The notes below the pieces were generated by a model that worked only from the letters and a program-made list of their open reading frames with translations, was not told where the DNA came from and did not search any database. A stretch of 64,000 bases of DNA, from positions 1-64,000 of the forward strand of contig NZ_FOWD01000018.1 in assembly GCF_900115365.1 (NCBI RefSeq), written 5' to 3'. A program made the position numbers and the translations under genes. Positions 1 to 64,000 of the stretch are shown here, in pieces; within the stretch, counting starts at the first letter, position 1, and each line of letters begins with the position of its first letter. The stretch comes from Anaerocolumna aminovalerica (lineage in GTDB: Bacteria > Bacillota > Clostridia > Lachnospirales > Lachnospiraceae).

Positions 1-1
1 A

Positions 2-229
2 TCCACAAGTAACAAAATGAGCAAACGAGGTTCACCGTATCTTAGAAAAGCTCTTTTTCAAGCTGCCTTTATTGCTTCCTACTATGACCCTGTATTTTCT
101 ACCTACTATCAACAAAAACGAGCAGAGGGTAAGCATCACAAAGTAGCTGTCGGAGCAGTTGCCAGAAAACTATGCCATACCATTCATGCAGTCTTAAAAA
201 ACAATACACCATATGAAATCAGACAATAA
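2..229 (+). CDS. IS110-family transposase, C-terminal fragment (runs off left edge)
   Basis: The reading frame is open to the left window edge, so only about the last 75 residues of the transposase are visible. The segment SKRGSPYLRKALFQAA followed by a basic stretch and a conserved H-x3-AVGAVARK region is typical of the C-terminal transposase_20 part of IS110/IS116/IS902 elements, where the RNA-guided DEDD recombinase carries its serine near the C-terminus. The frame closes normally with TAA and is followed by a terminator-like hairpin. IS110 elements lack long terminal inverted repeats, so the right end of the element cannot be fixed from this window. Family assignment is good; whether the full gene is intact cannot be seen. 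Confidence 0.8.
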   Translation, partial: STSNKMSKRGSPYLRKALFQAAFIASYYDPVFSTYYQQKRAEGKHHKVAVGAVARKLCHTIHAVLKNNTPYEIRQ

Positions 230-251
230 AAACTAATCTCATATGATTTTA

Positions 252-275
252 GGCTTGTGAAAACAGGTCTTTTTG
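252..275 (+). terminator. Rho-independent terminator after the IS110 transposase
   Basis: GGCTTGT and ACAGGTC pair (with G-U pairs in RNA) around a GAAA tetraloop and are followed by TTTTT. It lies 22 nt after the transposase stop codon. Confidence 0.55.
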
Positions 276-409
276 TTATGCATAAATTTACATCTGATAT
301 TCAAAAACTTTTTCACTTACCTATTGACTTTTAATAGTTGGTCTTTCTAATCACAAAAGTATAATATATTTTTTCGTCTGTATAGGATTTTATAAATTCC
401 TTGAATTGA

Positions 410-1426
410 TTAGTATTTCTTCGAATTAGAATAAGTAAGTGCTAAAGCTATAGCTAAGACACCGCCTTTTACAATATCCATTGCGTAATATGGAACAGAC
501 ATCATAATAAGTCCGTTTTCCAACATACCGATTAAAGCCGCTCCCACCAGCGTTCCTATTGCATTTGCTTTTCCTGCACCGGCTACGGAGAAGCCGATAT
601 AAGCAGCCGCTACAGAAGGCATCAGGTAAGCCGCACCGGCATTTACTTGTGCAGTTCCTACACGTGCCGCTATAAATATACCACCTAAAGCAGCAAAAGC
701 TGAAGATAAGAAATAAGCAAGTATTCGGTATTTATTTACCGGTATACCGGAAAGTCTGGCTGCTTCCGGATTACCCCCTACTGCATACATAAATCTTCCG
801 TGTTTTGTGTACTTTAAGAAGAAATGTGCAAAGGCTACTACCAATAACATAATTATAATAAGCCATGGTTCTTTTCCCAATGCTCTAAAAGCCTCCGGAA
901 CCAATCCTGTTGCAACCTCACCATTTGGTCTTGTCATACGCTGGGTAATTGCGCCACCGTTAGAATATGTCATTGCTACACCCTGGAACATAAACATAAC
1001 CGATAAAGCGGCAACCATATCAGGTATCTTTAATTTTACAATTAATATACAGTTAATAACCGCAGCAGCTAAACCAATGATTAAAGTAAGTATAATAGAG
1101 GTTCCTATGCTCATGTTGTACCAAACAAACATAGTCATAACCACAAAGTCTGCTAAGTTTGCATTAGCACCGATAGATAAGTCCATACCATTTACAGCCA
1201 GTGAAAAAGTAAGACCAATTGCTATAATAGCTGTAATGGATATACTTCTTAAAATCGTTATCATATTATTACTTGTAAGGAATATACTTGAATTGGTTTC
1301 TTTGCTCCAGTTAGCAAAAGTAAATATAACAAATACAATTAATACTGTGCATAAAGTTCCCCATTTTGTAATAAAGTTCTTTAATTTATCTGGATTTTTT
1401 TTCTTTAATCCGCTTTTATCTGCCAT
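410..1426 (-). CDS. Sugar ABC transporter permease, RbsC/XylH-type
   Basis: About 338 residues with some eight or more hydrophobic segments and the BPD_transp_2 (RbsC/MglC/XylH) pattern, including the GMDLSIGANANLADF segment and the small-residue-rich region near the C-terminus. It should form the membrane channel of a monosaccharide importer with the ATPase encoded just upstream. The start MADKSGLKKK is chosen because an AGGAGG lies just before it, overlapping the stop of the ATPase gene; a longer frame beginning 18 codons earlier would begin inside that gene and lacks its own site. It is the last gene of a three-gene operon (binding protein, ATPase, permease). The substrate cannot be read from sequence; ribose-, galactose- or xylose-like sugars are typical of the family. 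Confidence 0.9.
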   Translation of the reverse strand: MADKSGLKKKNPDKLKNFITKWGTLCTVLIVFVIFTFANWSKETNSSIFLTSNNMITILRSISITAIIAIGLTFSLAVNGMDLSIGANANLADFVVMTMFVWYNMSIGTSIILTLIIGLAAAVINCILIVKLKIPDMVAALSVMFMFQGVAMTYSNGGAITQRMTRPNGEVATGLVPEAFRALGKEPWLIIIMLLVVAFAHFFLKYTKHGRFMYAVGGNPEAARLSGIPVNKYRILAYFLSSAFAALGGIFIAARVGTAQVNAGAAYLMPSVAAAYIGFSVAGAGKANAIGTLVGAALIGMLENGLIMMSVPYYAMDIVKGGVLAIALALTYSNSKKY

Positions 1427-1427
1427 C

Positions 1428-2939
1428 TTAATTTCCTCCTGTCGAAAAATAAAGCAATTCTTTTTCGTCAGTGTCTGCAACGTTTAATTCTTTTACAATC
1501 TCTCCATCATACATTACATACACTCTATCAGCTAATGTTAATATCTCCTGAAACTCACAAGATGCGTAAATAACACCTTTTCCCTGAGCAACCAGCCTTT
1601 CAATTAACTCGTACATATCACGTTTTGCACCAACGTCAATACCTTTGGTTGGTTCATCAAAAATATAGATTTCTGATTCAGAATTAAGCCATTTTCCTAA
1701 AACGACTTTTTGCTGATTTCCTCCTGAAAGCAAAGCAACTTCTTGATTTTCCGAAGGAGTCTTAATACCCAAATCTTTTATCATTTGACAGGCGTCTTTT
1801 CTTTCTTTTAAACTATTTACCACTGAAAATAATCCTGTATATTTCTTCATTGATGCTATACTAATATTGGAATAAACCGGATCTGTAATTAATACGCCTT
1901 CTCTACGTCTTTCTTCCGGTACCAGAGCAAACCCATGCTTTACTGCCGCATTAGGACTCTTATATTTAATTGCTTTTCCATTCAATTTAACGGTACCACT
2001 ACTTTGTTTTAATGCTGAAAATAAAGTTTTGCATAACTCTGTTTTTCCCGCTCCCACAAGGCCTGCTATACCGATAATTTCACCTCTTTTTACATTAAGG
2101 GAAATATTCTTAACTCTTCCCTCTTCTTCTGTAAGTCCCTCTACTTCAAGAAGGACATCCCCAATATTGACATTTTTCTTTTTGTAGTTTTCTTCCATCT
2201 TACGGCCCAGCATTAATTCAACAATATCTTTTGTTTGCAGCTGTGGGGTAATGGGCATATTTTCAACTACTTTTCCATTTCTCATAACGGTAATGGTTTC
2301 ACATATTTCAAAAAGTTCATTTAATCTGTGAGAAATAAAAATAATACCTACGCCGTCTTTTTTAAGTTCACGAACAATTCGGAATAATTCTTCTGTTTCT
2401 GAGTTAGATAAAGGCGCAGTAGGTTCATCCAAAATCAATAAACGACACTTTCCTACAACGCATCTTGCAATAAGTACCATTTGTTTCTGTGCCAGAGTCA
2501 AATCTGATACAATGGTATTGACATCCAAGTCAACATTGAGCCTTTCCAATGTTTCTTTTGCGGTTTTTCGAATGTCTTTCCAATTAACTACCTGCTTTCT
2601 TTTCATGTTATTTACCATTTCATTAAACATAACATTCTCTGCAACTGATAAATATGGAATCAAAGCAGTGTCAACCTCCTGGAATACAATTTCAATTCCA
2701 AGATCTTTCGCACTCTTAGGGGAACGAATTTCTACCGGTTCACCGTCCACATATATTTCACCGGTATAAGTGGTGTTGGCACCAGCAATTACTTTCATCA
2801 AAGTAGATTTTCCGGCACCATTTGCGCCAATAAGAGCATGTATGGTTCCGCCTGTCATTTTAAAATCTACATCGCTAAGGGCCTTAACACCAGGAAATTC
2901 GATAGATATATTTTTCATTTCAAGTTTAATTTCATTCAT
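1428..2939 (-). CDS. Sugar ABC transporter ATP-binding protein with two ABC domains (RbsA/MglA type)
   Basis: 503 residues with two fused ATPase domains, as usual for CUT2 carbohydrate importers. The first half has Walker A GANGAGKST, a signature-like LTLAQKQMVLIARC and Walker B LLILDEPTAPLS. The second half has a changed Walker A (GLVGAGKTE), signature LSGGNQQKVVLGKWL and IYIFDEPTKGIDVGAKRDMY. Non-canonical second sites are normal in this family. It would sit on the cytoplasmic side and power uptake through the permease encoded immediately downstream. It is separated from the binding-protein gene by 302 bp that hold a large hairpin, a common way to give more binding protein than ATPase. Confidence 0.93.
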   Translation of the reverse strand: MNEIKLEMKNISIEFPGVKALSDVDFKMTGGTIHALIGANGAGKSTLMKVIAGANTTYTGEIYVDGEPVEIRSPKSAKDLGIEIVFQEVDTALIPYLSVAENVMFNEMVNNMKRKQVVNWKDIRKTAKETLERLNVDLDVNTIVSDLTLAQKQMVLIARCVVGKCRLLILDEPTAPLSNSETEELFRIVRELKKDGVGIIFISHRLNELFEICETITVMRNGKVVENMPITPQLQTKDIVELMLGRKMEENYKKKNVNIGDVLLEVEGLTEEEGRVKNISLNVKRGEIIGIAGLVGAGKTELCKTLFSALKQSSGTVKLNGKAIKYKSPNAAVKHGFALVPEERRREGVLITDPVYSNISIASMKKYTGLFSVVNSLKERKDACQMIKDLGIKTPSENQEVALLSGGNQQKVVLGKWLNSESEIYIFDEPTKGIDVGAKRDMYELIERLVAQGKGVIYASCEFQEILTLADRVYVMYDGEIVKELNVADTDEKELLYFSTGGN

Positions 2940-3040
2940 TCTGCTTCATCCTATTCCTATCATCATAACTACTATAAGGTAATCTACTTGATGAACGTAG
3001 CCGTTAATCAAAGAGTGAAATATCTTTTATTTATATGGGA

Positions 3041-3175
3041 CTGCCTGAAACTGTCATTCTTCATATAGAATCCAGCACAATTGAAGTTTTATATAAGAAT
3101 CTCTTTATGAAACGGTTTTCTTTCAGCTTAAACACTATTTCTAAATTACATTCTCAAAATGACAGTTCCGGCAGC
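3041..3175 (-). other. Intercistronic inverted repeat between binding-protein and ATPase genes
   Basis: CTGCCTGAAACTGTCATT at the left and a near-complement (AATGACAGTTCCGGCAG) at the right are separated by about 98 nt. The transcript between the binding-protein gene and the ATPase gene could fold into a long stem. By analogy to other binding-protein operons this may protect the upstream message or reduce read-through. To its right lie four short GGTTTAAA copies (about 3178-3230), with no clear function. Confidence 0.5.
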
Positions 3176-3241
3176 TTTAAGGTTTAAAATTAAGGTTTAA
3201 ATTTAGGGTTTAAAAGTATAATAGGTTTAAATATTGGAAGT

Positions 3242-4435
3242 TTATTTATTTTTTGATCTTAAAGCATCCATCCATTCAAGGTTGAAGGAATCAGAGGAAG
3301 ATGCATCACCCCAACCATCCACTACTGTGTTAAGGTTTGTCATGTTAATATCAGCATTTAATGTAGTTGTTTCTACGTTTTGAGCTGATAAATTAAAGAA
3401 ATCCTGAGTTTCTTCACCAGCAAATTTCATTGCCAATAATCTCATATTAACGATACCGATTAATTTAGGGTCAACAGCTGCAGTTGATTTCCAAACATCA
3501 CTGTTAGAGATCATTAATTGAATATCATCGTTAGAAATATCAATTGTGTACATAGGAATATCTGTACGCCCTGCATCATTTAATGCCTGTAGAACACCTT
3601 TTGCCAATTCGTCATAGCATCCCCATATAGCATCTACAGTACCTTCCGGATATTTAGGAAGAATAGCAGATGTTTTGTTCGTCATATCACCACGAACGTT
3701 AGCTGTATCAGATGGAGCTATAATTTCAACTGTTTTAATCTTTCCTTCTGCTTCAAGCTGAGTATAGATTTCATTACGTCTGTCTAATGGAGGGATTCCA
3801 GGGCCCATAAAAGTTTTAAGAACTTTCATCGGATATTGGCCGCCTTTTTCTTCGAATTCTTTCATCATGAATCCTAAAGATAATTCTGCTAAAGCATAAT
3901 CGTCTTGAGCTGTTGATGTAACACCTTGTAACAATTCGCCGCTGGCATCACCATCTTTAAATGGCATACTATCGAATGTAACGACTTGCATACCGGCATC
4001 TCTTGCAGGCTTAAGCATATCGTATGTATAAGATAGTTGGCCATGAGAAAGTATGATACCATCATATCCCTTAGAGATAACTTGTGCTACAACTTCCTGT
4101 GTTTTAGCGTCATCGCCGTCTGTAACATAAGTATCAACTGTAAATCCGAAAGCAGTGCCTTCAGATACACAACCATCAAGGAATTGTTGGGTATGGTCTC
4201 CAGCTGCCAGGTTACGAACAACTGCTACTTTCTTGCCTTCAAGTCCTTCAGGAATATCAGCATCAGAAACATTCCCGGATGTTGCGGGTTCTTCTGTCTT
4301 TTCTTCTGTTTTGCCTTGTGTTTCTGTAGTTTCCTGCTCTTTTGATGTTTCATAGGTATTGCCTTTTTTTCCGCCACATGCAGCCAGTGACAATACCATA
4401 ACCAGTGTTAACAGTAGCGCTAATACCTTCTTCAT
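3242..4435 (-). CDS. Sugar ABC transporter substrate-binding lipoprotein (Peripla_BP_4, RbsB-like)
   Basis: About 397 residues. The N-terminus MKKVLALLLTLVMVLSLAAC is a lipoprotein signal with lipobox LAAC (Cys20), followed by a Lys/Glu/Thr-rich linker and a periplasmic-binding-protein-like fold resembling LacI effector domains (repeated YDGIILSH and DAIWGCYDELAKG segments). It would be tethered outside the membrane and deliver a sugar to the two transporter parts encoded downstream. The start is set by AGGAGG 6-11 nt before this ATG; the 25-codon longer frame has no signal peptide at its start. First gene of the importer operon. The ligand is not predictable. Confidence 0.92.
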   Translation of the reverse strand: MKKVLALLLTLVMVLSLAACGGKKGNTYETSKEQETTETQGKTEEKTEEPATSGNVSDADIPEGLEGKKVAVVRNLAAGDHTQQFLDGCVSEGTAFGFTVDTYVTDGDDAKTQEVVAQVISKGYDGIILSHGQLSYTYDMLKPARDAGMQVVTFDSMPFKDGDASGELLQGVTSTAQDDYALAELSLGFMMKEFEEKGGQYPMKVLKTFMGPGIPPLDRRNEIYTQLEAEGKIKTVEIIAPSDTANVRGDMTNKTSAILPKYPEGTVDAIWGCYDELAKGVLQALNDAGRTDIPMYTIDISNDDIQLMISNSDVWKSTAAVDPKLIGIVNMRLLAMKFAGEETQDFFNLSAQNVETTTLNADINMTNLNTVVDGWGDASSSDSFNLEWMDALRSKNK

Positions 4436-4509
4436 AAAAAAACCTCCTCTTTGAGTTATGTTGTTTTTGTGGAATCTGACCATACTTTTATGGTTTTTCT
4501 TCCTAAACA

Positions 4510-4543
4510 ATTATATAGTAACACTAACACTCAAAAATTACAA
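4510..4543 (-). promoter_or_regulatory. Candidate promoter of the sugar importer operon
   Basis: On the minus strand a TATAAT (4510-4515) lies about 75 nt upstream of the binding-protein start, with TTGTAA (4538-4543) upstream at a longer than ideal spacing; an overlapping TACTAT gives a 16-nt spacing instead. The rest of the 520-bp divergent region is very AT-rich with T/G-rich stretches and no recognised operator. Confidence 0.4.
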
Positions 4544-4852
4544 CATTTTTATGAAAAAATTTCTTTATTTGATGTTTTAGCTGAAATTATTCATTTATTT
4601 TTATATATAAAGCACAAAAATTCACCGTAAAATGAGAATATAGAGTACAAATTATGGTCTGTTTCTATTCTGCTTCTTAGATGTATATCTAATTTTTTCT
4701 TTGTAAATACTTAATTTTAATTGTTTTGTGTTGTTTTGTTACTTTGTTTTATTGTGACTTTTGTTTGCTTATATATAAAAGTTCTTTATTTTACTTTGGG
4801 AAATTTTAGTTATCATTGAAGTCAGAATTTCTAAAGATTATGGAGAATATCA

Positions 4853-4881
4853 TTGCGATTTCATGTAATTGTGGTTATAAT
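4853..4881 (+). promoter_or_regulatory. Sigma-A-type promoter for TSCPD-murG
   Basis: TTGCGA and TATAAT are separated by exactly 17 nt, 75 nt upstream of the TSCPD gene. This is a near-consensus vegetative promoter. Confidence 0.65.
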
Positions 4882-4955
4882 GAAAAGGTATATTGATATA
4901 GTAAGTTATTGTAAAAACAAGATTTAGAATATTAATACATAGAAAGGAACTTATT

Positions 4956-5195
4956 ATGATTTACAAAACTTCCGGTGTTTGTTGCTCCGAAATATCATTT
5001 GAAATTGAAGAAAATATTGTAAAAGATGTGAATTTTAAAGGTGGATGCTCAGGAAATGCTGCCGGAATCTCAAAACTGGTAGTAGGCATGTCCGTAGATG
5101 ATGTAATTACTCGTTTAGAGGGTATTCAATGTGGTTATAAATCTACATCATGTCCTGACCAATTATCTAAAGCCTTAAAAGAATGGAGGAAATAG
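4956..5195 (+). CDS. TSCPD-domain small protein
   Basis: 79 residues, ending in a KSTSCPDQLSKAL motif that defines the TSCPD domain, with conserved cysteines at CC near residue 8 and in GGCSGN. The domain is found as a stand-alone protein in clostridia and at the C-terminus of some class II ribonucleotide reductases, and the cysteines suggest metal or redox binding. Function of the stand-alone form is unknown. It has a GAAAGGA site before the ATG and is followed only 3 nt later by murG, so the two are co-transcribed. Confidence 0.85.
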   Translation: MIYKTSGVCCSEISFEIEENIVKDVNFKGGCSGNAAGISKLVVGMSVDDVITRLEGIQCGYKSTSCPDQLSKALKEWRK

Positions 5196-5198
5196 GTA

Positions 5199-6263
5199 AT
5201 GAAGCGCATAGTCTTAACCGGCGGTGGAACTGCAGGACATGTTACCCCTAACATTGCTCTTTTACCGGCACTTACTAAAGAAGGCTTTGATATACATTAC
5301 ATTGGTTCCTATGATGGAATAGAAAGAAAACTAATTGAAGAGCTTGGAATCCCTTATTACGGAATATCCTCCGGTAAATTGAGAAGGTATTTTGATCCAA
5401 AGAATTTCAGCGATCCCTTTAAAGTAATAAAAGGAATGTTTGAAGCCAACTCTTTACTAAAGAAGTTAAAACCTAATGTAGTTTTTTCCAAAGGGGGATT
5501 TGTTACAGTCCCTGTAGTTTTAGCCGCCAAAAGAAGGGGTGTCCCGGCTATTATTCACGAGTCTGATATGACTCCCGGCCTGGCAAATAAAATCTGTATT
5601 TCTTCTGCAAAAAAAGTATGTGCTAATTTCCCTGAAACTGTAAAATACCTTCCTGAGGGAAAAGCCATATTAACCGGAACTCCCATCAGACAGGAGCTAT
5701 TCTCAGGAAACAAACTGGCAGGTCTGGATTTTTGTGGTTTTACTGCTAATAAGCCGGTTATTCTGGTTATCGGCGGCAGCACAGGTTCTGTTGTGGTAAA
5801 TGAAGCTGTTAGGAAAGTCCTTCCAACTTTGCTTAAACAGTATCAGGTAATACACTTATGCGGAAAAGACAAGGCTGATCCGGAGTTTAATAACCTGCCC
5901 GGATACATCCAGTTTGAATATATCAAGAAAGAATTAAGCGATTTATTAGATGCTGCCGATATTGTTATCTCAAGAGCCGGCGCCAATGCAATCTGTGAAC
6001 TGCTGGCTTTAAGAAAACCTAATATTCTAATACCTTTATCCGCAGCTTCCAGCCGCGGAGATCAGATTCTCAATGCAGAATCCTTTGAGCGTCAAGGTTT
6101 TAGTTATGTTTTAAAAGAAGAAGCCTTAACTCCAGATTCTTTACTGGAGGCTGTGCATACTGTATATAACAGCCGCACGACTTATATAGATGCAATGAGC
6201 AAAAGTAAATTAAACAATTCCATTGATACTATTATGAATATTATAAAAGAAACAGCCTTATAG
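5199..6263 (+). CDS. murG: UDP-GlcNAc:undecaprenyl-PP-MurNAc-pentapeptide GlcNAc transferase MurG
   Basis: 354 residues, the usual MurG length. The N-terminal glycine-rich GGGTAGHVTPNIA binds the lipid-linked acceptor; the C-terminal domain has GGSTGS and SRAGANAICELLALRKPNILIPL, the UDP-GlcNAc pocket of this GT28 family. It acts at the inner face of the membrane, turning lipid I into lipid II for peptidoglycan synthesis. GGAGG lies just upstream and overlaps the end of the TSCPD gene. It is not in a dcw cluster here, which is common in clostridia that carry murG or a MurG paralogue alone. Confidence 0.93.
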   Translation: MKRIVLTGGGTAGHVTPNIALLPALTKEGFDIHYIGSYDGIERKLIEELGIPYYGISSGKLRRYFDPKNFSDPFKVIKGMFEANSLLKKLKPNVVFSKGGFVTVPVVLAAKRRGVPAIIHESDMTPGLANKICISSAKKVCANFPETVKYLPEGKAILTGTPIRQELFSGNKLAGLDFCGFTANKPVILVIGGSTGSVVVNEAVRKVLPTLLKQYQVIHLCGKDKADPEFNNLPGYIQFEYIKKELSDLLDAADIVISRAGANAICELLALRKPNILIPLSAASSRGDQILNAESFERQGFSYVLKEEALTPDSLLEAVHTVYNSRTTYIDAMSKSKLNNSIDTIMNIIKETAL

Positions 6264-6272
6264 AAAACTGAT

Positions 6273-6332
6273 GGCGTATCAATATTTTCAACACCGGCAA
6301 AACCCCGGGATAGAATATTGACACGCCTTTTT
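6273..6332. terminator. Terminator between convergent murG and HIT gene
   Basis: GGCGTATCAATATT and AATATTGACACGCC form a 14-bp stem with one mismatch, followed by TTTTT on the plus strand. It ends murG and may also act on the opposing HIT transcript. Confidence 0.75.
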
Positions 6333-6380
6333 CTTTGAAATTATACTACCGGTATTAGCCTTCAATTGGCAGTTTATAGA

Positions 6381-6794
6381 TTATAATCTTTTACGTATAG
6401 CATCTGCCAGTGCTGCAGCTTCTCCCTCACCATATTTTCCCGGATTCCAGGTTATATTCACCTGATCATCTTTGTACCTTGGTATTAAATGTATATGGAG
6501 ATGGAATACCGTTTGTCCTGCTGCTTCACCATTGTTTTGTAATATATTCAGCCCGTCACATTTCAATTCTTCCTTCATAGCTTTTGCCACTTTAGATACA
6601 ACAACCAAAGCTTTTGAAGCAAGTTCTGCATCCAGTTCAAATATATTAGGAACATGTTCTTTTACCAATAAAATAGCATGTCCTTTGGAAGCCGGAGAAA
6701 TATCCATAATAATACAAAAATCATCATCTTCATATAGTGTGGTAGAGGGAATTTCTTTCCCAATTATCTTACAAAATATACAATTATCATTCAT
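6381..6794 (-). CDS. HIT-family nucleotide-binding protein
   Basis: 137 residues with the N-terminal CIFCKI zinc-type motif and the histidine triad HLHIHLIPR near residue 100. Proteins of this HINT branch hydrolyse adenosine 5'-phosphoramidates and related nucleotides in the cytoplasm. AAGGAGGAAG is well placed before the ATG. It stands alone, convergent with murG and divergent from the histidine kinase gene. Confidence 0.92.
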   Translation of the reverse strand: MNDNCIFCKIIGKEIPSTTLYEDDDFCIIMDISPASKGHAILLVKEHVPNIFELDAELASKALVVVSKVAKAMKEELKCDGLNILQNNGEAAGQTVFHLHIHLIPRYKDDQVNITWNPGKYGEGEAAALADAIRKRL

Positions 6795-6958
6795 TTTTCT
6801 TCCTCCTTTACTTGTCGAATTTGGTTTTATTATATTTCTAATGCTAATATTTTATTTTTTTCTAAGTTTTAATTTGGCTTGGTTGTCGTTTCTTGTATAT
6901 GAGTTTTTATTGTATAAAATCTTATATTCTGCTAAGATTACCCCAGGAGGTGAAAAAA

Positions 6959-7696
6959 ATGTACACTAAGGAAGAAGAATTACAATTACAAGAATTAATA
7001 AAATCCAATAAAGAATTTGCTTATTTCATAAATAAATCTGATGAAAATTGCAAACTATTAATTTCCCACTTTTCTCATGAATTAAGAAATCCTTTAACCT
7101 TAATTAAGAGTACCGTTCAATTAATTGAATCAAATCACCCTGAGGCCAGGGACTTTAAATACTGGACCCAGTTAAATGAAGATATTAACGAATTAGAAGT
7201 TTTACTAACAGATCTTAGTTTTTATAATAATAGCGAAAAAATCTCTATTGAAAAGCAGGATTTACTTCTATTACTTAATTCAGTATTAAGTGCCTTTTAT
7301 CCTCAAGCGGAACAACGTGGTATCCATTTATCATTAACAGTTGATGACAATGATAAGCCTTATTTTACCCAATTTCCTCATGATAGAATTAAAATAAAAC
7401 AGGTGTTTACCAATTTAATTCGTAATGCATTTGATGCAACCAAGGCAGGAAATTATATTCACATTGAATGCAAGGCTTATTCTCCCACACATATTGCCAT
7501 AGCCGTTCATAATAACGGGCATATGATACCGGAAGATGAAATATCTACTATCTTTGACCCCTTTGTTACATATAAAGCAGGAGGAACAGGTCTTGGATTA
7601 GCAATTTCATCAAGAATTATCAAAGCCCATGAAGGAACCATGAAAGTATCCTCTACCGAGGAAAAAACAAGTTTTCTCATTACATTACCTTTGTAG
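6959..7696 (+). CDS. Orphan soluble sensor histidine kinase
   Basis: 245 residues. It has no membrane segment. A short N-terminal helical region is followed by the H-box HFSHELRNPLTLIK (phospho-acceptor His40), N-box NLIRNAFDA (Asn156), F-box FDPFVTY and G-box GGTGLGLAISSRII, so it should be an active HisKA/HATPase kinase. The start is chosen from AGGAGG at 6945-6950; the longer frame upstream lacks a site. No response regulator lies next to it. In spore formers such orphan kinases often feed Spo0A, which is a possibility here and not shown. Confidence 0.85.
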   Translation: MYTKEEELQLQELIKSNKEFAYFINKSDENCKLLISHFSHELRNPLTLIKSTVQLIESNHPEARDFKYWTQLNEDINELEVLLTDLSFYNNSEKISIEKQDLLLLLNSVLSAFYPQAEQRGIHLSLTVDDNDKPYFTQFPHDRIKIKQVFTNLIRNAFDATKAGNYIHIECKAYSPTHIAIAVHNNGHMIPEDEISTIFDPFVTYKAGGTGLGLAISSRIIKAHEGTMKVSSTEEKTSFLITLPL

Positions 7697-7761
7697 GTGA
7701 CTATGCTTATTAATCAAACCTTATTATATTTTTTTATACTTATATCGATTATAGAACCTCT

Positions 7762-7830
7762 AAAAAATCCTTGCAGAAAAGTAAAGTACGTTTACACCCT
7801 TGAATTTATGGGTTTTTGCAAGGATTTTTA
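7762..7830. terminator. Bidirectional terminator between kinase and flavodoxin-SCP2 gene
   Basis: AAAAAATCCTTGCA and TGCAAGGATTTTTA form a long stem with A-tract on one side and T-tract on the other, between two convergent genes. The loop is about 41 nt. Confidence 0.7.
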
Positions 7831-7918
7831 GTAAGGTTTTAGTGAAAGATCAGTATTGCTCCATTAAATATAATACCCATACTCTGAAATGTTGATAAGT
7901 AAGCATCTTAATTAGTTT

Positions 7919-8917
7919 CTACAAGGTTTTGAAGCGAAATACCTGATCGAATGTACGTAAAATTTTAAAGTTTCCTTTGGCAGTTAATTCTCCCGACATA
8001 AAAGCCCTTTGAAATGTCATTCTTCCGTTTGTTAACTTATTCATAACATCATATGTAGTTTTTGCAATGACATCTGCATCATTTTTTTCTCCATAGAAGC
8101 ATTTTAGATCGTCACCATTTACCTCAACTACAAATGTTTTATTCAAATCTGATATTGTTATGGCATAACTTGCAATAAATTCATTAATAGGATAAAAACT
8201 ATCTTTAAAGTTCTTTGCAAATTCCTCATTGGTACCTTCCTCTTGGTTACCCAGCATACCTTTAAATAATTGTGTCAATTCCTCAATGTCTTCTTTTTGC
8301 TTTTTCACATAAGCATCATCAGAGACATATATGGATAATTGTTCACTTTCCTGAGGTGTTAATTCCAATGCATTGGCCTTTAACAAATTCTTTTTTATTA
8401 CAGAGTTACTGGTAGGCAATATTTTTGCTTTTTTATTTACAACTTTATAAAAGTTTTCTGCCTTTTTCTCTATAATCTGCGCATATGACAGATTTGTTTC
8501 AAAATCTACATGATCTTCCACATAGGCAGAGATACCCTCATATGGGATTCCCCCAAGAATCTCCCAAGACTTTATCAGAGTCAGCTCTGCTTCCCTCTCT
8601 CCATAGGCACTGGCAGTGACTACCGGCATCATATATAGTTTACTTAGATGCTCCTTGTCTCCATAAAGCCAGCAGGCGTCTAAAAATTGCTGCATAAATC
8701 CGCCAATACCCATCCATTCCACTGTAGTTGCCAAAATAACTCCATCGGCTTCTTTTAATGTCTTAGGTAGCATAGTGATACCATTCTTTTCTTCATATAA
8801 ATTATATCGAACAACATTAACACGAAGTTCATTTAATACTTCTGTTATTTTATTGATTACATAAATTGTCGGATCTTCTATAAAACCTCTTCCGCCATAA
8901 TATATGTTTATCTGCAT
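7919..8917 (-). CDS. Flavodoxin-like NAD(P)H/FMN oxidoreductase fused to SCP2-like domain
   Basis: 332 residues. Residues 1-160 resemble the flavodoxin/NADPH-dependent FMN reductase fold, with an ADGVILATTVEWMGIGGFMQQFLD segment of the type that binds FMN and a later TASAYGEREAE. Residues about 225-332 resemble a SCP2 sterol-carrier domain (VVEVNGDDLKCFYG, DVIAKTTYDVMNKLTNGRMTFQRAFMSGELTAKGNF). SCP2 domains hold lipids, so a lipid- or quinone-linked redox reaction is possible, but the substrate is unknown. It starts 4 nt after the rhomboid gene ends, so they form an operon. Confidence 0.75.
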   Translation of the reverse strand: MQINIYYGGRGFIEDPTIYVINKITEVLNELRVNVVRYNLYEEKNGITMLPKTLKEADGVILATTVEWMGIGGFMQQFLDACWLYGDKEHLSKLYMMPVVTASAYGEREAELTLIKSWEILGGIPYEGISAYVEDHVDFETNLSYAQIIEKKAENFYKVVNKKAKILPTSNSVIKKNLLKANALELTPQESEQLSIYVSDDAYVKKQKEDIEELTQLFKGMLGNQEEGTNEEFAKNFKDSFYPINEFIASYAITISDLNKTFVVEVNGDDLKCFYGEKNDADVIAKTTYDVMNKLTNGRMTFQRAFMSGELTAKGNFKILRTFDQVFRFKTL

Positions 8918-8921
8918 CCTC

Positions 8922-10046
8922 TCATCCCCTTTCGAATTTTCTCTTATGCATTCTATAAAGAACAGCAGCTAGTATAGCTCCTGATAGTAAGCCTCCAATA
9001 TGGGCAGCATTATCTATGCCCTGACTAGTCAATCCTCCATAAAGACTTAACAGGACAAACACCACCATCTGCCTTGAACTGATATCTTTGATTCTTCCCT
9101 TATTTATTAGAACAATAAAGGCCATTGCACCAACTACTCCAAAGATAGCCCCGGAAGCACCTGCTGATACTACATAATTATTTTTTACCATATTATACCC
9201 CAAGGAAGCCATCCCTGCAAGAAGTCCAGAGATAAAATAAATACAAAGATATTTTGCTTTTCCCACAATTTTCTCTAACTTATCTCCGATAAAGAATAAA
9301 ACAAGCATATTATTGACTAAATGATCTATTCCAAAATGCAGGAACATATAAGTAAAGAATCGATAATATTCATGAGAGAATTCCATAGCAGGCCAGTACA
9401 ATGCACCTTTATCCAACATATAATACAAATCATGGGTGGAGCCCCTTATTTCCATTATAAAAAACACCAATCCATTAATTAAAATAAGCAGATTTGTAAC
9501 TGTAAATATAGAACCGTTACCTTTAGTTCTTCTTTCATAGGTTCTTTCCTGATTATACTGGTATTGAGTATATTCTTCTCCGCGACCACTGTGGCCTCTT
9601 CTCACATCATGATAGTAATTTTCCTTATCACCGGAAGCTTCATTATCTGGGGTAGTTCCATATAAAATATTATCAATCTCTTTTTGCAGCCCTAAAAACT
9701 CATCCCTGTGATTTTCATAGATAATCAACCTCTTATTTCGATTATCCAAGTACCAAACGTTGCTGTCCATTCCGGACATTTCTCGGACCTTCTCCATATT
9801 ATCGGTATAGATTATGGTTAGAAAATGCACTATTTTATCTGGCTTATTAAAATTATTATAAATCTGACTTTGGATATAACGGAATTGCTCCTGCGTAAAT
9901 TCTTGCCCTGTCGAAGCTTCATATACCGTTAAAAGATATATTTCCTGCTCCATATCCTTAAAATAAACACAGATATTCTCTACATTTACCTTAATCTTTC
10001 TAAACCCTTTTTCCATCATACAAGAATTCAACTTATCTAAAATCAT
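8922..10046 (-). CDS. Rhomboid-family intramembrane serine protease
   Basis: 374 residues. A soluble N-terminal part of about 175 residues (acidic and basic, ending in an Arg/Tyr/Gly-rich linker) precedes six or so membrane helices. The rhomboid active site is complete: GASGAIFG with Ser298 and HIGG with His349, plus the HLVNNM oxyanion-region helix. It would cut transmembrane proteins within the membrane. The N-terminal domain is longer than in the simplest rhomboids and is not recognised. Shares an operon with the downstream flavodoxin-SCP2 gene. Confidence 0.9.
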   Translation of the reverse strand: MILDKLNSCMMEKGFRKIKVNVENICVYFKDMEQEIYLLTVYEASTGQEFTQEQFRYIQSQIYNNFNKPDKIVHFLTIIYTDNMEKVREMSGMDSNVWYLDNRNKRLIIYENHRDEFLGLQKEIDNILYGTTPDNEASGDKENYYHDVRRGHSGRGEEYTQYQYNQERTYERRTKGNGSIFTVTNLLILINGLVFFIMEIRGSTHDLYYMLDKGALYWPAMEFSHEYYRFFTYMFLHFGIDHLVNNMLVLFFIGDKLEKIVGKAKYLCIYFISGLLAGMASLGYNMVKNNYVVSAGASGAIFGVVGAMAFIVLINKGRIKDISSRQMVVFVLLSLYGGLTSQGIDNAAHIGGLLSGAILAAVLYRMHKRKFERG

Positions 10047-10115
10047 ATTTTATATTCCTTTATATTCTGTGTTTTCACATATATGTGATCTGCTTCTTTT
10101 TACGAATGTAAAGCT

Positions 10116-11615
10116 CTATTTCATATAAGATGCTTGGCCAAAAGATCGTTTAACTGCTTCTTTCCAACCGGCTATCAATTCTTGCCGCTCTTTCTCCTCC
10201 ATATTGGAGGTAAATGTTCTGGATAGTGCCCAATTCTCTTTTATTTCTTTTTTATCTTTCCAGAATCCGGTTGCCAATCCTGCTAAATAGGATGCCCCTA
10301 AAGCAGTGGTCTCTATACAATCTGGCCGCATAACAGTTGTATCTAAAATATCAGCCTGAAATTGCATTAAAAAATTATTGGCACAAGCTCCCCCATCTAC
10401 CTTCAGATGTTTAATGGTTAAAGATGCATCCTGTTCCATGGCTTTTATAACGTCATAAACCTCATAAGCAATGGATTCCAAAACAGCACGAACAATGTGG
10501 TTCTTATTGACACCTCTTGTTATACCAATTATAGTACCTCTTGCATATTGATCCCAATAGGGCGCCCCAAGGCCGGAGAAAGCAGGAACTACATATACTC
10601 CATTACTATTCTTTACTTCCATTGCACATTCCTCTGACTCTGCTGCGGTTTTTATAACTTGTAATTCATCTCTTAACCACTGTATGGCTGCACCTGCAAC
10701 AAATACACTTCCTTCCAAAGCATATTGTACTTTATCATTGTCACTGGCTGCAATGGTAGTTAATAAACCATGTTGGGACTGAATAGCTTCTTCTCCTGTG
10801 TTCATCAGCAGGAAGCAGCCAGTTCCATATGTATTTTTGCATTCACCCGGTTCAAAGCAGCCTTGTCCAAATAATGCTGCCTGTTGGTCTCCTGCTACTC
10901 CTGCAATAGGAATCTCATTGCTAAATATTCCAGGTGCTGTTAATCCATATACATAACTGGAAGGTTTCACTTCCGGTAACATTGACCTTGGAATATCTAA
11001 TCTGGCAAGAATTTCTTCATCCCACTCAAGGGTATGAATATTATATAACATGGTTCTTGAGGCATTGGTGTAATCAGTTGCATGTACTTTACCTCTTGTC
11101 AGATTCCAGATCAACCAGGTGTCAACTGTACCAAATAGCAGATTTCCTGCCTCCGCTTCTGCCTTGGCTCCTTCTACATGTTCTAATATCCATTTTATCT
11201 TGGTTCCCGAAAAATATGCATCCGGGATTAAACCGGTTTTACTTTGAATTACTTTATCAAAGCCAGAGTCTTTCAGCTCCATAATCATATCAGATGTTCT
11301 TCTGCATTGCCAAACAATGGCATTATAAACAGGTTGTCCGGTATGTTTATTCCACACAACGGTAGTTTCTCTTTGATTGGTAATTCCGATACCTGCAATT
11401 TCTTCCCCGCAAGCTCCTATTTTACTAATTGCCTCTGCTGCAACACCTATTTGGGTAGACCATATCTCCATAGGATTATGTTCTACCCAACCGGACTTAG
11501 GATAAATTTGTGCGAACTCTTTCTGAGCCATGCTGCATATCCGGCCCCTCTTATCAAATAATATACACCGGGAACTGGTAGTTCCCTGATCCAATGCCAT
11601 TACATACTTTTTCAT
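10116..11615 (-). CDS. glpK: Glycerol kinase
   Basis: 499 residues, the normal length for GlpK. The N-terminus carries [10 protein letters not shown], followed by [14 protein letters not shown], the FGGY-family signature region and [17 protein letters not shown]. It phosphorylates glycerol to glycerol 3-phosphate in the cytoplasm. MKKYVM is taken as the start because AGAGG is 6 nt upstream of it; the ATG two codons earlier touches the ribosome binding site. No glpF or glpD lies nearby in the window. Confidence 0.96.
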
Positions 11616-11706
11616 ATACATCCTCTTTCTGCATACCCCATATATGCCTTAATAAGCTGAATTGTAATCTGAAAATCTAATCTTTCCACGTAATTCTTTT
11701 GAAATC

Positions 11707-11735
11707 ATTATACTATTTGTTTTTTATTATTACAA
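11707..11735 (-). promoter_or_regulatory. Sigma-A-type promoter of glpK
   Basis: On the minus strand TTGTAA (11730-11735) and TATAAT (11707-11712) are separated by 17 nt, leaving a leader of about 85 nt before glpK. No GlpP-type antiterminator hairpin was recognised in the leader. Confidence 0.6.
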
Positions 11736-11739
11736 GTTG

Positions 11740-12050
11740 GCAATGTGCTGCTTTTAATTAAGTTTTCAATTAACCTAGCTTATATTTTAACCTTCAAAAT
11801 AATTCACTTTTTCCTACTAATTAGATAAACTGTTAAATTCAACATTTTTATATATTAATTCTTACATGCCGAAAAAAAATTAGCTTATTTATGTTAATAT
11901 ATCCTTGTCGGAACTTCACATAAGTAATACTACGGCGGTATATTTGAAAGTTTATAAACTCCAGTATACCATAAGAATATCAAGGAAATTGATGTCATAA
12001 AACCTTAGTATTAAATTTGTGAAATCAATAAAAATGTATCTCCTATAATA
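11740..12050. other. Gene-free AT-rich spacer between glpK promoter and agr terminator
   Basis: About 310 bp with no supported ORF. A weak hairpin GGTATA...TATACC lies near 11935-11970. Nothing else was recognised. Confidence 0.4.
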
Positions 12051-12052
12051 CT

Positions 12053-12091
12053 AAAAAAAGGCATTCAGGTTAACCTGGATGCCTTTTTTTA
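12053..12091. terminator. Bidirectional terminator after agrB
   Basis: AAAAAAAGGCATTCAGG and CCTGGATGCCTTTTTTT make a strong stem with a TTAA loop and T-tracts on both strands. It lies about 100 nt downstream of agrB on the minus strand and closes the agr locus. Confidence 0.85.
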
Positions 12092-12192
12092 ACATGGAAT
12101 CTAATTAAAAAATCAACAGATTTACTTTACTGTTTTTTGTATGTAACAGTGGAACTTTTCCCTAGATAGTTAAGTTTGACTTACATCGGGAT

Positions 12193-12759
12193 TTAACTTT
12201 TTGCTGCTAAGCAATTTTTGATTTTACCTGCTATAAGCATTAAACTTAGAGCTAAAAGTGATATAGATACAGACAATGCAACAAATTTAAAACCAATACT
12301 AAGTAATATTACTATTAAGATTACTTCAACTAGTAATACATATAAGGATCTTTTTCTGTAAACAGTCCTCTCCGTTTTATCCAAAGGCTTGTTACGGTCT
12401 TCAACCGGTGATAAACTGAATACAATAATACAGCTAATTATTGTAATGATAATAATATATAGGTTTGTTTCGGGTATATATTTATTGGCATATATTACGG
12501 CTATTGTTAAGAACATCGAAAATATATAGCATCTTAACTGAGTTTTAGTATGATAACCTCCTGCATATACACGTAATGGCGAATATGCAATCATAAAAAT
12601 TACAGCCTGCCATACATTTTTAAAAATATACCCCAATAAAATTGTGGTCAAGAGATTTATAATTATAAAAAGACCCTGGCGTAAGCCATATTTATATAAT
12701 TCTTTATCTTCTTCCTTAATATTATCATTAACACTAATAACTTTATCAAAAATATCCAT
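12193..12759 (-). CDS. agrB: AgrB-type peptide-processing membrane protease
   Basis: 188 residues with four to six hydrophobic segments. The AgrB signature is clear: RVYAGGYHTKTQLRC, giving the catalytic pair His70 and Cys77. AgrB cuts the C-terminal tail from AgrD and joins the new carboxyl to a cysteine to form a thiolactone, and helps move the product out. It begins 2 nt after the stop of the agrD ORF (TAG-TA-ATG), so translation is probably coupled. AgrB is the last gene before a strong terminator. Confidence 0.95.
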   Translation of the reverse strand: MDIFDKVISVNDNIKEEDKELYKYGLRQGLFIIINLLTTILLGYIFKNVWQAVIFMIAYSPLRVYAGGYHTKTQLRCYIFSMFLTIAVIYANKYIPETNLYIIIITIISCIIVFSLSPVEDRNKPLDKTERTVYRKRSLYVLLVEVILIVILLSIGFKFVALSVSISLLALSLMLIAGKIKNCLAAKS

Positions 12760-12761
12760 TA

Positions 12762-12905
12762 CTAGAATTTACGGAGTTTTTCCGCTCCTTTTGGTAATTC
12801 TGGCTGATGTGCGAATAACATACAAGATGCATTCACATTTAATACCGTTACCAATAAAGCTAGGTTTGCTACAACGCCACAAGTTTTGAAAATTAGTTTT
12901 TTCAT
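12762..12905 (-). CDS. agrD: AgrD cyclic lactone autoinducer peptide precursor
   Basis: A 47-residue ORF: amphipathic/hydrophobic leader beginning MKKLIFKTCGVVANLALL, core ASCMLFA, and charged recognition tail HQPELPKGAEKLRKF. The tail matches the conserved xQPxxP pattern of clostridial AgrD. By alignment with C. perfringens AgrD (ring CLWFT before HQPEEP), the ring here should be Cys28 to Ala32, CMLFA, with a short N-terminal exotail. A GGGG-containing site precedes the ATG and agrB follows at once. The ORF is too short for most gene callers. The exact mature peptide is inferred. Confidence 0.92.
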   Translation of the reverse strand: MKKLIFKTCGVVANLALLVTVLNVNASCMLFAHQPELPKGAEKLRKF

Positions 12906-12957
12906 TATGTAAATCCCCTTTCTTAATTAAAAAAAATTAATAAGTTATATGTAGTTT

Positions 12958-12963
12958 ATTTTA
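12958..12963 (-). promoter_or_regulatory. Predicted -10 of the agrDB promoter
   Basis: TAAAAT on the minus strand, exactly 28 nt downstream of the proximal TGTAGAAA repeat. The protease promoter has the same 28-nt distance. There is no good -35, as expected for an activator-dependent promoter. Confidence 0.45.
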
Positions 12964-12991
12964 TCATAAAAATAAGTTCTATAGGACAGAT

Positions 12992-13045
12992 TGTAGAAAT
13001 TAATATATGTTTTTGTAGAAATTAATATATATGTTTATGTAGAGA
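12992..13045 (-). promoter_or_regulatory. Predicted LytTR (AgrA-type) binding repeats upstream of agrDB
   Basis: Read on the plus strand, TGTAGAAA occurs at 12992 and 13014 (period 22) and a third copy TGTAGAGA at 13038 (period 24). Each is followed by an AT-rich TTAAT stretch. LytTR regulators bind such direct repeats two helical turns apart. The same paired repeat lies upstream of the secreted protease (17187-17216) and of the ABC exporter (35456-35485). Binding is inferred from repeat geometry and context. Confidence 0.7.
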
Positions 13046-13083
13046 TTAAATTTTTTCAATCTGTTAGTTAAAATCACATAGAC

Positions 13084-14361
13084 TTAATTAATATACAAGA
13101 ATATATCTACTGTAAAATTATTATTTGTGTGATTTATTTCCATAGTTCCATTATATTTTTTTATTGCCTTTTCTATATTTTTCAAACCAATACCATGATT
13201 TTCTTTGTCTTTATGTGTAGAAATAATTTGATCATCCTCATAAAAAACAGCTCCGTCAAATGTATTATTTACATGAATATATAAGGTGTTTTTCCTATAA
13301 TTTAAGCGCACTTTTATCTTTTTATCATTACTCAATTTAGAAACTGCTTCAAAAGCGTTATCCAGAAGATTTCCAATAATTATTGCTATATCAAAAGACT
13401 CAATATTTATTTTTTGTGGAATCTTAGCTTCTACAATAACTTCTATACCTTTAGATTTCGCATTCTGTAATTTATAATTTAAGATACTATCAAAATCAAA
13501 ATTCCCCGATCTTGCCAGCTCCTGTTCACCATAAGAGGAGTTAAGGATATTCTGTATGTAATTTATAGCTTTTTCTGTATTATTTTTATATATATAACTT
13601 TCTATTATAGATAAATGATTTTTTATATCATGACGTACAGATTTCATATTTTTATATGAATTGTCCATTATTTCAAATTGTTTATGATAATAATTATTTT
13701 GCTGCTTTAATAAGGCCTTTTCGATTTTATCTTCATATACGCTATTTAAAACGTCATATAAATAGAACGCTACGATGTTAATAATAAGTAAAATAGATAC
13801 GCTTATAACTATTCTGTAGTTAGATAAGTTATTGCTTTCTAAAATTAAAAAGGTAACATATAAAGTACCAAAAGGAATTATAAATAAAGAAAGCCAATAG
13901 CTATTAGGTACATCTATACCCTTTTTTATATTTTTATAATTCTGAATGATTAATACTATAATATAAGAAAATAATTTTATACTCATTATACCTGCTATAG
14001 ATGAATACTGGGAATCCACACTAAATACAGATAAATCTATATAACCTGTTAATACTACCATAACCAATTCAACAGTCATTAAAATAACATACATGTATAT
14101 GGTGGAAATAACTCTTCTTTTAAAATTTGCTTTATAATTAAAAGTCAGTAAGAAAAATGCTATTATATTGGTTGTAAAGGTAATTATCGGTATATGAATT
14201 ACAAGATGTACGTAACTACTTACTAAAAAATATACCATGTAAAAGATAATTTCGAACATCCTTTTTTCTTTTGTTCTCTCGAAGAAAATACACATAAACT
14301 TAAAAACTGTATAGGTACCTAAAGCATTTGAGATTAAAAATACATAGTCATAACTATTCAT
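13084..14361 (-). CDS. AgrC-like sensor histidine kinase (GHKL type)
   Basis: About 425 residues. Roughly the first 205 residues contain six to seven membrane helices, as in AgrC receptors. A coiled linker leads to SVRHDIKNHLSIIE with phospho-acceptor His244, then GHKL ATP-binding motifs NLLDNAFEA and GIGLKNIEKAIKKYNG. It should sense the thiolactone peptide outside and phosphorylate the adjacent response regulator. The start is either this ATG or a TTG two codons earlier; both overlap the end of the regulator gene (stop at 14354), so the two are translationally coupled. Confidence 0.88.
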   Translation of the reverse strand: MNSYDYVFLISNALGTYTVFKFMCIFFERTKEKRMFEIIFYMVYFLVSSYVHLVIHIPIITFTTNIIAFFLLTFNYKANFKRRVISTIYMYVILMTVELVMVVLTGYIDLSVFSVDSQYSSIAGIMSIKLFSYIIVLIIQNYKNIKKGIDVPNSYWLSLFIIPFGTLYVTFLILESNNLSNYRIVISVSILLIINIVAFYLYDVLNSVYEDKIEKALLKQQNNYYHKQFEIMDNSYKNMKSVRHDIKNHLSIIESYIYKNNTEKAINYIQNILNSSYGEQELARSGNFDFDSILNYKLQNAKSKGIEVIVEAKIPQKINIESFDIAIIIGNLLDNAFEAVSKLSNDKKIKVRLNYRKNTLYIHVNNTFDGAVFYEDDQIISTHKDKENHGIGLKNIEKAIKKYNGTMEINHTNNNFTVDIFLYIN

Positions 14362-15076
14362 AATCAAAAGTTTCCCTTTCCAATTCTAATAATTTATCTC
14401 TAACTTTCTTTCTGTTATTTTGACTAATTGGCAATACAATGCTATTTAAAAGAGTTAACTGATGATATTCTATTTTAAAAACATAATTATAATTTACTAA
14501 ATAAGACTTGTGTATATTTATAAAATAAGGTAACTTCTCAGATATTTCTTCTAAAAATCCATAAAAGGTATCAACTTCATTTACAGTTATTATATTTACT
14601 TTACGATTTTTGCTTTCAAAATAAATAATATCTTTGATTGGTACCTTATAACTTGTCTGGCCTTTTTTATAAAGAAAAAGTTTTTTATTACCATTTATTA
14701 TTTTTAGTGCATATTTTAAAGGTGCGGCAATCTTATCATAAGTCAAAGGTTTAATTATAAAATCCAATGGCCTTATTTTAAATAGTTGCATAGCATAATT
14801 TTCTTTTCCAGATATATAAATAATCTGTGTTATTTCATTTAGCATTTGTTCGCGTATTATTTTTCCGACTTCAATTCCATTTAATAACTTTAATTCTATA
14901 TCTAAGAATATAATATCAAAGAAAACACCTTCATTTAAACGCTGACACAATTCTTCTCCTGATAAAAATGATTCAACATCCATTTCTTCCATAATCGTTG
15001 TCTCATAAACGTGCAGTAAATCTTCTAACTGGTCGCAAATAAAACCATCGTTATCACAAATTGCTATTCTTATCAC
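14354..15076 (-). CDS. AgrA-like LytTR response regulator
   Basis: 240 residues: receiver domain (acidic pair near residues 8-10, phospho-acceptor Asp59 in IIFLDIELKLLNG, lysine in FIIKPL) followed by a LytTR DNA-binding domain (about 135-235, IIYFESKNRKVNI and FINIHKSYLVNYNYV). The start is a GTG placed 5 nt after GGGGTGA; an earlier GTG touches that site. It is the likely activator acting at the TGTAGAAA repeats in this window. It has its own vegetative-looking promoter, separate from agrDB. Confidence 0.88.
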   Translation of the reverse strand: MIRIAICDNDGFICDQLEDLLHVYETTIMEEMDVESFLSGEELCQRLNEGVFFDIIFLDIELKLLNGIEVGKIIREQMLNEITQIIYISGKENYAMQLFKIRPLDFIIKPLTYDKIAAPLKYALKIINGNKKLFLYKKGQTSYKVPIKDIIYFESKNRKVNIITVNEVDTFYGFLEEISEKLPYFINIHKSYLVNYNYVFKIEYHQLTLLNSIVLPISQNNRKKVRDKLLELERETFDYE

Positions 15077-15130
15077 AAAAATCACCCCATCATCATTTTG
15101 TCATTCGTTGTTCGAATCTAACTACTATTT

Positions 15131-15158
15131 ATTATAGCATAGTCATTTCCTTAAGCAA
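15131..15158 (-). promoter_or_regulatory. Promoter of the response regulator-kinase pair
   Basis: Minus strand TTGCTT (15153-15158) and TATAAT (15131-15136), spacing 16 nt, with a TG one base before the -10. No TGTAGAAA repeat is present, so the sensing pair looks constitutively expressed while agrDB is inducible. Confidence 0.55.
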
Positions 15159-15295
15159 AGGAGTAAAATACCATTAAATGGTTTCATACCTGACTGTAAT
15201 GGTTGGTCTCCGTGTAATATTGCTATTTTTGTTTGGTTTGTTAATACTAATGTTTTATCAAAGTCACCTTTCTCTTCATTCTACAAGACTAATGC

Positions 15296-15323
15296 GTAAA
15301 AGGGAGCGCTGGCTCCCTTTTAC
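15296..15323. terminator. Terminator after the protease operon
   Basis: GTAAAAGGGAGC and GCTCCCTTTTAC form a perfect 12-bp stem with a GCTG loop. It lies about 57 nt downstream of the 148-residue membrane protein gene on the minus strand. Confidence 0.8.
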
Positions 15324-15379
15324 TACAATAATATTTAATATAAATAAAATTCTTTAATATAACTAAACACTTAAAATAA

Positions 15380-15826
15380 TTACTTAAATTGTTCCCGGAT
15401 GAGGTCATTAAACTTATCATCACTTGCTTCAAAAACTTTATCATCCACAAAAATCTGATTAGATAATATAGCAATACTTCTATAGCTACCATCTGAATAA
15501 TTAAATCGATAAAATGAATGACCAACCTTTACACGTGTTGGATCCGTTTCTCTCTCTTTTACTTCAGTTAATCTTAGTTCGGATAGAGCTTGACATATTA
15601 CTTGTAATTTATCTTTATCTTTGATACTTAATCTTCTGGGTGTATCCTCTATCTCCACAAGGTTTTTAAAATATTCATTTGTAAACACATTATTCGCCTC
15701 TCCGGTAACATGAATTATATTATCCTTTTTATTTATATGATAATACAATACACCGCTTGCTAATAGCAATAAAAGAACAAATAAAATAATTGTTCCTATT
15801 TTTTTATCTATATATTTTCTAGTCAT
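15380..15826 (-). CDS. Small membrane-anchored protein of unknown function in the agr-linked protease operon
   Basis: 148 residues. An N-terminal basic stretch and one hydrophobic helix (about 11-29) are followed by an extracytoplasmic domain of about 115 residues. The C-terminal part (residue spacing F-x-Y-SDGSYRS-I, then VFEASDDKF) resembles small bacterial domains seen near peptidases and ABC exporters; I do not recognise a firm family. It lies 58 nt downstream of the secreted cysteine protease and upstream of a terminator, so it is probably co-expressed and might be an inhibitor, chaperone or substrate. That role is a guess from position only. Confidence 0.7.
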   Translation of the reverse strand: MTRKYIDKKIGTIILFVLLLLLASGVLYYHINKKDNIIHVTGEANNVFTNEYFKNLVEIEDTPRRLSIKDKDKLQVICQALSELRLTEVKERETDPTRVKVGHSFYRFNYSDGSYRSIAILSNQIFVDDKVFEASDDKFNDLIREQFK

Positions 15827-15884
15827 AAATATAACCTTCTATCCTATTTTTACTAACTTGGTAGCAAAAAATAAACACTATAAA

Positions 15885-17039
15885 TTAGTATATTGTAGCT
15901 TCCCAAGTAAGAAGATCTCCATTTACAGTATATTTAGGCCAACTATATTCAAAAGACCTATAATAGCCATTTGGATCATAAAATAGTACATTTTCTGTTG
16001 CAAAATTATAAAAATATCCGATACAAACAAGTGAATGTCCACCTTTCAAATCGCTCTTTAAGAGTTGCATAATAAAAGGCTTATCAGAATTAATTCTACT
16101 TTTTGCAGTACTATATGATATTTTACTACCACTCAAAGAATAGTAAATAGCATGATTTGCTAAAGCTTTTTGAATGTCTATTGCATTACCCCCATCATTA
16201 TATCCTATTCCCATTTCATCACAAATATTTTCAGCTGTATAATACATTGCTGGAGGAAGAGATCCGTTTCTATAATTAATAACTGTAGCGGCTGTGGCTG
16301 CCCAACAATTATTATATCTCTGAATTACAGCTGCATTAGATATGTCAAGTGTAAAAGAGGTATAAGGATCAGCTGCTACCGTATTTAATATATAAGATTC
16401 ACCAATAAATGGCTGTAACGATATTAAAGTATTTTCGTTATCATCTAATTCAATTAAATTACAAGAAAATTCACTTTCAATAAAATCAATTTTTTGATTA
16501 AAATCAAGGTTTTCGTTACTATTATCCTTTATTTCTACTTTACCATTTTCCTTGCTGTAATCTACTAGTAAATTTTTTTCGTCCTGATTTTCAATAAACA
16601 ATTTACTGTCATAAATGTTTAATAAATATTTAGAGTTGCTTTGTTTTATTTTAGCTAATTGGTCATAAACTCTTACATCATTCGAAATTGAAATTCCTGA
16701 ACTATCAGTTCGGCTAGCCATTAAAACACACTTACTATTTAAATATATTGGGTAATAAAATACCCTTTCTTTTATATCTAAATTATAACAGATAATATCG
16801 TTACCAACTATAAACTGAGAATCGGAATCTGCACTAACTATATCTTTAAATAGTGGAAGTTGACTATTAATATCATTAATATAGTTATCAATACTTCCAT
16901 TATTCCTATTGTCGGAATATATACTTAAACTTTGTAGAGATAAATCATTATTCTCCTCGGCAAATGCTGTAGCTGATAAACCAAATGCGAATATTATTGA
17001 CAAAAACAAACAAAATATTTTTCTTAATCTTCTACTCAT
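15885..17039 (-). CDS. Secreted papain-like (C39-type) cysteine protease
   Basis: 384 residues. The first 28 residues are a Sec signal peptide ending ATAFA. A long pro-region of about 200 residues precedes a catalytic domain with NNCWAATAATVINY (Cys245), KGGHSLVCIGYFY (His335) and FYDPNGYYRSF (Asp355/Asn357 region), the order Cys-His-Asn/Asp of papain-like C39/C70 peptidases. The layout of signal, propeptide and C-terminal domain is that of a secreted zymogen like staphopain. Start MSRRLRK is set by AAGGAGGT just upstream. Its promoter carries the same paired TGTAGAAA repeat as agrDB, so quorum-controlled secretion is likely. Substrate unknown. Confidence 0.8.
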   Translation of the reverse strand: MSRRLRKIFCLFLSIIFAFGLSATAFAEENNDLSLQSLSIYSDNRNNGSIDNYINDINSQLPLFKDIVSADSDSQFIVGNDIICYNLDIKERVFYYPIYLNSKCVLMASRTDSSGISISNDVRVYDQLAKIKQSNSKYLLNIYDSKLFIENQDEKNLLVDYSKENGKVEIKDNSNENLDFNQKIDFIESEFSCNLIELDDNENTLISLQPFIGESYILNTVAADPYTSFTLDISNAAVIQRYNNCWAATAATVINYRNGSLPPAMYYTAENICDEMGIGYNDGGNAIDIQKALANHAIYYSLSGSKISYSTAKSRINSDKPFIMQLLKSDLKGGHSLVCIGYFYNFATENVLFYDPNGYYRSFEYSWPKYTVNGDLLTWEATIY

Positions 17040-17152
17040 AAAAATATACCTCCTTGAAATTATTAATTGATAAACCACAAGCTTTTATATGTATCCTAAT
17101 TATTAATTCAAGGGTATTACCTCCTTTCATATATATTTATTATTACAATTGT

Positions 17153-17216
17153 ATAGTAACATAAATTCACTTTATGTGCGGAGGGTTGTAGAAAAATATA
17201 TATGTTATTGTAGAAA
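17153..17216 (-). promoter_or_regulatory. Predicted LytTR (AgrA-type) activated promoter of the secreted protease
   Basis: TGTAGAAA at 17187-17194 and 17209-17216 (period 22, plus-strand reading). On the minus strand a TACTAT hexamer (17153-17158) lies 28 nt downstream of the proximal repeat. The spacer between repeats (AATATATATGTTAT) closely matches those at agrDB and at the exporter. No strong -35 is seen. Confidence 0.68.
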
Positions 17217-17368
17217 TTTAAATTAATTATCTATAAGTATTAATATATTGATGCTGTAATAAATCTTCTAATAGGCCACAAAAGGGGTATAACAAATCAA
17301 TTTTTTATATATCAATACGCCTCTCCATTTTTAGTGTATTAGTAAAGTGGTAGAGATTCCTAAAACTC

Positions 17369-19345
17369 TTATTTTATCTTCCAACGAAATTTATTTTGTG
17401 CGATAAGTATCTCATCATTGAAAGATAGTTTATATAATTTATGAGCAGTTAACCGTACACCATTTAGAAATGTACCGTTTGTTGAACCTAAATCTATCAG
17501 ATAGATATCTTCCTTTTCTCTCATGAATTTAGCATGTCTACGGCTTACCGCCGGATCTTGTATTTTATGATTCACACCAGCGACAAGCTTCCCAATAATG
17601 AAAGGGAATACACTTACAGATATTACAGTATTATTAGCATCATCGCAGGACTCCAGATAATATTGTACTTTCGGTGTCAGGTCTGCCAGAATTTTTGTTT
17701 TCTCAGAGTCATTTTCTTCTTCCTTCCATAGGACTGTTGTATCTTCCTGCTCGCCATCAAAATCACCTTTACTACCCTTATTATTATCTTTTCCTATCCA
17801 TAATTCGCTTTCTGCAATCATGTCTAAATGTACTTGTCCACCTAAGTTTGAATGAATTGTTTTTTCACTATTGGATTGTATTTCAGACTGTATTTCTATA
17901 TCTATGGTTGACTGTTTGTCCGAATATAACTTTCTATGGTTTTTTATTTCCATCACTTCTTCTAAATTAGGTTCTATATATTCCACACTGGTAACCATTT
18001 TAGTAATTCGATTATCTTTGTTAAATAGTTTACTAAAAATATAGATTTCTCCGGAACATATTATAAGTAATGAACCAATCAGTTTTACACTGTCTATTTG
18101 GGTTCCAAAAGTATTATATAAAAGCTTTAGATGAAGGATAACCGCTAGCAGAATAACACCAAGTAAAATTGCCCCTAAAGCCATTACATACGTTTTCTTT
18201 TCATAAACTAATACCTCTTTATCACTTTCAACTTCTTCTATAAATGGATAATCATTTTCTTGGTTTCTGCAATTTTCGTTTTGTGTATATCTACTACTTC
18301 TTTCCCTTTCGTGAATTTTCTTATCTTTATGAAACCAGTTGTTTTTATCTAAAAGTTTCTGTATCTGCCTCCATTTGTTTCCCAAAGAAGATGAAAGTGT
18401 AGGATTATTATTACTTTCCTTAATGTCTGCTCTCTTTTTAAAATCATTATTTGTTTTTTTATCTCTATTTGCTTTTTCTTTTTTACTTGTTCTTGTGTTT
18501 TTATTTGTCCGTGTATCTTTATTTGTTCTTGTATCTTTATTTGTTCTTGAATCTTTACTGGTTCTTGAATCTTTATTTGTTGTTCTTGTATCTCTTGTAT
18601 CTCTATTTGCTTTCTCATCTTTATGTACTTTAGAATTTTTATTTATACTTAAATCTTTATATTGTTTTGAATCTCCAAGGTATCCTGTATTATAATTCGT
18701 ATGTTTCCATGTCTCATGAACTTGGGAAATGTAATTATCTTCTACATTGTATTTTTCTGTATTTTCACCATTTTTAATATCTGACTTTTCATTTTGGAGA
18801 GGCAGTTTCTTCTCTATTTCTTTCATTAGTCTTTCATATGTACAATCTTCTTCTCGGCTTTCTTTATACAATCCATATGTTAATACCACTGCATTTTCAT
18901 CTTTATAGTTAATTTTATTCATAAGATATTCCATAAGCTTACTAAACTGAATTAGCATATTTGTTTGATATCCCTCAAGATAGCACATATAAACAGTGTT
19001 CATATTATCTGAAACAAAGATATACTCCGGATCTATGATAAAATCATTTTCTGAAAGCAAATATTCTCCACTTCCATTAATGGTTTTCAAAATGCCTCCA
19101 AGTAGCTTTTTTATATCCTCATATTGTAGAGATTTGTTTTCATAAGCAGCCGCTAATGATTTTTTTCCCGTAATATCATAATAGAATAAATCCATTTGAT
19201 CAATAAACTTTAACTCAACTTTTATTAGTCCTTCAATGGTGTTATTCAACAAAATCTTTGTCCTAAATCCATATGGGCAATCTTTTATTCCTTTTAATAT
19301 TAAGTAATTATTATGAATATCTCTTACATACTCTGCATGTAACAT
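17369..19345 (-). CDS. DUF6382-type/FHA-domain protein of the Tad pilus locus
   Basis: 658 residues. Residues 1-190 match the DUF6382 type found at the start of FHA proteins in clostridial Tad loci. Residues about 235-300 are a low-complexity basic stretch of repeated KDTRTN-like units. Two hydrophobic helices lie near residues 395-450. The last ~95 residues are an FHA phosphothreonine-binding domain (FIIGK, VSRRHAKF, LIDLGSTNGTFLNGV). The FHA end is probably cytoplasmic and could recruit phosphorylated partners. AGGTGGAG precedes the chosen ATG; a longer frame would overlap the upstream TadE gene. It is the last gene of the Tad operon. Confidence 0.82.
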   Translation of the reverse strand: MLHAEYVRDIHNNYLILKGIKDCPYGFRTKILLNNTIEGLIKVELKFIDQMDLFYYDITGKKSLAAAYENKSLQYEDIKKLLGGILKTINGSGEYLLSENDFIIDPEYIFVSDNMNTVYMCYLEGYQTNMLIQFSKLMEYLMNKINYKDENAVVLTYGLYKESREEDCTYERLMKEIEKKLPLQNEKSDIKNGENTEKYNVEDNYISQVHETWKHTNYNTGYLGDSKQYKDLSINKNSKVHKDEKANRDTRDTRTTNKDSRTSKDSRTNKDTRTNKDTRTNKNTRTSKKEKANRDKKTNNDFKKRADIKESNNNPTLSSSLGNKWRQIQKLLDKNNWFHKDKKIHERERSSRYTQNENCRNQENDYPFIEEVESDKEVLVYEKKTYVMALGAILLGVILLAVILHLKLLYNTFGTQIDSVKLIGSLLIICSGEIYIFSKLFNKDNRITKMVTSVEYIEPNLEEVMEIKNHRKLYSDKQSTIDIEIQSEIQSNSEKTIHSNLGGQVHLDMIAESELWIGKDNNKGSKGDFDGEQEDTTVLWKEEENDSEKTKILADLTPKVQYYLESCDDANNTVISVSVFPFIIGKLVAGVNHKIQDPAVSRRHAKFMREKEDIYLIDLGSTNGTFLNGVRLTAHKLYKLSFNDEILIAQNKFRWKIK

Positions 19346-19370
19346 AATCTCCACCTCATTTTGCACTTCA

Positions 19371-19952
19371 CTATTTAAATGAACCAATTAACTTTTGTAA
19401 TTTTTGCAGTATCTCATCTATGAATTTTACTTTTTCGGCCACTCCTGAAAAAACATCAAAGGTTCGTATAAATTCCACCGTATTATGTATTTCCATTGTG
19501 TTTTCACTGCTAAATGTTAATCCGTTATTAGTAAAAAACTGTTTTACCTCTCTAAATGGAATGTCCATATGTCCATTAACCAATACATGAATCCTATTAA
19601 AAGAGGCCGATACAGTAACAGAATCAACCTTTGCAATAAACAAACCTCTATTTAATTGTTTCACAAGGTATGCATTTATTTTATATTCCTTTTCCGTAAA
19701 ATCAGTAAAGTAGGGATAAAGTAAAGAACGGTTTTGATAATAGTCATAATCAATAAGACCTGTTTCTAAATCAGCTTCATACTGAATCAGTTCTCGTCCT
19801 CTTGTAGAAGCGTCATTAATAACGGATTGTATCTTTACTTTATCATGTAAGTAAAATCCCAAATATAATAATCCTATTATGATAAAAAGAATAATAGGAA
19901 GGATTAAGGCAGCTTCTACCGTATAGCTGCCTTTTACTGTTGATTTATCCAA
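19371..19952 (-). CDS. TadE-like pseudopilin
   Basis: About 193 residues. The N-terminus STVKGSYTVEAALILP has the TadE/class-IVb prepilin pattern: cleavage after Gly8 with Glu at +5, followed by a 20-residue hydrophobic helix and a mainly beta extracellular domain. The start is inferred as the TTG overlapping the stop of the prepilin peptidase gene, with GGGGGTG before it; an ATG 14 codons earlier would lie further inside that gene. Minor pilin of the Tad system, matured by one of the two peptidases here. Confidence 0.8.
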   Translation of the reverse strand: MDKSTVKGSYTVEAALILPIILFIIIGLLYLGFYLHDKVKIQSVINDASTRGRELIQYEADLETGLIDYDYYQNRSLLYPYFTDFTEKEYKINAYLVKQLNRGLFIAKVDSVTVSASFNRIHVLVNGHMDIPFREVKQFFTNNGLTFSSENTMEIHNTVEFIRTFDVFSGVAEKVKFIDEILQKLQKLIGSFK

Positions 19953-20385
19953 AGAGCAGCACCCCCATGTAACCAAAGAGCAGAAATGGTACAAAAGGAA
20001 TGGTTTTCTTTCTCCCTGCTAATTTGAATGTTAGCAGAACAATAGAGAATATGGCAGAGGCGAGCAAGCTGACTGCCAGAAGCATGGCATTCCTTGAAAA
20101 TCCCAGGCATAATCCTGTAATACATACAATCAAGCCATCTCCGGTACCAATTTGGCCTTTCGTGATAAAACTAAGGCATAACAGGATGAGCCCCAAGCTC
20201 ATTCCTCCAAGGCAAAATAAAAAATTAAATTCTCCATTCCATGTCATACTAATTAAAAGTACAAAAAACCCGGCTAATCCGGCCAATATTAAATAAATAT
20301 TAATCTTCTTCTTTTTTATATCCTGTATACTGCATAAAAGCAGCCATAGGAACAAAATGGTATAAGTAATGTGCAATTGATTCAT
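19945..20385 (-). CDS. Prepilin peptidase (A24/TadV type), copy 2
   Basis: 146 residues, five to six helices. The two catalytic aspartates are present: Asp22 in QDIKKKKI and Asp83 in GTGDG. The short form lacking the methyltransferase domain fits TadV/CpaA peptidases that cut Flp and TadE/F prepilins. It overlaps the TadE gene by a few bases. A second A24 peptidase is encoded at the head of the operon. Confidence 0.88.
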   Translation of the reverse strand: MNQLHITYTILFLWLLLCSIQDIKKKKINIYLILAGLAGFFVLLISMTWNGEFNFLFCLGGMSLGLILLCLSFITKGQIGTGDGLIVCITGLCLGFSRNAMLLAVSLLASAIFSIVLLTFKLAGRKKTIPFVPFLLFGYMGVLLFG

Positions 20386-20503
20386 AAATCCCCTTTTCTA
20401 AATGCAATTTTTATAACATTTCCATGTGTTGTTTTATTATAGCCAATGCTGCTTTGCCCCTAGCTTTAAAATCATATATACATATTTTGTTCGCTTTTAA
20501 ACT

Positions 20504-21472
20504 CTACTTTCCACATCTTTTGCAAGGACTTCTATCTCCCACTTCTGATTTTGGAATGGCTATTATTGTTCTTTTTAATCCGCTGCAACCTAAACTTTTA
20601 TGATAGCGATCACCGTAATCCGTAATATACACTTTATGATTCTCCAATCCCGTCTCATATTTATCACATATTTCACACTCTTTATATTTTCCACCGGCAG
20701 CATTCCTTAATCCCTTGATATCATCTATGTGAACCTCTTTAATAGATAAATTTAAATGACTGCATTCTTTGCTTAAATGATATACTCTTCCATGTTCCGT
20801 AATATAAACTATTTCAGAGTCTTCATTGGTTTCTTCCGTATCACTTTTTAATTCAATCTTAGTACCGCTCCAGCCCCGAAGTTTAACCCGCTGAACCATT
20901 GGGAAACCATCTACTTTAATAAAAAGAAGAGGCAGCTTTACTTTATAAACAAGTATAATATCAATAGTATCCTCTTCTTCCATAAAACTAGATAAATAAG
21001 TATGAATTCCGGAATACCCTCCTTGGATACAAGATTGATTTATACTTTCCACATCAACATAATCTTTTAATTTTATCTTATAAAAGGTACTATCAATTGC
21101 TTTGGCTATAAGACCTTCCACACTGTTCTCTATTTTGTCCCTTTTATCGTCAAAGGTTTTTTCTTCATTGTCAGTATAATCTTCCGGCACATTATTTACT
21201 CTGTTACCCTGACTTTTTGAAATACTCTCCTCTGAGGGTTTTATACTATGATTACCTTCATAATTATGCATATAGTCATACACATACCCATACTTAGCTG
21301 CAAAATAACCGGTCTCAGTAATACCATTTTGAAGATTCTCCTGCAACCAAAGTATTTGAAGAAAATAAACAATGGCTAATATAGCATAAATAAAAATTGG
21401 AAGCACCAAAGCCACCTCAACCGTTAGCAACCCTTTTAACTCTTTATTATTTTCACTATAGATAATTTTCAA
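20504..21472 (-). CDS. TadE-like pseudopilin with two C-terminal cysteine/histidine repeats
   Basis: 322 residues. The N-terminus ELKGLLTVEVALVLP has the TadE cleavage pattern (after Gly14, Glu19 at +5) and a hydrophobic helix. Residues 222-271 and 281-322 are two tandem repeats, each VYIT-x2-G-x2-YH-x4-C-x2-L followed by a C-x2-C pair: His232, Cys237, Cys266, Cys269 and His291, Cys296, Cys317, Cys320. This looks like a metal-binding (zinc) or disulfide-stabilised knob displayed at the pilus tip or surface. The repeat type occurs in other clostridial surface proteins, but its ligand is unknown. Confidence 0.8.
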   Translation of the reverse strand: MKIIYSENNKELKGLLTVEVALVLPIFIYAILAIVYFLQILWLQENLQNGITETGYFAAKYGYVYDYMHNYEGNHSIKPSEESISKSQGNRVNNVPEDYTDNEEKTFDDKRDKIENSVEGLIAKAIDSTFYKIKLKDYVDVESINQSCIQGGYSGIHTYLSSFMEEEDTIDIILVYKVKLPLLFIKVDGFPMVQRVKLRGWSGTKIELKSDTEETNEDSEIVYITEHGRVYHLSKECSHLNLSIKEVHIDDIKGLRNAAGGKYKECEICDKYETGLENHKVYITDYGDRYHKSLGCSGLKRTIIAIPKSEVGDRSPCKRCGK

Positions 21473-21540
21473 TCACTTCATTTCTAATATTTAATTACGT
21501 TTTCTTTAAAATTAATAATAATGCTATTTACTATAATATT

Positions 21541-21688
21541 AATCTTTATAGAATGAATTGGGATATCCGTCCTTGTAAGAGAAGGTTGCTTGGATGAAAT
21601 GCTTTCTTGGAGAGAGATTGTTTTCTATTTTATATGTTTTTAGAACCTGTAGATAAGAACGGATATCCCAATCCATTCTATAAAGATT
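21541..21688. repeat. 148-bp element with 30-bp terminal inverted repeats inside the Tad operon
   Basis: The first 30 bases (starting AATCTTTATAGAATGAATTG) and the last 30 are inverse complements with a single mismatch. The element lies between the 818-residue pilus protein gene and the 322-residue TadE gene. It could be a MITE remnant or a large mRNA stem that adjusts expression of downstream genes. There is no T-tract, so it is not a simple terminator. Confidence 0.7.
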
Positions 21689-21732
21689 TAATAAAAACAG
21701 TTCATTATAGCAGTTCTTTAATGATTTTTTAT

Positions 21733-24177
21733 CTAGTAAGAGTATTCCTTGATTATTTTAAATGAATAGGAACTCTCACCGGCATTGAGGAAGTCCTTTA
21801 CAAAAGGTAATGCAATGAATTTTTCTTCCATACCAAATTCTCCATTGATACCAAAGCCATATAAACAGTTTTGCATAAGAAAGGAATCCTCATAACGAAG
21901 TTGAAGGTTTTCCTGAATTAAATCCATTGACCTAAAATTTTTACTCCTTTGGCTTTCCATAAAAAGAAAAATTCTTAAATAATCTTTATAACTTAAAGCA
22001 AATGAACTATTGTTTTCTTTTATACTATCTGCTTTGCTTTTTATAAATGTTTTATTGATCAGGATTATTTCATGAAGTTCTAACAGAATGTCATTCTTAC
22101 CCTTAAGAAAAGGTATTTCTTTACCTTCCAGAAGGGCCGCCACGTCCACTATAGATTCTACAAAAGACCAAATAAATAGAATTAATGTTTTTACAATGGT
22201 AACAAGGGCCGGAAGCCCTGTAAATCCAACAAATGCTGCTGCCAGCAGCCTGGCATCCCCATTTCTTTTACCATCACCCATAAGAGAGATTACATTCATT
22301 ATAGTTCGAATTAGTAAAATTCTCATAATAATTGCTTTCAGATTATTAACATCTTTCCGTTTTCCCATAATGATATACTCAAGTTCATAGTCTAAAGCAG
22401 TAAGGGCATCTTTTAAATCCTTTTCATTGTAATGCTGAAAATGTTCAAAAAGGTATTCCTGAAATAAAATTAGCTCACCAATTCCTTCTACTATATTCCC
22501 TGCACCCATTATGTCATCTGAACTATCAAAAGTACCGATAATAGATTCTATTCCACTTTCTAAATTTACATAAGCATATATCGCTGATATATCATCCGGT
22601 TCTTTGCTTTCCTCAACCTTTAATATGGCAGAAGGCAAATCTTCAATATCTAATACTTTATCTGATAATCCCTCCGTATTTTCTATAACCAATCCTATTA
22701 TTCCACTTTCAACCAGATTTCTTACGCTTTCAAAAAATCCTTCACTTTCTTCCGGCTCTTTTAAGCCTGTATAGTCAAAAATTAAATAATCGTACTTATA
22801 TTGCATCACTGCCATTTTCATATTTTGAAAAGATGATTTTGCTTGTAAAAGTTCTGGTTCTGTTGGTGAAATATTAGTAACCAGAAAGTTCTTTGCGTTA
22901 CCAACTACTTTTTGATTGGAAATCAGGGTATTTTTCATTCCCTCAAAATCATATCCTTCCAATCCGCATTCATGATTGCCTTTATATTTTTCCATCATAA
23001 GAAAATCTTCCAGCAAACCTTCATAAAAGTCCTGGTTTAGCTGGTCCTTACTTGTATTCAACAAAGTTTCATATTTATTAATTTCTCCGGTTATCTCAAC
23101 CTGCTTTATAATTAAATCCTCTGTTACCGGAATTGCTTTTTCAATAGATATTAAAGTTCCATTTATTAGCTTTTCCAAACTTCCTGTCTTTTCTGAAACT
23201 GCTTTTAGTAAGGATTGCTCTATCTGAATATAATTTTGTAAAGTTTCATAGGCATTTAGAAGTGCCTGTTGATGCTGTAATAATTCTTCCTCATCTGTAA
23301 AAACACTTTGGTCAATTAAGCTTAAAAACTTATAGGTTATTCTTGCTTCATCTATTAAATTCAAGTTATCACCAATAGCATCCAGGGTTGAAATAATCTC
23401 ATCAATAATGGCTATAGGATTAGTATAGTGATTTTGTAAGGGATTAAAGACAATGGGATTATAAACCCCAGCATTAACAGAACTTACAGGTAATACAAAT
23501 AACTTTTTTACAAAACTTTCTTGAACCTTAATTCCATTTCTACCCTTTTCAATACCCTTTTCGCTAATAGTAATCCCATCAATTAATTTCATTAGCTTGG
23601 TAATATTTTTATCAAACTTATATATACTTTCTTCCGTCTTAAACTTTTCATTTAAAATGCTCTGTGCTTGTTCTGTTTCCTCTATTAGAGAAATTTTGCT
23701 CAGAAATTTCTCTGACAAATTTCCTAATTCTTTATATTTTATGTAGGAAATAGACTGGGAAGCAAAGAAATCACCATTGTAATCTAACAAGGTATTAACA
23801 TTATCAATTTCTAGTTTAGTGGTTTGGATATCCAATATATTCACATTTTCCACCGGAATATAGTTGTCTATGTAATATAAATCTTTATTAGGTTCAAATG
23901 TGTATTCCATAGAGTTCTTTATCTTTGTTTCTATAGAACCTGGCTGCAATGTTTTCTTTCCATAACTGCCTTCCAATCCAAATATATGATATTCCTGAAA
24001 CAGGGGCCCATAAAATTCTGCTAAGACAGAATCCATTGCCAAAGCTAAAGCTCTATTAGCATACACTTTTCCCGCATTGACTCTGGCTGACTCAATTGTT
24101 GTCATAATTACAGCCATAACCAGCAATAATACAAGACTTAAAAATACTGTAATGGAGCCTTTCTGATTTTCTTTCAT
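21733..24177 (-). CDS. Large DUF5702-type Tad pilus-associated protein
   Basis: About 814 residues. The N-terminus MKENQKGSITVFLSLVLLLV resembles a TadE/TadG-type anchor (GSITVF in place of the usual GSxTVE, so Glu at +5 is missing). A very long extracellular part with coiled-coil helices follows, then two or three hydrophobic segments around residues 625-680 (IIMRILLIRTIMNVISLM and FVGFTGLPALVTIVKTLILFI). Clostridial Tad loci regularly contain a protein of this type next to TadE. Probably a membrane-anchored scaffold or TadG-like subunit. The start could also be four codons earlier; the ribosome binding site GGAGC is ambiguous. Confidence 0.75.
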   Translation of the reverse strand: MKENQKGSITVFLSLVLLLVMAVIMTTIESARVNAGKVYANRALALAMDSVLAEFYGPLFQEYHIFGLEGSYGKKTLQPGSIETKIKNSMEYTFEPNKDLYYIDNYIPVENVNILDIQTTKLEIDNVNTLLDYNGDFFASQSISYIKYKELGNLSEKFLSKISLIEETEQAQSILNEKFKTEESIYKFDKNITKLMKLIDGITISEKGIEKGRNGIKVQESFVKKLFVLPVSSVNAGVYNPIVFNPLQNHYTNPIAIIDEIISTLDAIGDNLNLIDEARITYKFLSLIDQSVFTDEEELLQHQQALLNAYETLQNYIQIEQSLLKAVSEKTGSLEKLINGTLISIEKAIPVTEDLIIKQVEITGEINKYETLLNTSKDQLNQDFYEGLLEDFLMMEKYKGNHECGLEGYDFEGMKNTLISNQKVVGNAKNFLVTNISPTEPELLQAKSSFQNMKMAVMQYKYDYLIFDYTGLKEPEESEGFFESVRNLVESGIIGLVIENTEGLSDKVLDIEDLPSAILKVEESKEPDDISAIYAYVNLESGIESIIGTFDSSDDIMGAGNIVEGIGELILFQEYLFEHFQHYNEKDLKDALTALDYELEYIIMGKRKDVNNLKAIIMRILLIRTIMNVISLMGDGKRNGDARLLAAAFVGFTGLPALVTIVKTLILFIWSFVESIVDVAALLEGKEIPFLKGKNDILLELHEIILINKTFIKSKADSIKENNSSFALSYKDYLRIFLFMESQRSKNFRSMDLIQENLQLRYEDSFLMQNCLYGFGINGEFGMEEKFIALPFVKDFLNAGESSYSFKIIKEYSY

Positions 24178-24255
24178 ATATATAACCATGCTCCTTTCAA
24201 AGTTCTGGATACTTTATTGCATAGCACAAATCTCCCGTTGAAAAAATTTCAACCT

Positions 24256-24453
24256 TCAATCCTGCAAAGATCCGGTTATGTTTTCCGTTTTGCCGGTTAT
24301 ATTATTAAAGATGCCTTTTACAAGTGACTCAATACTGTCTCTGAAAATAATAACCAGACCTATTAGAACCACAATAATCAATATAATTTCTACAACTCCT
24401 ATACCGTCCTCCTCTTTAATAAATTCTTTTATATAATTATTTATTTTATCCAT
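24256..24453 (-). CDS. Flp-type major pilin (Flp1-like)
   Basis: 65 residues: a charged leader ending EEDG, predicted cleavage after Gly17 with Glu22 at +5, then a hydrophobic helix (VVEIILIIVVLIGLVIIF) and a short polar tail. This is the layout of class IVb Flp pilins. AGGGAGGTTAAC is perfectly placed before the chosen ATG; nine extra upstream codons in frame are not used. It should be the main fibre subunit, cleaved by the A24 peptidases and assembled by TadABC. Confidence 0.88.
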   Translation of the reverse strand: MDKINNYIKEFIKEEDGIGVVEIILIIVVLIGLVIIFRDSIESLVKGIFNNITGKTENITGSLQD

Positions 24454-24497
24454 GTTAACCTCCCTTCTGCGCCTTAGCACTTTTTATAATGAGATAT

Positions 24498-24620
24498 TCA
24501 ATTCCAGCAACCTGCATTTAGATTTTTTTGATAAAAGTTGACCCTATTAGAAGATTTATTATTCATTTTTGATATAACTTCCTTGGCAGCCACATACGGT
24601 GCATAAAACCAGAGAAACAT
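24498..24620 (-). CDS. Possible 40-residue small membrane protein between tadC and flp
   Basis: An ORF starting MFLWFYAPYVAAKEV and ending NLNAGCWN fits between the tadC stop and the flp start. A GTG four codons earlier (24632) is an alternative start. It has one hydrophobic N-terminal stretch and a polar, Asn/Lys-rich tail. No strong ribosome binding site is seen, so it may be a remnant or chance. Not recognised. Confidence 0.3.
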   Translation of the reverse strand: MFLWFYAPYVAAKEVISKMNNKSSNRVNFYQKNLNAGCWN

Positions 24621-24643
24621 AATAGTAAACACAATGCTGCTAA

Positions 24644-26107
24644 TTATAATCCAAAAGACAACATCCCAGGTACCATGATAATGGATAGTACTATTAATAA
24701 CATTAACACCATTGGTATTAGAAGTTTGGTCGCGGCTTCCTCTCCCAATCTTTTGGCTAATTCTTTTCTTTCTTCAAAAGCTTCTGCCGCCTCCAGTTCT
24801 AATTGATTCAGCAGTTCTCCGGAGCCTTTTTTTACATTTTGGGCTATTAAGGAACTAAACCTTAGATAGGGAAGTAATTTCACTCTTCTTCCAAATCTCT
24901 CATAAGCAATTACTTCAGAAGTACCAAGCATTAATTCACTTGCTGTTATATTAATTTCTTCATACGCAAACCGTTTCTTTGCTATTTTTTCCTTGTAATC
25001 TTTTGCAATCTTAATCCAAGCATTTGATAAAGACATTCCGGCACCTACTAAAAGTGTGAATTTATTAATAATTTCCGGATAATCCATTAGCATTTCCTTA
25101 TTTCTTTTATCTACCAAACTAATTAAGTTCTGATCCATTATGATAAATATCAAAACCCCAGCAAGGGTCCCGAATATGAAAAGTATAGCTGTAGTATGAT
25201 CCTCTTTTTCTGCCCATGTAACTTTTTGTTCATCTATAGAATTAGGAAGCTTAAAAACAGTTTCTTTCTTTGAATTGATATCCTCTTCTCTAAGGATTTC
25301 TTGAAGCCTTATTCTTACAAGTTCTTCTTTTGTATATTCTTTTGGAAATACTTTAAAAAACATAGTATACAACTCCTTTGTATCCTTATAGGAAAGTGTG
25401 GCAGTTACTTCTACCAGCTCACTATTTAAAAGGCTTTTATTATACACGGTTCCATCCTTGTCAATAAGCTTGATATTATTCGTTTCCCAAGATACCCGTA
25501 TTTTTGTTTCCGGTATTCCCGTAACGAAATTTAAATTTGTTCTGATTTCATCAGCATTCACATTGTTTCCCAAAACTTTTTTATCTATATATTGTTTTCC
25601 ATAGGCAAACTTTCTCTCCAGTTCCTGCGTATCATATTCTGCTTCCTTTACCTCTAGCGTTATTTCTTCTTCTAGTATAGGCCCATTATCTTCTGATACC
25701 AATACATCAAGAGTAATGGATTTGCTGCCTTCATTCTCCCCTGGTCTTTTTATATAGCTTCCATTAAAAATTATATTTTCTTCCTTGATTGCGTATCCTA
25801 ACGCAAATAGGTTTGTCAACAAAAGAATGACTACTGTTAATACAACTTTTTTGCAGATATATATTCGTTTTACCTGATTTAATGGTTCTCCTACATGAAG
25901 GGCCTTTAGAGAATCATCGATATATATTATCTTGTCTAACAGTCCTTTTAGAGGTGTTTTATCACATAAATATAACCCTAAAGGGTACATCTTTTTTAAC
26001 GGATGTACTTTATCATCCAATTCCTGAATGGATTCTATGTCGTATCTTTTAGTTTTAATCCATAAGATGAGGAATAGGAATAAAAAAATGATATTAATTG
26101 CTACCAC
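24644..26107 (-). CDS. TadC-like type II secretion F-domain protein with large extracytoplasmic insertion
   Basis: 487 residues, much longer than usual TadC (about 300). Helices lie at residues about 3-17 and 90-110; residues about 115-300 form an extracytoplasmic domain; helices follow at about 310-330. A T2SF domain (YPEIINKFTLLVGAGMSLSNAWIKIA and an EAA/EERKELAKRLGEEAATKLL tail) comes next, with a final helix. The inserted part (about 165-275) has the look of an atrophied bacterial Ig (aBig-type) domain: VSWETNNIKLIDKDGTV and VEVTATLSYKDTKELYTMFFKVFP. Inner-membrane platform of the pilus machine. Confidence 0.82.
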   Translation of the reverse strand: MVAINIIFLFLFLILWIKTKRYDIESIQELDDKVHPLKKMYPLGLYLCDKTPLKGLLDKIIYIDDSLKALHVGEPLNQVKRIYICKKVVLTVVILLLTNLFALGYAIKEENIIFNGSYIKRPGENEGSKSITLDVLVSEDNGPILEEEITLEVKEAEYDTQELERKFAYGKQYIDKKVLGNNVNADEIRTNLNFVTGIPETKIRVSWETNNIKLIDKDGTVYNKSLLNSELVEVTATLSYKDTKELYTMFFKVFPKEYTKEELVRIRLQEILREEDINSKKETVFKLPNSIDEQKVTWAEKEDHTTAILFIFGTLAGVLIFIIMDQNLISLVDKRNKEMLMDYPEIINKFTLLVGAGMSLSNAWIKIAKDYKEKIAKKRFAYEEINITASELMLGTSEVIAYERFGRRVKLLPYLRFSSLIAQNVKKGSGELLNQLELEAAEAFEERKELAKRLGEEAATKLLIPMVLMLLIVLSIIMVPGMLSFGL

Positions 26108-26222
26108 ATCTTTTCACCTCCTTTCCGGGAAAGTTCATATTATCCTCGGTTCTGATGCTTTAAGCAAATATCCTAATCTGTTACATTTGCTTAATTTAAT
26201 CTCCAAGAAAAGTAGGGCTTAT

Positions 26223-26966
26223 TTAAATTTCTATTTTCATAATTTTATGTGCCAGTTTATATACAAAATAATACAGAATCAATACAATTGTCATGAATAC
26301 CGCTCCAAAGGTATTATTATAAAGAGGTTCCAAAAATCCTGCTGAAAATAATCTTAAATACAGAATGATGCAAAATGGAATCAAACACATAATAGAGGTT
26401 TCAAATTTCTTTCCTGTAATCATAGTCAGAATTTCCCGTTTCACTTCCACCTTATCTCCAATGGTTTTGCAGGTTCTGCGTATAATCTTCACAATATCTC
26501 CCCCTGTTCTCTTGGCAGTAACAAATACTTCTGCGAAATTTGTAATGTCTTCTATTTTGCTTCGAATGGAAAAATCCATTAGAACCTCTTCAACAGTCAT
26601 ATTCATTTTAATCTGCCTTACCATTCCTTCAAATTCCTGTACAATAAAAGCATCTGCCGGGTACATAAGCTTAAGATCCATAACAGCCTGATGGAAAGCA
26701 TTTTCTACGGAATATCCTGCGTTTAGAGCCGCAGAAACACTGGAAAGTCCATCTTTAAACTGTAGATTCAGAATCCATTTTCTCTCTTCTATCTTTTGCT
26801 TTTTCTTATTCTGAACAAAGATAAATCCATAGCTGCCAAGAAGTATTGCTCCTATAATACTAGAATAAAATAATATACCAATACAGAAACCTATAGCCCC
26901 ACCTTGCAGAAATAACTTAATCCACTCTTTTTTTGAGTAAACATATACATTGTAATCTTCTATCAC
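26223..26966 (-). CDS. tadB: TadB-like type II secretion F-domain protein
   Basis: 247 residues with two N-terminal helices, a cytoplasmic T2SF domain (LQFKDGLSSVSAALNAGYSVENAFHQA, TKR-GGDIVKIIRRT) and two C-terminal helices. Together with TadC it would form the membrane platform driven by the CpaF ATPase. It overlaps the end of the ATPase gene by 4 nt. Confidence 0.88.
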   Translation of the reverse strand: MIEDYNVYVYSKKEWIKLFLQGGAIGFCIGILFYSSIIGAILLGSYGFIFVQNKKKQKIEERKWILNLQFKDGLSSVSAALNAGYSVENAFHQAVMDLKLMYPADAFIVQEFEGMVRQIKMNMTVEEVLMDFSIRSKIEDITNFAEVFVTAKRTGGDIVKIIRRTCKTIGDKVEVKREILTMITGKKFETSIMCLIPFCIILYLRLFSAGFLEPLYNNTFGAVFMTIVLILYYFVYKLAHKIMKIEI

Positions 26967-28177
26967 AATATCCCCGCTTTACTTAACTTTGATAAATTTA
27001 TTAGTTCATTATTGGTTTTTTGTAAACGTCCCGTTACCCTTCCATTCTCGTCCTCACCCATTTCTTTAAAAACAAACAGCTTATTTACTTCAATTTCTCC
27101 ATCTATACAATCCAATACTTCTGCAATTTCCAACACCCGCCGGCTTTTATCCCGCAATCGTCCTAAATGAACGATAATGTCAATGGCAGAAGCTATCTGT
27201 TTCCTTACTGCCATTAAGGGAATATCTGCTCCCATAAGGATCAGTGTTTCCAATCGGTTTAGCATGTCTACTGCCGAATTAGCATGTCCTGTGGACAAAG
27301 AACCATCATGTCCGCTATTCATAGCCTGAAGCATATCAATGGCCGCCGCGTCTCTAACTTCGCCCACAACAATTCGATCCGGCCGCATTCTTAAGGATGA
27401 TTTAATAAGATCCCTGATAGTTACTGCATTCTTACCTTCAACATTTCCATTTCGAACTTCCAGCTTTACCAAATTAGGAATATTCTTAATCTGAAGTTCC
27501 GCCGAGTCTTCAATGGTTATTACCCTCTCTTCCTTGGGAATAAAGTTAGACAGTACATTTAAAAAAGTCGTTTTACCGGAACCGGTGCCCCCACTAATGA
27601 ATATATTGTAGCCGGCAATTACAAGCTTTTCTAAGAAGTTAGCTGCCTCCTCTGTTATAGATTCCATTTCAATTAACTTTCTTATGGTAATAGGGTTCTC
27701 CGGAAACTTACGAATAGTAACCACCGGTCCATCCATTGCAACAGGAGGAAGTACAATATTTACCCGGGAGCCATCAGAAAGCCTTGCATCTACTATAGGA
27801 CTTGCTTCATTAATGATCCTGTTGGACTTTGAAACAATTTGCTGAATCACATCTTCTAATTTTCTTTCTGATTCAAACTGTCCTTTCCACGGCCTTATGG
27901 AACCATTCTGTTCAATAAAAATATTTCGGGCTCCGTTAATCATAATCTCTGTTATAGAAGAATCCTCTATTAATTCTTGCAAAATATCCAGCCTGCGTAT
28001 GGAATTAAAAATTTCTTTTCTAAGACGTCTTTTATCCTGCATACTAATATAGTTTTCCCGACTGCCGGACAATAATATCTCGTCAATAACCTCTAATATT
28101 TCATCATCTTGCAATTCCCTGGATAAATCTATTTTTGATATAACCAATTCCTGTAGTTTTTGTTTTAAACCATTCAT
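26963..28177 (-). CDS. cpaF: CpaF/TadA secretion ATPase
   Basis: 404 residues of the VirB11/CpaF family. Walker A GGTGSGKTT (Lys202), an Asp-box VITIEDSAELQI, Walker B RMRPDRIVVGEVRDAAAIDML and the histidine-box SLSTGHANS are all intact. It should hydrolyse ATP in the cytoplasm to drive Flp assembly. The gene starts directly after the TadZ-like gene with no gap. Confidence 0.95.
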   Translation of the reverse strand: MNGLKQKLQELVISKIDLSRELQDDEILEVIDEILLSGSRENYISMQDKRRLRKEIFNSIRRLDILQELIEDSSITEIMINGARNIFIEQNGSIRPWKGQFESERKLEDVIQQIVSKSNRIINEASPIVDARLSDGSRVNIVLPPVAMDGPVVTIRKFPENPITIRKLIEMESITEEAANFLEKLVIAGYNIFISGGTGSGKTTFLNVLSNFIPKEERVITIEDSAELQIKNIPNLVKLEVRNGNVEGKNAVTIRDLIKSSLRMRPDRIVVGEVRDAAAIDMLQAMNSGHDGSLSTGHANSAVDMLNRLETLILMGADIPLMAVRKQIASAIDIIVHLGRLRDKSRRVLEIAEVLDCIDGEIEVNKLFVFKEMGEDENGRVTGRLQKTNNELINLSKLSKAGIL

Positions 28178-29188
28178 TCAAACCTCCTGGAAGCTCTTCA
28201 CGTATTCCATCACTATATCCCTATATTCTTCACTATATAAATCATTGGGAGTATAATACCCCAATCTGTTTTCCACATCTTTTGATATGGCCACCTCCGT
28301 TATCTGCACTAATACATCCCCATAACCTGCCAATTGCAATTGACTTCTAAAATTTAGGTATTTCTCTTCTTCCAGTCTTTGTTCTCCTATTAGTAAAAGT
28401 AGTTCATTGGAACTGCGGAATAACTCAAGTGTTGATTCAAAAAAACAACCCACATCAAAGATAATTACTTCATACTCTGAAGACTCTTTTAATGTTTTAA
28501 TCCAGTAATATATATCTTCTGGAACCAATTCATAAATATCCGGACCAAAAGACACGCCCTGAATACAGTCCAGATTATTTATTTTTGTTATAATTCCATT
28601 CATTTTTGATATCAGATTGGGGTGACTCTGTTTTAGATAATAGATAAATTCAGACAGACCTTTTTCAAAATTACTTCCACTATTTTTAGTCCAAGGAGAA
28701 AACAGATCCAGATTAATATATAAAGTCCTTTTTATCTTCGCATATTCACTGGCTAAGAAATAAGAGAATACCTGCCTTTCATTCTCTTTTCCTACAGAAA
28801 ACACACTGATAATATTCAAACTCCCATTGCCTGAAAGAAAAGCCCTTATTAAAGTATCTTCCAGTGGAAAGTAAGAGAACAGCTCCTCCATAACCTTTTG
28901 AGCCGATTGAAATTTGTAAATTACATGGCAGTTTTCTTCTTCTCTTGCAAAATTCCCTTCTGATAAGATACAAATATTCTTAATATTCCGGTGCAAAACT
29001 TCGTCCGTATTAATTTCCTCATTAAGCAGTAAAACATTTAATTTATCATGTTCTAAATACTCCATTAAACTCTTTGCATTGGTAAAAATCCTCACCTGTG
29101 TAATGGCTTTTTGCTTACGTTTTATATAGTCCATCAGTTGGTTTGCATAGTCTGTATCCGGATCAAAGATTCCCAAGATATAACTCAA
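28178..29188 (-). CDS. Degenerate CpaE/TadZ-like protein
   Basis: 336 residues. The N-terminal ~110 residues look like a receiver-like fold (LGIFDPDTDYANQL, LNVLLLNEEI), and the rest has the order of a MinD/ParA-type ATPase. The P-loop position reads ISVFSVGKENERQ, with no GK[ST], and only later strands such as VIIFDVGCFFESTLE are kept. It therefore probably cannot bind ATP normally, as known for some TadZ proteins. A role in locating the pilus machine at the pole is inferred from family and position. Confidence 0.75.
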   Translation of the reverse strand: MSYILGIFDPDTDYANQLMDYIKRKQKAITQVRIFTNAKSLMEYLEHDKLNVLLLNEEINTDEVLHRNIKNICILSEGNFAREEENCHVIYKFQSAQKVMEELFSYFPLEDTLIRAFLSGNGSLNIISVFSVGKENERQVFSYFLASEYAKIKRTLYINLDLFSPWTKNSGSNFEKGLSEFIYYLKQSHPNLISKMNGIITKINNLDCIQGVSFGPDIYELVPEDIYYWIKTLKESSEYEVIIFDVGCFFESTLELFRSSNELLLLIGEQRLEEEKYLNFRSQLQLAGYGDVLVQITEVAISKDVENRLGYYTPNDLYSEEYRDIVMEYVKSFQEV

Positions 29189-29306
29189 ATAAAATCCTCC
29201 TTTCTATAAAAATATGTTACTTTTTATATTCTTTTTTCCTGATTATTACTCAGTGAAAATCATATTGTATATTAAATTAAGTAACATCTAAGTTAAAAGT
29301 TTACAT

Positions 29307-29861
29307 TTAGTAAGCTAAAAACACCTGAATAATAAATGCGCTTAATATTGCTATGGAAAAATGAATGGTTCCTCCATAGCCATCTTTTTTAATATCATAA
29401 TAAGAAATCACAAATTGTTTCTTCCCTTTTTCACCCAGATAATTTACTTTACTGCCATAAGCTTGAATATATTCTGCAAGAAACTGCAGCCGGCAAATCA
29501 ACTTTTTTGATTTAATAAGATGAATAATAGACATTAGCCCTCCAATGAGAAAAGCTATAATGATAGTTTGAAAGACAAAAGTTGCCCCGTAAAAACTTCC
29601 CACTATAGAAAATAATTTAATATCCCCTGCTCCCAGTACTTTAAATAGAAATAGAATAAATAATAATAAAATTGGCAGGAAACTACCGATTAAACCAGTT
29701 AATATGCCCTTTCTTCCAAATTCATATGTTTGAAAAGCAAAACCGATGGAAATACCTATGACGATAAGTAGATTACTGATTTTATAGGACTTCAAGTCTC
29801 TATAAACCCCAAAAAGAATTAAGAAGATTAGGCAAGCTATTTTAGCACTAATACGCTTCAC
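29307..29861 (-). CDS. Prepilin peptidase (A24/CpaA type), copy 1
   Basis: 184 residues, six helices. Catalytic aspartates Asp22 (YRDLKSYKISN) and Asp80 (GAGDIK) are present. A ~45-residue basic loop follows helix 4 and makes it longer than copy 2. It is the first gene of the Tad operon. Confidence 0.85.
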   Translation of the reverse strand: MKRISAKIACLIFLILFGVYRDLKSYKISNLLIVIGISIGFAFQTYEFGRKGILTGLIGSFLPILLLFILFLFKVLGAGDIKLFSIVGSFYGATFVFQTIIIAFLIGGLMSIIHLIKSKKLICRLQFLAEYIQAYGSKVNYLGEKGKKQFVISYYDIKKDGYGGTIHFSIAILSAFIIQVFLAY

Positions 29862-30582
29862 CTCTTAGAAAATAAAATTTTTACTGTTAATAGAATTTAA
29901 TTTTTATGTTGCTATTTTATACCACATTATACTAACTTTCAATACTATTTCATCATTTTTTGTTAATTCATTACATTAACTAATGATTACTAAAAATAAT
30001 TATATATATTTACCTGTAAAAACCTCACATAATACTTACAAAAATATCTAATTAAATTTGTTATTATTACATATATACAAAATGAAACAACTTATATTTA
30101 CTGCTCTTGGACATAATAAAATAAAAATAGCTAGGTAAAAAACAAACAAAAAACCTATTGTTTTTTAGTAGTTTTTAATAATAATTACTATTGATAACGG
30201 GTCCGGAGTTTGCATCCTAACTTTCATGTTAATATTGTAATTATTGTGCAAATAATATAAAATAAATGGGGATATAAAGTATGAAACACTTCAAACTTTA
30301 TTAACATATTATTAAATATCGTTTCCATATAGGCAGTATTCACAGGTTTTTCTAAAGGTAAACCTTTACCATCCGTTGCTATTCAGTCTGTTCCGTAAGT
30401 ACACGGCGTAGAAGCTGATACTCAGGGAGTCGAAGTAACTTTCACCAAGTTTCTTAATCCATGTAGCTGCATCATATATCTGCTGTAGAAAAAGCGGGTC
30501 TTTTCAAATTACGGAATTGAAAGCCTTGAATTGTAAAGCTTAGAGATTACGAGAATCTATTATTTAAAAAGGAGAATCTAAC
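29862..30582 (+). other. 721-bp gene-free region with long leader before the NCS2 permease
   Basis: The left part is very AT-rich. From about 30345 the sequence is less AT-rich and holds small stems (AAAGG-TAAA-CCTTT at 30354-30367; CCGT...ACGG at 30373-30406). This might be a structured 5' leader. I looked for purine, xanthine, TPP, SAM, c-di-GMP, ZTP, THF and T-box hallmarks and found none. A GAGAATCTA direct repeat lies at 30551 and around the ribosome binding site AAGGAG. Confidence 0.4.
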
Positions 30583-31920
30583 ATGTCAAGTAATAAGAGC
30601 ACTAAACAACATGCCTCTATTTTTCAGTTAGAAGGCCGCCCTGCAATGAAGGAAGCAATCCCTTTGGCTTTTCAGCATGTAATGGCCATGATAGTTGGAT
30701 GCGTAACACCTGCAATTGTAGTAGCTGGAGTAGCTGGATTAAATACTCAGGATAAAGTTATCCTAATCCAGGCATCTCTTGTAATATCAGCAATCGCAAC
30801 ATTTATTCAGGTTTTCTCAATTGGTGGTTTTTTCGGATCACGTCTCCCGGTTATTCTTGGTATTAGCTTTGCCTATCTGCCAAGTTTAACGGCAATTGCT
30901 TCTGGATTTAATATGGCTACTATTTTCGGCGCCCAGATAGTTGGTGGTGTCTGTGCCATTCTATTTGGATTGTTTGTGGAAAAGCTGCGTAAATTCTTTC
31001 CACCTTTAATAACAGGAACCGTTGTATTTACCATCGGTCTCTCACTTTACCCTACAGCAATTAATTACATTGCAGGTGGTGCCGGCAGCCCTAATTATGG
31101 TTCATGGCAGAACTGGTTAGTGGGTTTACTTACTATGGCTATTGTTTTAGTTCTTAACCATTGGGGTAAAGGAATTGTAAAATTAGCTTCCCTATTAATA
31201 GGATTAATAATTGGTTATATTATATCAGCATTCTTTGGTATGATTAGTTTTGCTGACGTAGCCAATGCAGGTTATTTTCAAATACCCCAACCATTGCATT
31301 TTGGTGTGGAATTTGAAGTTTCCTCCATCATTACCATTGCTTTATTATTTATTATAAATTCTGTACAAGCTATAGGTGATTTTACTGCTACTACTTCCGG
31401 CGGACTGGATCGTCTTCCTACAGATAAGGAATTAAAAGGCGGAATCACAGGATATGGTCTTTTAAACATCCTGGGTGCATTCTTTGGCGGTATGCCAACT
31501 GCAACTTACAGCCAGAACGTTGGCATTGTTGCTACTACAAAGGTTGTAAACAGAGCTATATTTGGTATTGCTTCTGGTATCATTCTTGTTGCCGGATTAG
31601 TCCCTAAGTTTTCTGCTCTTTTAACTACAATTCCTTACTGTGTACTTGGCGGTGCTGTTATCGGTGTATTTGCCTCAATTACTATGACAGGTATGAAATT
31701 AATTGCAACTCAAGAATTAAATTACCGTAATACCTCTATTGTGGGACTTGCAGTTTCAATGGGTATTGGTATTACATTAGTTCCACAATCACTAGCATTA
31801 TTCCCTGCATGGGTTACTACGGTATTTGGAAAGTCTCCAGTTGTTGTAGCAACCATTGTAGCAATCGTGCTCAACTTGGTGTTACCTGGTAAAGAGAAAG
31901 AAGATTCCGTTCAATCATAA
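30583..31920 (+). CDS. NCS2-family uracil/xanthine permease
   Basis: 445 residues, 12-14 hydrophobic helices, the family's normal size. It has the NCS2 hallmarks: AFQHVMAMIVG near the N-terminus, the central SVQAIGDFTATTSGG helix-8 motif with the conserved acidic residue, and GGMPTATYSQNVGIVATTKVVNRA. It would import a nucleobase with protons. Xanthine/uric-acid and uracil subtypes cannot be told apart safely by eye. AAAAAGGAG lies 7 nt before the ATG. A monocistronic unit ended by a strong hairpin. Confidence 0.9.
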   Translation: MSSNKSTKQHASIFQLEGRPAMKEAIPLAFQHVMAMIVGCVTPAIVVAGVAGLNTQDKVILIQASLVISAIATFIQVFSIGGFFGSRLPVILGISFAYLPSLTAIASGFNMATIFGAQIVGGVCAILFGLFVEKLRKFFPPLITGTVVFTIGLSLYPTAINYIAGGAGSPNYGSWQNWLVGLLTMAIVLVLNHWGKGIVKLASLLIGLIIGYIISAFFGMISFADVANAGYFQIPQPLHFGVEFEVSSIITIALLFIINSVQAIGDFTATTSGGLDRLPTDKELKGGITGYGLLNILGAFFGGMPTATYSQNVGIVATTKVVNRAIFGIASGIILVAGLVPKFSALLTTIPYCVLGGAVIGVFASITMTGMKLIATQELNYRNTSIVGLAVSMGIGITLVPQSLALFPAWVTTVFGKSPVVVATIVAIVLNLVLPGKEKEDSVQS

Positions 31921-31975
31921 TCTGCTTTCTACATAATAATCTTGATTAGGCCCAAGTATGCTGGGTGCACACCCA

Positions 31976-32016
31976 AAAAAGAGCTATGCAATAATTGATT
32001 TAGCGCATAGCTCTTT
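31976..32016. terminator. Bidirectional terminator between permease and ABC exporter operon
   Basis: AAAGAGCTATGC and GCATAGCTCTTT form a 12-bp stem with a ~15-nt loop. The minus strand has a TTTTTT run after the stem, so it mainly ends the exporter operon. Confidence 0.8.
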
Positions 32017-32032
32017 CATGTTATAAAATCTC

Positions 32033-32602
32033 TTAGTAAGTCCAATGGTTATCCTCAACGACAACCTTACCCTTATCATCTAAACCTTGTATGGTTTTTC
32101 CTGAAGCACTTTCTTCATCTATTTTAGTAAAAAACAAACCATTATCTTTGGCAAGAGTGCATTCGTATGTTTTCCCTTTAGGTCCTGTAATTATAATTTT
32201 TCTTACATTAAGCTCGGGGTTACAAACTCCATAGATAAAAATTGTATCATTCCTATATACAGTATCTACATAGATTCCATTATTATTTAAAAAAAGACTC
32301 AGAACAGAATTTCCAGTAATAGCTAAGAATGACTTCCTCCAAGTGGAATCATCACGAGGTTCTAATTCCATAACTATAACCCCTTGATCTGTAAGAGTGC
32401 AGAATATACTCCTGTCATTATACTCTTTTTCAATCACTTCTATTATCGAAGCATTTTTCGTTTCTTCTTCGAATACATATTCTCTTGTATATTCCTTTTT
32501 AATGTTCTTTGGATTACCTAATATATAAGTAATTACAAGGTCTGCGATAAATATAGCAGAGATTACAATAATCATAAAAATTCTTGATATTTTATTTAAC
32601 AT
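32033..32602 (-). CDS. Membrane-anchored accessory protein of the ABC exporter operon, function unknown
   Basis: 189 residues. One N-terminal hydrophobic helix (about 9-28) is followed by a ~160-residue extracytoplasmic domain of mainly beta character, with no cysteines of lipobox type at the expected place. I do not recognise the family. It lies 30 nt after the second permease gene and before the operon terminator. Extra extracytoplasmic proteins (LanI/LanH-like) often accompany LanFEG immunity transporters, so a role in peptide recognition is plausible but not shown. Confidence 0.65.
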   Translation of the reverse strand: MLNKISRIFMIIVISAIFIADLVITYILGNPKNIKKEYTREYVFEEETKNASIIEVIEKEYNDRSIFCTLTDQGVIVMELEPRDDSTWRKSFLAITGNSVLSLFLNNNGIYVDTVYRNDTIFIYGVCNPELNVRKIIITGPKGKTYECTLAKDNGLFFTKIDEESASGKTIQGLDDKGKVVVEDNHWTY

Positions 32603-32632
32603 TTCATTTTCCCACTTTAATAATTAGTATCA

Positions 32633-33361
32633 TTAATCTTCATTTCTCTTATAATAAAATATATAAATTATACCAGACAGCATTATATAAATTATAATCG
32701 CAACAAAAGAATACACTTTATTTAAGTATAAATCATTTCCCATTCTATATGAGATTATAGAAAATCCAGTGGTAATCGGGTGCCAGTTTACTAGCTTACC
32801 ATTTGAAATAAACACCCCTATTACTCCTACTATCATAGAAAATAAAGTCCCCCATATATATTTTCCTCTTGATTTTGAAAAAAAGAGAATTATTGGCAGC
32901 ACACCTATATATGTACATACTTGCATAATAACAAGGGATGTAATTGCTTCAATAATTGTGTTCCTATTTATTCCCGAACATTGTAAGATAAAACCGGTAC
33001 AAATTAATATAATAATGTTCAGTAAAGCAAGAAATAATGAATATATAAGCATTGTAATCATTTTTGCCTCTATTACCCTACTCCATTTAATTGGTACCAC
33101 TAAAATATTCTTTTGTGTATCCTCTATCTGTTCTTTATTAATGATATACCCACCAATTAATGTAAGTGTAAAGGGCAGTATTATCGTTACATTGTTCCAG
33201 ATATTCATATCTAATAAATTAGAAAAAAAAATTTTACCCTGGCTCTTGACAGTTTGTTGCATGATAGATATAACATGAGATAATACAATACTTATAATTC
33301 CTACACTAAGAATTTTTAATCTTTTTAATTTTTTTAATTCGCATCTAATAATTTGAAACAT
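32633..33361 (-). CDS. ABC-2-type exporter permease, LanG-like
   Basis: 242 residues with six hydrophobic helices in the pattern of the BcrB/LanEG permeases. Starts MFQIIRCELKKLKRLK, the typical amphipathic N-terminal helix of this family. With the sister permease (33372-34127) and the ATPase it would form an exporter. The gene is 10 nt downstream of its sister. Confidence 0.82.
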   Translation of the reverse strand: MFQIIRCELKKLKRLKILSVGIISIVLSHVISIMQQTVKSQGKIFFSNLLDMNIWNNVTIILPFTLTLIGGYIINKEQIEDTQKNILVVPIKWSRVIEAKMITMLIYSLFLALLNIIILICTGFILQCSGINRNTIIEAITSLVIMQVCTYIGVLPIILFFSKSRGKYIWGTLFSMIVGVIGVFISNGKLVNWHPITTGFSIISYRMGNDLYLNKVYSFVAIIIYIMLSGIIYIFYYKRNED

Positions 33362-33371
33362 ATCTCACCTT

Positions 33372-34127
33372 CTATATTTTCTGTTTTATATATATCAACA
33401 TACTGGAAAATGCTGAAACTATAGCTGTTCCTGCCAATACAATGACTCCGGTACTTGCAGGATAATATAGTCTATCTATACCTTCCTGCAAAATAGATGT
33501 GTAATTCACAATTTGTAATGGATAAGTGATTCTATATGCAATTAAAAACGGCAAATGCAGATCAAGTAGTTTTAACATTGTCACCTGCCATAATAGTAGA
33601 AACTGAATAATAATAAAACAATTAACAAAAATCATTGATAGCAAATACCTTTTTCTAAAAATTACTATCACTAATAATATCGGCAAAGAAGCACTTATAG
33701 AGGCAATTGCTGTTAAAAGTAAAGCTGCAAATGTCCTTCCAACATAGCCGGAATCGTTTAAGAACATTCCTCCGATTAATGTATACAGACATGTAACAAT
33801 ATTAAATATAATTATTAAGAAAAGGGCTGTCACTAACTTTATTATATATATCTTCCACTTTTCTATTGTCGTTACCAGAATATTTTTCATCGTATCATTT
33901 TGCTCTTCAATCTGAAAAAGCAATAGTAATATTACTGAAAATAGACTAGGCGTTATCAGAAAGTTTCCAATCAAAATATTCAGGCCTACTAAACTTCTAT
34001 ATGGCAACTGATCCCTTATACATATTAATGTCCATAATACCGGCATAATCAGACCAAGAATGCAAATTATCCTTATTATTCTTTGTCGCTTGAGCTTTTT
34101 TAACTCATTAAAATATAATCTAAGCAA
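33372..34127 (-). CDS. ABC-2-type exporter permease, LanE-like
   Basis: 251 residues with six hydrophobic helices and the N-terminal LYFNELKKLKRQRIIR helix of LanE/LanG permeases. It overlaps the ATPase gene by 8 nt. Two different permeases per ATPase is the standard layout of lantibiotic/bacitracin protection transporters. Confidence 0.82.
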   Translation of the reverse strand: MLRLYFNELKKLKRQRIIRIICILGLIMPVLWTLICIRDQLPYRSLVGLNILIGNFLITPSLFSVILLLLFQIEEQNDTMKNILVTTIEKWKIYIIKLVTALFLIIIFNIVTCLYTLIGGMFLNDSGYVGRTFAALLLTAIASISASLPILLVIVIFRKRYLLSMIFVNCFIIIQFLLLWQVTMLKLLDLHLPFLIAYRITYPLQIVNYTSILQEGIDRLYYPASTGVIVLAGTAIVSAFSSMLIYIKQKI

Positions 34128-35043
34128 TTCCTGTTCCCCCTGTCACCCTAATAAAATAGTCTTCCAGGCTTTCTTCATCAACATAAATTCTTTCTACTTT
34201 AATATTATTCAGAACCAGCGTTTTATTAAGCTCAGGTATAGATAATTGTTCCTCATAAATTCTTATTTCATTTTTTTTGACCACTTCAAATCTGTCTGTT
34301 TTATACTCTTTTTCTATTATTTCTTTTGCAACATCTATGTTAGAAACCATGAGCTGAATAAAATTCCTGCGCTTTTTCTGTAATTCCTCTCTACTTCCTT
34401 CATCTAACAATTTTCCCTGATCAATTATACCAATGTCATCAGCAAGCATTTCTATTTCTGAGAGAATATGACTGGATATTAATATGGTTTTTTCTCTTTT
34501 GTCACATAAATTTCTAATAAAGGTCCTAACCTCTGCAATACCAATAGGATCAAGTCCGTTTGTAGGCTCATCAAGAATTAACAAATCTGGAGAATGCATA
34601 ATAGACAATGCAATCGCAAGTCTCTGCTTCATTCCCATAGAATATTGTGAAAATAACTTTTTATCATGATAAGGTAAGCCTACAAACTCCATCGCGTTTT
34701 TAATTACAATCTTATCATTTATCTTGCGTAACGTAGCAAATATTTCTAAATTTTCTGAACCAGTTAAGTTCGAATAAAATCCCGGAGATTCAATTAGGCT
34801 TCCAACCCTCGGAAGTATATCTTTTTTATGTAATCTAATATCTTTTCCCCATAAATAAGCATGTCCAGAAGTTGGCGTTAATAAATCTAGGAGCATTCTC
34901 ATTGTAGTTGTTTTGCCTGCTCCATTCCTTCCCAGTAGTCCATATATCTTTCCTTTCTGTACATGAATATTTAAGTTATCAACACTTCTTTGATTACCAT
35001 ATAGTTTAGTTAAATCTTTAGTCTCAATTATTGATTCTTGCAT
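34120..35043 (-). CDS. ABC exporter ATPase of the BcrA/LanF type
   Basis: 307 residues with Walker A GRNGAGKTT, signature YSMGMKQRLAIALS, Walker B LLILDEPTNGLDP and a C-terminal extension ending SLEDYFIRVTGGTGIA, a tail characteristic of BcrA/LanF ATPases in antimicrobial-peptide resistance. It would drive removal of a hydrophobic peptide from the membrane. AGAAGG lies before the ATG. The long leader upstream holds a predicted agr-type promoter. Confidence 0.88.
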   Translation of the reverse strand: MQESIIETKDLTKLYGNQRSVDNLNIHVQKGKIYGLLGRNGAGKTTTMRMLLDLLTPTSGHAYLWGKDIRLHKKDILPRVGSLIESPGFYSNLTGSENLEIFATLRKINDKIVIKNAMEFVGLPYHDKKLFSQYSMGMKQRLAIALSIMHSPDLLILDEPTNGLDPIGIAEVRTFIRNLCDKREKTILISSHILSEIEMLADDIGIIDQGKLLDEGSREELQKKRRNFIQLMVSNIDVAKEIIEKEYKTDRFEVVKKNEIRIYEEQLSIPELNKTLVLNNIKVERIYVDEESLEDYFIRVTGGTGIA

Positions 35044-35150
35044 TTTCAGCCTTCTTTCATTTCAATATATTTATATAATAATGTTACTCCTTAAATAGGA
35101 ATTGTTGTTCCTCTTATTCCAATATTATAAATGTATTTTATACGGTGGGA

Positions 35151-35158
35151 TGTTGAAA
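35151..35158 (-). promoter_or_regulatory. Single TGTTGAAA half-site in the exporter leader
   Basis: A lone copy preceded by GGTGGGA resembles the GGGGTGGTGTTGAAA context of the main site 305 nt further upstream. A TATAAT on the minus strand lies 21 nt downstream. No second repeat is seen at 22 nt, so it may be a decayed duplicate site. Confidence 0.3.
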
Positions 35159-35400
35159 TAACTACTTAATTATTTAAACCTAGTAGTAAGTAAAACTTGG
35201 TGAGTATCCATACATACTTTACGTACTACTGGTATATAACAAAAAAATTCAAAGACCTTTTACTTAGTGGCTAAAATTTCTTGTATTAAAAATCTAATAA
35301 TAATTATATAAAAATAAATATTAGTTATATTTTTCTTCGAGAACTTCATTGTTGTTAAAAATTTAATCAACTACTTTTTCAATCCACTTCAGTGCTTTTT

Positions 35401-35446
35401 ATAGATACCTTATTATGTTATTATAATAACATAATAAGGTATCTAT
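35401..35446. repeat. Perfect 46-bp palindrome at the exporter promoter
   Basis: The two 23-nt halves (starting ATAGATACCTTATTATG) are exact reverse complements. It lies just downstream of the TGTAGAAA repeats as read on the minus strand, and a minus-strand TATAAT (35420-35425) sits near its centre. A dimeric or tetrameric repressor operator is the simplest reading; a cruciform or mRNA hairpin is possible too. Confidence 0.8.
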
Positions 35447-35485
35447 GCGGGGTGGTGTTGAAATTACTATATATTATTGTAGAAA
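35420..35485 (-). promoter_or_regulatory. Predicted LytTR (AgrA-type) activated promoter of the ABC exporter operon
   Basis: TGTTGAAA (35456-35463) and TGTAGAAA (35478-35485), period 22, with spacer TTACTATATATTAT. A minus-strand TATAAT at 35420-35425 lies 30 nt downstream of the proximal repeat. The layout matches the agrDB and protease promoters, and the GCGG/GGGTGG flank also resembles the protease site. Confidence 0.62.
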
Positions 35486-35715
35486 CATAAAGTGTGATTT
35501 ACTTACTAAAACATATCCTTGCTATATTAAAGTTGAAATAGTTCTAATTAAACCATATGTTAATCTTACAATTTATAGATAAAATTTAAGTATGGTATAA
35601 GATATAATCCAATTTGATTTCATATTGTTAAGAACCTTAAAGAATATGACTTAGATTTTTAGCTATTGAAAAGTTAACTCATTTTATATGCCTTAAAGTT
35701 TATTAAAATAAAAAA

Positions 35716-35739
35716 GATAGTATCCTTTCGGGTACTATC
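35716..35739 (-). terminator. Terminator after bofA
   Basis: GATAGTACC-CGAA-GGATACTATC on the minus strand, followed by TTTTTTA, about 130 nt after the bofA stop. Confidence 0.65.
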
Positions 35740-35867
35740 AAGTATTTTTACATTTTATACGGACATTTACTATACACTTAAACCGAATATGATCGATATT
35801 GTCCCTATATATCTTTAAAGATATTAATATATAATCCTTATAATTAAAAACCTACTACTTCCACTGG

Positions 35868-36140
35868 CTAAACAAAATAATAATAAAGCGCCACCCCATA
35901 AACCAACAAAAATCCCGGTATCCCAAGGCTTCCAATAGTCAGTGCCGTCAAACCGTTGGTACCAACTCCTAAAGCCAGTCCCAGTCCGTCTAAAATCATA
36001 TTTACTATGTATATTCCTACTAAGCCAGCGAATACACGAAGGCCAAAGTTAACTAGCAAATCCATTCTTCTTTTGATTAATCCAATTGCTAAAAGTATTA
36101 AACATATTATAATAATTACTATAAATATTTTACTTTCCAT
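35868..36140 (-). CDS. bofA: BofA-like pro-sigma-K processing inhibitor
   Basis: 90 residues, three hydrophobic helices, with the BofA pattern RVFAGLVGIYIVN in helix 2 and the glycine-rich GVGTNGLTALTIGSLGIPGFLLVYG segment that closes the family. In Bacillus BofA sits in the outer forespore membrane and holds back SpoIVFB cleavage of pro-sigma-K. Presence supports a spore former. Here it is divergent from yaaL, unlike the recR-yaaL-bofA order of Bacillus. Confidence 0.88.
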   Translation of the reverse strand: MESKIFIVIIIICLILLAIGLIKRRMDLLVNFGLRVFAGLVGIYIVNMILDGLGLALGVGTNGLTALTIGSLGIPGFLLVYGVALYYYFV

Positions 36141-36272
36141 ACTGTCCTCCTATCAAAATTTTAGGCATATTTTTCTAATTACTGTAGTATATTCTAGTAA
36201 ATCTTGGACTATACTATAAACAATAATAAATCTATTATTAGCTTATAGTAGTATAAGTAGAATGGAGTAAAT

Positions 36273-36488
36273 ATGAAGTTATTTTCAAAAAAGAAAAATC
36301 CAGAGGCCGAACTTTTGCTCAATGAAATTAAACGAACAAAAATTGCTTTAGAAGCGGCATATTCTAATTTTGAAAATGTTGTTGATCCGGACTTAATTGA
36401 TTGTTACATTTACGAAGTAAATGCAGCTCAAAAAAGATACAAATTCCTTTTAAAACGAGCCAAAGAGTTAGACGCTCTCCTACCATGA
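36273..36488 (+). CDS. YaaL-like DUF2508 small protein
   Basis: 71 residues, charged and helical (KTKIALEAAYSNFENVVDPDLIDCYIYEVNAAQKRYKFLL), matching DUF2508/YaaL, which is encoded next to bofA in Bacillus. Function unknown. GGAGT precedes the ATG. Its divergent orientation from bofA across a 132-bp gap is unusual. Confidence 0.82.
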   Translation: MKLFSKKKNPEAELLLNEIKRTKIALEAAYSNFENVVDPDLIDCYIYEVNAAQKRYKFLLKRAKELDALLP

Positions 36489-36639
36489 TATAATACAAAC
36501 GAAGTGAAGAATTTGCAAGCTTGTTTGCAGATTTTCAGCATAGTGGCAAGTTCATGAACATTATGTCCATGATATAATAAACCCTTTCATTAAGAGAGCC
36601 TGAAACGAAAAGGACCTTACAATATTATCATTCAATACG

Positions 36640-36686
36640 AAAAGGCGAAGAATCTCATATCATATAGAAATTCTCCGCCTTTTTAG
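36640..36686. terminator. Terminator between yaaL and the GH13 genes
   Basis: AAAAGGCGAAGAAT and ATTCTCCGCCTTTTT form a stem with one bulge and T/A tracts on both sides. It can serve both converging transcripts. Confidence 0.7.
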
Positions 36687-36696
36687 GAACTAGCCA

Positions 36697-36855
36697 CCCG
36701 TTAATTAAAGCAAGGCATTTTGCGCTTTCCTTCCAATATTTATCCAGGGAACCAAAACGATTTATACTTCTTACTAAATCATGGTTCTCCATTACCAAAG
36801 CCACATTTCCATCTGCCGGTACCGCCTTTTGCCATCTTGTCAATCCTCCGGCTTC
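36697..36855 (-). pseudogene. Remnant of a GH13 alpha-glucosidase
   Basis: About 50 codons read LTRWQKAVPADG, MENHDLVRSINRFG and YWKESAKCLA, which align with the region around the catalytic Asp of oligo-1,6-glucosidases (compare FNKWQNCFNEDGWNSLFWNNHD in the intact neighbour). Both flanks lose similarity at once. It lies just downstream of the intact glucosidase gene and differs from it (ENHDLVRS versus NNHDVPRI), so it is the trace of another GH13 paralogue rather than a tandem copy. Confidence 0.7.
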
Positions 36856-36902
36856 CAATACCTGCAAATTTAGGCGCAGGCACAATTTTCATGTTTGAAA
36901 AA

Positions 36903-38519
36903 CTAACCTTTATACATTAATGCTTCAAAAGGCCTTAATCTGCCTGGTAAACTTAAACCATAATTAGATATGAGAACCTCTTTCTTATCTTCGTATTCCT
37001 TAGGCAGGTTATATTCCACTTCATCTGCATAAAAGTTACAAACTACTACTATTTTGGTATCTTTTAATGTTCTGACATATGCAAATATATTTTTGTCTTC
37101 AGGAAGCAACATTTCAAAATCCCCATATACAATTACTTCATTGTTTTTTCTTATTTCTATCAACTTTTTATAATAATTATAAATGGAGTCCGGATTACTT
37201 ACCTGTTCTTTTGCATTTATCTCGGTAAAGTTTGGGTTTACCTCTATCCAAGGTGTACCGGTTGTAAATCCGCTATTTATCTCATCACTCCATTGCATGG
37301 GAGTTCTGGCATTATCTCTGCCTTTAGCATATATAGATTCCATAATTTCTTCATGGGTATATCCATTTTTTAATCTGTCCTTATACATATTAAGAGTTTC
37401 AATATCTTTATATTGATTGATATCTTTAAACTTAATATTGGTCATGCCTAATTCCTCTCCCTGATAGATATAAGGGGTTCCCTTAAGCCCATGCAGAAGT
37501 GTTGCCAACATTTTAGCACTTTCTACCCTGTATTCCTTGTCATTTCCCCATCTTGATACAATTCTTGGCACATCATGGTTGTTCCAGAACAGACTATTCC
37601 ATCCGTCCTCATTAAAACAGTTCTGCCATTTATTAAAAACCTGTTTAAGAGAAATTAAATTCAGGGGCTGCAAATCCCATTTCTCTTTTCCCGGAATCTG
37701 ATCCAACCCAATATGCTCGAATTGAAATACCATACTTAATTCACTGCCGTCTGGGTTAGAATACATTTTCGCTATTTCAGGAGTTGCACCCCAGCATTCG
37801 CCAACCGTTAACAAATCCTTACCACCAAAGGTATTCCTGTTCATTTCCCGGATATATTCATGGAGCATTGGACCGTTACCGGTAATTTTTTCATCCGGAA
37901 CTTTACCAAGAAGCTCAATAACATCCATTCGAAATCCGCCGATACCTTTGTCAATCCAGAAATTCATACATTTCCAGATTTCTTCTCTGACTTTAGGGTT
38001 CTCCCAATTTAAATCCGGCTGTTTTTTACTAAATAAATGCAAATAATATTGTTCCGTTGCTTCATCCCATTCCCAGGCACTGCCGGAGAAAGTAGAGCCT
38101 AAATCATTAGGTTCATGGCCATCAACCGGATCTCTCCATATATAATAGTCCCTGTAAGGATTATCTTTTGATTTCCTTGACTGGGTAAACCATTTATGCT
38201 CATCTGAAGTATGATTGGCAACCAAGTCCATAAGAATTTTTATACCTCTTTCATTTGCTTCCTTTAAAAGAAGTTCCATATCTTCTAAAGTACCAAACTC
38301 ATCCATAATATCCTCATAATCGCTGATATCATAGCCATTATCATCATTTGGGGACTTAAAAACGGGACTTAGCCAGATTACATCAATTCCCAGATTTTTT
38401 AGGTAATCCAATTTTTCAATAATGCCTTTCAGATCACCTATTCCATCCCCGTTGCTGTCATTAAAACTTCTTGGATATATCTGATATACAACTGAACTAT
38501 GCCACCATTTTTTTACCAT
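36903..38519 (-). CDS. Oligo-1,6-glucosidase/alpha-glucosidase (GH13_31 type)
   Basis: 538 residues, cytoplasmic (no signal peptide). The catalytic triad is Asp199 (GFRMDVIELL), Glu241 (TVGECW) and Asp316 (NNHD). The Val right after the nucleophile is the residue that, in yeast isomaltase and Bacillus oligo-1,6-glucosidase, goes with alpha-1,6 preference, while a Thr goes with maltases. It would cleave isomalto-oligosaccharides or branch-derived limit dextrins to glucose. Last gene of the starch block on this strand. Confidence 0.92.
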   Translation of the reverse strand: MVKKWWHSSVVYQIYPRSFNDSNGDGIGDLKGIIEKLDYLKNLGIDVIWLSPVFKSPNDDNGYDISDYEDIMDEFGTLEDMELLLKEANERGIKILMDLVANHTSDEHKWFTQSRKSKDNPYRDYYIWRDPVDGHEPNDLGSTFSGSAWEWDEATEQYYLHLFSKKQPDLNWENPKVREEIWKCMNFWIDKGIGGFRMDVIELLGKVPDEKITGNGPMLHEYIREMNRNTFGGKDLLTVGECWGATPEIAKMYSNPDGSELSMVFQFEHIGLDQIPGKEKWDLQPLNLISLKQVFNKWQNCFNEDGWNSLFWNNHDVPRIVSRWGNDKEYRVESAKMLATLLHGLKGTPYIYQGEELGMTNIKFKDINQYKDIETLNMYKDRLKNGYTHEEIMESIYAKGRDNARTPMQWSDEINSGFTTGTPWIEVNPNFTEINAKEQVSNPDSIYNYYKKLIEIRKNNEVIVYGDFEMLLPEDKNIFAYVRTLKDTKIVVVCNFYADEVEYNLPKEYEDKKEVLISNYGLSLPGRLRPFEALMYKG

Positions 38520-38709
38520 TTATACACCTCTAGCCTTTCTTTTTTTGTGTTTTTGCATACAACCTAAGCAAATTTTACCTAATCCCAATGGGATATAGAC
38601 TCAATGGGAGCTATGCCCAACGGGCTCAATACACAATGGATTTTAGACTCCATACCATACTTTTTGCCTAACCTTGGCAGCTCAAAAGCCTTGTTAAGGA
38701 TAACACAAG

Positions 38710-40659
38710 CTAAACTTCCAGCTTCTCAAGTTTAGCAAAAACTCTTAATAACTCACTGACACTCCAGGCCTGTGCAAAGCATCCCTGAGAAATCGTGGGG
38801 GTTTCTCCGTCATAAATTTCCGCAATCTGTCCGATACAACCTTCCCTCATACAAGGTTCTAAAGCTTCCAGCTGTTCTTTTACCCTTTTTACAGCTTCCG
38901 GTCTTTCATCATTTACTTTAAGATAGGCCAAATAATAAGCACCTAAAGGAAATGCCCATACTGTTCCCTGGTGATAAGCCATATCACGGTTAAAGAGTGA
39001 GCCTCCGTAAATGGCCTTAAAAGCCTTGTCATTCTTACTTAAGCTGCGAAGTCCATATGGTGTATATAAGGTTTCATATACCTTACTGACAACCAACCTC
39101 TCCTTTTCTTTATCCAATAGGGAAAAAGGCTGGGATACTGCCCATATTTGATTACAACGAATTTGATTATCCGCATCTTCTCCCGATACTAAATCCTTTA
39201 AGCAATTCTCTGATTCATTCCAGAATTTTTCTGAAAAGCTAACTCTTACTAACTCAGCAAGTTCTTCATACTGACTGTCTTCTTTGCCTAATAGTCTGGC
39301 AAACAGTCCCATGATTTTTAAGTCATTATACCAATAGGCATTGATTTCAACAGGTTTTCCATGTCTTGGGGTTGGTAAAATATCTTCAAACCGTACATCC
39401 ATCCAGGTTACCTGTTCCAATCCGCTTCCCGCCATAATTAAACCGTCTGTATCCATTTTAATATGATAGTCCGTGCCTTGCTTATACCATTTTATAATAT
39501 CCTCCATAATGGCGTATGCTTCCTCTACAAAGGCCAGATCATTACTTTCCAAATAATACTCATATACAGCACCAATAAAAAGCAGTGAGGCATCTACTGT
39601 GTTATACAAAGGGTCATTGCCGCCTTCCGGAAACATATTTGGCATTAAGCCTTTTTTACAATACTGCATAAAAGTACGGAATATACTTTTCACTTCCTCA
39701 TACCGTTTTGTAGAAATACAGCAGCCTACCATGGATATCATAGTATCTCTTCCCCAATCAGCAAAGAATGGGTATCCTGCCATAAGGGTCTTTCCTTTGG
39801 TGGAGTCTCTGTTAACCAAAAATTGATCTGCGCTTTTAACTAATTGCTTACCTATTTCATTTTTTATTCCTGACTGCTTTACAAGACCTGTCAGTCTATT
39901 ACTTTCATTCTCTATCATCTGCTCTATGGTAGCAGCAATAGAATCTGTACTATATATAATATCTAATACCTTTTCCTCATAAGCAGTTACGGTTACGGAA
40001 ATATTATGATTGGATGCAGTCACACCGATTGCTTCCCGTCCATCTCTTGCATCGTAGCCATAATATAAATCTTTTGTATATTCTGTATTAGAAGTGGTAA
40101 CTTTGCCATTGGTAAGATAATTTAACTTAATTCCATTACTGAATACTGCATTATTTTTATGTTCAAATATTTGATCTGTACTTAAAGTATCTCCTTTTGG
40201 AATAAATTGAAGCTGCGGTGTGATTGTTAATTTAACTTCCCGGTTCATGTCATTATGAATCACATAACGTATACCAATTGTATTCTCATCATAAGCCATT
40301 AATACAGTTTTCTTAATCTCAATTCCCTCTACCTGATATACCCAAACGGGATAATATTCAAACATAAATTGATTTAAATATCTATATCCCAGTTGGTTTT
40401 TAGCATGATTTACATATTCCTGACTGGATAAACTAAACTTTTCTTTATCCAATTCAATTACTTCATCCATTCTTGTAATTAAATGATACCTATGATTGGG
40501 GGCTACCGTACAAGCCATCAACAGTGCATGGTCATTGCGGCTGTTAGAACCAATCATTGTCAAAGAGGAATAACCTCCTAATCCATTTGTTATCAGATAA
40601 CAATTTTCCTGGCCTCTGTCTAATGTCTTCCAATCATTTTTTCCATATATAAACTTCAT
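38710..40659 (-). CDS. Glycogen debranching-type amylo-alpha-1,6-glucosidase (GDE_C, GH133 type)
   Basis: 649 residues with a beta-sandwich N-terminal domain (ITNGLGGYSSLTMIG and the RNDHALLMA motif) and a C-terminal (alpha/alpha)6 GDE_C domain (AGYPFFADWGRDTMISM, WMDVRFEDILPTPRHGKPVEINAYWYNDL, SQGCFAQAWSVSELLRV). It has no signal peptide. It would remove alpha-1,6-linked glucose stubs from maltodextrins or glycogen in the cytoplasm. Separated by about 190 bp from both neighbours, so perhaps its own unit. Confidence 0.88.
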   Translation of the reverse strand: MKFIYGKNDWKTLDRGQENCYLITNGLGGYSSLTMIGSNSRNDHALLMACTVAPNHRYHLITRMDEVIELDKEKFSLSSQEYVNHAKNQLGYRYLNQFMFEYYPVWVYQVEGIEIKKTVLMAYDENTIGIRYVIHNDMNREVKLTITPQLQFIPKGDTLSTDQIFEHKNNAVFSNGIKLNYLTNGKVTTSNTEYTKDLYYGYDARDGREAIGVTASNHNISVTVTAYEEKVLDIIYSTDSIAATIEQMIENESNRLTGLVKQSGIKNEIGKQLVKSADQFLVNRDSTKGKTLMAGYPFFADWGRDTMISMVGCCISTKRYEEVKSIFRTFMQYCKKGLMPNMFPEGGNDPLYNTVDASLLFIGAVYEYYLESNDLAFVEEAYAIMEDIIKWYKQGTDYHIKMDTDGLIMAGSGLEQVTWMDVRFEDILPTPRHGKPVEINAYWYNDLKIMGLFARLLGKEDSQYEELAELVRVSFSEKFWNESENCLKDLVSGEDADNQIRCNQIWAVSQPFSLLDKEKERLVVSKVYETLYTPYGLRSLSKNDKAFKAIYGGSLFNRDMAYHQGTVWAFPLGAYYLAYLKVNDERPEAVKRVKEQLEALEPCMREGCIGQIAEIYDGETPTISQGCFAQAWSVSELLRVFAKLEKLEV

Positions 40660-40721
40660 TTCTTATACCCATTGCCTATCGCATCTGCTACAGATTTGAT
40701 ACTGCCACTTAAATTGTGGTT

Positions 40722-40770
40722 GAAAGAATCATTTCGTGGCATTCATCCTATTATTTATTTTCTTTCAACC
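40722..40770 (-). other. Inverted repeat upstream of the debranching enzyme gene
   Basis: GGTTGAAAGAA and TTCTTTCAACC are perfect complements 25 nt apart, in the 188-bp spacer between the lipoprotein amylase gene and the debranching gene. It could be a terminator stem or operator; no T-tract follows. Confidence 0.4.
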
Positions 40771-40847
40771 TTTCAATGATGGGGCATGCTTTCCCATTTT
40801 TACTCCTGTTTCCGCCAACAACACAGAGTTTCCCCTTGTACTTTCAT

Positions 40848-42572
40848 TTATTTCAATATAACAATTGAATACTTAGGCATTGATACCACGCCCTCTGACA
40901 TTGTAACTGCATTTCCATCCACTGATAAGTATCCCCTGATATTTAAATCTATAAGACCCGCTTCTTTTAATGAAATGTTGGCCGGTTCTGTATTAATATT
41001 ATAAAGGATTACAATTTCACTGCCCTTATACACCTTTTTAACTGCACTGATATCTTTTGTGCATAATTCTTCAATTACACTCATATCTCCTCTTGCAATC
41101 TCCGGATTCTCATTACGTATTCTCACAGCCCTTTTATAATAGTTATAAAGGGATAGAGGATCTTTCATTTGCTCATCTACAGGAGGAAACTTCTGTTCTA
41201 CAGTGTCTGCATTATCCGGGGGAGTAGTAATTCCCTGGGTATCTGTAACGGACCACTGCATAGGCAGACGTTTATTTTCATCTTTGGTTCCCATGCTATT
41301 CATACCAATCTCTTCTCCATAATAGACATATGGGCTGCCATTCATAGTCAATAACATACCTGCTGACATTTTCATTTGATCTTCATCATTGACACATTGA
41401 GCAGATATTCTTGTGGTATCATGGTTACTAATAAAAGGAGCATCAATATACGCAGGATTACCCCTGCTATATTTCTCATATAAACTAAGCAAAGTTTTAG
41501 CAAAACTTTTACCGGAAGAAGCACCTAATTTTCTGGCTGCGTTTGTAATTAATCCATTATGCTGGGAAAGGGGGAAGTTAAATAAACTTGGGATTCCGCT
41601 TTCATAATAAGCTGCTATAGCCGCCTCTTCCTCCCAGACTTCCGCAACAATATAGGCATCCTCTTTCACACTTTTTACATAGTCTGTAAACCACTTAAGA
41701 ACTTCAATATTTCTTTCTTTTTCACCGGAATAATATTCTTTTGCCGCATCCAGACGGAATCCATCCACACCAAGGTCAATCCAGAATTTAGCCATATTCT
41801 CAATTTCTTTTCTGACATTTTCATTTTCCAATGCCAAATCCGGCATCTGATCCCAAAAAACACCCTCATAGTACCAATCAGAGGTTCCTGCCTTATAATA
41901 TGTCTTACTGCCATTGTAATCTTTCGTAAAATGATAGTATCCCACATAAGGGCATGTTTCTAAATCCGGTTCCTCTCCCTCTTTTAAACTTTCCAGATAA
42001 GAAACAGCTTCTATAAACCAGGGATGTTTTGAGGAGGTATGATTGAAAACAAAGTCAATAATTAAATGAATACCTCGTTTATGGCATTCTGAAACCAACT
42101 TTTTAAAATCCTCTAATGTTCCATACTGAGGATCAATATTGTAATAGTCCGTTACATCATATTTGTGATAGGTGGTGGAGGGCATAACAGGCATTAGCCA
42201 AATCCCGTTAAAGCCCAGATCTGAATCTGTTGCATCATTACCATCATTAATATAGTCTAATTTGGATATAACACCGTTAATGTCTCCAATGCCGTCACCG
42301 TTGCTGTCATAAAAAGAGTAAACGAATATTTCATAAAAATTGCGATAGTTATCATCGATTATATTTAAATCCTGTACGTAATCATAAGGAACAACCTCTG
42401 CCTTAGTATCGTCCTGTGACATTTCCACTTCCGGTGTGATTTCATCCTTCTTTTCCTTTTGGCTTTCCTCCTGACTTAAGTCAGGGGAATTATTTATGTC
42501 AGTTTTTTTACACCCACTTGCTGCCAAAACTACAATCATAAGACAGCTTATTAATAAAGTTCTCTTCCTCAT
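40848..42572 (-). CDS. Surface lipoprotein alpha-amylase (GH13)
   Basis: 574 residues. A lipoprotein signal with lipobox LAASGC (Cys21) leads to a Glu/Lys/Ser-rich linker and a full GH13 barrel: VDGFRLDAAKEYY (nucleophile), YIVAEVWEEE (acid/base) and FISNHDTTR (third Asp), plus the NGDGIGDINGV calcium-loop and a C-terminal beta domain. It would be anchored outside the membrane and hydrolyse alpha-1,4 links in starch or maltodextrin. It follows the pullulanase gene, separated from it by a terminator-like stem. Confidence 0.9.
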   Translation of the reverse strand: MRKRTLLISCLMIVVLAASGCKKTDINNSPDLSQEESQKEKKDEITPEVEMSQDDTKAEVVPYDYVQDLNIIDDNYRNFYEIFVYSFYDSNGDGIGDINGVISKLDYINDGNDATDSDLGFNGIWLMPVMPSTTYHKYDVTDYYNIDPQYGTLEDFKKLVSECHKRGIHLIIDFVFNHTSSKHPWFIEAVSYLESLKEGEEPDLETCPYVGYYHFTKDYNGSKTYYKAGTSDWYYEGVFWDQMPDLALENENVRKEIENMAKFWIDLGVDGFRLDAAKEYYSGEKERNIEVLKWFTDYVKSVKEDAYIVAEVWEEEAAIAAYYESGIPSLFNFPLSQHNGLITNAARKLGASSGKSFAKTLLSLYEKYSRGNPAYIDAPFISNHDTTRISAQCVNDEDQMKMSAGMLLTMNGSPYVYYGEEIGMNSMGTKDENKRLPMQWSVTDTQGITTPPDNADTVEQKFPPVDEQMKDPLSLYNYYKRAVRIRNENPEIARGDMSVIEELCTKDISAVKKVYKGSEIVILYNINTEPANISLKEAGLIDLNIRGYLSVDGNAVTMSEGVVSMPKYSIVILK

Positions 42573-42605
42573 ACCAATCCTCCAGCTTTAATGACTTCCT
42601 TTTAT

Positions 42606-42646
42606 AAAAAGAAGTACTGAAATGAGAGCTTTACAGTACTTCTTTC
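42606..42646 (-). terminator. Terminator or attenuator after pullulanase
   Basis: AAAGAAGTACTG and CAGTACTTCTTT form a 12-bp stem on the minus strand, followed by a TTTATAAA tract, directly after the pullulanase stop and before the amylase gene. Confidence 0.65.
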
Positions 42647-42649
42647 TAC

Positions 42650-45481
42650 TTATTTTATTTTCTTCTTTCTCATCAATAGGAATGCTGCCGCTATCACCGC
42701 TGCTACAGTCAGTCCGATTGTTGCAAACACAATCACTTTATTGTTCTGTCCATCTTTAGACCTAGAAGTATTTGCTTCCTGTGTCTGCCCATTATCAGCG
42801 TTATCTTCAGGAGTGTCTGCTTTCTTATCCTCCTGTACCAATACCATTGTGGATATAGGCTCTACCGTAATAGTTCCTCCCTTTACGGTCTCAAGAATTT
42901 CTGTTCCGGCCTGCTGGCCTTTTACATAAACATTCCAATCTCCCTCTGGTATTGTAATGGCGGAAGTTTCTTTATTGGCATTATAGATAACACATAATGA
43001 CTTTGCTGTTTCGCCATTCGGGGAATTATCTATAGTATAACCAACTACATTAGGCTCCAGGCCTTCTAAAAATTTGAGATTCTCCTGAATATCTGCTGTT
43101 TTTGTCATTCGAAGAGCACTATGGGCTTTTCTAAATGCAATGAGGCCCTTATAGTAGTTAAATACTTCTTTATTCTTAGTTAATGTATCCCACTTTAAAC
43201 TATTTACAGAATCCGGTGAGTTGTAACTGTTATCAACAAAGGAAGTACCATCATCGGAAGGTTTACTTCTTAAGAATTCTTCACCTGCCTGGAAGAAAGG
43301 AATACCTTGGGATGTCAGTACAATAGCACCGGATAAAAGATTCATTTTAATCCGGTCTTCCTCTGAATCAGTTTCATTGGATATGGCTAGTTTATCCCAA
43401 AGAGTATTATTATCATGAGCAGATGCATAATTAATTGTCTGGGTTGGTTCTTTCGCCCACCAGGTATCAGAATAGTTAACTAAATCATAATCAATCTGGC
43501 TGTTTTCAGTAGAAGCCACTACACCAAATTTAATTGTCTCTTCCATTCCTGTTTTACCATTCACAAAGCCCTGGTCCATATCTTCAAAAACACTACCTTT
43601 AATACCATCCCTGATATCATCACTAAAGGCTCCTATATAAGCATCAAGAGAAGATACGTTGGCTTTTAATGCCTTCTCTTCATCAGGTAAAGGTGAACCA
43701 CCTGCGGTCCAGCCTTCTCCGTATATCACTATGGTAGGATCCACCTCATTCAAGGCTTTTCTAACTTCGTTCATAGTTTGAATATCATGAATACCCATTA
43801 AATCAAAGCGAAAACCATCAACATGATATTCCTTTGCCCAATATACTACGGAGTCAACAATGTATTTACGCACCATGGCACGTTCGGAAGCAGTTTCATT
43901 GCCACAAGCAGAAGCATTTGAAAAGGTACCGTCTTCATTCATTCTATAGTAATAATTCGGAACCACTTTATTTAAGTTAGAATCCACACTTGATGAAGTA
44001 TGATTATAAACCACATCCATAATTACACGTATTCCGTTTTTATGTAAGGATTGAACCATCTGTTTATATTCATTAATTCTTACTTCACCATGCTCCGGAT
44101 CTGTGGAATAGGAACCCTCTGGTACATTATAGTTCTCCGGGTCATATCCCCAGTTAAATTGATTATCTTCCGGTTTTGATTCATCCACACTGGCATAATC
44201 AAAAGAAGGAAGCAAGTGTACATGAGTAATACCTAAGTCAACCAGATAATCCATACCTGTTTTTTCGCCAGTGGAGGACTTAGTACCAGTTTCCGTAAAT
44301 GCTAAATATTTTCCCTTGTTCTGCATCCCTGAACTTTTATCGATGGAAAAATCTCTTATATGCAATTCGTAAATAATAGAATCCGTGGGACTAACCAATG
44401 CTGGTTTCTCATCCTGTAAGAATCCATCTGGATCGGTTGAATCTAAATCAATAACCATTCCCCGCTTTCCATTTACGCCTGCTGCTCTGGCATAAGGGTC
44501 TACTGCCTCTTTCGTCACACCATCTACAGTAACGGAATAGGTATAGTAAACGCCGTCTAAATCTCCTGGTTTCTCAGTAACCCAAGTCCCCTTTACATCT
44601 TTGGTCATTGCTATATTTTCAATATTATTATCTCCTGATCCCTCAGAATATAAATTAAGTACTACATCTGAGGCGGTTGGAGCCCAAAGACGAAATGCCG
44701 TCTTGTCTTTAGACCAGATTGCTCCAAGGTCATTTCCTTCATAAGTGAAGGCTTCTTCAAATTCAGCAGTTGAGAATACCTTAGTATTAGAGATAGACAT
44801 TTCACCATACCCCTCAAATGCCAGTGTGTAGTTTTTTAACAAATCCAGCTCAGTGGACATGGTAACCCTTGCCCCTAATGCTTCTTTTCCTTTTTCCGAT
44901 GAAATCTTATTAATGGCATAGGTCTTGCCATCAGCATCTTTTACTGTTATTTTTGATTTAATATCCGCTGCCGTACTGTCAAAGGCAGTGGATACTTTAA
45001 AGTCAATTGTAGTAGAATTTTCAATTGCTGCTTCCTTAATTTTGGGTGCCAAACTCATATCCTCCTGGGTATAGCCAAACTCTATCTCGTCCTGAACAAC
45101 ATAAATGTCAATTATGCCATTCTTTGCTTTTTTAATATCTATAAATCTGTCACTCTCCACATCTTTCATATCCCATTCATTGGTACTGGTAGAATGACGT
45201 ACAATAAATCCAACCTGAGTGGTGTCATCTTCAACAGCCAGGGTATAGGTTGCTACCTTGCCAAATTTATCTTCTCCGGTAAATTCATAGGCGGCACCTT
45301 CTTTGCCATCAAGCCAGGACCAAATATTCCAGCCCTCATAATCTTCGCCGGATCGATGATAATGGACATTAATTGTCAACTCCTGCGCCGCCTTTACAAG
45401 GTAAGCCGGCTGGTAAGAACCCAGAATTGTAAAAACTATAAGGATAATTGCTGTGAATAGTGCCTTAATTCTTTTATGCAT
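42650..45481 (-). CDS. pulA: Extracellular type I pullulanase with CBM41-like domain and C-terminal anchor
   Basis: 943 residues. Signal peptide (about 1-32); CBM41-like starch-binding domain (about 33-140, LTINVHYHRSGEDYEGWNIW); linker domain; CBM48 (about 245-330, FRLWAPTASDVVLNLY); GH13_14 catalytic core with the pullulanase signature WGYDPENYNVPEGSYS, GFRFDLMG, YGEGW and SAHDNNTLW; C-terminal beta domain; then a Thr/Asn/Gln-rich stretch and a hydrophobic anchor with KKKIK. It should sit on the cell surface and cut alpha-1,6 branches of pullulan or amylopectin. First in a group with the MalGF permeases upstream by 40 nt, so it may be co-transcribed with them. Confidence 0.94.
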   Translation of the reverse strand: MHKRIKALFTAIILIVFTILGSYQPAYLVKAAQELTINVHYHRSGEDYEGWNIWSWLDGKEGAAYEFTGEDKFGKVATYTLAVEDDTTQVGFIVRHSTSTNEWDMKDVESDRFIDIKKAKNGIIDIYVVQDEIEFGYTQEDMSLAPKIKEAAIENSTTIDFKVSTAFDSTAADIKSKITVKDADGKTYAINKISSEKGKEALGARVTMSTELDLLKNYTLAFEGYGEMSISNTKVFSTAEFEEAFTYEGNDLGAIWSKDKTAFRLWAPTASDVVLNLYSEGSGDNNIENIAMTKDVKGTWVTEKPGDLDGVYYTYSVTVDGVTKEAVDPYARAAGVNGKRGMVIDLDSTDPDGFLQDEKPALVSPTDSIIYELHIRDFSIDKSSGMQNKGKYLAFTETGTKSSTGEKTGMDYLVDLGITHVHLLPSFDYASVDESKPEDNQFNWGYDPENYNVPEGSYSTDPEHGEVRINEYKQMVQSLHKNGIRVIMDVVYNHTSSSVDSNLNKVVPNYYYRMNEDGTFSNASACGNETASERAMVRKYIVDSVVYWAKEYHVDGFRFDLMGIHDIQTMNEVRKALNEVDPTIVIYGEGWTAGGSPLPDEEKALKANVSSLDAYIGAFSDDIRDGIKGSVFEDMDQGFVNGKTGMEETIKFGVVASTENSQIDYDLVNYSDTWWAKEPTQTINYASAHDNNTLWDKLAISNETDSEEDRIKMNLLSGAIVLTSQGIPFFQAGEEFLRSKPSDDGTSFVDNSYNSPDSVNSLKWDTLTKNKEVFNYYKGLIAFRKAHSALRMTKTADIQENLKFLEGLEPNVVGYTIDNSPNGETAKSLCVIYNANKETSAITIPEGDWNVYVKGQQAGTEILETVKGGTITVEPISTMVLVQEDKKADTPEDNADNGQTQEANTSRSKDGQNNKVIVFATIGLTVAAVIAAAFLLMRKKKIK

Positions 45482-45521
45482 TTAAAATCCCCCTCTACTG
45501 TGCTAGTGGCCATAAGAAGAT

Positions 45522-46394
45522 TTAACCCTTTACCGCACCTGATACACCTTCTACGTAGAATCTTTGTATAATTAAGAAGAGAATTGCAATTGGAATGGAT
45601 ATTAATACACAGCCTGCAAAGAACTGAGTATAATAATATTCAACAAACTCTTTCTCTAACATGGTCCATAAACCAATGGCAATGGTATAGTATTTTCTAT
45701 CCTGACCAAGAATAACTTTTGCAAAAATGTAATCTACCCAAGGTGCCATAAAAGAATTCAAAATAGTTATTACAATAATGGGCTTTGATAAAGGTATTGT
45801 GATTTTACGAAATACATCCCATTTCGTTGCTCCATCAATAAATGCAGCTTCGTCAATGGTTTTGGGTATAGTATCAAAAAAACCTTTTGCCACAAGGAAA
45901 CCTAACCCTGCACCACCCGAATATACCATGACCAGTGCTACTAATTTAAGAGGTCCTGCTTCCAGCATACCAAACCCCTTTAATATAAAGTAAATCGCAT
46001 ACATGGACATAAATCCAGGGAACATTCCTAAAATCATGGCAATATTTAAAAATTTCTTACGCATTTTAAACCTTAATCTTGACATAACATAGGACACACA
46101 TAATACAAAAAATGCAGAGAAAAGGCAGGTAAAAATAGCTACAATCAGAGTATTGGTAAACCATCTGCCAAATGTTAAACTGCTTGCTTGGTCAAAAAGC
46201 TTTTTGTAATTATCCAGTGTATAAGCTCTGGGGAAAATATAGCTTTTATATTGTCCGGCTTCTTTACGAAATGAAGTTAATATTACAAAGAAGATAGGTA
46301 AAACCCATATAAATCCAAGAATGGATAAAAACACATGAACAATCGTATTGGTAATAAATTGTCTCATTTTCATAGAAGTTTTTTGTCTCTTCAT
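45522..46394 (-). CDS. malG: Maltodextrin ABC transporter permease MalG-like
   Basis: 290 residues, six helices, with the EAA loop EAAFIDGATKWDVFRKITIPLSKP that contacts the ATPase. Pairs with the MalF-like gene directly upstream, ending 1 nt into it. CUT1-family importer. Confidence 0.9.
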   Translation of the reverse strand: MKRQKTSMKMRQFITNTIVHVFLSILGFIWVLPIFFVILTSFRKEAGQYKSYIFPRAYTLDNYKKLFDQASSLTFGRWFTNTLIVAIFTCLFSAFFVLCVSYVMSRLRFKMRKKFLNIAMILGMFPGFMSMYAIYFILKGFGMLEAGPLKLVALVMVYSGGAGLGFLVAKGFFDTIPKTIDEAAFIDGATKWDVFRKITIPLSKPIIVITILNSFMAPWVDYIFAKVILGQDRKYYTIAIGLWTMLEKEFVEYYYTQFFAGCVLISIPIAILFLIIQRFYVEGVSGAVKG

Positions 46395-47788
46395 TATTGG
46401 AATGCCTCCTCATCTTTATAAGAACCCGTATGACGATAGGTTAATAATGTTAAAGTTGCCATTATAATAAATACCAAAATACTGATAACGGCACCAAGGT
46501 TGTAGTCTTTATTTGTAATTGTCAGTTTATATAACCAGGTAACTAACAAATCTGTTTTTCCAGCATAATAGTAATCAATCGCTTCAGGACCGCCTCCTGA
46601 CAACAGGAATATAACGTTAAAGTTATTAATATTACCAGCAAAAGCGGTAATTAAAGTTGGTGTAGTAACAAACAACATATAAGGTAACGTAATTTTAAAA
46701 TAAGTAACAAAAGCATTGGCACCATCTACTTTTGCCGCTTCATACAATTCTTTCGGTATGTTCTGTAAAATGCCTGTGGTTGTTAGCATAGTAAAAGGTA
46801 CGCCAATCCAAATATTAATACAGATAATTGTTATCTTAGCCAGTGTGGGATCTGTAAAAAATGGTATGGACTGAGTGGCACCGATTACTCCAATGCTTCG
46901 TAGCATAACATTAACAGGACCATTGGCATTAAAAATTGTTCTCATGGTAAGTAAAGATACAAATTGAGGCACTGCAATAGACAATACAAAGATAAATCTC
47001 CAGAACCCTTTAAATCTGGTACCTTTACGATTAATAAGCATCGCTAATAGCATTCCTAAAATATAACAGGAAAAGGTAGCAAAAATTGCCCAAATAAATG
47101 TCCAGCTAAGAACCGGCCAAAATGTACTGGATAATTTACTGCCTTTTGCAAACATGGCTATAAAATTATCAAATCCTACCCAGCCAAATAAATTACCCGG
47201 CGGCTGATGATTTCTATCATAGCTTGTAAATGCTATTAAAGCCATAAAAACCAGGGGAACTATAGTAAAGCATAATATTCCTATAATTGGGGCAAATAAT
47301 AAAGTCTTGTGAAGATTTTGTTCTAGTAAAGAGCTCAGATCATCTTTAAATGTTGGAACAGGTTTTCCCTGTTCTGCTTTTTTCTGATTATCATATGCAC
47401 TCTTTACAGAGGTTCTTAAAAACAAAATAAAGCCAAGAGTTAGAAATATGGTAATTACACCATATAGCAGGCACAACATGGAATTATCCCCTGTTACATA
47501 CTCATAAATCTGCTTCGCTTCATTAAAAACCTCCTCCTGTACTTTAGTTCCTAATGTTATAAAGTTTTTAATTGAATCTAAACCAAAACTTATCATGTAA
47601 TAAATATAAGCAATTTCCACGGACAACATAATTATTCCGCGGATAATCTGTTTATGAAGAAGATTGCCTAAACCAAATATTACTGCAGACAGTTTAGTAA
47701 TTCCATTTCCTTGTATAAAAGCAGTTCCAAATCCTACATCACGTATTGAAGTATTCATTTTAGAACTCTTTTTCTTTTTGCCAGCCAT
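46394..47788 (-). CDS. malF: Maltodextrin ABC transporter permease MalF-like
   Basis: About 464 residues, eight or so helices. A long N-terminal part (first ~195 residues, including two helices before the core) precedes the permease core with EAAKVDGANAFVTYFKITLPYM. Longer than most Gram-positive MalF proteins. AAGGAGTTGG sets the start at MAGKKKKSS; 20 upstream codons in frame are not used. No malK-type ATPase gene is present in the cluster. Confidence 0.9.
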   Translation of the reverse strand: MAGKKKKSSKMNTSIRDVGFGTAFIQGNGITKLSAVIFGLGNLLHKQIIRGIIMLSVEIAYIYYMISFGLDSIKNFITLGTKVQEEVFNEAKQIYEYVTGDNSMLCLLYGVITIFLTLGFILFLRTSVKSAYDNQKKAEQGKPVPTFKDDLSSLLEQNLHKTLLFAPIIGILCFTIVPLVFMALIAFTSYDRNHQPPGNLFGWVGFDNFIAMFAKGSKLSSTFWPVLSWTFIWAIFATFSCYILGMLLAMLINRKGTRFKGFWRFIFVLSIAVPQFVSLLTMRTIFNANGPVNVMLRSIGVIGATQSIPFFTDPTLAKITIICINIWIGVPFTMLTTTGILQNIPKELYEAAKVDGANAFVTYFKITLPYMLFVTTPTLITAFAGNINNFNVIFLLSGGGPEAIDYYYAGKTDLLVTWLYKLTITNKDYNLGAVISILVFIIMATLTLLTYRHTGSYKDEEAFQ

Positions 47789-47815
47789 AATCCAACTCCT
47801 TTTCTTAAGATAGAA

Positions 47816-47903
47816 GGGGAGCTGCAGGTTATTGGCAGCCTCCCCCATTTACAATATATTCCTTTCAAACAGCAGCATTTCAGCAGGAGCTTGAACTCCT
47901 GCT
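47816..47903 (-). other. Two intercistronic hairpins between malE and malF
   Basis: GGGGAGCTGC...GCAGCCTCCCC and AGCAGGAGCTTGAACTCCTGCT form two stems in the 196-bp gap between the binding-protein gene and the permease gene. These are likely mRNA stabilisers that give more MalE than MalFG. Confidence 0.65.
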
Positions 47904-47983
47904 AAAACAGGCAAGTTTGCTTCTCTGATGAGGTTAAATCATTATTGTAAATTTCATTCTGATCTTTATAATTGTATACTGTT

Positions 47984-49279
47984 TTATTCTACCTTTAATG
48001 TAGAAACAAAAGTATCTAGTTTTTGTTGTACATTATCTTTATTTAGCTCACCACTTCTGATTTCAGTAGCAATACCACCTGCATTTGCCCAATATCTTGA
48101 ACTGAATTCTGCAGATGTAGGTTGCATTATGGAAGCAGTATTAGCTTCTTCTACAATAACTTTAGCTACTTCGTCTGCCTGAACTGCTGCTGATCCACCA
48201 GCTTTAAGGTTTGTTGGAACCTGACCGGTTTCTTCAAAACGTTGTAACTGCATTTCTTCACTTCCTAGATATGCAGCAAAAGCTACTGCTACAGCGGGAT
48301 TAGCTGCATGAGAGTTAACACCGATTGCTTTTGAACCGTAGAAACCTTTTAACTGATAATCATTTCCATCTGGATTAAATGTAGGAATTACTGCTAATCC
48401 TAAGTCATCCCCTAAAGCTTCTTTGTATAAGTTATAGTTCCAGGAACCATCAAACCAAGCACCAATTCTATGATCCGCTGCTAATTCAGATAAGGAAATT
48501 TCACCATCATAAGCTGTTTTCGGATTATTAATTAAGTCTATTAAATAATTTGTTACAGCAACACCTGTTTCATTGTTCCAGTTTGCACCTGCTGCAAAAT
48601 CAGTCTGGCTTTCCCCATAGATTGTTAAACCGGCGCCATAATACCAAGCACCTAATTTCCAGCCACCTGCTGATTCAAAATAGAAATTGTATACATTTTC
48701 AGGAGTTTCTTTTGCCATAATGCTTTCAATAGATTTAATATCATCTTCATTTAAAAGTGTTTTATCATAGTACATAAAAAATGTATTATGTGTAAAAGGA
48801 ATTGCATAAATAGCATCATCTACTTTTACTGTATTAACAACGGATTCCGCCATAGTTGATTTAACCATTTCTTCTGTAGAACCGCCAAGTCTTGCAATTG
48901 CACCTGCATTTACAAGTTCATTTAATTGATCGTTAGCAAAGAAAAATACATCCCCTGCTGCTCCAACATCTTTTAAAATTTCATCTTTTGCTGTGTCTTC
49001 ACCCTGTGTTTCAACAGTAAATGTAATATTCCATTCTGGATGTAATGCCTGGAAGGATTTTGTCATGGAATCCATTGTTCCATCCTTGATTTGGTTTTCA
49101 GGTGCCCAAACCTTTAAAGTAACATCCTCTGCTTTTGTAGGTTCTTCCGTTTGACCAGGAGTCTGTGTTGTTTCTGCTTTGTTGTTATCAGTTGTTGGGT
49201 TTTCCGTTTTTTTACCACAGCCAACTAAAGATGCTACTAATGTGGTAACCATAATTAGACCAAAAAGTTTCTTTTTCAT
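47984..49279 (-). CDS. malE: Maltodextrin-binding lipoprotein MalE-like
   Basis: 431 residues. Lipoprotein signal with lipobox LVGC (Cys21), an Asn/Thr/Pro/Glu linker and a type-I solute-binding fold: LKVWAPENQ, FFFANDQLNELVNAGAIARLGG, AIPFTHNTFFMYYDK and IGAWFDGSWNY. These match maltose/maltodextrin-binding proteins of Firmicutes. It would deliver oligosaccharides to MalFG. Confidence 0.9.
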   Translation of the reverse strand: MKKKLFGLIMVTTLVASLVGCGKKTENPTTDNNKAETTQTPGQTEEPTKAEDVTLKVWAPENQIKDGTMDSMTKSFQALHPEWNITFTVETQGEDTAKDEILKDVGAAGDVFFFANDQLNELVNAGAIARLGGSTEEMVKSTMAESVVNTVKVDDAIYAIPFTHNTFFMYYDKTLLNEDDIKSIESIMAKETPENVYNFYFESAGGWKLGAWYYGAGLTIYGESQTDFAAGANWNNETGVAVTNYLIDLINNPKTAYDGEISLSELAADHRIGAWFDGSWNYNLYKEALGDDLGLAVIPTFNPDGNDYQLKGFYGSKAIGVNSHAANPAVAVAFAAYLGSEEMQLQRFEETGQVPTNLKAGGSAAVQADEVAKVIVEEANTASIMQPTSAEFSSRYWANAGGIATEIRSGELNKDNVQQKLDTFVSTLKVE

Positions 49280-49372
49280 AAATTTACCTCTCCTTTAAAT
49301 TTTTTTGATTCATTGAGATGACTTTTGTCACAGCCTTTATCATAAAATGCCCTAAACAAATATGTTCCTTCC

Positions 49373-49427
49373 AAAACATGTTTTACCAATAGCACATTAT
49401 TGCTAAAACACATTTTAAACATAATAT
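49373..49427 (-). promoter_or_regulatory. Short palindromes upstream of malE
   Basis: AAAACATGTTTT (49373-49384) is a perfect 12-bp palindrome and AAACATA-A-TATGTTT (about 49414-49430) another, in the 181-bp gap upstream of malE. Neither matches the LacI operator further right in the window, so they may bind another regulator. Confidence 0.35.
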
Positions 49428-49460
49428 GTTTTTACATTTTACTTCATTAATTAGTGAATA

Positions 49461-51710
49461 CTATACATTCCATATATCCCGATTGTACTCTAAAATAGTT
49501 CTGTCAGAAGAGAAGAATCCTGCTCTGCTGATGTTTTCTAACATCATTTTTGACCATTTTTCCCTATCTTCATAATCTGCTAGTATCTCTTCTTTTTTCT
49601 GCATGTACTCTTTAATATCTAACAAGGTCATAAACCAGTCTTTATTAATTAACTCATTGTGCAAGCGTTCTAAATTCTCTTTTTTACCGATTTTCATTAA
49701 GGTATCACTTACAATAAAGTCAACCATCTGACGGATTTCTTTATCTTTATTGTAGTAGTCTTTAGAAACATAATCTCTGTTTTCATAATGTGAAATTACT
49801 TCTTCACTGGACTTACCAAAGATGTAAATGTTATCTTCACCAACCAATTCTGCAATCTCTACGTTTGCACCATCCATAGTTCCTAATGTAATAGCACCGT
49901 TAAGCATGAATTTCATATTGCCGGTACCACTGGCTTCCTTTGAAGCCAAAGAGATTTGTTCTGATATATCACATGCAGGAATTAATTTTTCAGCTAGTGT
50001 TACGTTATAATTTTCCACCATAACTACTTTAAGATAAGGATTTACTTCTTTGTCATTATTTATCAATTCCTGAAGACATAAAATCAAATGGATAATGTCT
50101 TTGGCAATAATATAAGCAGGGGCTGCCTTTGCTCCGAATATTAATGTAATTGGTGTTGTAGGTATTTTGCCATTCTTAATTTCTAGATATTTATGAATGA
50201 TATATAAAGCATTCATTTGCTGTCTCTTATATTCATGCAAACGTTTAATCTGAATATCAAAAATAGAATTTTCGTCAACTTCAATACCCTGATTCTTAAA
50301 CAAATATTCTTTTAATGCTACTTTATTTCTATGCTTAATATCAAGTAAGGTATTTAAAACATTGGCATCTTCTTTAAAGTCTAAAAGTCTTTCCAGTTGG
50401 TCAGCATCCTTTTTAAACCCATCACCGATTAAATCCGTTAAAAATGCAGCTAAGTCATAATTACAATGTAATAACCAGCGGCGGAATGTAATTCCATTGG
50501 TTTTATTATTAAATTTTTCAGGATAGATCTTATAAAAATTATTTAGTTCATTCTGTTTTAAGATATCCGTGTGAAGTGCCGCAACACCATTTACACTAAA
50601 GCCATAGTGTATATCAATATGTGCCATATGCACCCTTTCCTGGTTATCTATAATTGCTACCGTAGGATCGTCAAATTTTCTTCTCACTTTATTATCTAAT
50701 ACTTCGATAATAGGAAGTAAATGAGGTACTACCTTTTTCAAATATTTAATAGGCCATTTTTCTAAGGCTTCTGATAAAATAGTATGGTTGGTATAAGCAC
50801 AAGTTTTAGAAACAATATCAATTGCTTCATCCATTTCAATGCCACGCTCCATAAGCAGGCGGATTAATTCCGGTATTACCATAGTGGGATGGGTGTCATT
50901 AATCTGAATTACTGCATAATCATATAAGTCATGTAAATTACTTCCCTTAAGGATACATTCTTCTAAAATCATCTGTGCAGCGTTGCTTACCATAAAATAC
51001 TGCTGATAAATTCTTAAAAGTTCGCCTTTTTCATCACTGTCATCAGGATATAAGAATAACGTAAGGTTTTTTTCAATATCTGATTTTTCAAAGGAAATTC
51101 CGTCTTTTACTATGGATTCATCAACTGTTTCTATATCAAATAAATGCAGCCAGTTGGTACGATTATCATAACCTGTAACTGCTATATCATATAGCTTTGA
51201 TTTTACTGTAAAATCCTTAAAATTTACCCTATAAGACTTATCTCTCTTTATAAGCCAACTATCATCTGTAATCCATGGATTAATGGTTTCTTTCTGAAGA
51301 TTTTCTTCAAATACCTGCTTAAATAATCCAAAATGATAGTTTAACCCAATACCATCTCCATTAAGCCCAAGTGATGCAATAGAATCCAGAAAGCATGCTG
51401 CTAACCTTCCAAGACCGCCATTTCCCAGAGAGGGCTCCAGTTCAATATTCTCAACTTCTGTAATGGATTTACCGCTCTGTTTTAATTCTTCTCTTATTTC
51501 ATCATAAATCCCTAAATTTATCAGATTATTGGATAATAACTTACCGATTAAAAATTCTGCTGAAATATAGTAAATCTTTTTATTGGTATCTTTTATATAT
51601 TTTTTTTCAGCCATTTCTTTTGTCATTTCCAATAGGCCGAAATATATCTCTTCATTACTGCATTCCTTAAGAGTCTTATTATATTTTTTTTGTAATATCT
51701 CTGCTAACAT
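49461..51710 (-). CDS. glgP: Alpha-glucan (glycogen/maltodextrin) phosphorylase
   Basis: 749 residues. The pyridoxal-phosphate region [25 protein letters not shown] with its lysine is intact, as are [26 protein letters not shown] and [15 protein letters not shown]. It releases glucose 1-phosphate from alpha-1,4-glucans in the cytoplasm. At 749 residues it is shorter than the ~800-840 of classic glycogen phosphorylases, matching a compact clostridial branch. Downstream of malQ by 21 nt, so co-transcribed. Confidence 0.93.
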
Positions 51711-51731
51711 TCCTGCTCCTTCCTTATGCCA

Positions 51732-53183
51732 TTACCGTCTGCTCGCTATAATGAGTTCCTTTAAATTACCGATTTCCTTTTTAAATTTACTAAAACTGTC
51801 TAACTTCCATTCCCAATTAGGTGAGCCAAGTGTACCGGGAGTGTTGATTCTGGCTTCATCCCCTAAATTTATTAGATCCTGTAAGGGCAGGATTGCCATT
51901 TCTGCAATACTGTCTAAAGTTAGCCTTACAAAGCGTTTGGAAATAATTCTATCGTCATAGCCTGATTTCTTCAGAGATTTTCTGATCCTATTCTGTGTCT
52001 TTTTATCCTGTGATAAATACCAGCCTCTTATGGTTTGATTGTCATGGCTTCCTGTATAAATAACCATATTTTCCATATCTTCAAAATTATTATTGTTTTC
52101 ATTAGGATCAAATGTAAATTGAACGATTTTCATACCCTTTAATCCATAATGGTTTTTAAGTACATGAACTTCTTCTCTTAAATCCCCTAAATCTTCTGCA
52201 ATAATCTCAACTTCCGGTAGTTTCTCACCGATTAAGTCAAATACTTCATAACCGGGGGCTTCTAACCATTCACCTTCAACAGCAGTTTCGCAGGTAGCAG
52301 GTATTTTCCAGTAGGTATCAAAAGCACGGAAATGATCAATGCGGATAATATCAAACAGTTTACTGTTATAAGCAATTCTGTCTAACCAAAACTGGTAATT
52401 TTGCTTTTTTAAATAATCCCAGTTATAGATTGGATTTCCCCACCTTTGGCCGGTAGCACTAAAATAATCCGGTGGAACCCCTGCAATAAATGTGGGTTTT
52501 CCCTCTGCTCCAAGTAAAAAGCATTCCTGATTTGCCCATACATCTAAAGAATCAATCCCTACGTAGAACGGAATGTCGCCCATAATCCGAATGCCGTTTT
52601 GATTGGCGTAAGTCTTTACTTTCATCCATTGTTTGTAGAAGATATACTGGACAAACATTTCGTAACGTATTTCTTCTTCGTATGCAGATACATCAAACTC
52701 TCTTGTTTTTATCCATTCTTTCTGCGCTTTATCCCATTCATTCCAACACCTTAAATCATTTTTCTTTTTTAGTGTAAGAAATACCGCATAAAGATACACC
52801 CATTCCTGTTTTATAAAGTCCTTATAATCCCCGTCTTCTGTAAAATTAAGAAAAGCTTCTTTAAAATAATTTTCTTTAAAATTTCTTACTTTTTCATAAT
52901 CAATAGATTTACTGTTTTTTTGAAAACTTGCCGGTCTTTTTGTTAATAAACCATCCTTATATAGTTCATCAAGACTTATATAGATCTCATCACCTGCAAA
53001 TGAGGAGTATGGCTGGTAAGGTGAGTTACCAAATCCCAGGGGATTAAGGGGTAATATCTGCCATATGTGAAAACCGCCTGTTTTTAATAAATCTATCAAT
53101 TCAAAACTATATGAGCCCATATCTCCAATTCCATGATTTGACGGTAAGGATGATAAAGGTAATAGTATTCCTGCTTCTCTCAT
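51732..53183 (-). CDS. malQ: 4-alpha-glucanotransferase (amylomaltase)
   Basis: 483 residues of family GH77: N-terminal REAGILLPLSSLPSNHGIGDMG, WQILPLNPLGFGNSPYQPYSSFAGDEIYI, and catalytic segments IRIDHFRAFDTYW, EIIAEDLGDL and TGSHDNQTIRGWY. It re-distributes maltodextrins so the phosphorylase has long chains to work on. Pairs with the phosphorylase gene next to it. Confidence 0.95.
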   Translation of the reverse strand: MREAGILLPLSSLPSNHGIGDMGSYSFELIDLLKTGGFHIWQILPLNPLGFGNSPYQPYSSFAGDEIYISLDELYKDGLLTKRPASFQKNSKSIDYEKVRNFKENYFKEAFLNFTEDGDYKDFIKQEWVYLYAVFLTLKKKNDLRCWNEWDKAQKEWIKTREFDVSAYEEEIRYEMFVQYIFYKQWMKVKTYANQNGIRIMGDIPFYVGIDSLDVWANQECFLLGAEGKPTFIAGVPPDYFSATGQRWGNPIYNWDYLKKQNYQFWLDRIAYNSKLFDIIRIDHFRAFDTYWKIPATCETAVEGEWLEAPGYEVFDLIGEKLPEVEIIAEDLGDLREEVHVLKNHYGLKGMKIVQFTFDPNENNNNFEDMENMVIYTGSHDNQTIRGWYLSQDKKTQNRIRKSLKKSGYDDRIISKRFVRLTLDSIAEMAILPLQDLINLGDEARINTPGTLGSPNWEWKLDSFSKFKKEIGNLKELIIASRR

Positions 53184-53351
53184 AAATCTTTTTCTCCTTC
53201 AAACTTGCCAGTATAACTAAAAATGAGTCTAATATGAATATAATAATTCTACATGACTTTCTGCTCGGAAATTGTATACAAGCTTGCCTGCCAGTGTTGT
53301 ATCTCGCTCTTTCAGAAATACAAGCTTGCTCTTGATTTCACTACAGTTTCT

Positions 53352-55103
53352 TTATATCTGCTGAATAAAAACCCCTTTTGGTTGTAAAATTGTCTCTGCC
53401 TGTAATAGGCTAAATAATTCATTGCCTTTCCTTTGAACTACAATACTATCCTCAGAACAATTTAAAATAATTTCAACTTGGTTTTGATCTTCGTCTGTTT
53501 TTATATAGTGAATCACTCTTTGGTTGTTCTTATCCTCTATAAAATGAAAATGTCTGCTTTTAAAAGCTTTATTTGTTTTTCTTAAATGAATCAGCGCTTT
53601 TATGATATCAATTCTATCTTTATAAAGCCCTTCATCTATATCTTCCCAGGGCATACATCTGCGGCAGTCCGGATCATAGCTTCCTTCTATTGCAAGTTCT
53701 GTTCCATAATAAATACATGGACTGCCTGGCATGGTAAACATGAGAGCCAACTGCTGGTAGAAAATATGAATATCGTTTACCTTATCTATCAGCCTATTGG
53801 TATCATGAGAATCCAATAAGTTGAATAAAACATCATTAGTCTGCTGCATATACATGGTAAAGTTATGATTAATGGCACATTCAAAATCATAGTTGGTTTT
53901 CTCTGGGTAAACCCAAAAGTCTGCTATGGAAGTGGCTAATGGATAGTTCATAACCCCATCAAATTCATCTCCCTGCAGCCAGGTAATTGCATCGTGCCAG
54001 ATTTCACCTAATATATAAAAATCCGGCTTTAGCTCTTTGGTCAGCCTTCGCAAATCCTTGCAGAATCTATGGGATACTTCATTGGCTACATCAAGTCTAA
54101 GACCATCAATATTAAAATTTTTCACCCAGTATTCCACAACATCCAGTAAATATTTAATGACTTCAGGATTATTGGTATTTAACTTTGGCATTCTGGAAGT
54201 AAAAGCAAAGGAATAAAATGACCCATTCTTTGTATTATGATCTTCTTTGTTAAAAGGCCATTTGTTAATCATGAACCAGTTAAAGTACTTGGAGCCGGGC
54301 CCCTTCTCTAAAACGTCCAGCCATGGAGCAAACTGGTTACCGCAATGATTAAATACACCGTCAAGCATAATACGAATGCCCTTTTCATGAGCTGCATCCA
54401 CCAGGTTCTTAAATACTTTTTCATCACCAAAATGTGGATCAATCTTCATATAGTCTTTGGTATCGTATTTATGACTGGTATTTGCTTCAAAAATAGGTGT
54501 CAGATATATTCCGTTTATACCTAGATCCGCCAAATAATCCAGCCGGTCTATAATTCCCTGTAAATCCCCTCCATAAAACTCTTCATTGCTTACTGTATGA
54601 TATCCCCATGGTTTCACATTCTTCGGATCATTCTTTTTATCTCCGTTATTAAAACGTTCCGGAAAAATCTGATACCACACTGTATCATTTACCCAGTCCG
54701 GTGTTTTGTTGATATCAATGCTATTCATCCATGGAAATGTAAAATAGACCAAGCTTTTCCCTTGATGGTTCATTTCCCCTTCTGTATAGAATCCATCTTC
54801 AAAATAGTAATAAGAAGTATTTTTAGCCACAAGTTTAAAATAGTATTTGCACCTTTTAAACTTAGGTTTTACTGTTGTTGTCCACCAGATATGATGTGTC
54901 AGGTTCTTTTTATAAATCAACTCTTCTTCCACACCATTCCATCTCCAATTACCACCTAAAATCCCATTTTCGAAAGGATCACCATAATATATAAAAACCC
55001 TCTCTATATCATGGCCTGTTTTTATATTAATAATAAGATCCTCTTCATTTAACGGATAACAATAATTATCAGAGGTTCTGTGGTAAACCGCTTCAAATTT
55101 CAT
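53352..55103 (-). CDS. Neopullulanase/cyclomaltodextrinase/maltogenic amylase (GH13_20 type)
   Basis: 583 residues. An N-terminal CBM34-type beta domain (about 1-120) is followed by the GH13 core: VWYQIFPERFNNGD, IDGLRLDVANEVSH (nucleophile), YILGEIWHD (acid/base) and LLDSHDTNRL. No signal peptide, so it acts on imported maltodextrins or cyclodextrins. Start MKFEAVYH is set by GGAG 6 nt upstream; four longer codons are not used. The LacI-type operator lies between it and the repressor gene. Confidence 0.92.
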   Translation of the reverse strand: MKFEAVYHRTSDNYCYPLNEEDLIINIKTGHDIERVFIYYGDPFENGILGGNWRWNGVEEELIYKKNLTHHIWWTTTVKPKFKRCKYYFKLVAKNTSYYYFEDGFYTEGEMNHQGKSLVYFTFPWMNSIDINKTPDWVNDTVWYQIFPERFNNGDKKNDPKNVKPWGYHTVSNEEFYGGDLQGIIDRLDYLADLGINGIYLTPIFEANTSHKYDTKDYMKIDPHFGDEKVFKNLVDAAHEKGIRIMLDGVFNHCGNQFAPWLDVLEKGPGSKYFNWFMINKWPFNKEDHNTKNGSFYSFAFTSRMPKLNTNNPEVIKYLLDVVEYWVKNFNIDGLRLDVANEVSHRFCKDLRRLTKELKPDFYILGEIWHDAITWLQGDEFDGVMNYPLATSIADFWVYPEKTNYDFECAINHNFTMYMQQTNDVLFNLLDSHDTNRLIDKVNDIHIFYQQLALMFTMPGSPCIYYGTELAIEGSYDPDCRRCMPWEDIDEGLYKDRIDIIKALIHLRKTNKAFKSRHFHFIEDKNNQRVIHYIKTDEDQNQVEIILNCSEDSIVVQRKGNELFSLLQAETILQPKGVFIQQI

Positions 55104-55193
55104 AAGTAACTCCAATCCTGTTGTATAAAAAATATGAACTAGTTAAAATCAAATTATCTTTATCAATTTATATTTACAATATTATAATTGTCC

Positions 55194-55207
55194 GGAAAAC
55201 GGTTTCC
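55194..55207. promoter_or_regulatory. LacI-type operator upstream of the GH13_20 gene
   Basis: GGAAAACGGTTTCC, palindrome with a central CG and one mismatch. An identical 14-mer lies upstream of the repressor gene (56253-56266). Confidence 0.7.
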
Positions 55208-55241
55208 TTCAATGGATAAAAAATTATATTGACATTACCCC

Positions 55242-56237
55242 TCATTTCTGAATAACATCCATATAATTAATTGTACATACCTCATAAGGTATCTCCGTAT
55301 GCTGTCCCTTTTCTCCGTCAAGTAGCTTTTTTAACTCATCAAACGCCTGTTTGGATTTTAGATTAAAATTCTGTTTTACTGTATTCATAGCTATCTTGGT
55401 ATAACCCATTAACCGGATTCCATCAAAACCACAAACCGGTCTGTAAATATCCATTTCTGTAAGAGCAAACACTGCTCCAATTGCCATTAAATCCGATGCG
55501 CAAACAATTGCATTTGACTTTTTGCCAAATTTTAATGTAATCTCTCTGGCTTTATATTCGTTAAAATCACCATGTTTTACAATAAGTTCAAAACCAAACT
55601 CTTCCTGTAACTTCTTCATGGCATCCAAACGCCTATTGGTTATATAACCCCCTGCTCCCCCTGCTATATACAGCACCCGGTCAATGTAGGAATTCTCCTG
55701 CAAAGTTTTTTTAGCTACTTCATATTGGGCAGAATAATGGTCAAGAGATACGGAGGAAGTCCTGTCATTTGTAATAGGCGAATCCACTAAAACACAGTAA
55801 AATTCCTGTTTCTCAATTATCTTATATAAATTCTTATTCTCTATGGACAAATTGTATATAATTAAACAATTAATCCTTTGAGATTTTAAATAGGCTGTTA
55901 CTTGTTTGTAATTCATCTCATCAAACTGGGAACTAAAGAAAGTTACCACTTCAATATGATATTCTTTTGCTTTTTCAAAGGCACCTGTTAAATACTGCAT
56001 GCTGATTTCATCCACAAATTGGCTATTATGACGGATATCAACGATTAGACCCACCCTATTAAATACTTTCTTAGAAAGGGATACAGCTACTGAATTTGGA
56101 ACATATCCCAGTTCCTCCACTGCCTTTTCAACTTTTGATCTGGTTTCATCACTTACTAAAGAATAGTTGTTTAGAACCTTAGATACTGTTGATTTTGCTA
56201 CTCCTGCTTTTTTCGCCACGTCATTTATCGATACCAT
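55242..56237 (-). CDS. LacI-family regulator of starch/maltodextrin use (MalR-like)
   Basis: 331 residues. An N-terminal LacI helix-turn-helix (INDVAKKAGVAKSTVSKVLNN with hinge helix VPNSVAVSLSK) is joined to a periplasmic-binding-protein-like effector domain. It is likely to bind the two GGAAAACGGTTTCC operators flanking the gene, one of which lies at its own promoter, so it should repress itself and the neighbouring GH13_20 gene in the absence of a maltodextrin signal. Confidence 0.9.
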   Translation of the reverse strand: MVSINDVAKKAGVAKSTVSKVLNNYSLVSDETRSKVEKAVEELGYVPNSVAVSLSKKVFNRVGLIVDIRHNSQFVDEISMQYLTGAFEKAKEYHIEVVTFFSSQFDEMNYKQVTAYLKSQRINCLIIYNLSIENKNLYKIIEKQEFYCVLVDSPITNDRTSSVSLDHYSAQYEVAKKTLQENSYIDRVLYIAGGAGGYITNRRLDAMKKLQEEFGFELIVKHGDFNEYKAREITLKFGKKSNAIVCASDLMAIGAVFALTEMDIYRPVCGFDGIRLMGYTKIAMNTVKQNFNLKSKQAFDELKKLLDGEKGQHTEIPYEVCTINYMDVIQK

Positions 56238-56252
56238 AAAATTGCCTCCTGC

Positions 56253-56266
56253 GGAAAACGGTTTCC
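56253..56266. promoter_or_regulatory. LacI-type operator upstream of the repressor gene
   Basis: Same 14-mer as at 55194-55207, 16 nt upstream of the repressor start codon. The rest of the 356-bp gap to the cupin gene is AT-rich with nothing recognised. Confidence 0.7.
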
Positions 56267-56593
56267 TTACATATTACTATACAACTCCTTTTCATATTTG
56301 TCAATACGATTCTATAAAGTTTATATTTTAACAATTATTTCATTTACTTTTTTGGTGATTTTTTATAAACAGTTAATTATAAGAAATATTTCTAATAGGA
56401 ATAGAAGTTCTTTACTAATCTTAAATGGGCAAGTGTATTAACGTTAATAAATTGAATTATAAAGAAGCAAGTTAAAATAGTTGAACTGATATAATAAACA
56501 TTTAACTTTCTGGTAAAATGCGGTATACTTTTAATTAAAATTAGCAACGTTTGAAATTTGAGATAACTTATATAAAATTATAGGAGGTATGTT

Positions 56594-57066
56594 ATGTCGG
56601 ATGAGATATTAATTATTAATGAAAAGAATTTAGTCGGAAAGCATAAGGCAGAAAATGAGCCGTATGAATATGTTAAATATGAGATTACACCTCGTGATAA
56701 ATTTAGCCAATGCTATATTGCCATATATGAAATTCCTCCTTTGAAATTTAATTATCCATATCATTATCATATAGCAAATAAGAAGCATTCTTTATTATAA
56801 GTGGACAGGGAATTTTGAAAACACCTAAGGGAGATAGAAAAATCAGCTCAGGGGATATAATTGTATGCCCTCCGTCGGAACTTGGAGCACATAAAATAAT
56901 AAATACTTCCGATTATGAATTCCTTAAATACATAGATTTTGACACGACAAATTCACCTGATGTTGTATATTATCCAGATTCAGATAAAACGGGTATTATT
57001 ATTCATAATAAATCAAATACATTTTTTAAAAATAAAAATAAGACAAACTATTATGAGGGCGAATAA
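56594..57066 (+). pseudogene. Cupin-domain protein gene broken by a -1 frameshift
   Basis: Two frames together give a full cupin of about 157 residues. The first ends in FNYPYHYHIANKKHSLL; the second resumes with KTPKGDRKISSGDIIVCPPSELGAHKI. Adding one base near 56779-56784 restores HYHIANKEAFYIISGQGILKTP, the normal first cupin motif. The metal-site HYH and the later GAHKI histidine are kept. AGGAGGT precedes the ATG. Either a recent loss-of-function or a sequencing error. Confidence 0.8.
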
Positions 57067-57206
57067 ATTTGCCCTCTCTTGCTTCGCAATTAAGAAATAT
57101 TAGGCCATAACGATGGATGGAAAAATGATTTACTACTATAATTAGTCATCTGTTTATTTACAGTCATATTTCCCAATAAACAGCTTTGCCATCAAAAACT
57201 TAAATA

Positions 57207-57407
57207 AATAAGGGATATAGGTTTTTTGTGACTTTGGTAAATTCGCTATGGTTCTTATATTATTAGAATCGCACCAAAATTAAAAAATCAAGATGTTTGA
57301 CAAGACAACGCCGAAGAGCTCTCGAGTTTTCAATATGATTTAAGCGATTACTATAATATTAGAACCATCGAGTTTTCCTATGGAACAAAAAACCTATATC
57401 CCCTATT
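57207..57407. repeat. MITE-like inverted repeat between cupin and fliS
   Basis: AGGGATATAGGTTTTTTGT at the left and ACAAAAAACCTATATCCC at the right are exact complements, and the complementarity continues imperfectly inwards for about 55 nt (ATGGTTCT-ATATTAT blocks). The ~200-bp element holds no ORF. Its shape fits a miniature inverted-repeat element or a large mRNA hairpin. Confidence 0.65.
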
Positions 57408-57469
57408 CTCGAAGTTCTCACTAACTTTACGTGGGCAAAGCGCAGGTAAGGTTACTAAACTAAATTTTA

Positions 57470-57949
57470 TTAAGCCATAAATCCCCTGTTTTGCTGCTGA
57501 GGATCTATAAATGTTTCGTTAAGTACCCCTTTTCCATAGGTTAGTCCAGCATAAAGTTGTTGTGTATTTTGCATAACAGACCCTGAATTATCTTGTTTTG
57601 AAACTTCTTTGAAACTGCTGTATAGCTTTTCAAGAATTGTTTCTGCTTCATCCAGTTTTTCAGGGGATTTCTTATATATTGCTGTTATGATAGCCTTATT
57701 AACAAATAGGTACAAGCTCATTAAATCATAGGATAAAATATAGGTATAATTTAAAGTTCCCATTAACTCATTTAAGAAACGCTGTCCATGTTTTAATTCT
57801 TTTGCATAGCCCTCTATATCATTATTTTTATAACATAATCTGGCTGTTTTTATATCTTCCAGAATTATCTCATATATAATAACAATCAACTCTGTTCTTG
57901 AGGCCTGGGTTACTCTGGCTGTATATGCTTGTATCTGATCTTTTGTCAT
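57470..57949 (-). CDS. fliS: Flagellin chaperone FliS
   Basis: 159 residues, all-helical, with the FliS pattern YTARVTQASRTELIVIIYEIILEDI, in line with binding of unfolded flagellin in the cytoplasm. The C-terminus (after residue ~130) is longer than in Bacillus FliS. Lies directly downstream of flagellin. Confidence 0.85.
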   Translation of the reverse strand: MTKDQIQAYTARVTQASRTELIVIIYEIILEDIKTARLCYKNNDIEGYAKELKHGQRFLNELMGTLNYTYILSYDLMSLYLFVNKAIITAIYKKSPEKLDEAETILEKLYSSFKEVSKQDNSGSVMQNTQQLYAGLTYGKGVLNETFIDPQQQNRGFMA

Positions 57950-58027
57950 GATTTAACCAGCCTTTCTTTTGTTGGTTTAAACTTTTATCAAATATGTTTA
58001 AAATCCACTTAATAATAATCTTTTATA

Positions 58028-59557
58028 TTAGCCTTGTAAAAGTGTTAATATATTCTGTGGTCTCTCATTTGCCTGTGCTAACATAGCTGTTCCTGCCTGA
58101 GCCAATACATTCTTTTGAGTGTAAGTAGCCATTTCAGCTGCCATATCTGCATCTTCAATTCTGGAAAGGGCTTCAGACATGTTCTCAGAAGTTACATCTA
58201 AGTTTGCTATGGAGTGTTCCAAACGATTCTGATATGCTCCTAGTTTAGCACGAATTGCCGTAACCTCAAGCAAGGCTTTGTCACAGGATGAAATGGCCTC
58301 CTGTGCTCCTTTTTCTGTTCCCAGGTTGATATTATCTATACCTAATGTTTTTGGATTAATTTTAGGAATTCTAACTTCCATAATTTGTCCTTCGTTAGCA
58401 CCGATTTGAAGTTGCATAGGACCTGCATCTAAAACAGTAATAGTAACCGTTGCTGACGCTGGAGGTGTTGCAGGATTCGTAACGGAAGCACTGCCTACCC
58501 CAGATACGTTATCTGTAAATTTGGTTCCTGCCACCCCTGGCTCTGTTTCAAATACCATCTCAAATCCATTGTTGTCCGTAACTTTAATTAGCTTTCCATT
58601 TGTAGAAACAGTAGCTGTATTGCTGGTAAAACCTGATATATCTGCTTTTGCATCCACACCCTCTCCAGACATTGTGGAAGTGGATAATCCTAATGCACTT
58701 GCTAAGGCTGGATTATTACATTGGACATCAATTCTATTTTTTGAACCATATCCTTCTGAAATAAAGAACAGTCTGGTTCCATCACCTATTGTATCTACGG
58801 AATAGCCTCCTGTTTCTTCATTTCCTGCTCCGGGAGCTGATGCTAAACTTGCTATTACTCTAATGTTAAGATTATCTCCGGCATTACGAATTTTCTCATA
58901 TACCTGATCTAAGGTTTCCCCTTCTTCTATTTTGATTTCTATTCCATTTAAATTAATTACTCCAGAAGCACCTGTTGGTATCTTACCAGTTGGTGGTGTA
59001 CCAGTATCAATTTCTCCACCTCCAACAATTGCCTGTCTGGCATCTTGAGTAACTTTTATTGTATAATTACCCGTTGCTACCGTATCGGATACTGATATTA
59101 AATTAACGGAAGAATTACTGGAATATGACATTTGATCGATATTACCATTTAATAAAGTTTTGGTGTTAAATTCCGTTGTATCTGATATTCTTTGAATTTC
59201 TTGTGTTAATTGGTCAATTTCTGCCTGAATGGAAGCACGGTCCTCCAATGTATTTGTCCCATTGGCAGCCTGTACTGCTAATTCTCTCATTCTTTGAAGC
59301 ATAGTACCAACTTCAATCAGAGCACCTTCTGCTGTCTGAATAACAGATATTCCATCAGCAGCATTTCTGGAGGCTTGATCAAGTCCTGCAATTTGTGTTT
59401 TCATTTTTTGAGAGATTGCCATACCGGCAGCATCATCTGCTGCACGGTTGATACGAAATCCAGAAGATAATCTTTCTAAACTTTTATCAAGTGCATTATT
59501 TGTTTTAAATAACTGATTATTTGCTTTTAAGGCTGGTATATTGTGATTAATTCTCAT
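58028..59557 (-). CDS. fliC: Flagellin
   Basis: 509 residues. Conserved N-terminus MRINHNIPALKANNQL and LERLSSGFRINRAADDAAGMAISQKM, conserved C-terminus SRIEDADMAAEMATYTQKNVLAQAGTAMLAQANERPQNILTLLQG; the central ~250 residues are the variable surface part, rich in Gly/Thr/Val. The start is the ATG 15 nt after a GTG that overlaps the AGGTGA site. Main filament protein. Confidence 0.95.
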   Translation of the reverse strand: MRINHNIPALKANNQLFKTNNALDKSLERLSSGFRINRAADDAAGMAISQKMKTQIAGLDQASRNAADGISVIQTAEGALIEVGTMLQRMRELAVQAANGTNTLEDRASIQAEIDQLTQEIQRISDTTEFNTKTLLNGNIDQMSYSSNSSVNLISVSDTVATGNYTIKVTQDARQAIVGGGEIDTGTPPTGKIPTGASGVINLNGIEIKIEEGETLDQVYEKIRNAGDNLNIRVIASLASAPGAGNEETGGYSVDTIGDGTRLFFISEGYGSKNRIDVQCNNPALASALGLSTSTMSGEGVDAKADISGFTSNTATVSTNGKLIKVTDNNGFEMVFETEPGVAGTKFTDNVSGVGSASVTNPATPPASATVTITVLDAGPMQLQIGANEGQIMEVRIPKINPKTLGIDNINLGTEKGAQEAISSCDKALLEVTAIRAKLGAYQNRLEHSIANLDVTSENMSEALSRIEDADMAAEMATYTQKNVLAQAGTAMLAQANERPQNILTLLQG

Positions 59558-59713
59558 ACTGTTTTTTCTCACCTTTCTGATTGGTTTTATCTTTATTGTA
59601 GTTACTATTTTTAATTCCTATTAATCTTAATTCTCGATGCTTTAGTACTATTAACAACCACAGTAATTTTGACTCCGGTACAAATCTCCGGTTGAACAGT
59701 TTATCCTATAATT

Positions 59714-62700
59714 TTAATTTTTTGTAACTTCCATTTCTATATTTCTTATTTGAATTAAAAAAGTTTTTGCTACCTTATATAAGGTTTCCGTAGATATTTT
59801 TGCTTCTCCGGATTCACTGATAGTATCGGCTTTTCCTGCAAAAAGTTTATCACTTTGAGGAAATGGGGCGGATAGTTTTGAATTATACCGGCTCTTTGTT
59901 TTACCCTCTATGCCGAAATTCATCTGCTTTACTTCTATATCCCCTTGAAGAATAGACTGCTTTATTGTATCTTCGTAAGATTTTAATGTATCTAAACCTT
60001 TTTGATTATCACAGGTTATGAAACCTTTCAGTCCTTCTTTCTTTATGGAAAAACTTACGGCAATCTTTCCTAAGTTTTCAGAAGTGACGCTAATATCAAC
60101 TTTTCCTGCTTCCTCTGTGTTTTTTAATATTGTTACATTTACATTGGTAACTTTATCTCCAACCGCTAAAGGTATTTCATAGCTTTCCCTAGCTGCAAGA
60201 TTATTTAAGAAAACCATACCATTGCTGATTTGTTGAAGTGTTTTTATATCTTTTGCCGTAATAAGGGGATTCTCATATAATTGGGTAATGATACTTTCCA
60301 CGTTTTGTTCAATGATGCTGTATTGCTCTATCATTGTATTATGATTTTCCATACCCCTTATTAAACCATCTGATATGGTATCAATACTTATGGGTTCTTC
60401 CGGGCTTTCAGTAAGGCTCTCAGAATCCAAGCTTAAAGTCCCCTCCGTATAATCATTATTCATATCCCTGGTAATTTTCATCCATTGCTTATAGAAAGAT
60501 TGTTCCCCGCTTAATAAATCGGTGGCTGCCTGGATATTTTGAATGGTGACAGGCAATTGATTACTTTTCAGTAAATGGATCGCTTCTTCGGAGTTTTCTA
60601 TTAATTCGCGGTAATTCTTTACCTTTTCCGACCAATATTCCTGTTCATTACTGCTATTTATTGAATCATTCCATGAAGAAGATCTCAGTTTATCCTGTAA
60701 TACTTCAATAGGCATGTTCATAATATCTTCAGAAGTTCCAAGAGAAGCCAATTTACCAGGCTCTATTTCTTCTTTTATATCTTGAAGGATGTTCTTTTGG
60801 TATCCGGCATTTATTTGGTCTGTTATCTTTTCTCCGGTAAAACTTACATCTTCTAAAGTACCAAAATCATCATCAATGGAAGCTTCTATGCCACCCTTTT
60901 TCATGGTTCTAACGGCTGTAAGCAGGTTACTCATTGTAATTTCCTGGCCGGCTTTTATTACGGCACCTACTGCAGCCCCCTGGGTTTTCTCTACTGCATG
61001 TAATAAACGATAGATTCCTATGAAGGATTTCTTCTCTTCCTCTGTAATCTTTTGTTCTTTTTCCAACTTCCATAAAAACCTGCTATACTTTTCTTCTTCC
61101 CCACCAGTTACACCTAATTCCTGCTTTACTTGCCGGATTTGAAGGTCAAGCTGTTCTATTGGTGTATTCAGTGGATTGATACCGTCCTTGATTAACTGGG
61201 CAGTAACAGCCGGATGAAGATTCTTCATCATATGATTTACTTGCTGGTCATATGCTTTTACCTCAAGGATATTTTCTTCTGTGATTGCAATCTGGTTATA
61301 GCCTAATATTCTTACTGCTCTTTGATTATCAGCTGTAGTTTCCAGATTCAAATCTTTTAAAATTTCATCCACATTACGGAAAGCCTTTGTAATGGAATCC
61401 CCCATATCCGACCTTGGACTGGTCATAAGGGCTTCATATGTTTCATTTACTTTATCCAAAGCCTGCTTGCATTGGATACCGGCTTTTAATAACCCATCTA
61501 CCGTTTCCACCGTTCGGTTTGCCAATGTTGAGCCTAATATGTAACTGGGCATAGTCTTTAATTGGTCAAGACTTTCATATGTATCCTTTATTAGTTCTAT
61601 ATTAGACTGGTTGACTGTTACATCGTTTTCTTGAAGTAGATCACGGTAGTACTGGTTTTCAATTTCTCTTAATCCATCAATAATTTTATTTAAGCTGTCT
61701 GTTTCCAGATGAATTCCGTTCTTTATTAATCTTTGTCCGGATTCTACAGTAAGCCTTAAACGAATTTCTTCCAATTGGCGTCTTACGGTAATTGTCTTTA
61801 TATCGATAGATTGAATGTTTCCCTGATAGGAACTTTGCCCCTCTGTAGTAAAGTGACTATCTGTAAAAGAATTTTCCTGTACCTTCTTCTCGCCCTCTTT
61901 TACCTTTTTATGTTCTGCCTGCTCCCTGCTCTGTTCTACCTTTTTCTGGGCTTCATATAAATCCTTGTAATTTATTAAATCTATATTTTCTTTTGTGTCT
62001 ACAGCCAAGTGAAGGGCCTCATCACTAATGGTATGGAATAAGTTATTCACTGTTTCTATTCGCTCTGCTTGAGTCATACTTAAATTGGCTGACTCCGGTA
62101 CAGCACCTTTGTTAAATGCAGCAATTATTTTATTTAATATCTCTTCTTCCCCATTAGTGCCTTTAATTAAATTTAAATCCCGACATGCCCATAACGTGTC
62201 TTCCGTTACCGGTAATTTATGATTGATCAGCCATTTGGCAGAATTTAAACTCTCCTGGTTTATTTCCATTCCTGCGTCAGATATGACCTCAGAAACTTGG
62301 GGCAATAAACTGTTCCATGTAGCTTCGGATATTTGCTGGTATTGATAATAGTAACCGGTATATTGAGCCTTATATAGATTCTCAATAGTTGGTTCCAAGC
62401 CGTTTTTTATAATATAATGGATTTCTTTATCTGATAAAGCAGTAGCTGCCCCTGCCATATCCAACGCTTTGGATATTCTTTCAATATTTGCCTGAGTTAT
62501 AGGTAAATCAGCTTCAATTAATTTCTCAATTATTCTTTTTGAAACCCCATGTACACCAGCTAAACTCTTTAGAGCTATATTTTGTTCATCCAGCTTTTGC
62601 TTTTGCTGCTCTAAACCTTCTGCTTTCATTACTTTCTGGTTTTTAATCCGGATTAATGCACGCTCTAATTGCTCTATGGTGTATTCTTCAAGAGTTATAC

Positions 62701-63004
62701 CCTCTTCTGTTAAAGCCTTATAATCCTCTTCCGTCATTCGTTCCGAATTGGATTTCCATTTATCTTCTTCTGATTCTTCCTTGTTTGTAACTTCCTTGGG
62801 AGAAGAATCCTTCGTTTCTTCCTCATAAATATTGGGATTGGGTTCTAAACTTTGAAGGGTTACTTCATAGGGACTCTTTTTAGTATTAATACCCTCCGAA
62901 TCCTTTTGGCCGATACTGGTACTTTTCTCTATTTCTTTACCAATACTATTTTCCCCTATTTGATTCTGAGTTGCACTATTACCATAGATAGAATTAATGT
63001 TCAT
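59714..63004 (-). CDS. Large DUF6240-type flagellar-region protein with FliK-like C-terminus
   Basis: About 1096 residues. Mainly alpha-helical, Glu/Gln/Lys-rich, without a signal peptide. Repeated segments around LPITQANIERISKALDMAGAA, LPVTEDTLWACRDLNL and LPVTIQNIQAATDLLSG look like a recurring unit. The C-terminal ~200 residues include VNVTILKNTEEAGKVDISVTSENLGKIAVSFSIKKEGLKGFI, resembling the FliK hook-length control C-terminal domain. It lies upstream of flagellin on the same strand. Such proteins are known from flagellar regions of Lachnospiraceae, but their role is not established. Confidence 0.6.
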   Translation of the reverse strand: MNINSIYGNSATQNQIGENSIGKEIEKSTSIGQKDSEGINTKKSPYEVTLQSLEPNPNIYEEETKDSSPKEVTNKEESEEDKWKSNSERMTEEDYKALTEEGITLEEYTIEQLERALIRIKNQKVMKAEGLEQQKQKLDEQNIALKSLAGVHGVSKRIIEKLIEADLPITQANIERISKALDMAGAATALSDKEIHYIIKNGLEPTIENLYKAQYTGYYYQYQQISEATWNSLLPQVSEVISDAGMEINQESLNSAKWLINHKLPVTEDTLWACRDLNLIKGTNGEEEILNKIIAAFNKGAVPESANLSMTQAERIETVNNLFHTISDEALHLAVDTKENIDLINYKDLYEAQKKVEQSREQAEHKKVKEGEKKVQENSFTDSHFTTEGQSSYQGNIQSIDIKTITVRRQLEEIRLRLTVESGQRLIKNGIHLETDSLNKIIDGLREIENQYYRDLLQENDVTVNQSNIELIKDTYESLDQLKTMPSYILGSTLANRTVETVDGLLKAGIQCKQALDKVNETYEALMTSPRSDMGDSITKAFRNVDEILKDLNLETTADNQRAVRILGYNQIAITEENILEVKAYDQQVNHMMKNLHPAVTAQLIKDGINPLNTPIEQLDLQIRQVKQELGVTGGEEEKYSRFLWKLEKEQKITEEEKKSFIGIYRLLHAVEKTQGAAVGAVIKAGQEITMSNLLTAVRTMKKGGIEASIDDDFGTLEDVSFTGEKITDQINAGYQKNILQDIKEEIEPGKLASLGTSEDIMNMPIEVLQDKLRSSSWNDSINSSNEQEYWSEKVKNYRELIENSEEAIHLLKSNQLPVTIQNIQAATDLLSGEQSFYKQWMKITRDMNNDYTEGTLSLDSESLTESPEEPISIDTISDGLIRGMENHNTMIEQYSIIEQNVESIITQLYENPLITAKDIKTLQQISNGMVFLNNLAARESYEIPLAVGDKVTNVNVTILKNTEEAGKVDISVTSENLGKIAVSFSIKKEGLKGFITCDNQKGLDTLKSYEDTIKQSILQGDIEVKQMNFGIEGKTKSRYNSKLSAPFPQSDKLFAGKADTISESGEAKISTETLYKVAKTFLIQIRNIEMEVTKN

Positions 63005-63132
63005 AGAATTCACTCTCTCACTTTTCCTCTGTTAAAAACATTTATCTTTTGTTATTTCCAAATGCTTTTCCGTTGTTGAAACATATTTCGGCAAATCTTC
63101 ATAAACTCTTTAATTATTTTTGTACCAAAATG

Positions 63133-63141
63133 TGGTATACT
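63133..63141 (+). promoter_or_regulatory. Extended -10 promoter of the CapA-type gene
   Basis: TGGTATACT (TG-N-TATACT) about 30 nt upstream of the CapA-type start codon. A -35 is not clear. Confidence 0.35.
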
Positions 63142-63169
63142 ATATTTGTATAAATGAATATGGAAAGGC

Positions 63170-64000
63170 ATGGATATAAAAAAGATGAGAATTAGAAGGA
63201 TAAAAAGAATTTTCATCCTGAGTCTTGTTATGTTTTCCCTCCTGACTCTGCATGGATGTAATCCTTCCAAAGAGAAAATATCAGTATCCGTCTCTGATAC
63301 CAACCTTACCTCAAGGATAACCGGGCAAATCCCTCCTGTTCCTATTATTTATACCAAAGAAGAAACTCCTGAAAAGACGGAGATCAATACCAAAAAAGAG
63401 CTTACGTTATTAGCTGTTGGTGATAATCTAATACACATCCAGACAATTAAAAGCGGCTTAAAAAAAGATGGAACTTATAATTTTGATCATTTATATTCCA
63501 CACTGAAACCTGAAATAGAAGCTGCTGACATAGCTGTCATTAATCAGGAAACCATATTAGGGGGCAAAGAATTTCCTTATACCGGTTATCCGGTATTTAA
63601 TTCACCCACTGAGATTGGAGATGCTCTTATTCATGCAGGTTTTGATGTTGTACTGCATGCCTCCAACCATGCATTGGACAAGGGTTATCCCGGTATTGAG
63701 AATACATTGGAATACTGGAGTAAATACCCCATGATTACAGTTCTGGGAATAAATAAATCCCAAGAAGACAAAGACAGAATTAAAATAATTGAGAAAAACG
63801 GAATTAAAGTAGCCATGTTAAATTATACTTATGGATTAAATGGTTTCTCTATGCCGAAAGATAAACCTTTTCTTGTTAACTTGTTGGACAAGTCTGAAAT
63901 GAAAAAAGATATTAAAAAGGCGAAAGAACAAGCTGATTTTGTAATTGTATTTCCTCATTGGGGAACAGAATATGTATACGAACCGGATAACAACCAAGAG
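63170..64000 (+). CDS. CapA-family lipoprotein, 5' part (runs off right edge)
   Basis: Open to the window edge; 277 codons are visible. The N-terminus carries basic residues, a hydrophobic stretch and lipobox LHGC (Cys about residue 30). The body reads ELTLLAVGDNLIHIQ, then INQETILGGKEFPYTGYPVFNSPTEIG, VVLHASNHALDKGYPGI and FVIVFPHWGTEYVYEP, the metallophosphatase-like pattern of CapA/PgsA proteins linked to poly-gamma-glutamate capsule. The internal MRIRR at 63185 is an alternative start. The C-terminal end is outside the window. Confidence 0.85.
   Translation, partial: MDIKKMRIRRIKRIFILSLVMFSLLTLHGCNPSKEKISVSVSDTNLTSRITGQIPPVPIIYTKEETPEKTEINTKKELTLLAVGDNLIHIQTIKSGLKKDGTYNFDHLYSTLKPEIEAADIAVINQETILGGKEFPYTGYPVFNSPTEIGDALIHAGFDVVLHASNHALDKGYPGIENTLEYWSKYPMITVLGINKSQEDKDRIKIIEKNGIKVAMLNYTYGLNGFSMPKDKPFLVNLLDKSEMKKDIKKAKEQADFVIVFPHWGTEYVYEPDNNQE

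Follow-up and report, generated by a model that had tools for sequence, protein, structure and literature searches.

The window (the whole 64,000-nucleotide stretch of the Anaerocolumna aminovalerica genome analysed here) carries an agr locus, a secreted protease unit and an ABC transporter operon; all window features described below lie on the minus strand. The agrB gene (12193..12759; PF04647, 143.7 bits) encodes a peptide-processing membrane protease and adjoins agrD (12762..12905), whose 47-aa product (MKKLIFKTCGVVANLALLVTVLNVNASCMLFAHQPELPKGAEKLRKF) matches TIGR04223 at 37.6 bits (cut-off 19). By analogy with known AgrD peptides, we take its ring to be CMLFA. The locus also encodes an agrC-like sensor kinase (13084..14367; SPOB_a and HATPase_c_5) and an AgrA-like response regulator (14354..15085). 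In the latter, Response_reg (REC) and LytTR domains were matched, confirming the first-pass annotation, which had called the response regulator encoded between the box sites a LytTR protein, and alignments place its phosphoacceptor at D62. An AgrB protease, an adjoining AgrD precursor and an AgrC-type kinase with a LytTR regulator together make this an agr locus; the window proteins do not reach the staphylococcal AgrC and AgrA equivalog cut-offs (17.9 of 500 and 37.6 of 400 bits, respectively).

The protease unit encodes a 384-aa secreted papain/C39-like cysteine protease (15885..17039) with a signal-like N-terminus by hydropathy. Its class assignment rests on the family profile, which is passed narrowly (PF13529, 26.6 bits against a cut-off of 24, with the query taken from the second codon), and on the catalytic residues, with C244 found in 11 of 12 aligned rows and H334 in all 12 (also numbered from the second codon). 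A solved-structure search with the protease gave no match up to E 1, and a single-sequence structure prediction was discarded for its mean pLDDT of 35. By position, the transcription unit includes a 148-aa protein with a hydrophobic N-terminus (15380..15826) and no Pfam or NCBIfam match.

The ABC operon consists of a lantibiotic-protection-like ATPase gene (34120..35043), two ABC2 permease genes (33372..34127 and 32633..33361, both PF12730) and, at its end, a gene for a 189-aa protein with a hydrophobic N-terminus (32033..32602), to which profile searches assigned no family. It had been described from the sequence as a LanFEG-like exporter. The best-scoring NCBIfam models are those of LanFEG/MutFEG, which the operon also resembles in having an ATPase and two ABC2 permeases, but all three proteins fall below the curated LanF, LanE and LanG cut-offs (TIGR03740 at 238.3 bits against 309.75 for the ATPase; the MutE/EpiE model at 15.9 and 37.9 bits against 145.2 for permeases 1 and 2), and we therefore speak of resemblance only. 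A single inhibitor family made up of the small anchored partner proteins was also considered and rejected, as the 12 proteins compared showed no supported similarity.

The same paired motif, TGTWGAAA-N14-TGTAGAAA, occurs with zero mismatches before agrDB (box A, 12992..13021, TTTCTACA-N14-TTTCTACA), before the protease gene (box B, 17187..17216) and upstream of the ABC operon (box C, 35456..35485). The first-pass annotation had reported these three pairs and the likeness of their spacers, and both observations agree with the sequence; the spacer is A+T-rich and conserved. Read on the minus strand, which is the direction of transcription, the box is TTTC(T/A)ACA-N14-TTTC(T/A)ACA, that is, two direct repeats about 21-22 nt apart, as in LytTR/AgrA-type boxes. 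TTTCWACA occurs 19 times on the two strands of the window and forms three pairs 9-59 nt apart, every one with a 22-nt period. Among 200 dinucleotide shuffles of the window, none had a pair at 22 nt, and pairs at any distance from 9 to 59 nt averaged 0.065. Across the 4.62-Mb genome, four exact pairs were found (the three window boxes and C70:41005) and five more with one mismatch, while the reversed control gave 0; a scatter of hundreds of random genome sites, which had been named as evidence against a shared box, did not arise. A pattern with three mismatches was dropped as too permissive, since it found eight sites against 4.1 expected and 7 of 100 shuffles yielded as many. Beyond what had been noted before, box A has a degenerate third unit (TGTAGAGA, 13038-13045, from sequence comparison), a partial box lies before the ABC ATPase gene and copies occur on other contigs.

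Each window box is followed by an extended -10 element, TGATAAAAT at box A (12958..12966), TGTTACTAT at box B (17153..17161) and TGTTATTAT at box C (35423..35431), with TCCGCA and CCCGCA at the -35 place of promoters B and C. Counted on the sequence, the -10 hexamer starts 28 nt after repeat 2 at A and B and 27 nt after it at C; the distances proposed earlier (28, 28 and 30 nt) hold for A and B, whereas the 30 nt at C refers to an overlapping TATAAT. Among nine aligned sites, the TGN of the extended -10 begins 24-25 nt behind repeat 2 and a TTGACA -35 is present in none, which sets the boxes immediately before the -35 place of a weak promoter. The spacing from box to -10 is kept while the intervening sequence varies. 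Judged from sequence, a box with an extended -10 and without TTGACA is the geometry expected of a LytTR-activated promoter.

We scored the genome with two profiles. The first, R1, had learnt the window boxes and gives eight strong sites at 34-55 bits, seven of which are its training sites, before scores drop to 15.9. The second, R2, was derived from 12 promoters in other genomes, the majority beside agr kinase genes, and ranks boxes A, B and C first, second and third in the 4.62 Mb; this test is not fully blind, because the R2 training sites were themselves picked with R1 and two come from the same genus. The top eight R2 sites comprise seven of the eight strong R1 sites and C54, while the eighth (C70) appears in two pieces at ranks 10 and 12. 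R1 matches near 15 bits (C54 at 15.9; the partial box, C72 and C63 at 15.6 each; C24 at 15.0) were not taken as sites by score alone, and C54 was kept because R2 gives it 17.6 bits and its orthologue in genome G013 26 bits. The partial box near the ABC gene (35126..35168, from the repeat search and R1) has the promoter-proximal half only, and the 26 nt at 35139-35164 match box C at 81%. Its R1 score is reached by unrelated places and R2 does not list it, and we regard it as an uncertain candidate.

The first-pass annotation had predicted a local agr regulon of agrDB, protease and transporter. All three units are boxed, but the regulon would not be local, because R1 finds five more strong sites on other contigs, before units that encode a secreted amidase, transporters and exported proteins without an assigned function. 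Neither profile finds a box at the window regulator-kinase genes themselves, and the other two agr loci of the genome (L057 and L058) have none, whether up to two mismatches are allowed or R2 is applied to E 1.

In other genera, the box is conserved beside regulator-kinase genes and lies between the kinase gene and agrD (the latter recognised by eye). Among 80 loci with related regulators, 14 of the 16 R1 matches at E<=0.1 lie near the kinase stop codon. We defined a kinase-stop zone that begins 30 nt ahead of this codon and reaches 350 nt past it, covering 1.5% of bases; with the two training loci left out, it holds 13 of 14 matches (binomial P about 2e-23, assuming independent matches, which the Acetobacterium-like ones are not). 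A search of 298 other genomes of the family gave four matches at E<=1e-4, of which one sits precisely in the gap separating kinase from agrD and another directly behind a regulator-kinase pair. Counting against an operator, a further one of these four, in genome G229, has no gene like the window agr genes within the surrounding 3 kb, and among the 80 loci the match at L149 is on the wrong strand. In four same-genus genomes, a subtilase gene follows the kinase and box. Searches for the protease and for one ABC permease found neither in G013 and G006, two genomes of the genus that carry the box (81% and 78% complete). Run at 11 homologues of the protease, R1 gave one partial match of 8.5 bits, in loci that were short and in some cases ended by contig ends.

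A quick, midpoint-rooted tree of the regulators (it covers 79 of the 80 loci, the split regulator of L152 having been removed by the length filter) places all 18 box-labelled regulators within one starred group of 54. The label comes from a separate scan rather than R1 at E<=0.1 for G011, G012, own_C54 and G013_C53. None of the 32 rows in the other half of the tree, which include the genome's two other agr regulators, is labelled. Counting against a simple link, 36 of the 54 lack the label and it needs 12 changes on the tree; it is an undercount, because R2 subsequently located sites at L043, L049 and L141, and L110 could show no box, as its contig stops within the kinase gene. The genome encodes six other LytTR proteins; the tree includes three of these, and one of the three is an orphan that falls in the box-bearing group. 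The phosphoacceptor Asp is missing in 11 of the 20 regulators without a kinase in the locus, with Glu in six rows.

The boxes belong to an already known type, the LytTR/AgrA boxes, and we consider it likely that the agr response regulator (14354-15085) uses them as its operator. Through them it would switch on agrDB, the protease and the ABC operon, together with no fewer than five other units. The joining of agrDB, the protease and the LanFEG-like transporter by a LytTR box into one putative agr regulon is supported, because the box is rare, lies between kinase and agrD elsewhere, is associated with one part of the regulator tree and has the geometry of an activator promoter. Binding by a LytTR protein is suggested by this co-occurrence.

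Which LytTR protein reads the boxes could be questioned. The orphan regulator at C54:60477, which has Glu at the phosphoacceptor position, sits in the box-bearing tree group, and behind its gene lies a related site (17.6 bits with R2, 18.3 bits in a further scan), so that this protein, or another LytTR protein of the genome, might be the main reader, with AgrA sharing the boxes or not using them. We think this improbable, given that the box goes with regulator-kinase-agrD loci in other genera and that the site behind the orphan's gene departs from the box sequence (CTTCAAAAG/CTGCAAGAG). It is far less probable still that the box is a general promoter element, such as an UP-like A+T-rich or alternative sigma site. 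The conserved A+T-rich spacer and the fixed distance to the extended -10 at every aligned site would fit one, but such an element would be common and without a regulator link, while only eight strong sites occur in 4.62 Mb and those of other genera are concentrated beside agr genes. Recent copying of one DNA piece, by a mobile element or duplication and without a shared regulator, could account for the three tandem units of box A and the resemblance of the partial box to a copy of box C. However, all three boxes are found by the profile from other genomes, and the -10 spacing is constant over variable sequence; we give this account hardly any credence.

With the agr response regulator as reader, AgrB would process AgrD to a cyclic peptide, which at high density would activate AgrC, and AgrC would phosphorylate AgrA. 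The LytTR domain would then bind both repeats, which lie on the same face of the DNA at a distance of two helical turns and just upstream of the weak -35, and the bound regulator would recruit RNA polymerase to the extended -10 promoter. AgrA would thereby turn on agrDB, closing a positive feedback loop, and with it the secreted cysteine protease, the membrane-anchored protein encoded beside it and the LanFEG-like ABC operon. On other contigs, five or more units whose products are exported or membrane proteins would respond as well. Dependence on phosphorylation, activation as the direction of regulation, and co-expression of these units are what such a circuit would predict. More tentatively, the box may have served a clostridial AgrA clade as operator since its ancestor, being retained before agrD in several families as the targets changed, with unrelated C39-like, subtilase and C92 proteases, an amidase and transporters acquired one after another. 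Kinase-less relatives of the regulator that have lost the Asp may read related boxes near some of their own genes, which would give promoters of this kind a second, phosphorylation-independent input.

By layout, the window boxes can be likened to VirR boxes. In excerpts of two papers (PMC2838878, PMC4877802), Clostridium perfringens VirSR has an agr-fed LytTR regulator and imperfect direct repeats that stand in pairs directly before the -35, with few direct VirR targets, including ccp, the clostripain protease. Paired repeats before the -35 recur here, as do, by prediction, an agr-peptide-fed LytTR regulator and a protease target; unlike in the VirR system, agrDB and a transporter operon carry the box as well, and the promoter has an extended -10. 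At the Staphylococcus aureus agr P2/P3 promoters, AgrA binds two direct repeats upstream of the suboptimal signal-gene promoter (excerpt of PMC4227749), within a positive feedback (excerpt of PMC8748961). The window shares the AgrA-type LytTR regulator and the two direct repeats before the signal-gene promoter, but its regulator-kinase genes form a separate unboxed unit and agrDB alone is boxed within agr. Unlike both systems, 12000-36300 gave 0 Rfam matches at the gathering threshold, and thus no known regulatory or RNAIII-like RNA. Reporter data place the CA_C0082 promoter of Clostridium acetobutylicum, in the 88-bp interval between agrA and CA_C0082, under Agr control (excerpt of PMC10301443). 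HdrRM and BrsRM, one-component LytTR/membrane-inhibitor pairs, and bacteriocin promoters have 9-nt direct repeats (e.g. ACCACTTAT) mostly 12 (11-13) nt apart and mostly 10 bp before the -35, with an extended -10 at hdrRM (excerpt of PMC6193735). Compared with that excerpt, TTTCWACA ends closer to the -35 place, at 4-5 nt, and by eye its core is unlike the LytTR repeats given there, which counts against an operator.

In the literature excerpts covered, we found no defined AgrA box for this clostridial group. The targets of agr peptides outside well-studied pathogens are, to our knowledge, poorly mapped. Because the box is recognisable from sequence, high-density behaviour should be predictable genome by genome. 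The predicted high-density output here is proteases, an amidase and transporters, and the purpose of the regulon may be to deploy extracellular hydrolases and transporters once cell density is high.

The first-pass annotation had described a paired motif at three places in the window, and this observation is confirmed: TTTC(T/A)ACA-N14-TTTC(T/A)ACA occurs without mismatches on the minus strand at 12992-13021 (box A, before agrDB), 17187-17216 (box B, before a protease gene) and 35456-35485 (box C, before an ABC operon). These are the only three TTTCWACA pairs spaced 9-59 nt in the window, every one with a 22-nt period, while 200 dinucleotide shuffles of the window gave no pairs at 22 nt and a mean of 0.065 over all 9-59 nt spacings. 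The genome scan proposed in the same annotation (4.62 Mb, 83 contigs) found four exact pairs and five with one mismatch, against none in the reversed control. The idea of a LytTR box uniting an agr regulon is supported in silico, and the paired box appears to be a new addition to the known LytTR/AgrA kind of box, with a predicted regulon. No title or abstract start in the literature searched describes this box, which is no proof of absence, as subscription papers were outside its scope; the term "direct repeat" does not occur in the accessible parts of PMC10301443, PMC8748961 and PMC3754575.

We aligned nine promoter sites: boxes A, B and C, one each on contigs C70 and C40 and two on C56 of the same genome, and one each from the related genomes G013 and G006. 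The rough consensus is TTTYNACAAAAAYATATATTAATTTYNACA, a 24-25 nt gap and TGNTANNNT, with 21 invariant columns. At the -35 place, TTGACA occurs in none of the nine, and YSGCA (TCCGCA, CCCGCA, CTGGCA), a conserved feature, in two of them and in 8/12 foreign sites. The layout is the one expected of an activator seated beside a poor -35. It can be set beside paired-repeat placements in the accessible parts of published accounts, where repeats lie directly upstream of the -35 for VirR (PMC2838878) and of P2/P3 for AgrA (PMC4227749), and 9-nt repeats are spaced 11-13 nt in LytTR systems (PMC6193735); PMC4877802 also treats the VirR system.

A profile built from these nine sites (R1) picks out eight sites as strong genome-wide (34-55 bits): A, B, C, two on C56, and one each on C40, C70 and C71, the last being the only one outside the training set. 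Scores then drop to 15.9 (C54) and 15.6 (two others and box G, a partial, uncertain second box at 35126-35168). A second profile (R2), trained on 12 promoters from other genomes, ranks boxes A (37.4 bits), B (32.9) and C (28.4) first to third genome-wide, followed at ranks 4-8 by both C56 sites, C40, C54 and C71; C70 is split in two pieces at ranks 10 and 12, and box G is absent from the whole-genome list. This test is strong, though not fully blind, since R1 had originally located all 12 sites and the genus itself supplied two of them.

Reading leftward in the window, box B precedes genes for a secreted C39-like protease and a 148-aa anchored protein, then a terminator-like hairpin (by eye). 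The next block holds the agrA-like regulator (14354-15085), the agrC-like kinase (13084-14367), box A, agrD (TIGR04223, 37.6 bits vs a cut-off of 19) and agrB. Box C, 18 kb away on the right side of box B, is followed by box G, an ABC ATPase, a pair of permeases and an anchored protein of 189 aa. Near 15140 the regulator-kinase unit shows, by eye, a promoter-like sequence of its own, TGCTATAAT, and neither R1 nor R2 places a box there, so feedback seems to reach agrDB alone. A perfect 46-bp palindrome (35401-35446; two 23-nt arms, no loop) spans the -10 of box C and may be a repressor operator or hairpin. Between boxes B and C lies a Tad-like pilus operon (17369-29861, by eye) with a DUF6382/FHA protein and no R2 match inside. 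Directly beyond the window end is a second agr locus (agrB, kinase, LytTR; C31:64728-67013) with no TTTCWACA box, and C37:90389 holds a third agrB, interrupted by internal stops.

The genes behind the sites encode products that, judged from families, hydropathy and eye, are exported or membrane-bound in 9/9 units (A, B, C, C70, C40, C56 twice, C71, C54). The site at C56:6503 precedes genes for a small secreted protein (disrupted here but complete in G013 and locus L104), a MacB-type ATPase and a 741-aa FtsX permease. This unit (C56:1-6600, L062; also L104) looks like a bacteriocin-type system, presumably resembling those of lactococcin 972; its small secreted protein has no family match. Behind the site at C56:2907, one gene encodes a secreted Amidase_6 protein and another a 288-aa protein whose N-terminus looks, by eye, like that of a lipoprotein. 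Both C56-type sites are retained in G013, where the 288-aa protein gene follows the second, with no amidase ORF seen within 3 kb. C40 has a 136-aa membrane protein, and C54 a secreted C92 peptidase and lipoprotein downstream of an orphan regulator. After the C70 box, an exported protein of no assigned family is encoded in two overlapping frames (C70:39617-40614; L060:3618-4615), perhaps through a frameshift, with a 122-aa anchored protein; the longer piece of the exported protein matches no Pfam family above the cut-off. The strong C71 box is followed, at a contig end, by a small membrane-anchored protein in several incomplete tandem copies (C71:49140-50306, L093).

The box also travels with kinase genes elsewhere. 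Across the best 80 loci among the matches listed in a regulator-alignment scan, from hosts including Acetobacterium, Lutispora, Sporobacter and Lachnospiraceae, R1 gave 16 matches at E<=0.1, and 14 of these fall between 30 nt upstream and 350 nt downstream of a kinase stop codon. The L109 match lies 602 nt behind the kinase, before agrD, and that in L149 is on the wrong strand. Without the training loci L109 and L117, 13/14 fall within this interval, which covers 1.5% of bases (binomial P ~2e-23, counting four near-alike Acetobacterium-type sites as independent). An agrD-like ORF (recognised by eye) and agrB follow the box in L112, L116, L118, L119 and at the first L120 site; in L113, L114 and L122 the genes behind it are other or none convincing. 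The L119 contig, filed as an Ignavibacteriae MAG, is probably a binning error, as its regulator and box are very close to Acetobacterium. A family survey with stricter filters (299 genomes drawn, own included; R1 at E<=1e-4) found matches in the own genome and three others, those three with four matches: G136 between kinase and agrD, G136 again, ahead of a gene whose 339-aa product has a signal-like N-terminus; G066 immediately behind a regulator-kinase pair; and G229, where none of the genes within 3 kb resembles the window's agr genes. Within the genus, 5/14 genomes have a match at E<=0.01 (ten in total, some weak).

In a tree of 93 regulators, among them four of the seven LytTR proteins of this genome, all 18 box-labelled rows fall inside one group of 54. 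The other half (32 rows, including the genome's second and third agr regulators) has no box labels. Labelled rows are patchily distributed inside the group of 54, with 12 changes (as low in 2/500 shuffles), and the label undercounts, R2 having afterwards found sites in L043, L049 and L141.

Proteases appear to be recurrent targets of the box. In L046 (G011), L047 (G012; box weak by R2, 12.5 bits), L043 (G005) and L059/L152 (G007), the gene order is regulator, kinase, box and then a subtilase. The window protease is of a different family and the C54 orphan's target of a third; three families behind boxes therefore suggest repeated recruitment of the same kind of product. Neither the window protease nor the one ABC permease sought with it turned up in G013 or G006, and R1 gave a single partial match (8.5 bits) among 11 protease homologues.

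The phosphoacceptor Asp is present in 73/73 rows whose locus has a kinase related to the window AgrC. Where no kinase was found (20 rows), the residue is Asp in nine, Glu in six, Gly in three and Ser in two. These rows represent fewer events, because L126 and G010_309 are one protein, the C54 regulator and its G013_C53 counterpart are apparently orthologous, some contigs stop early, and the search may have missed distant kinases. The flagged regulators are C54:60477 (L051), L050, L041, L056, L121, L125, L126, L151, L156 and L183. Among 11 kinase-less loci scanned (L126 and L053 being the same region), R2 sites adjoin L050, L051, L151 and, weakly, L056; the remaining seven have none. These kinase-less orphan paralogues are the boldest lead of the analysis.
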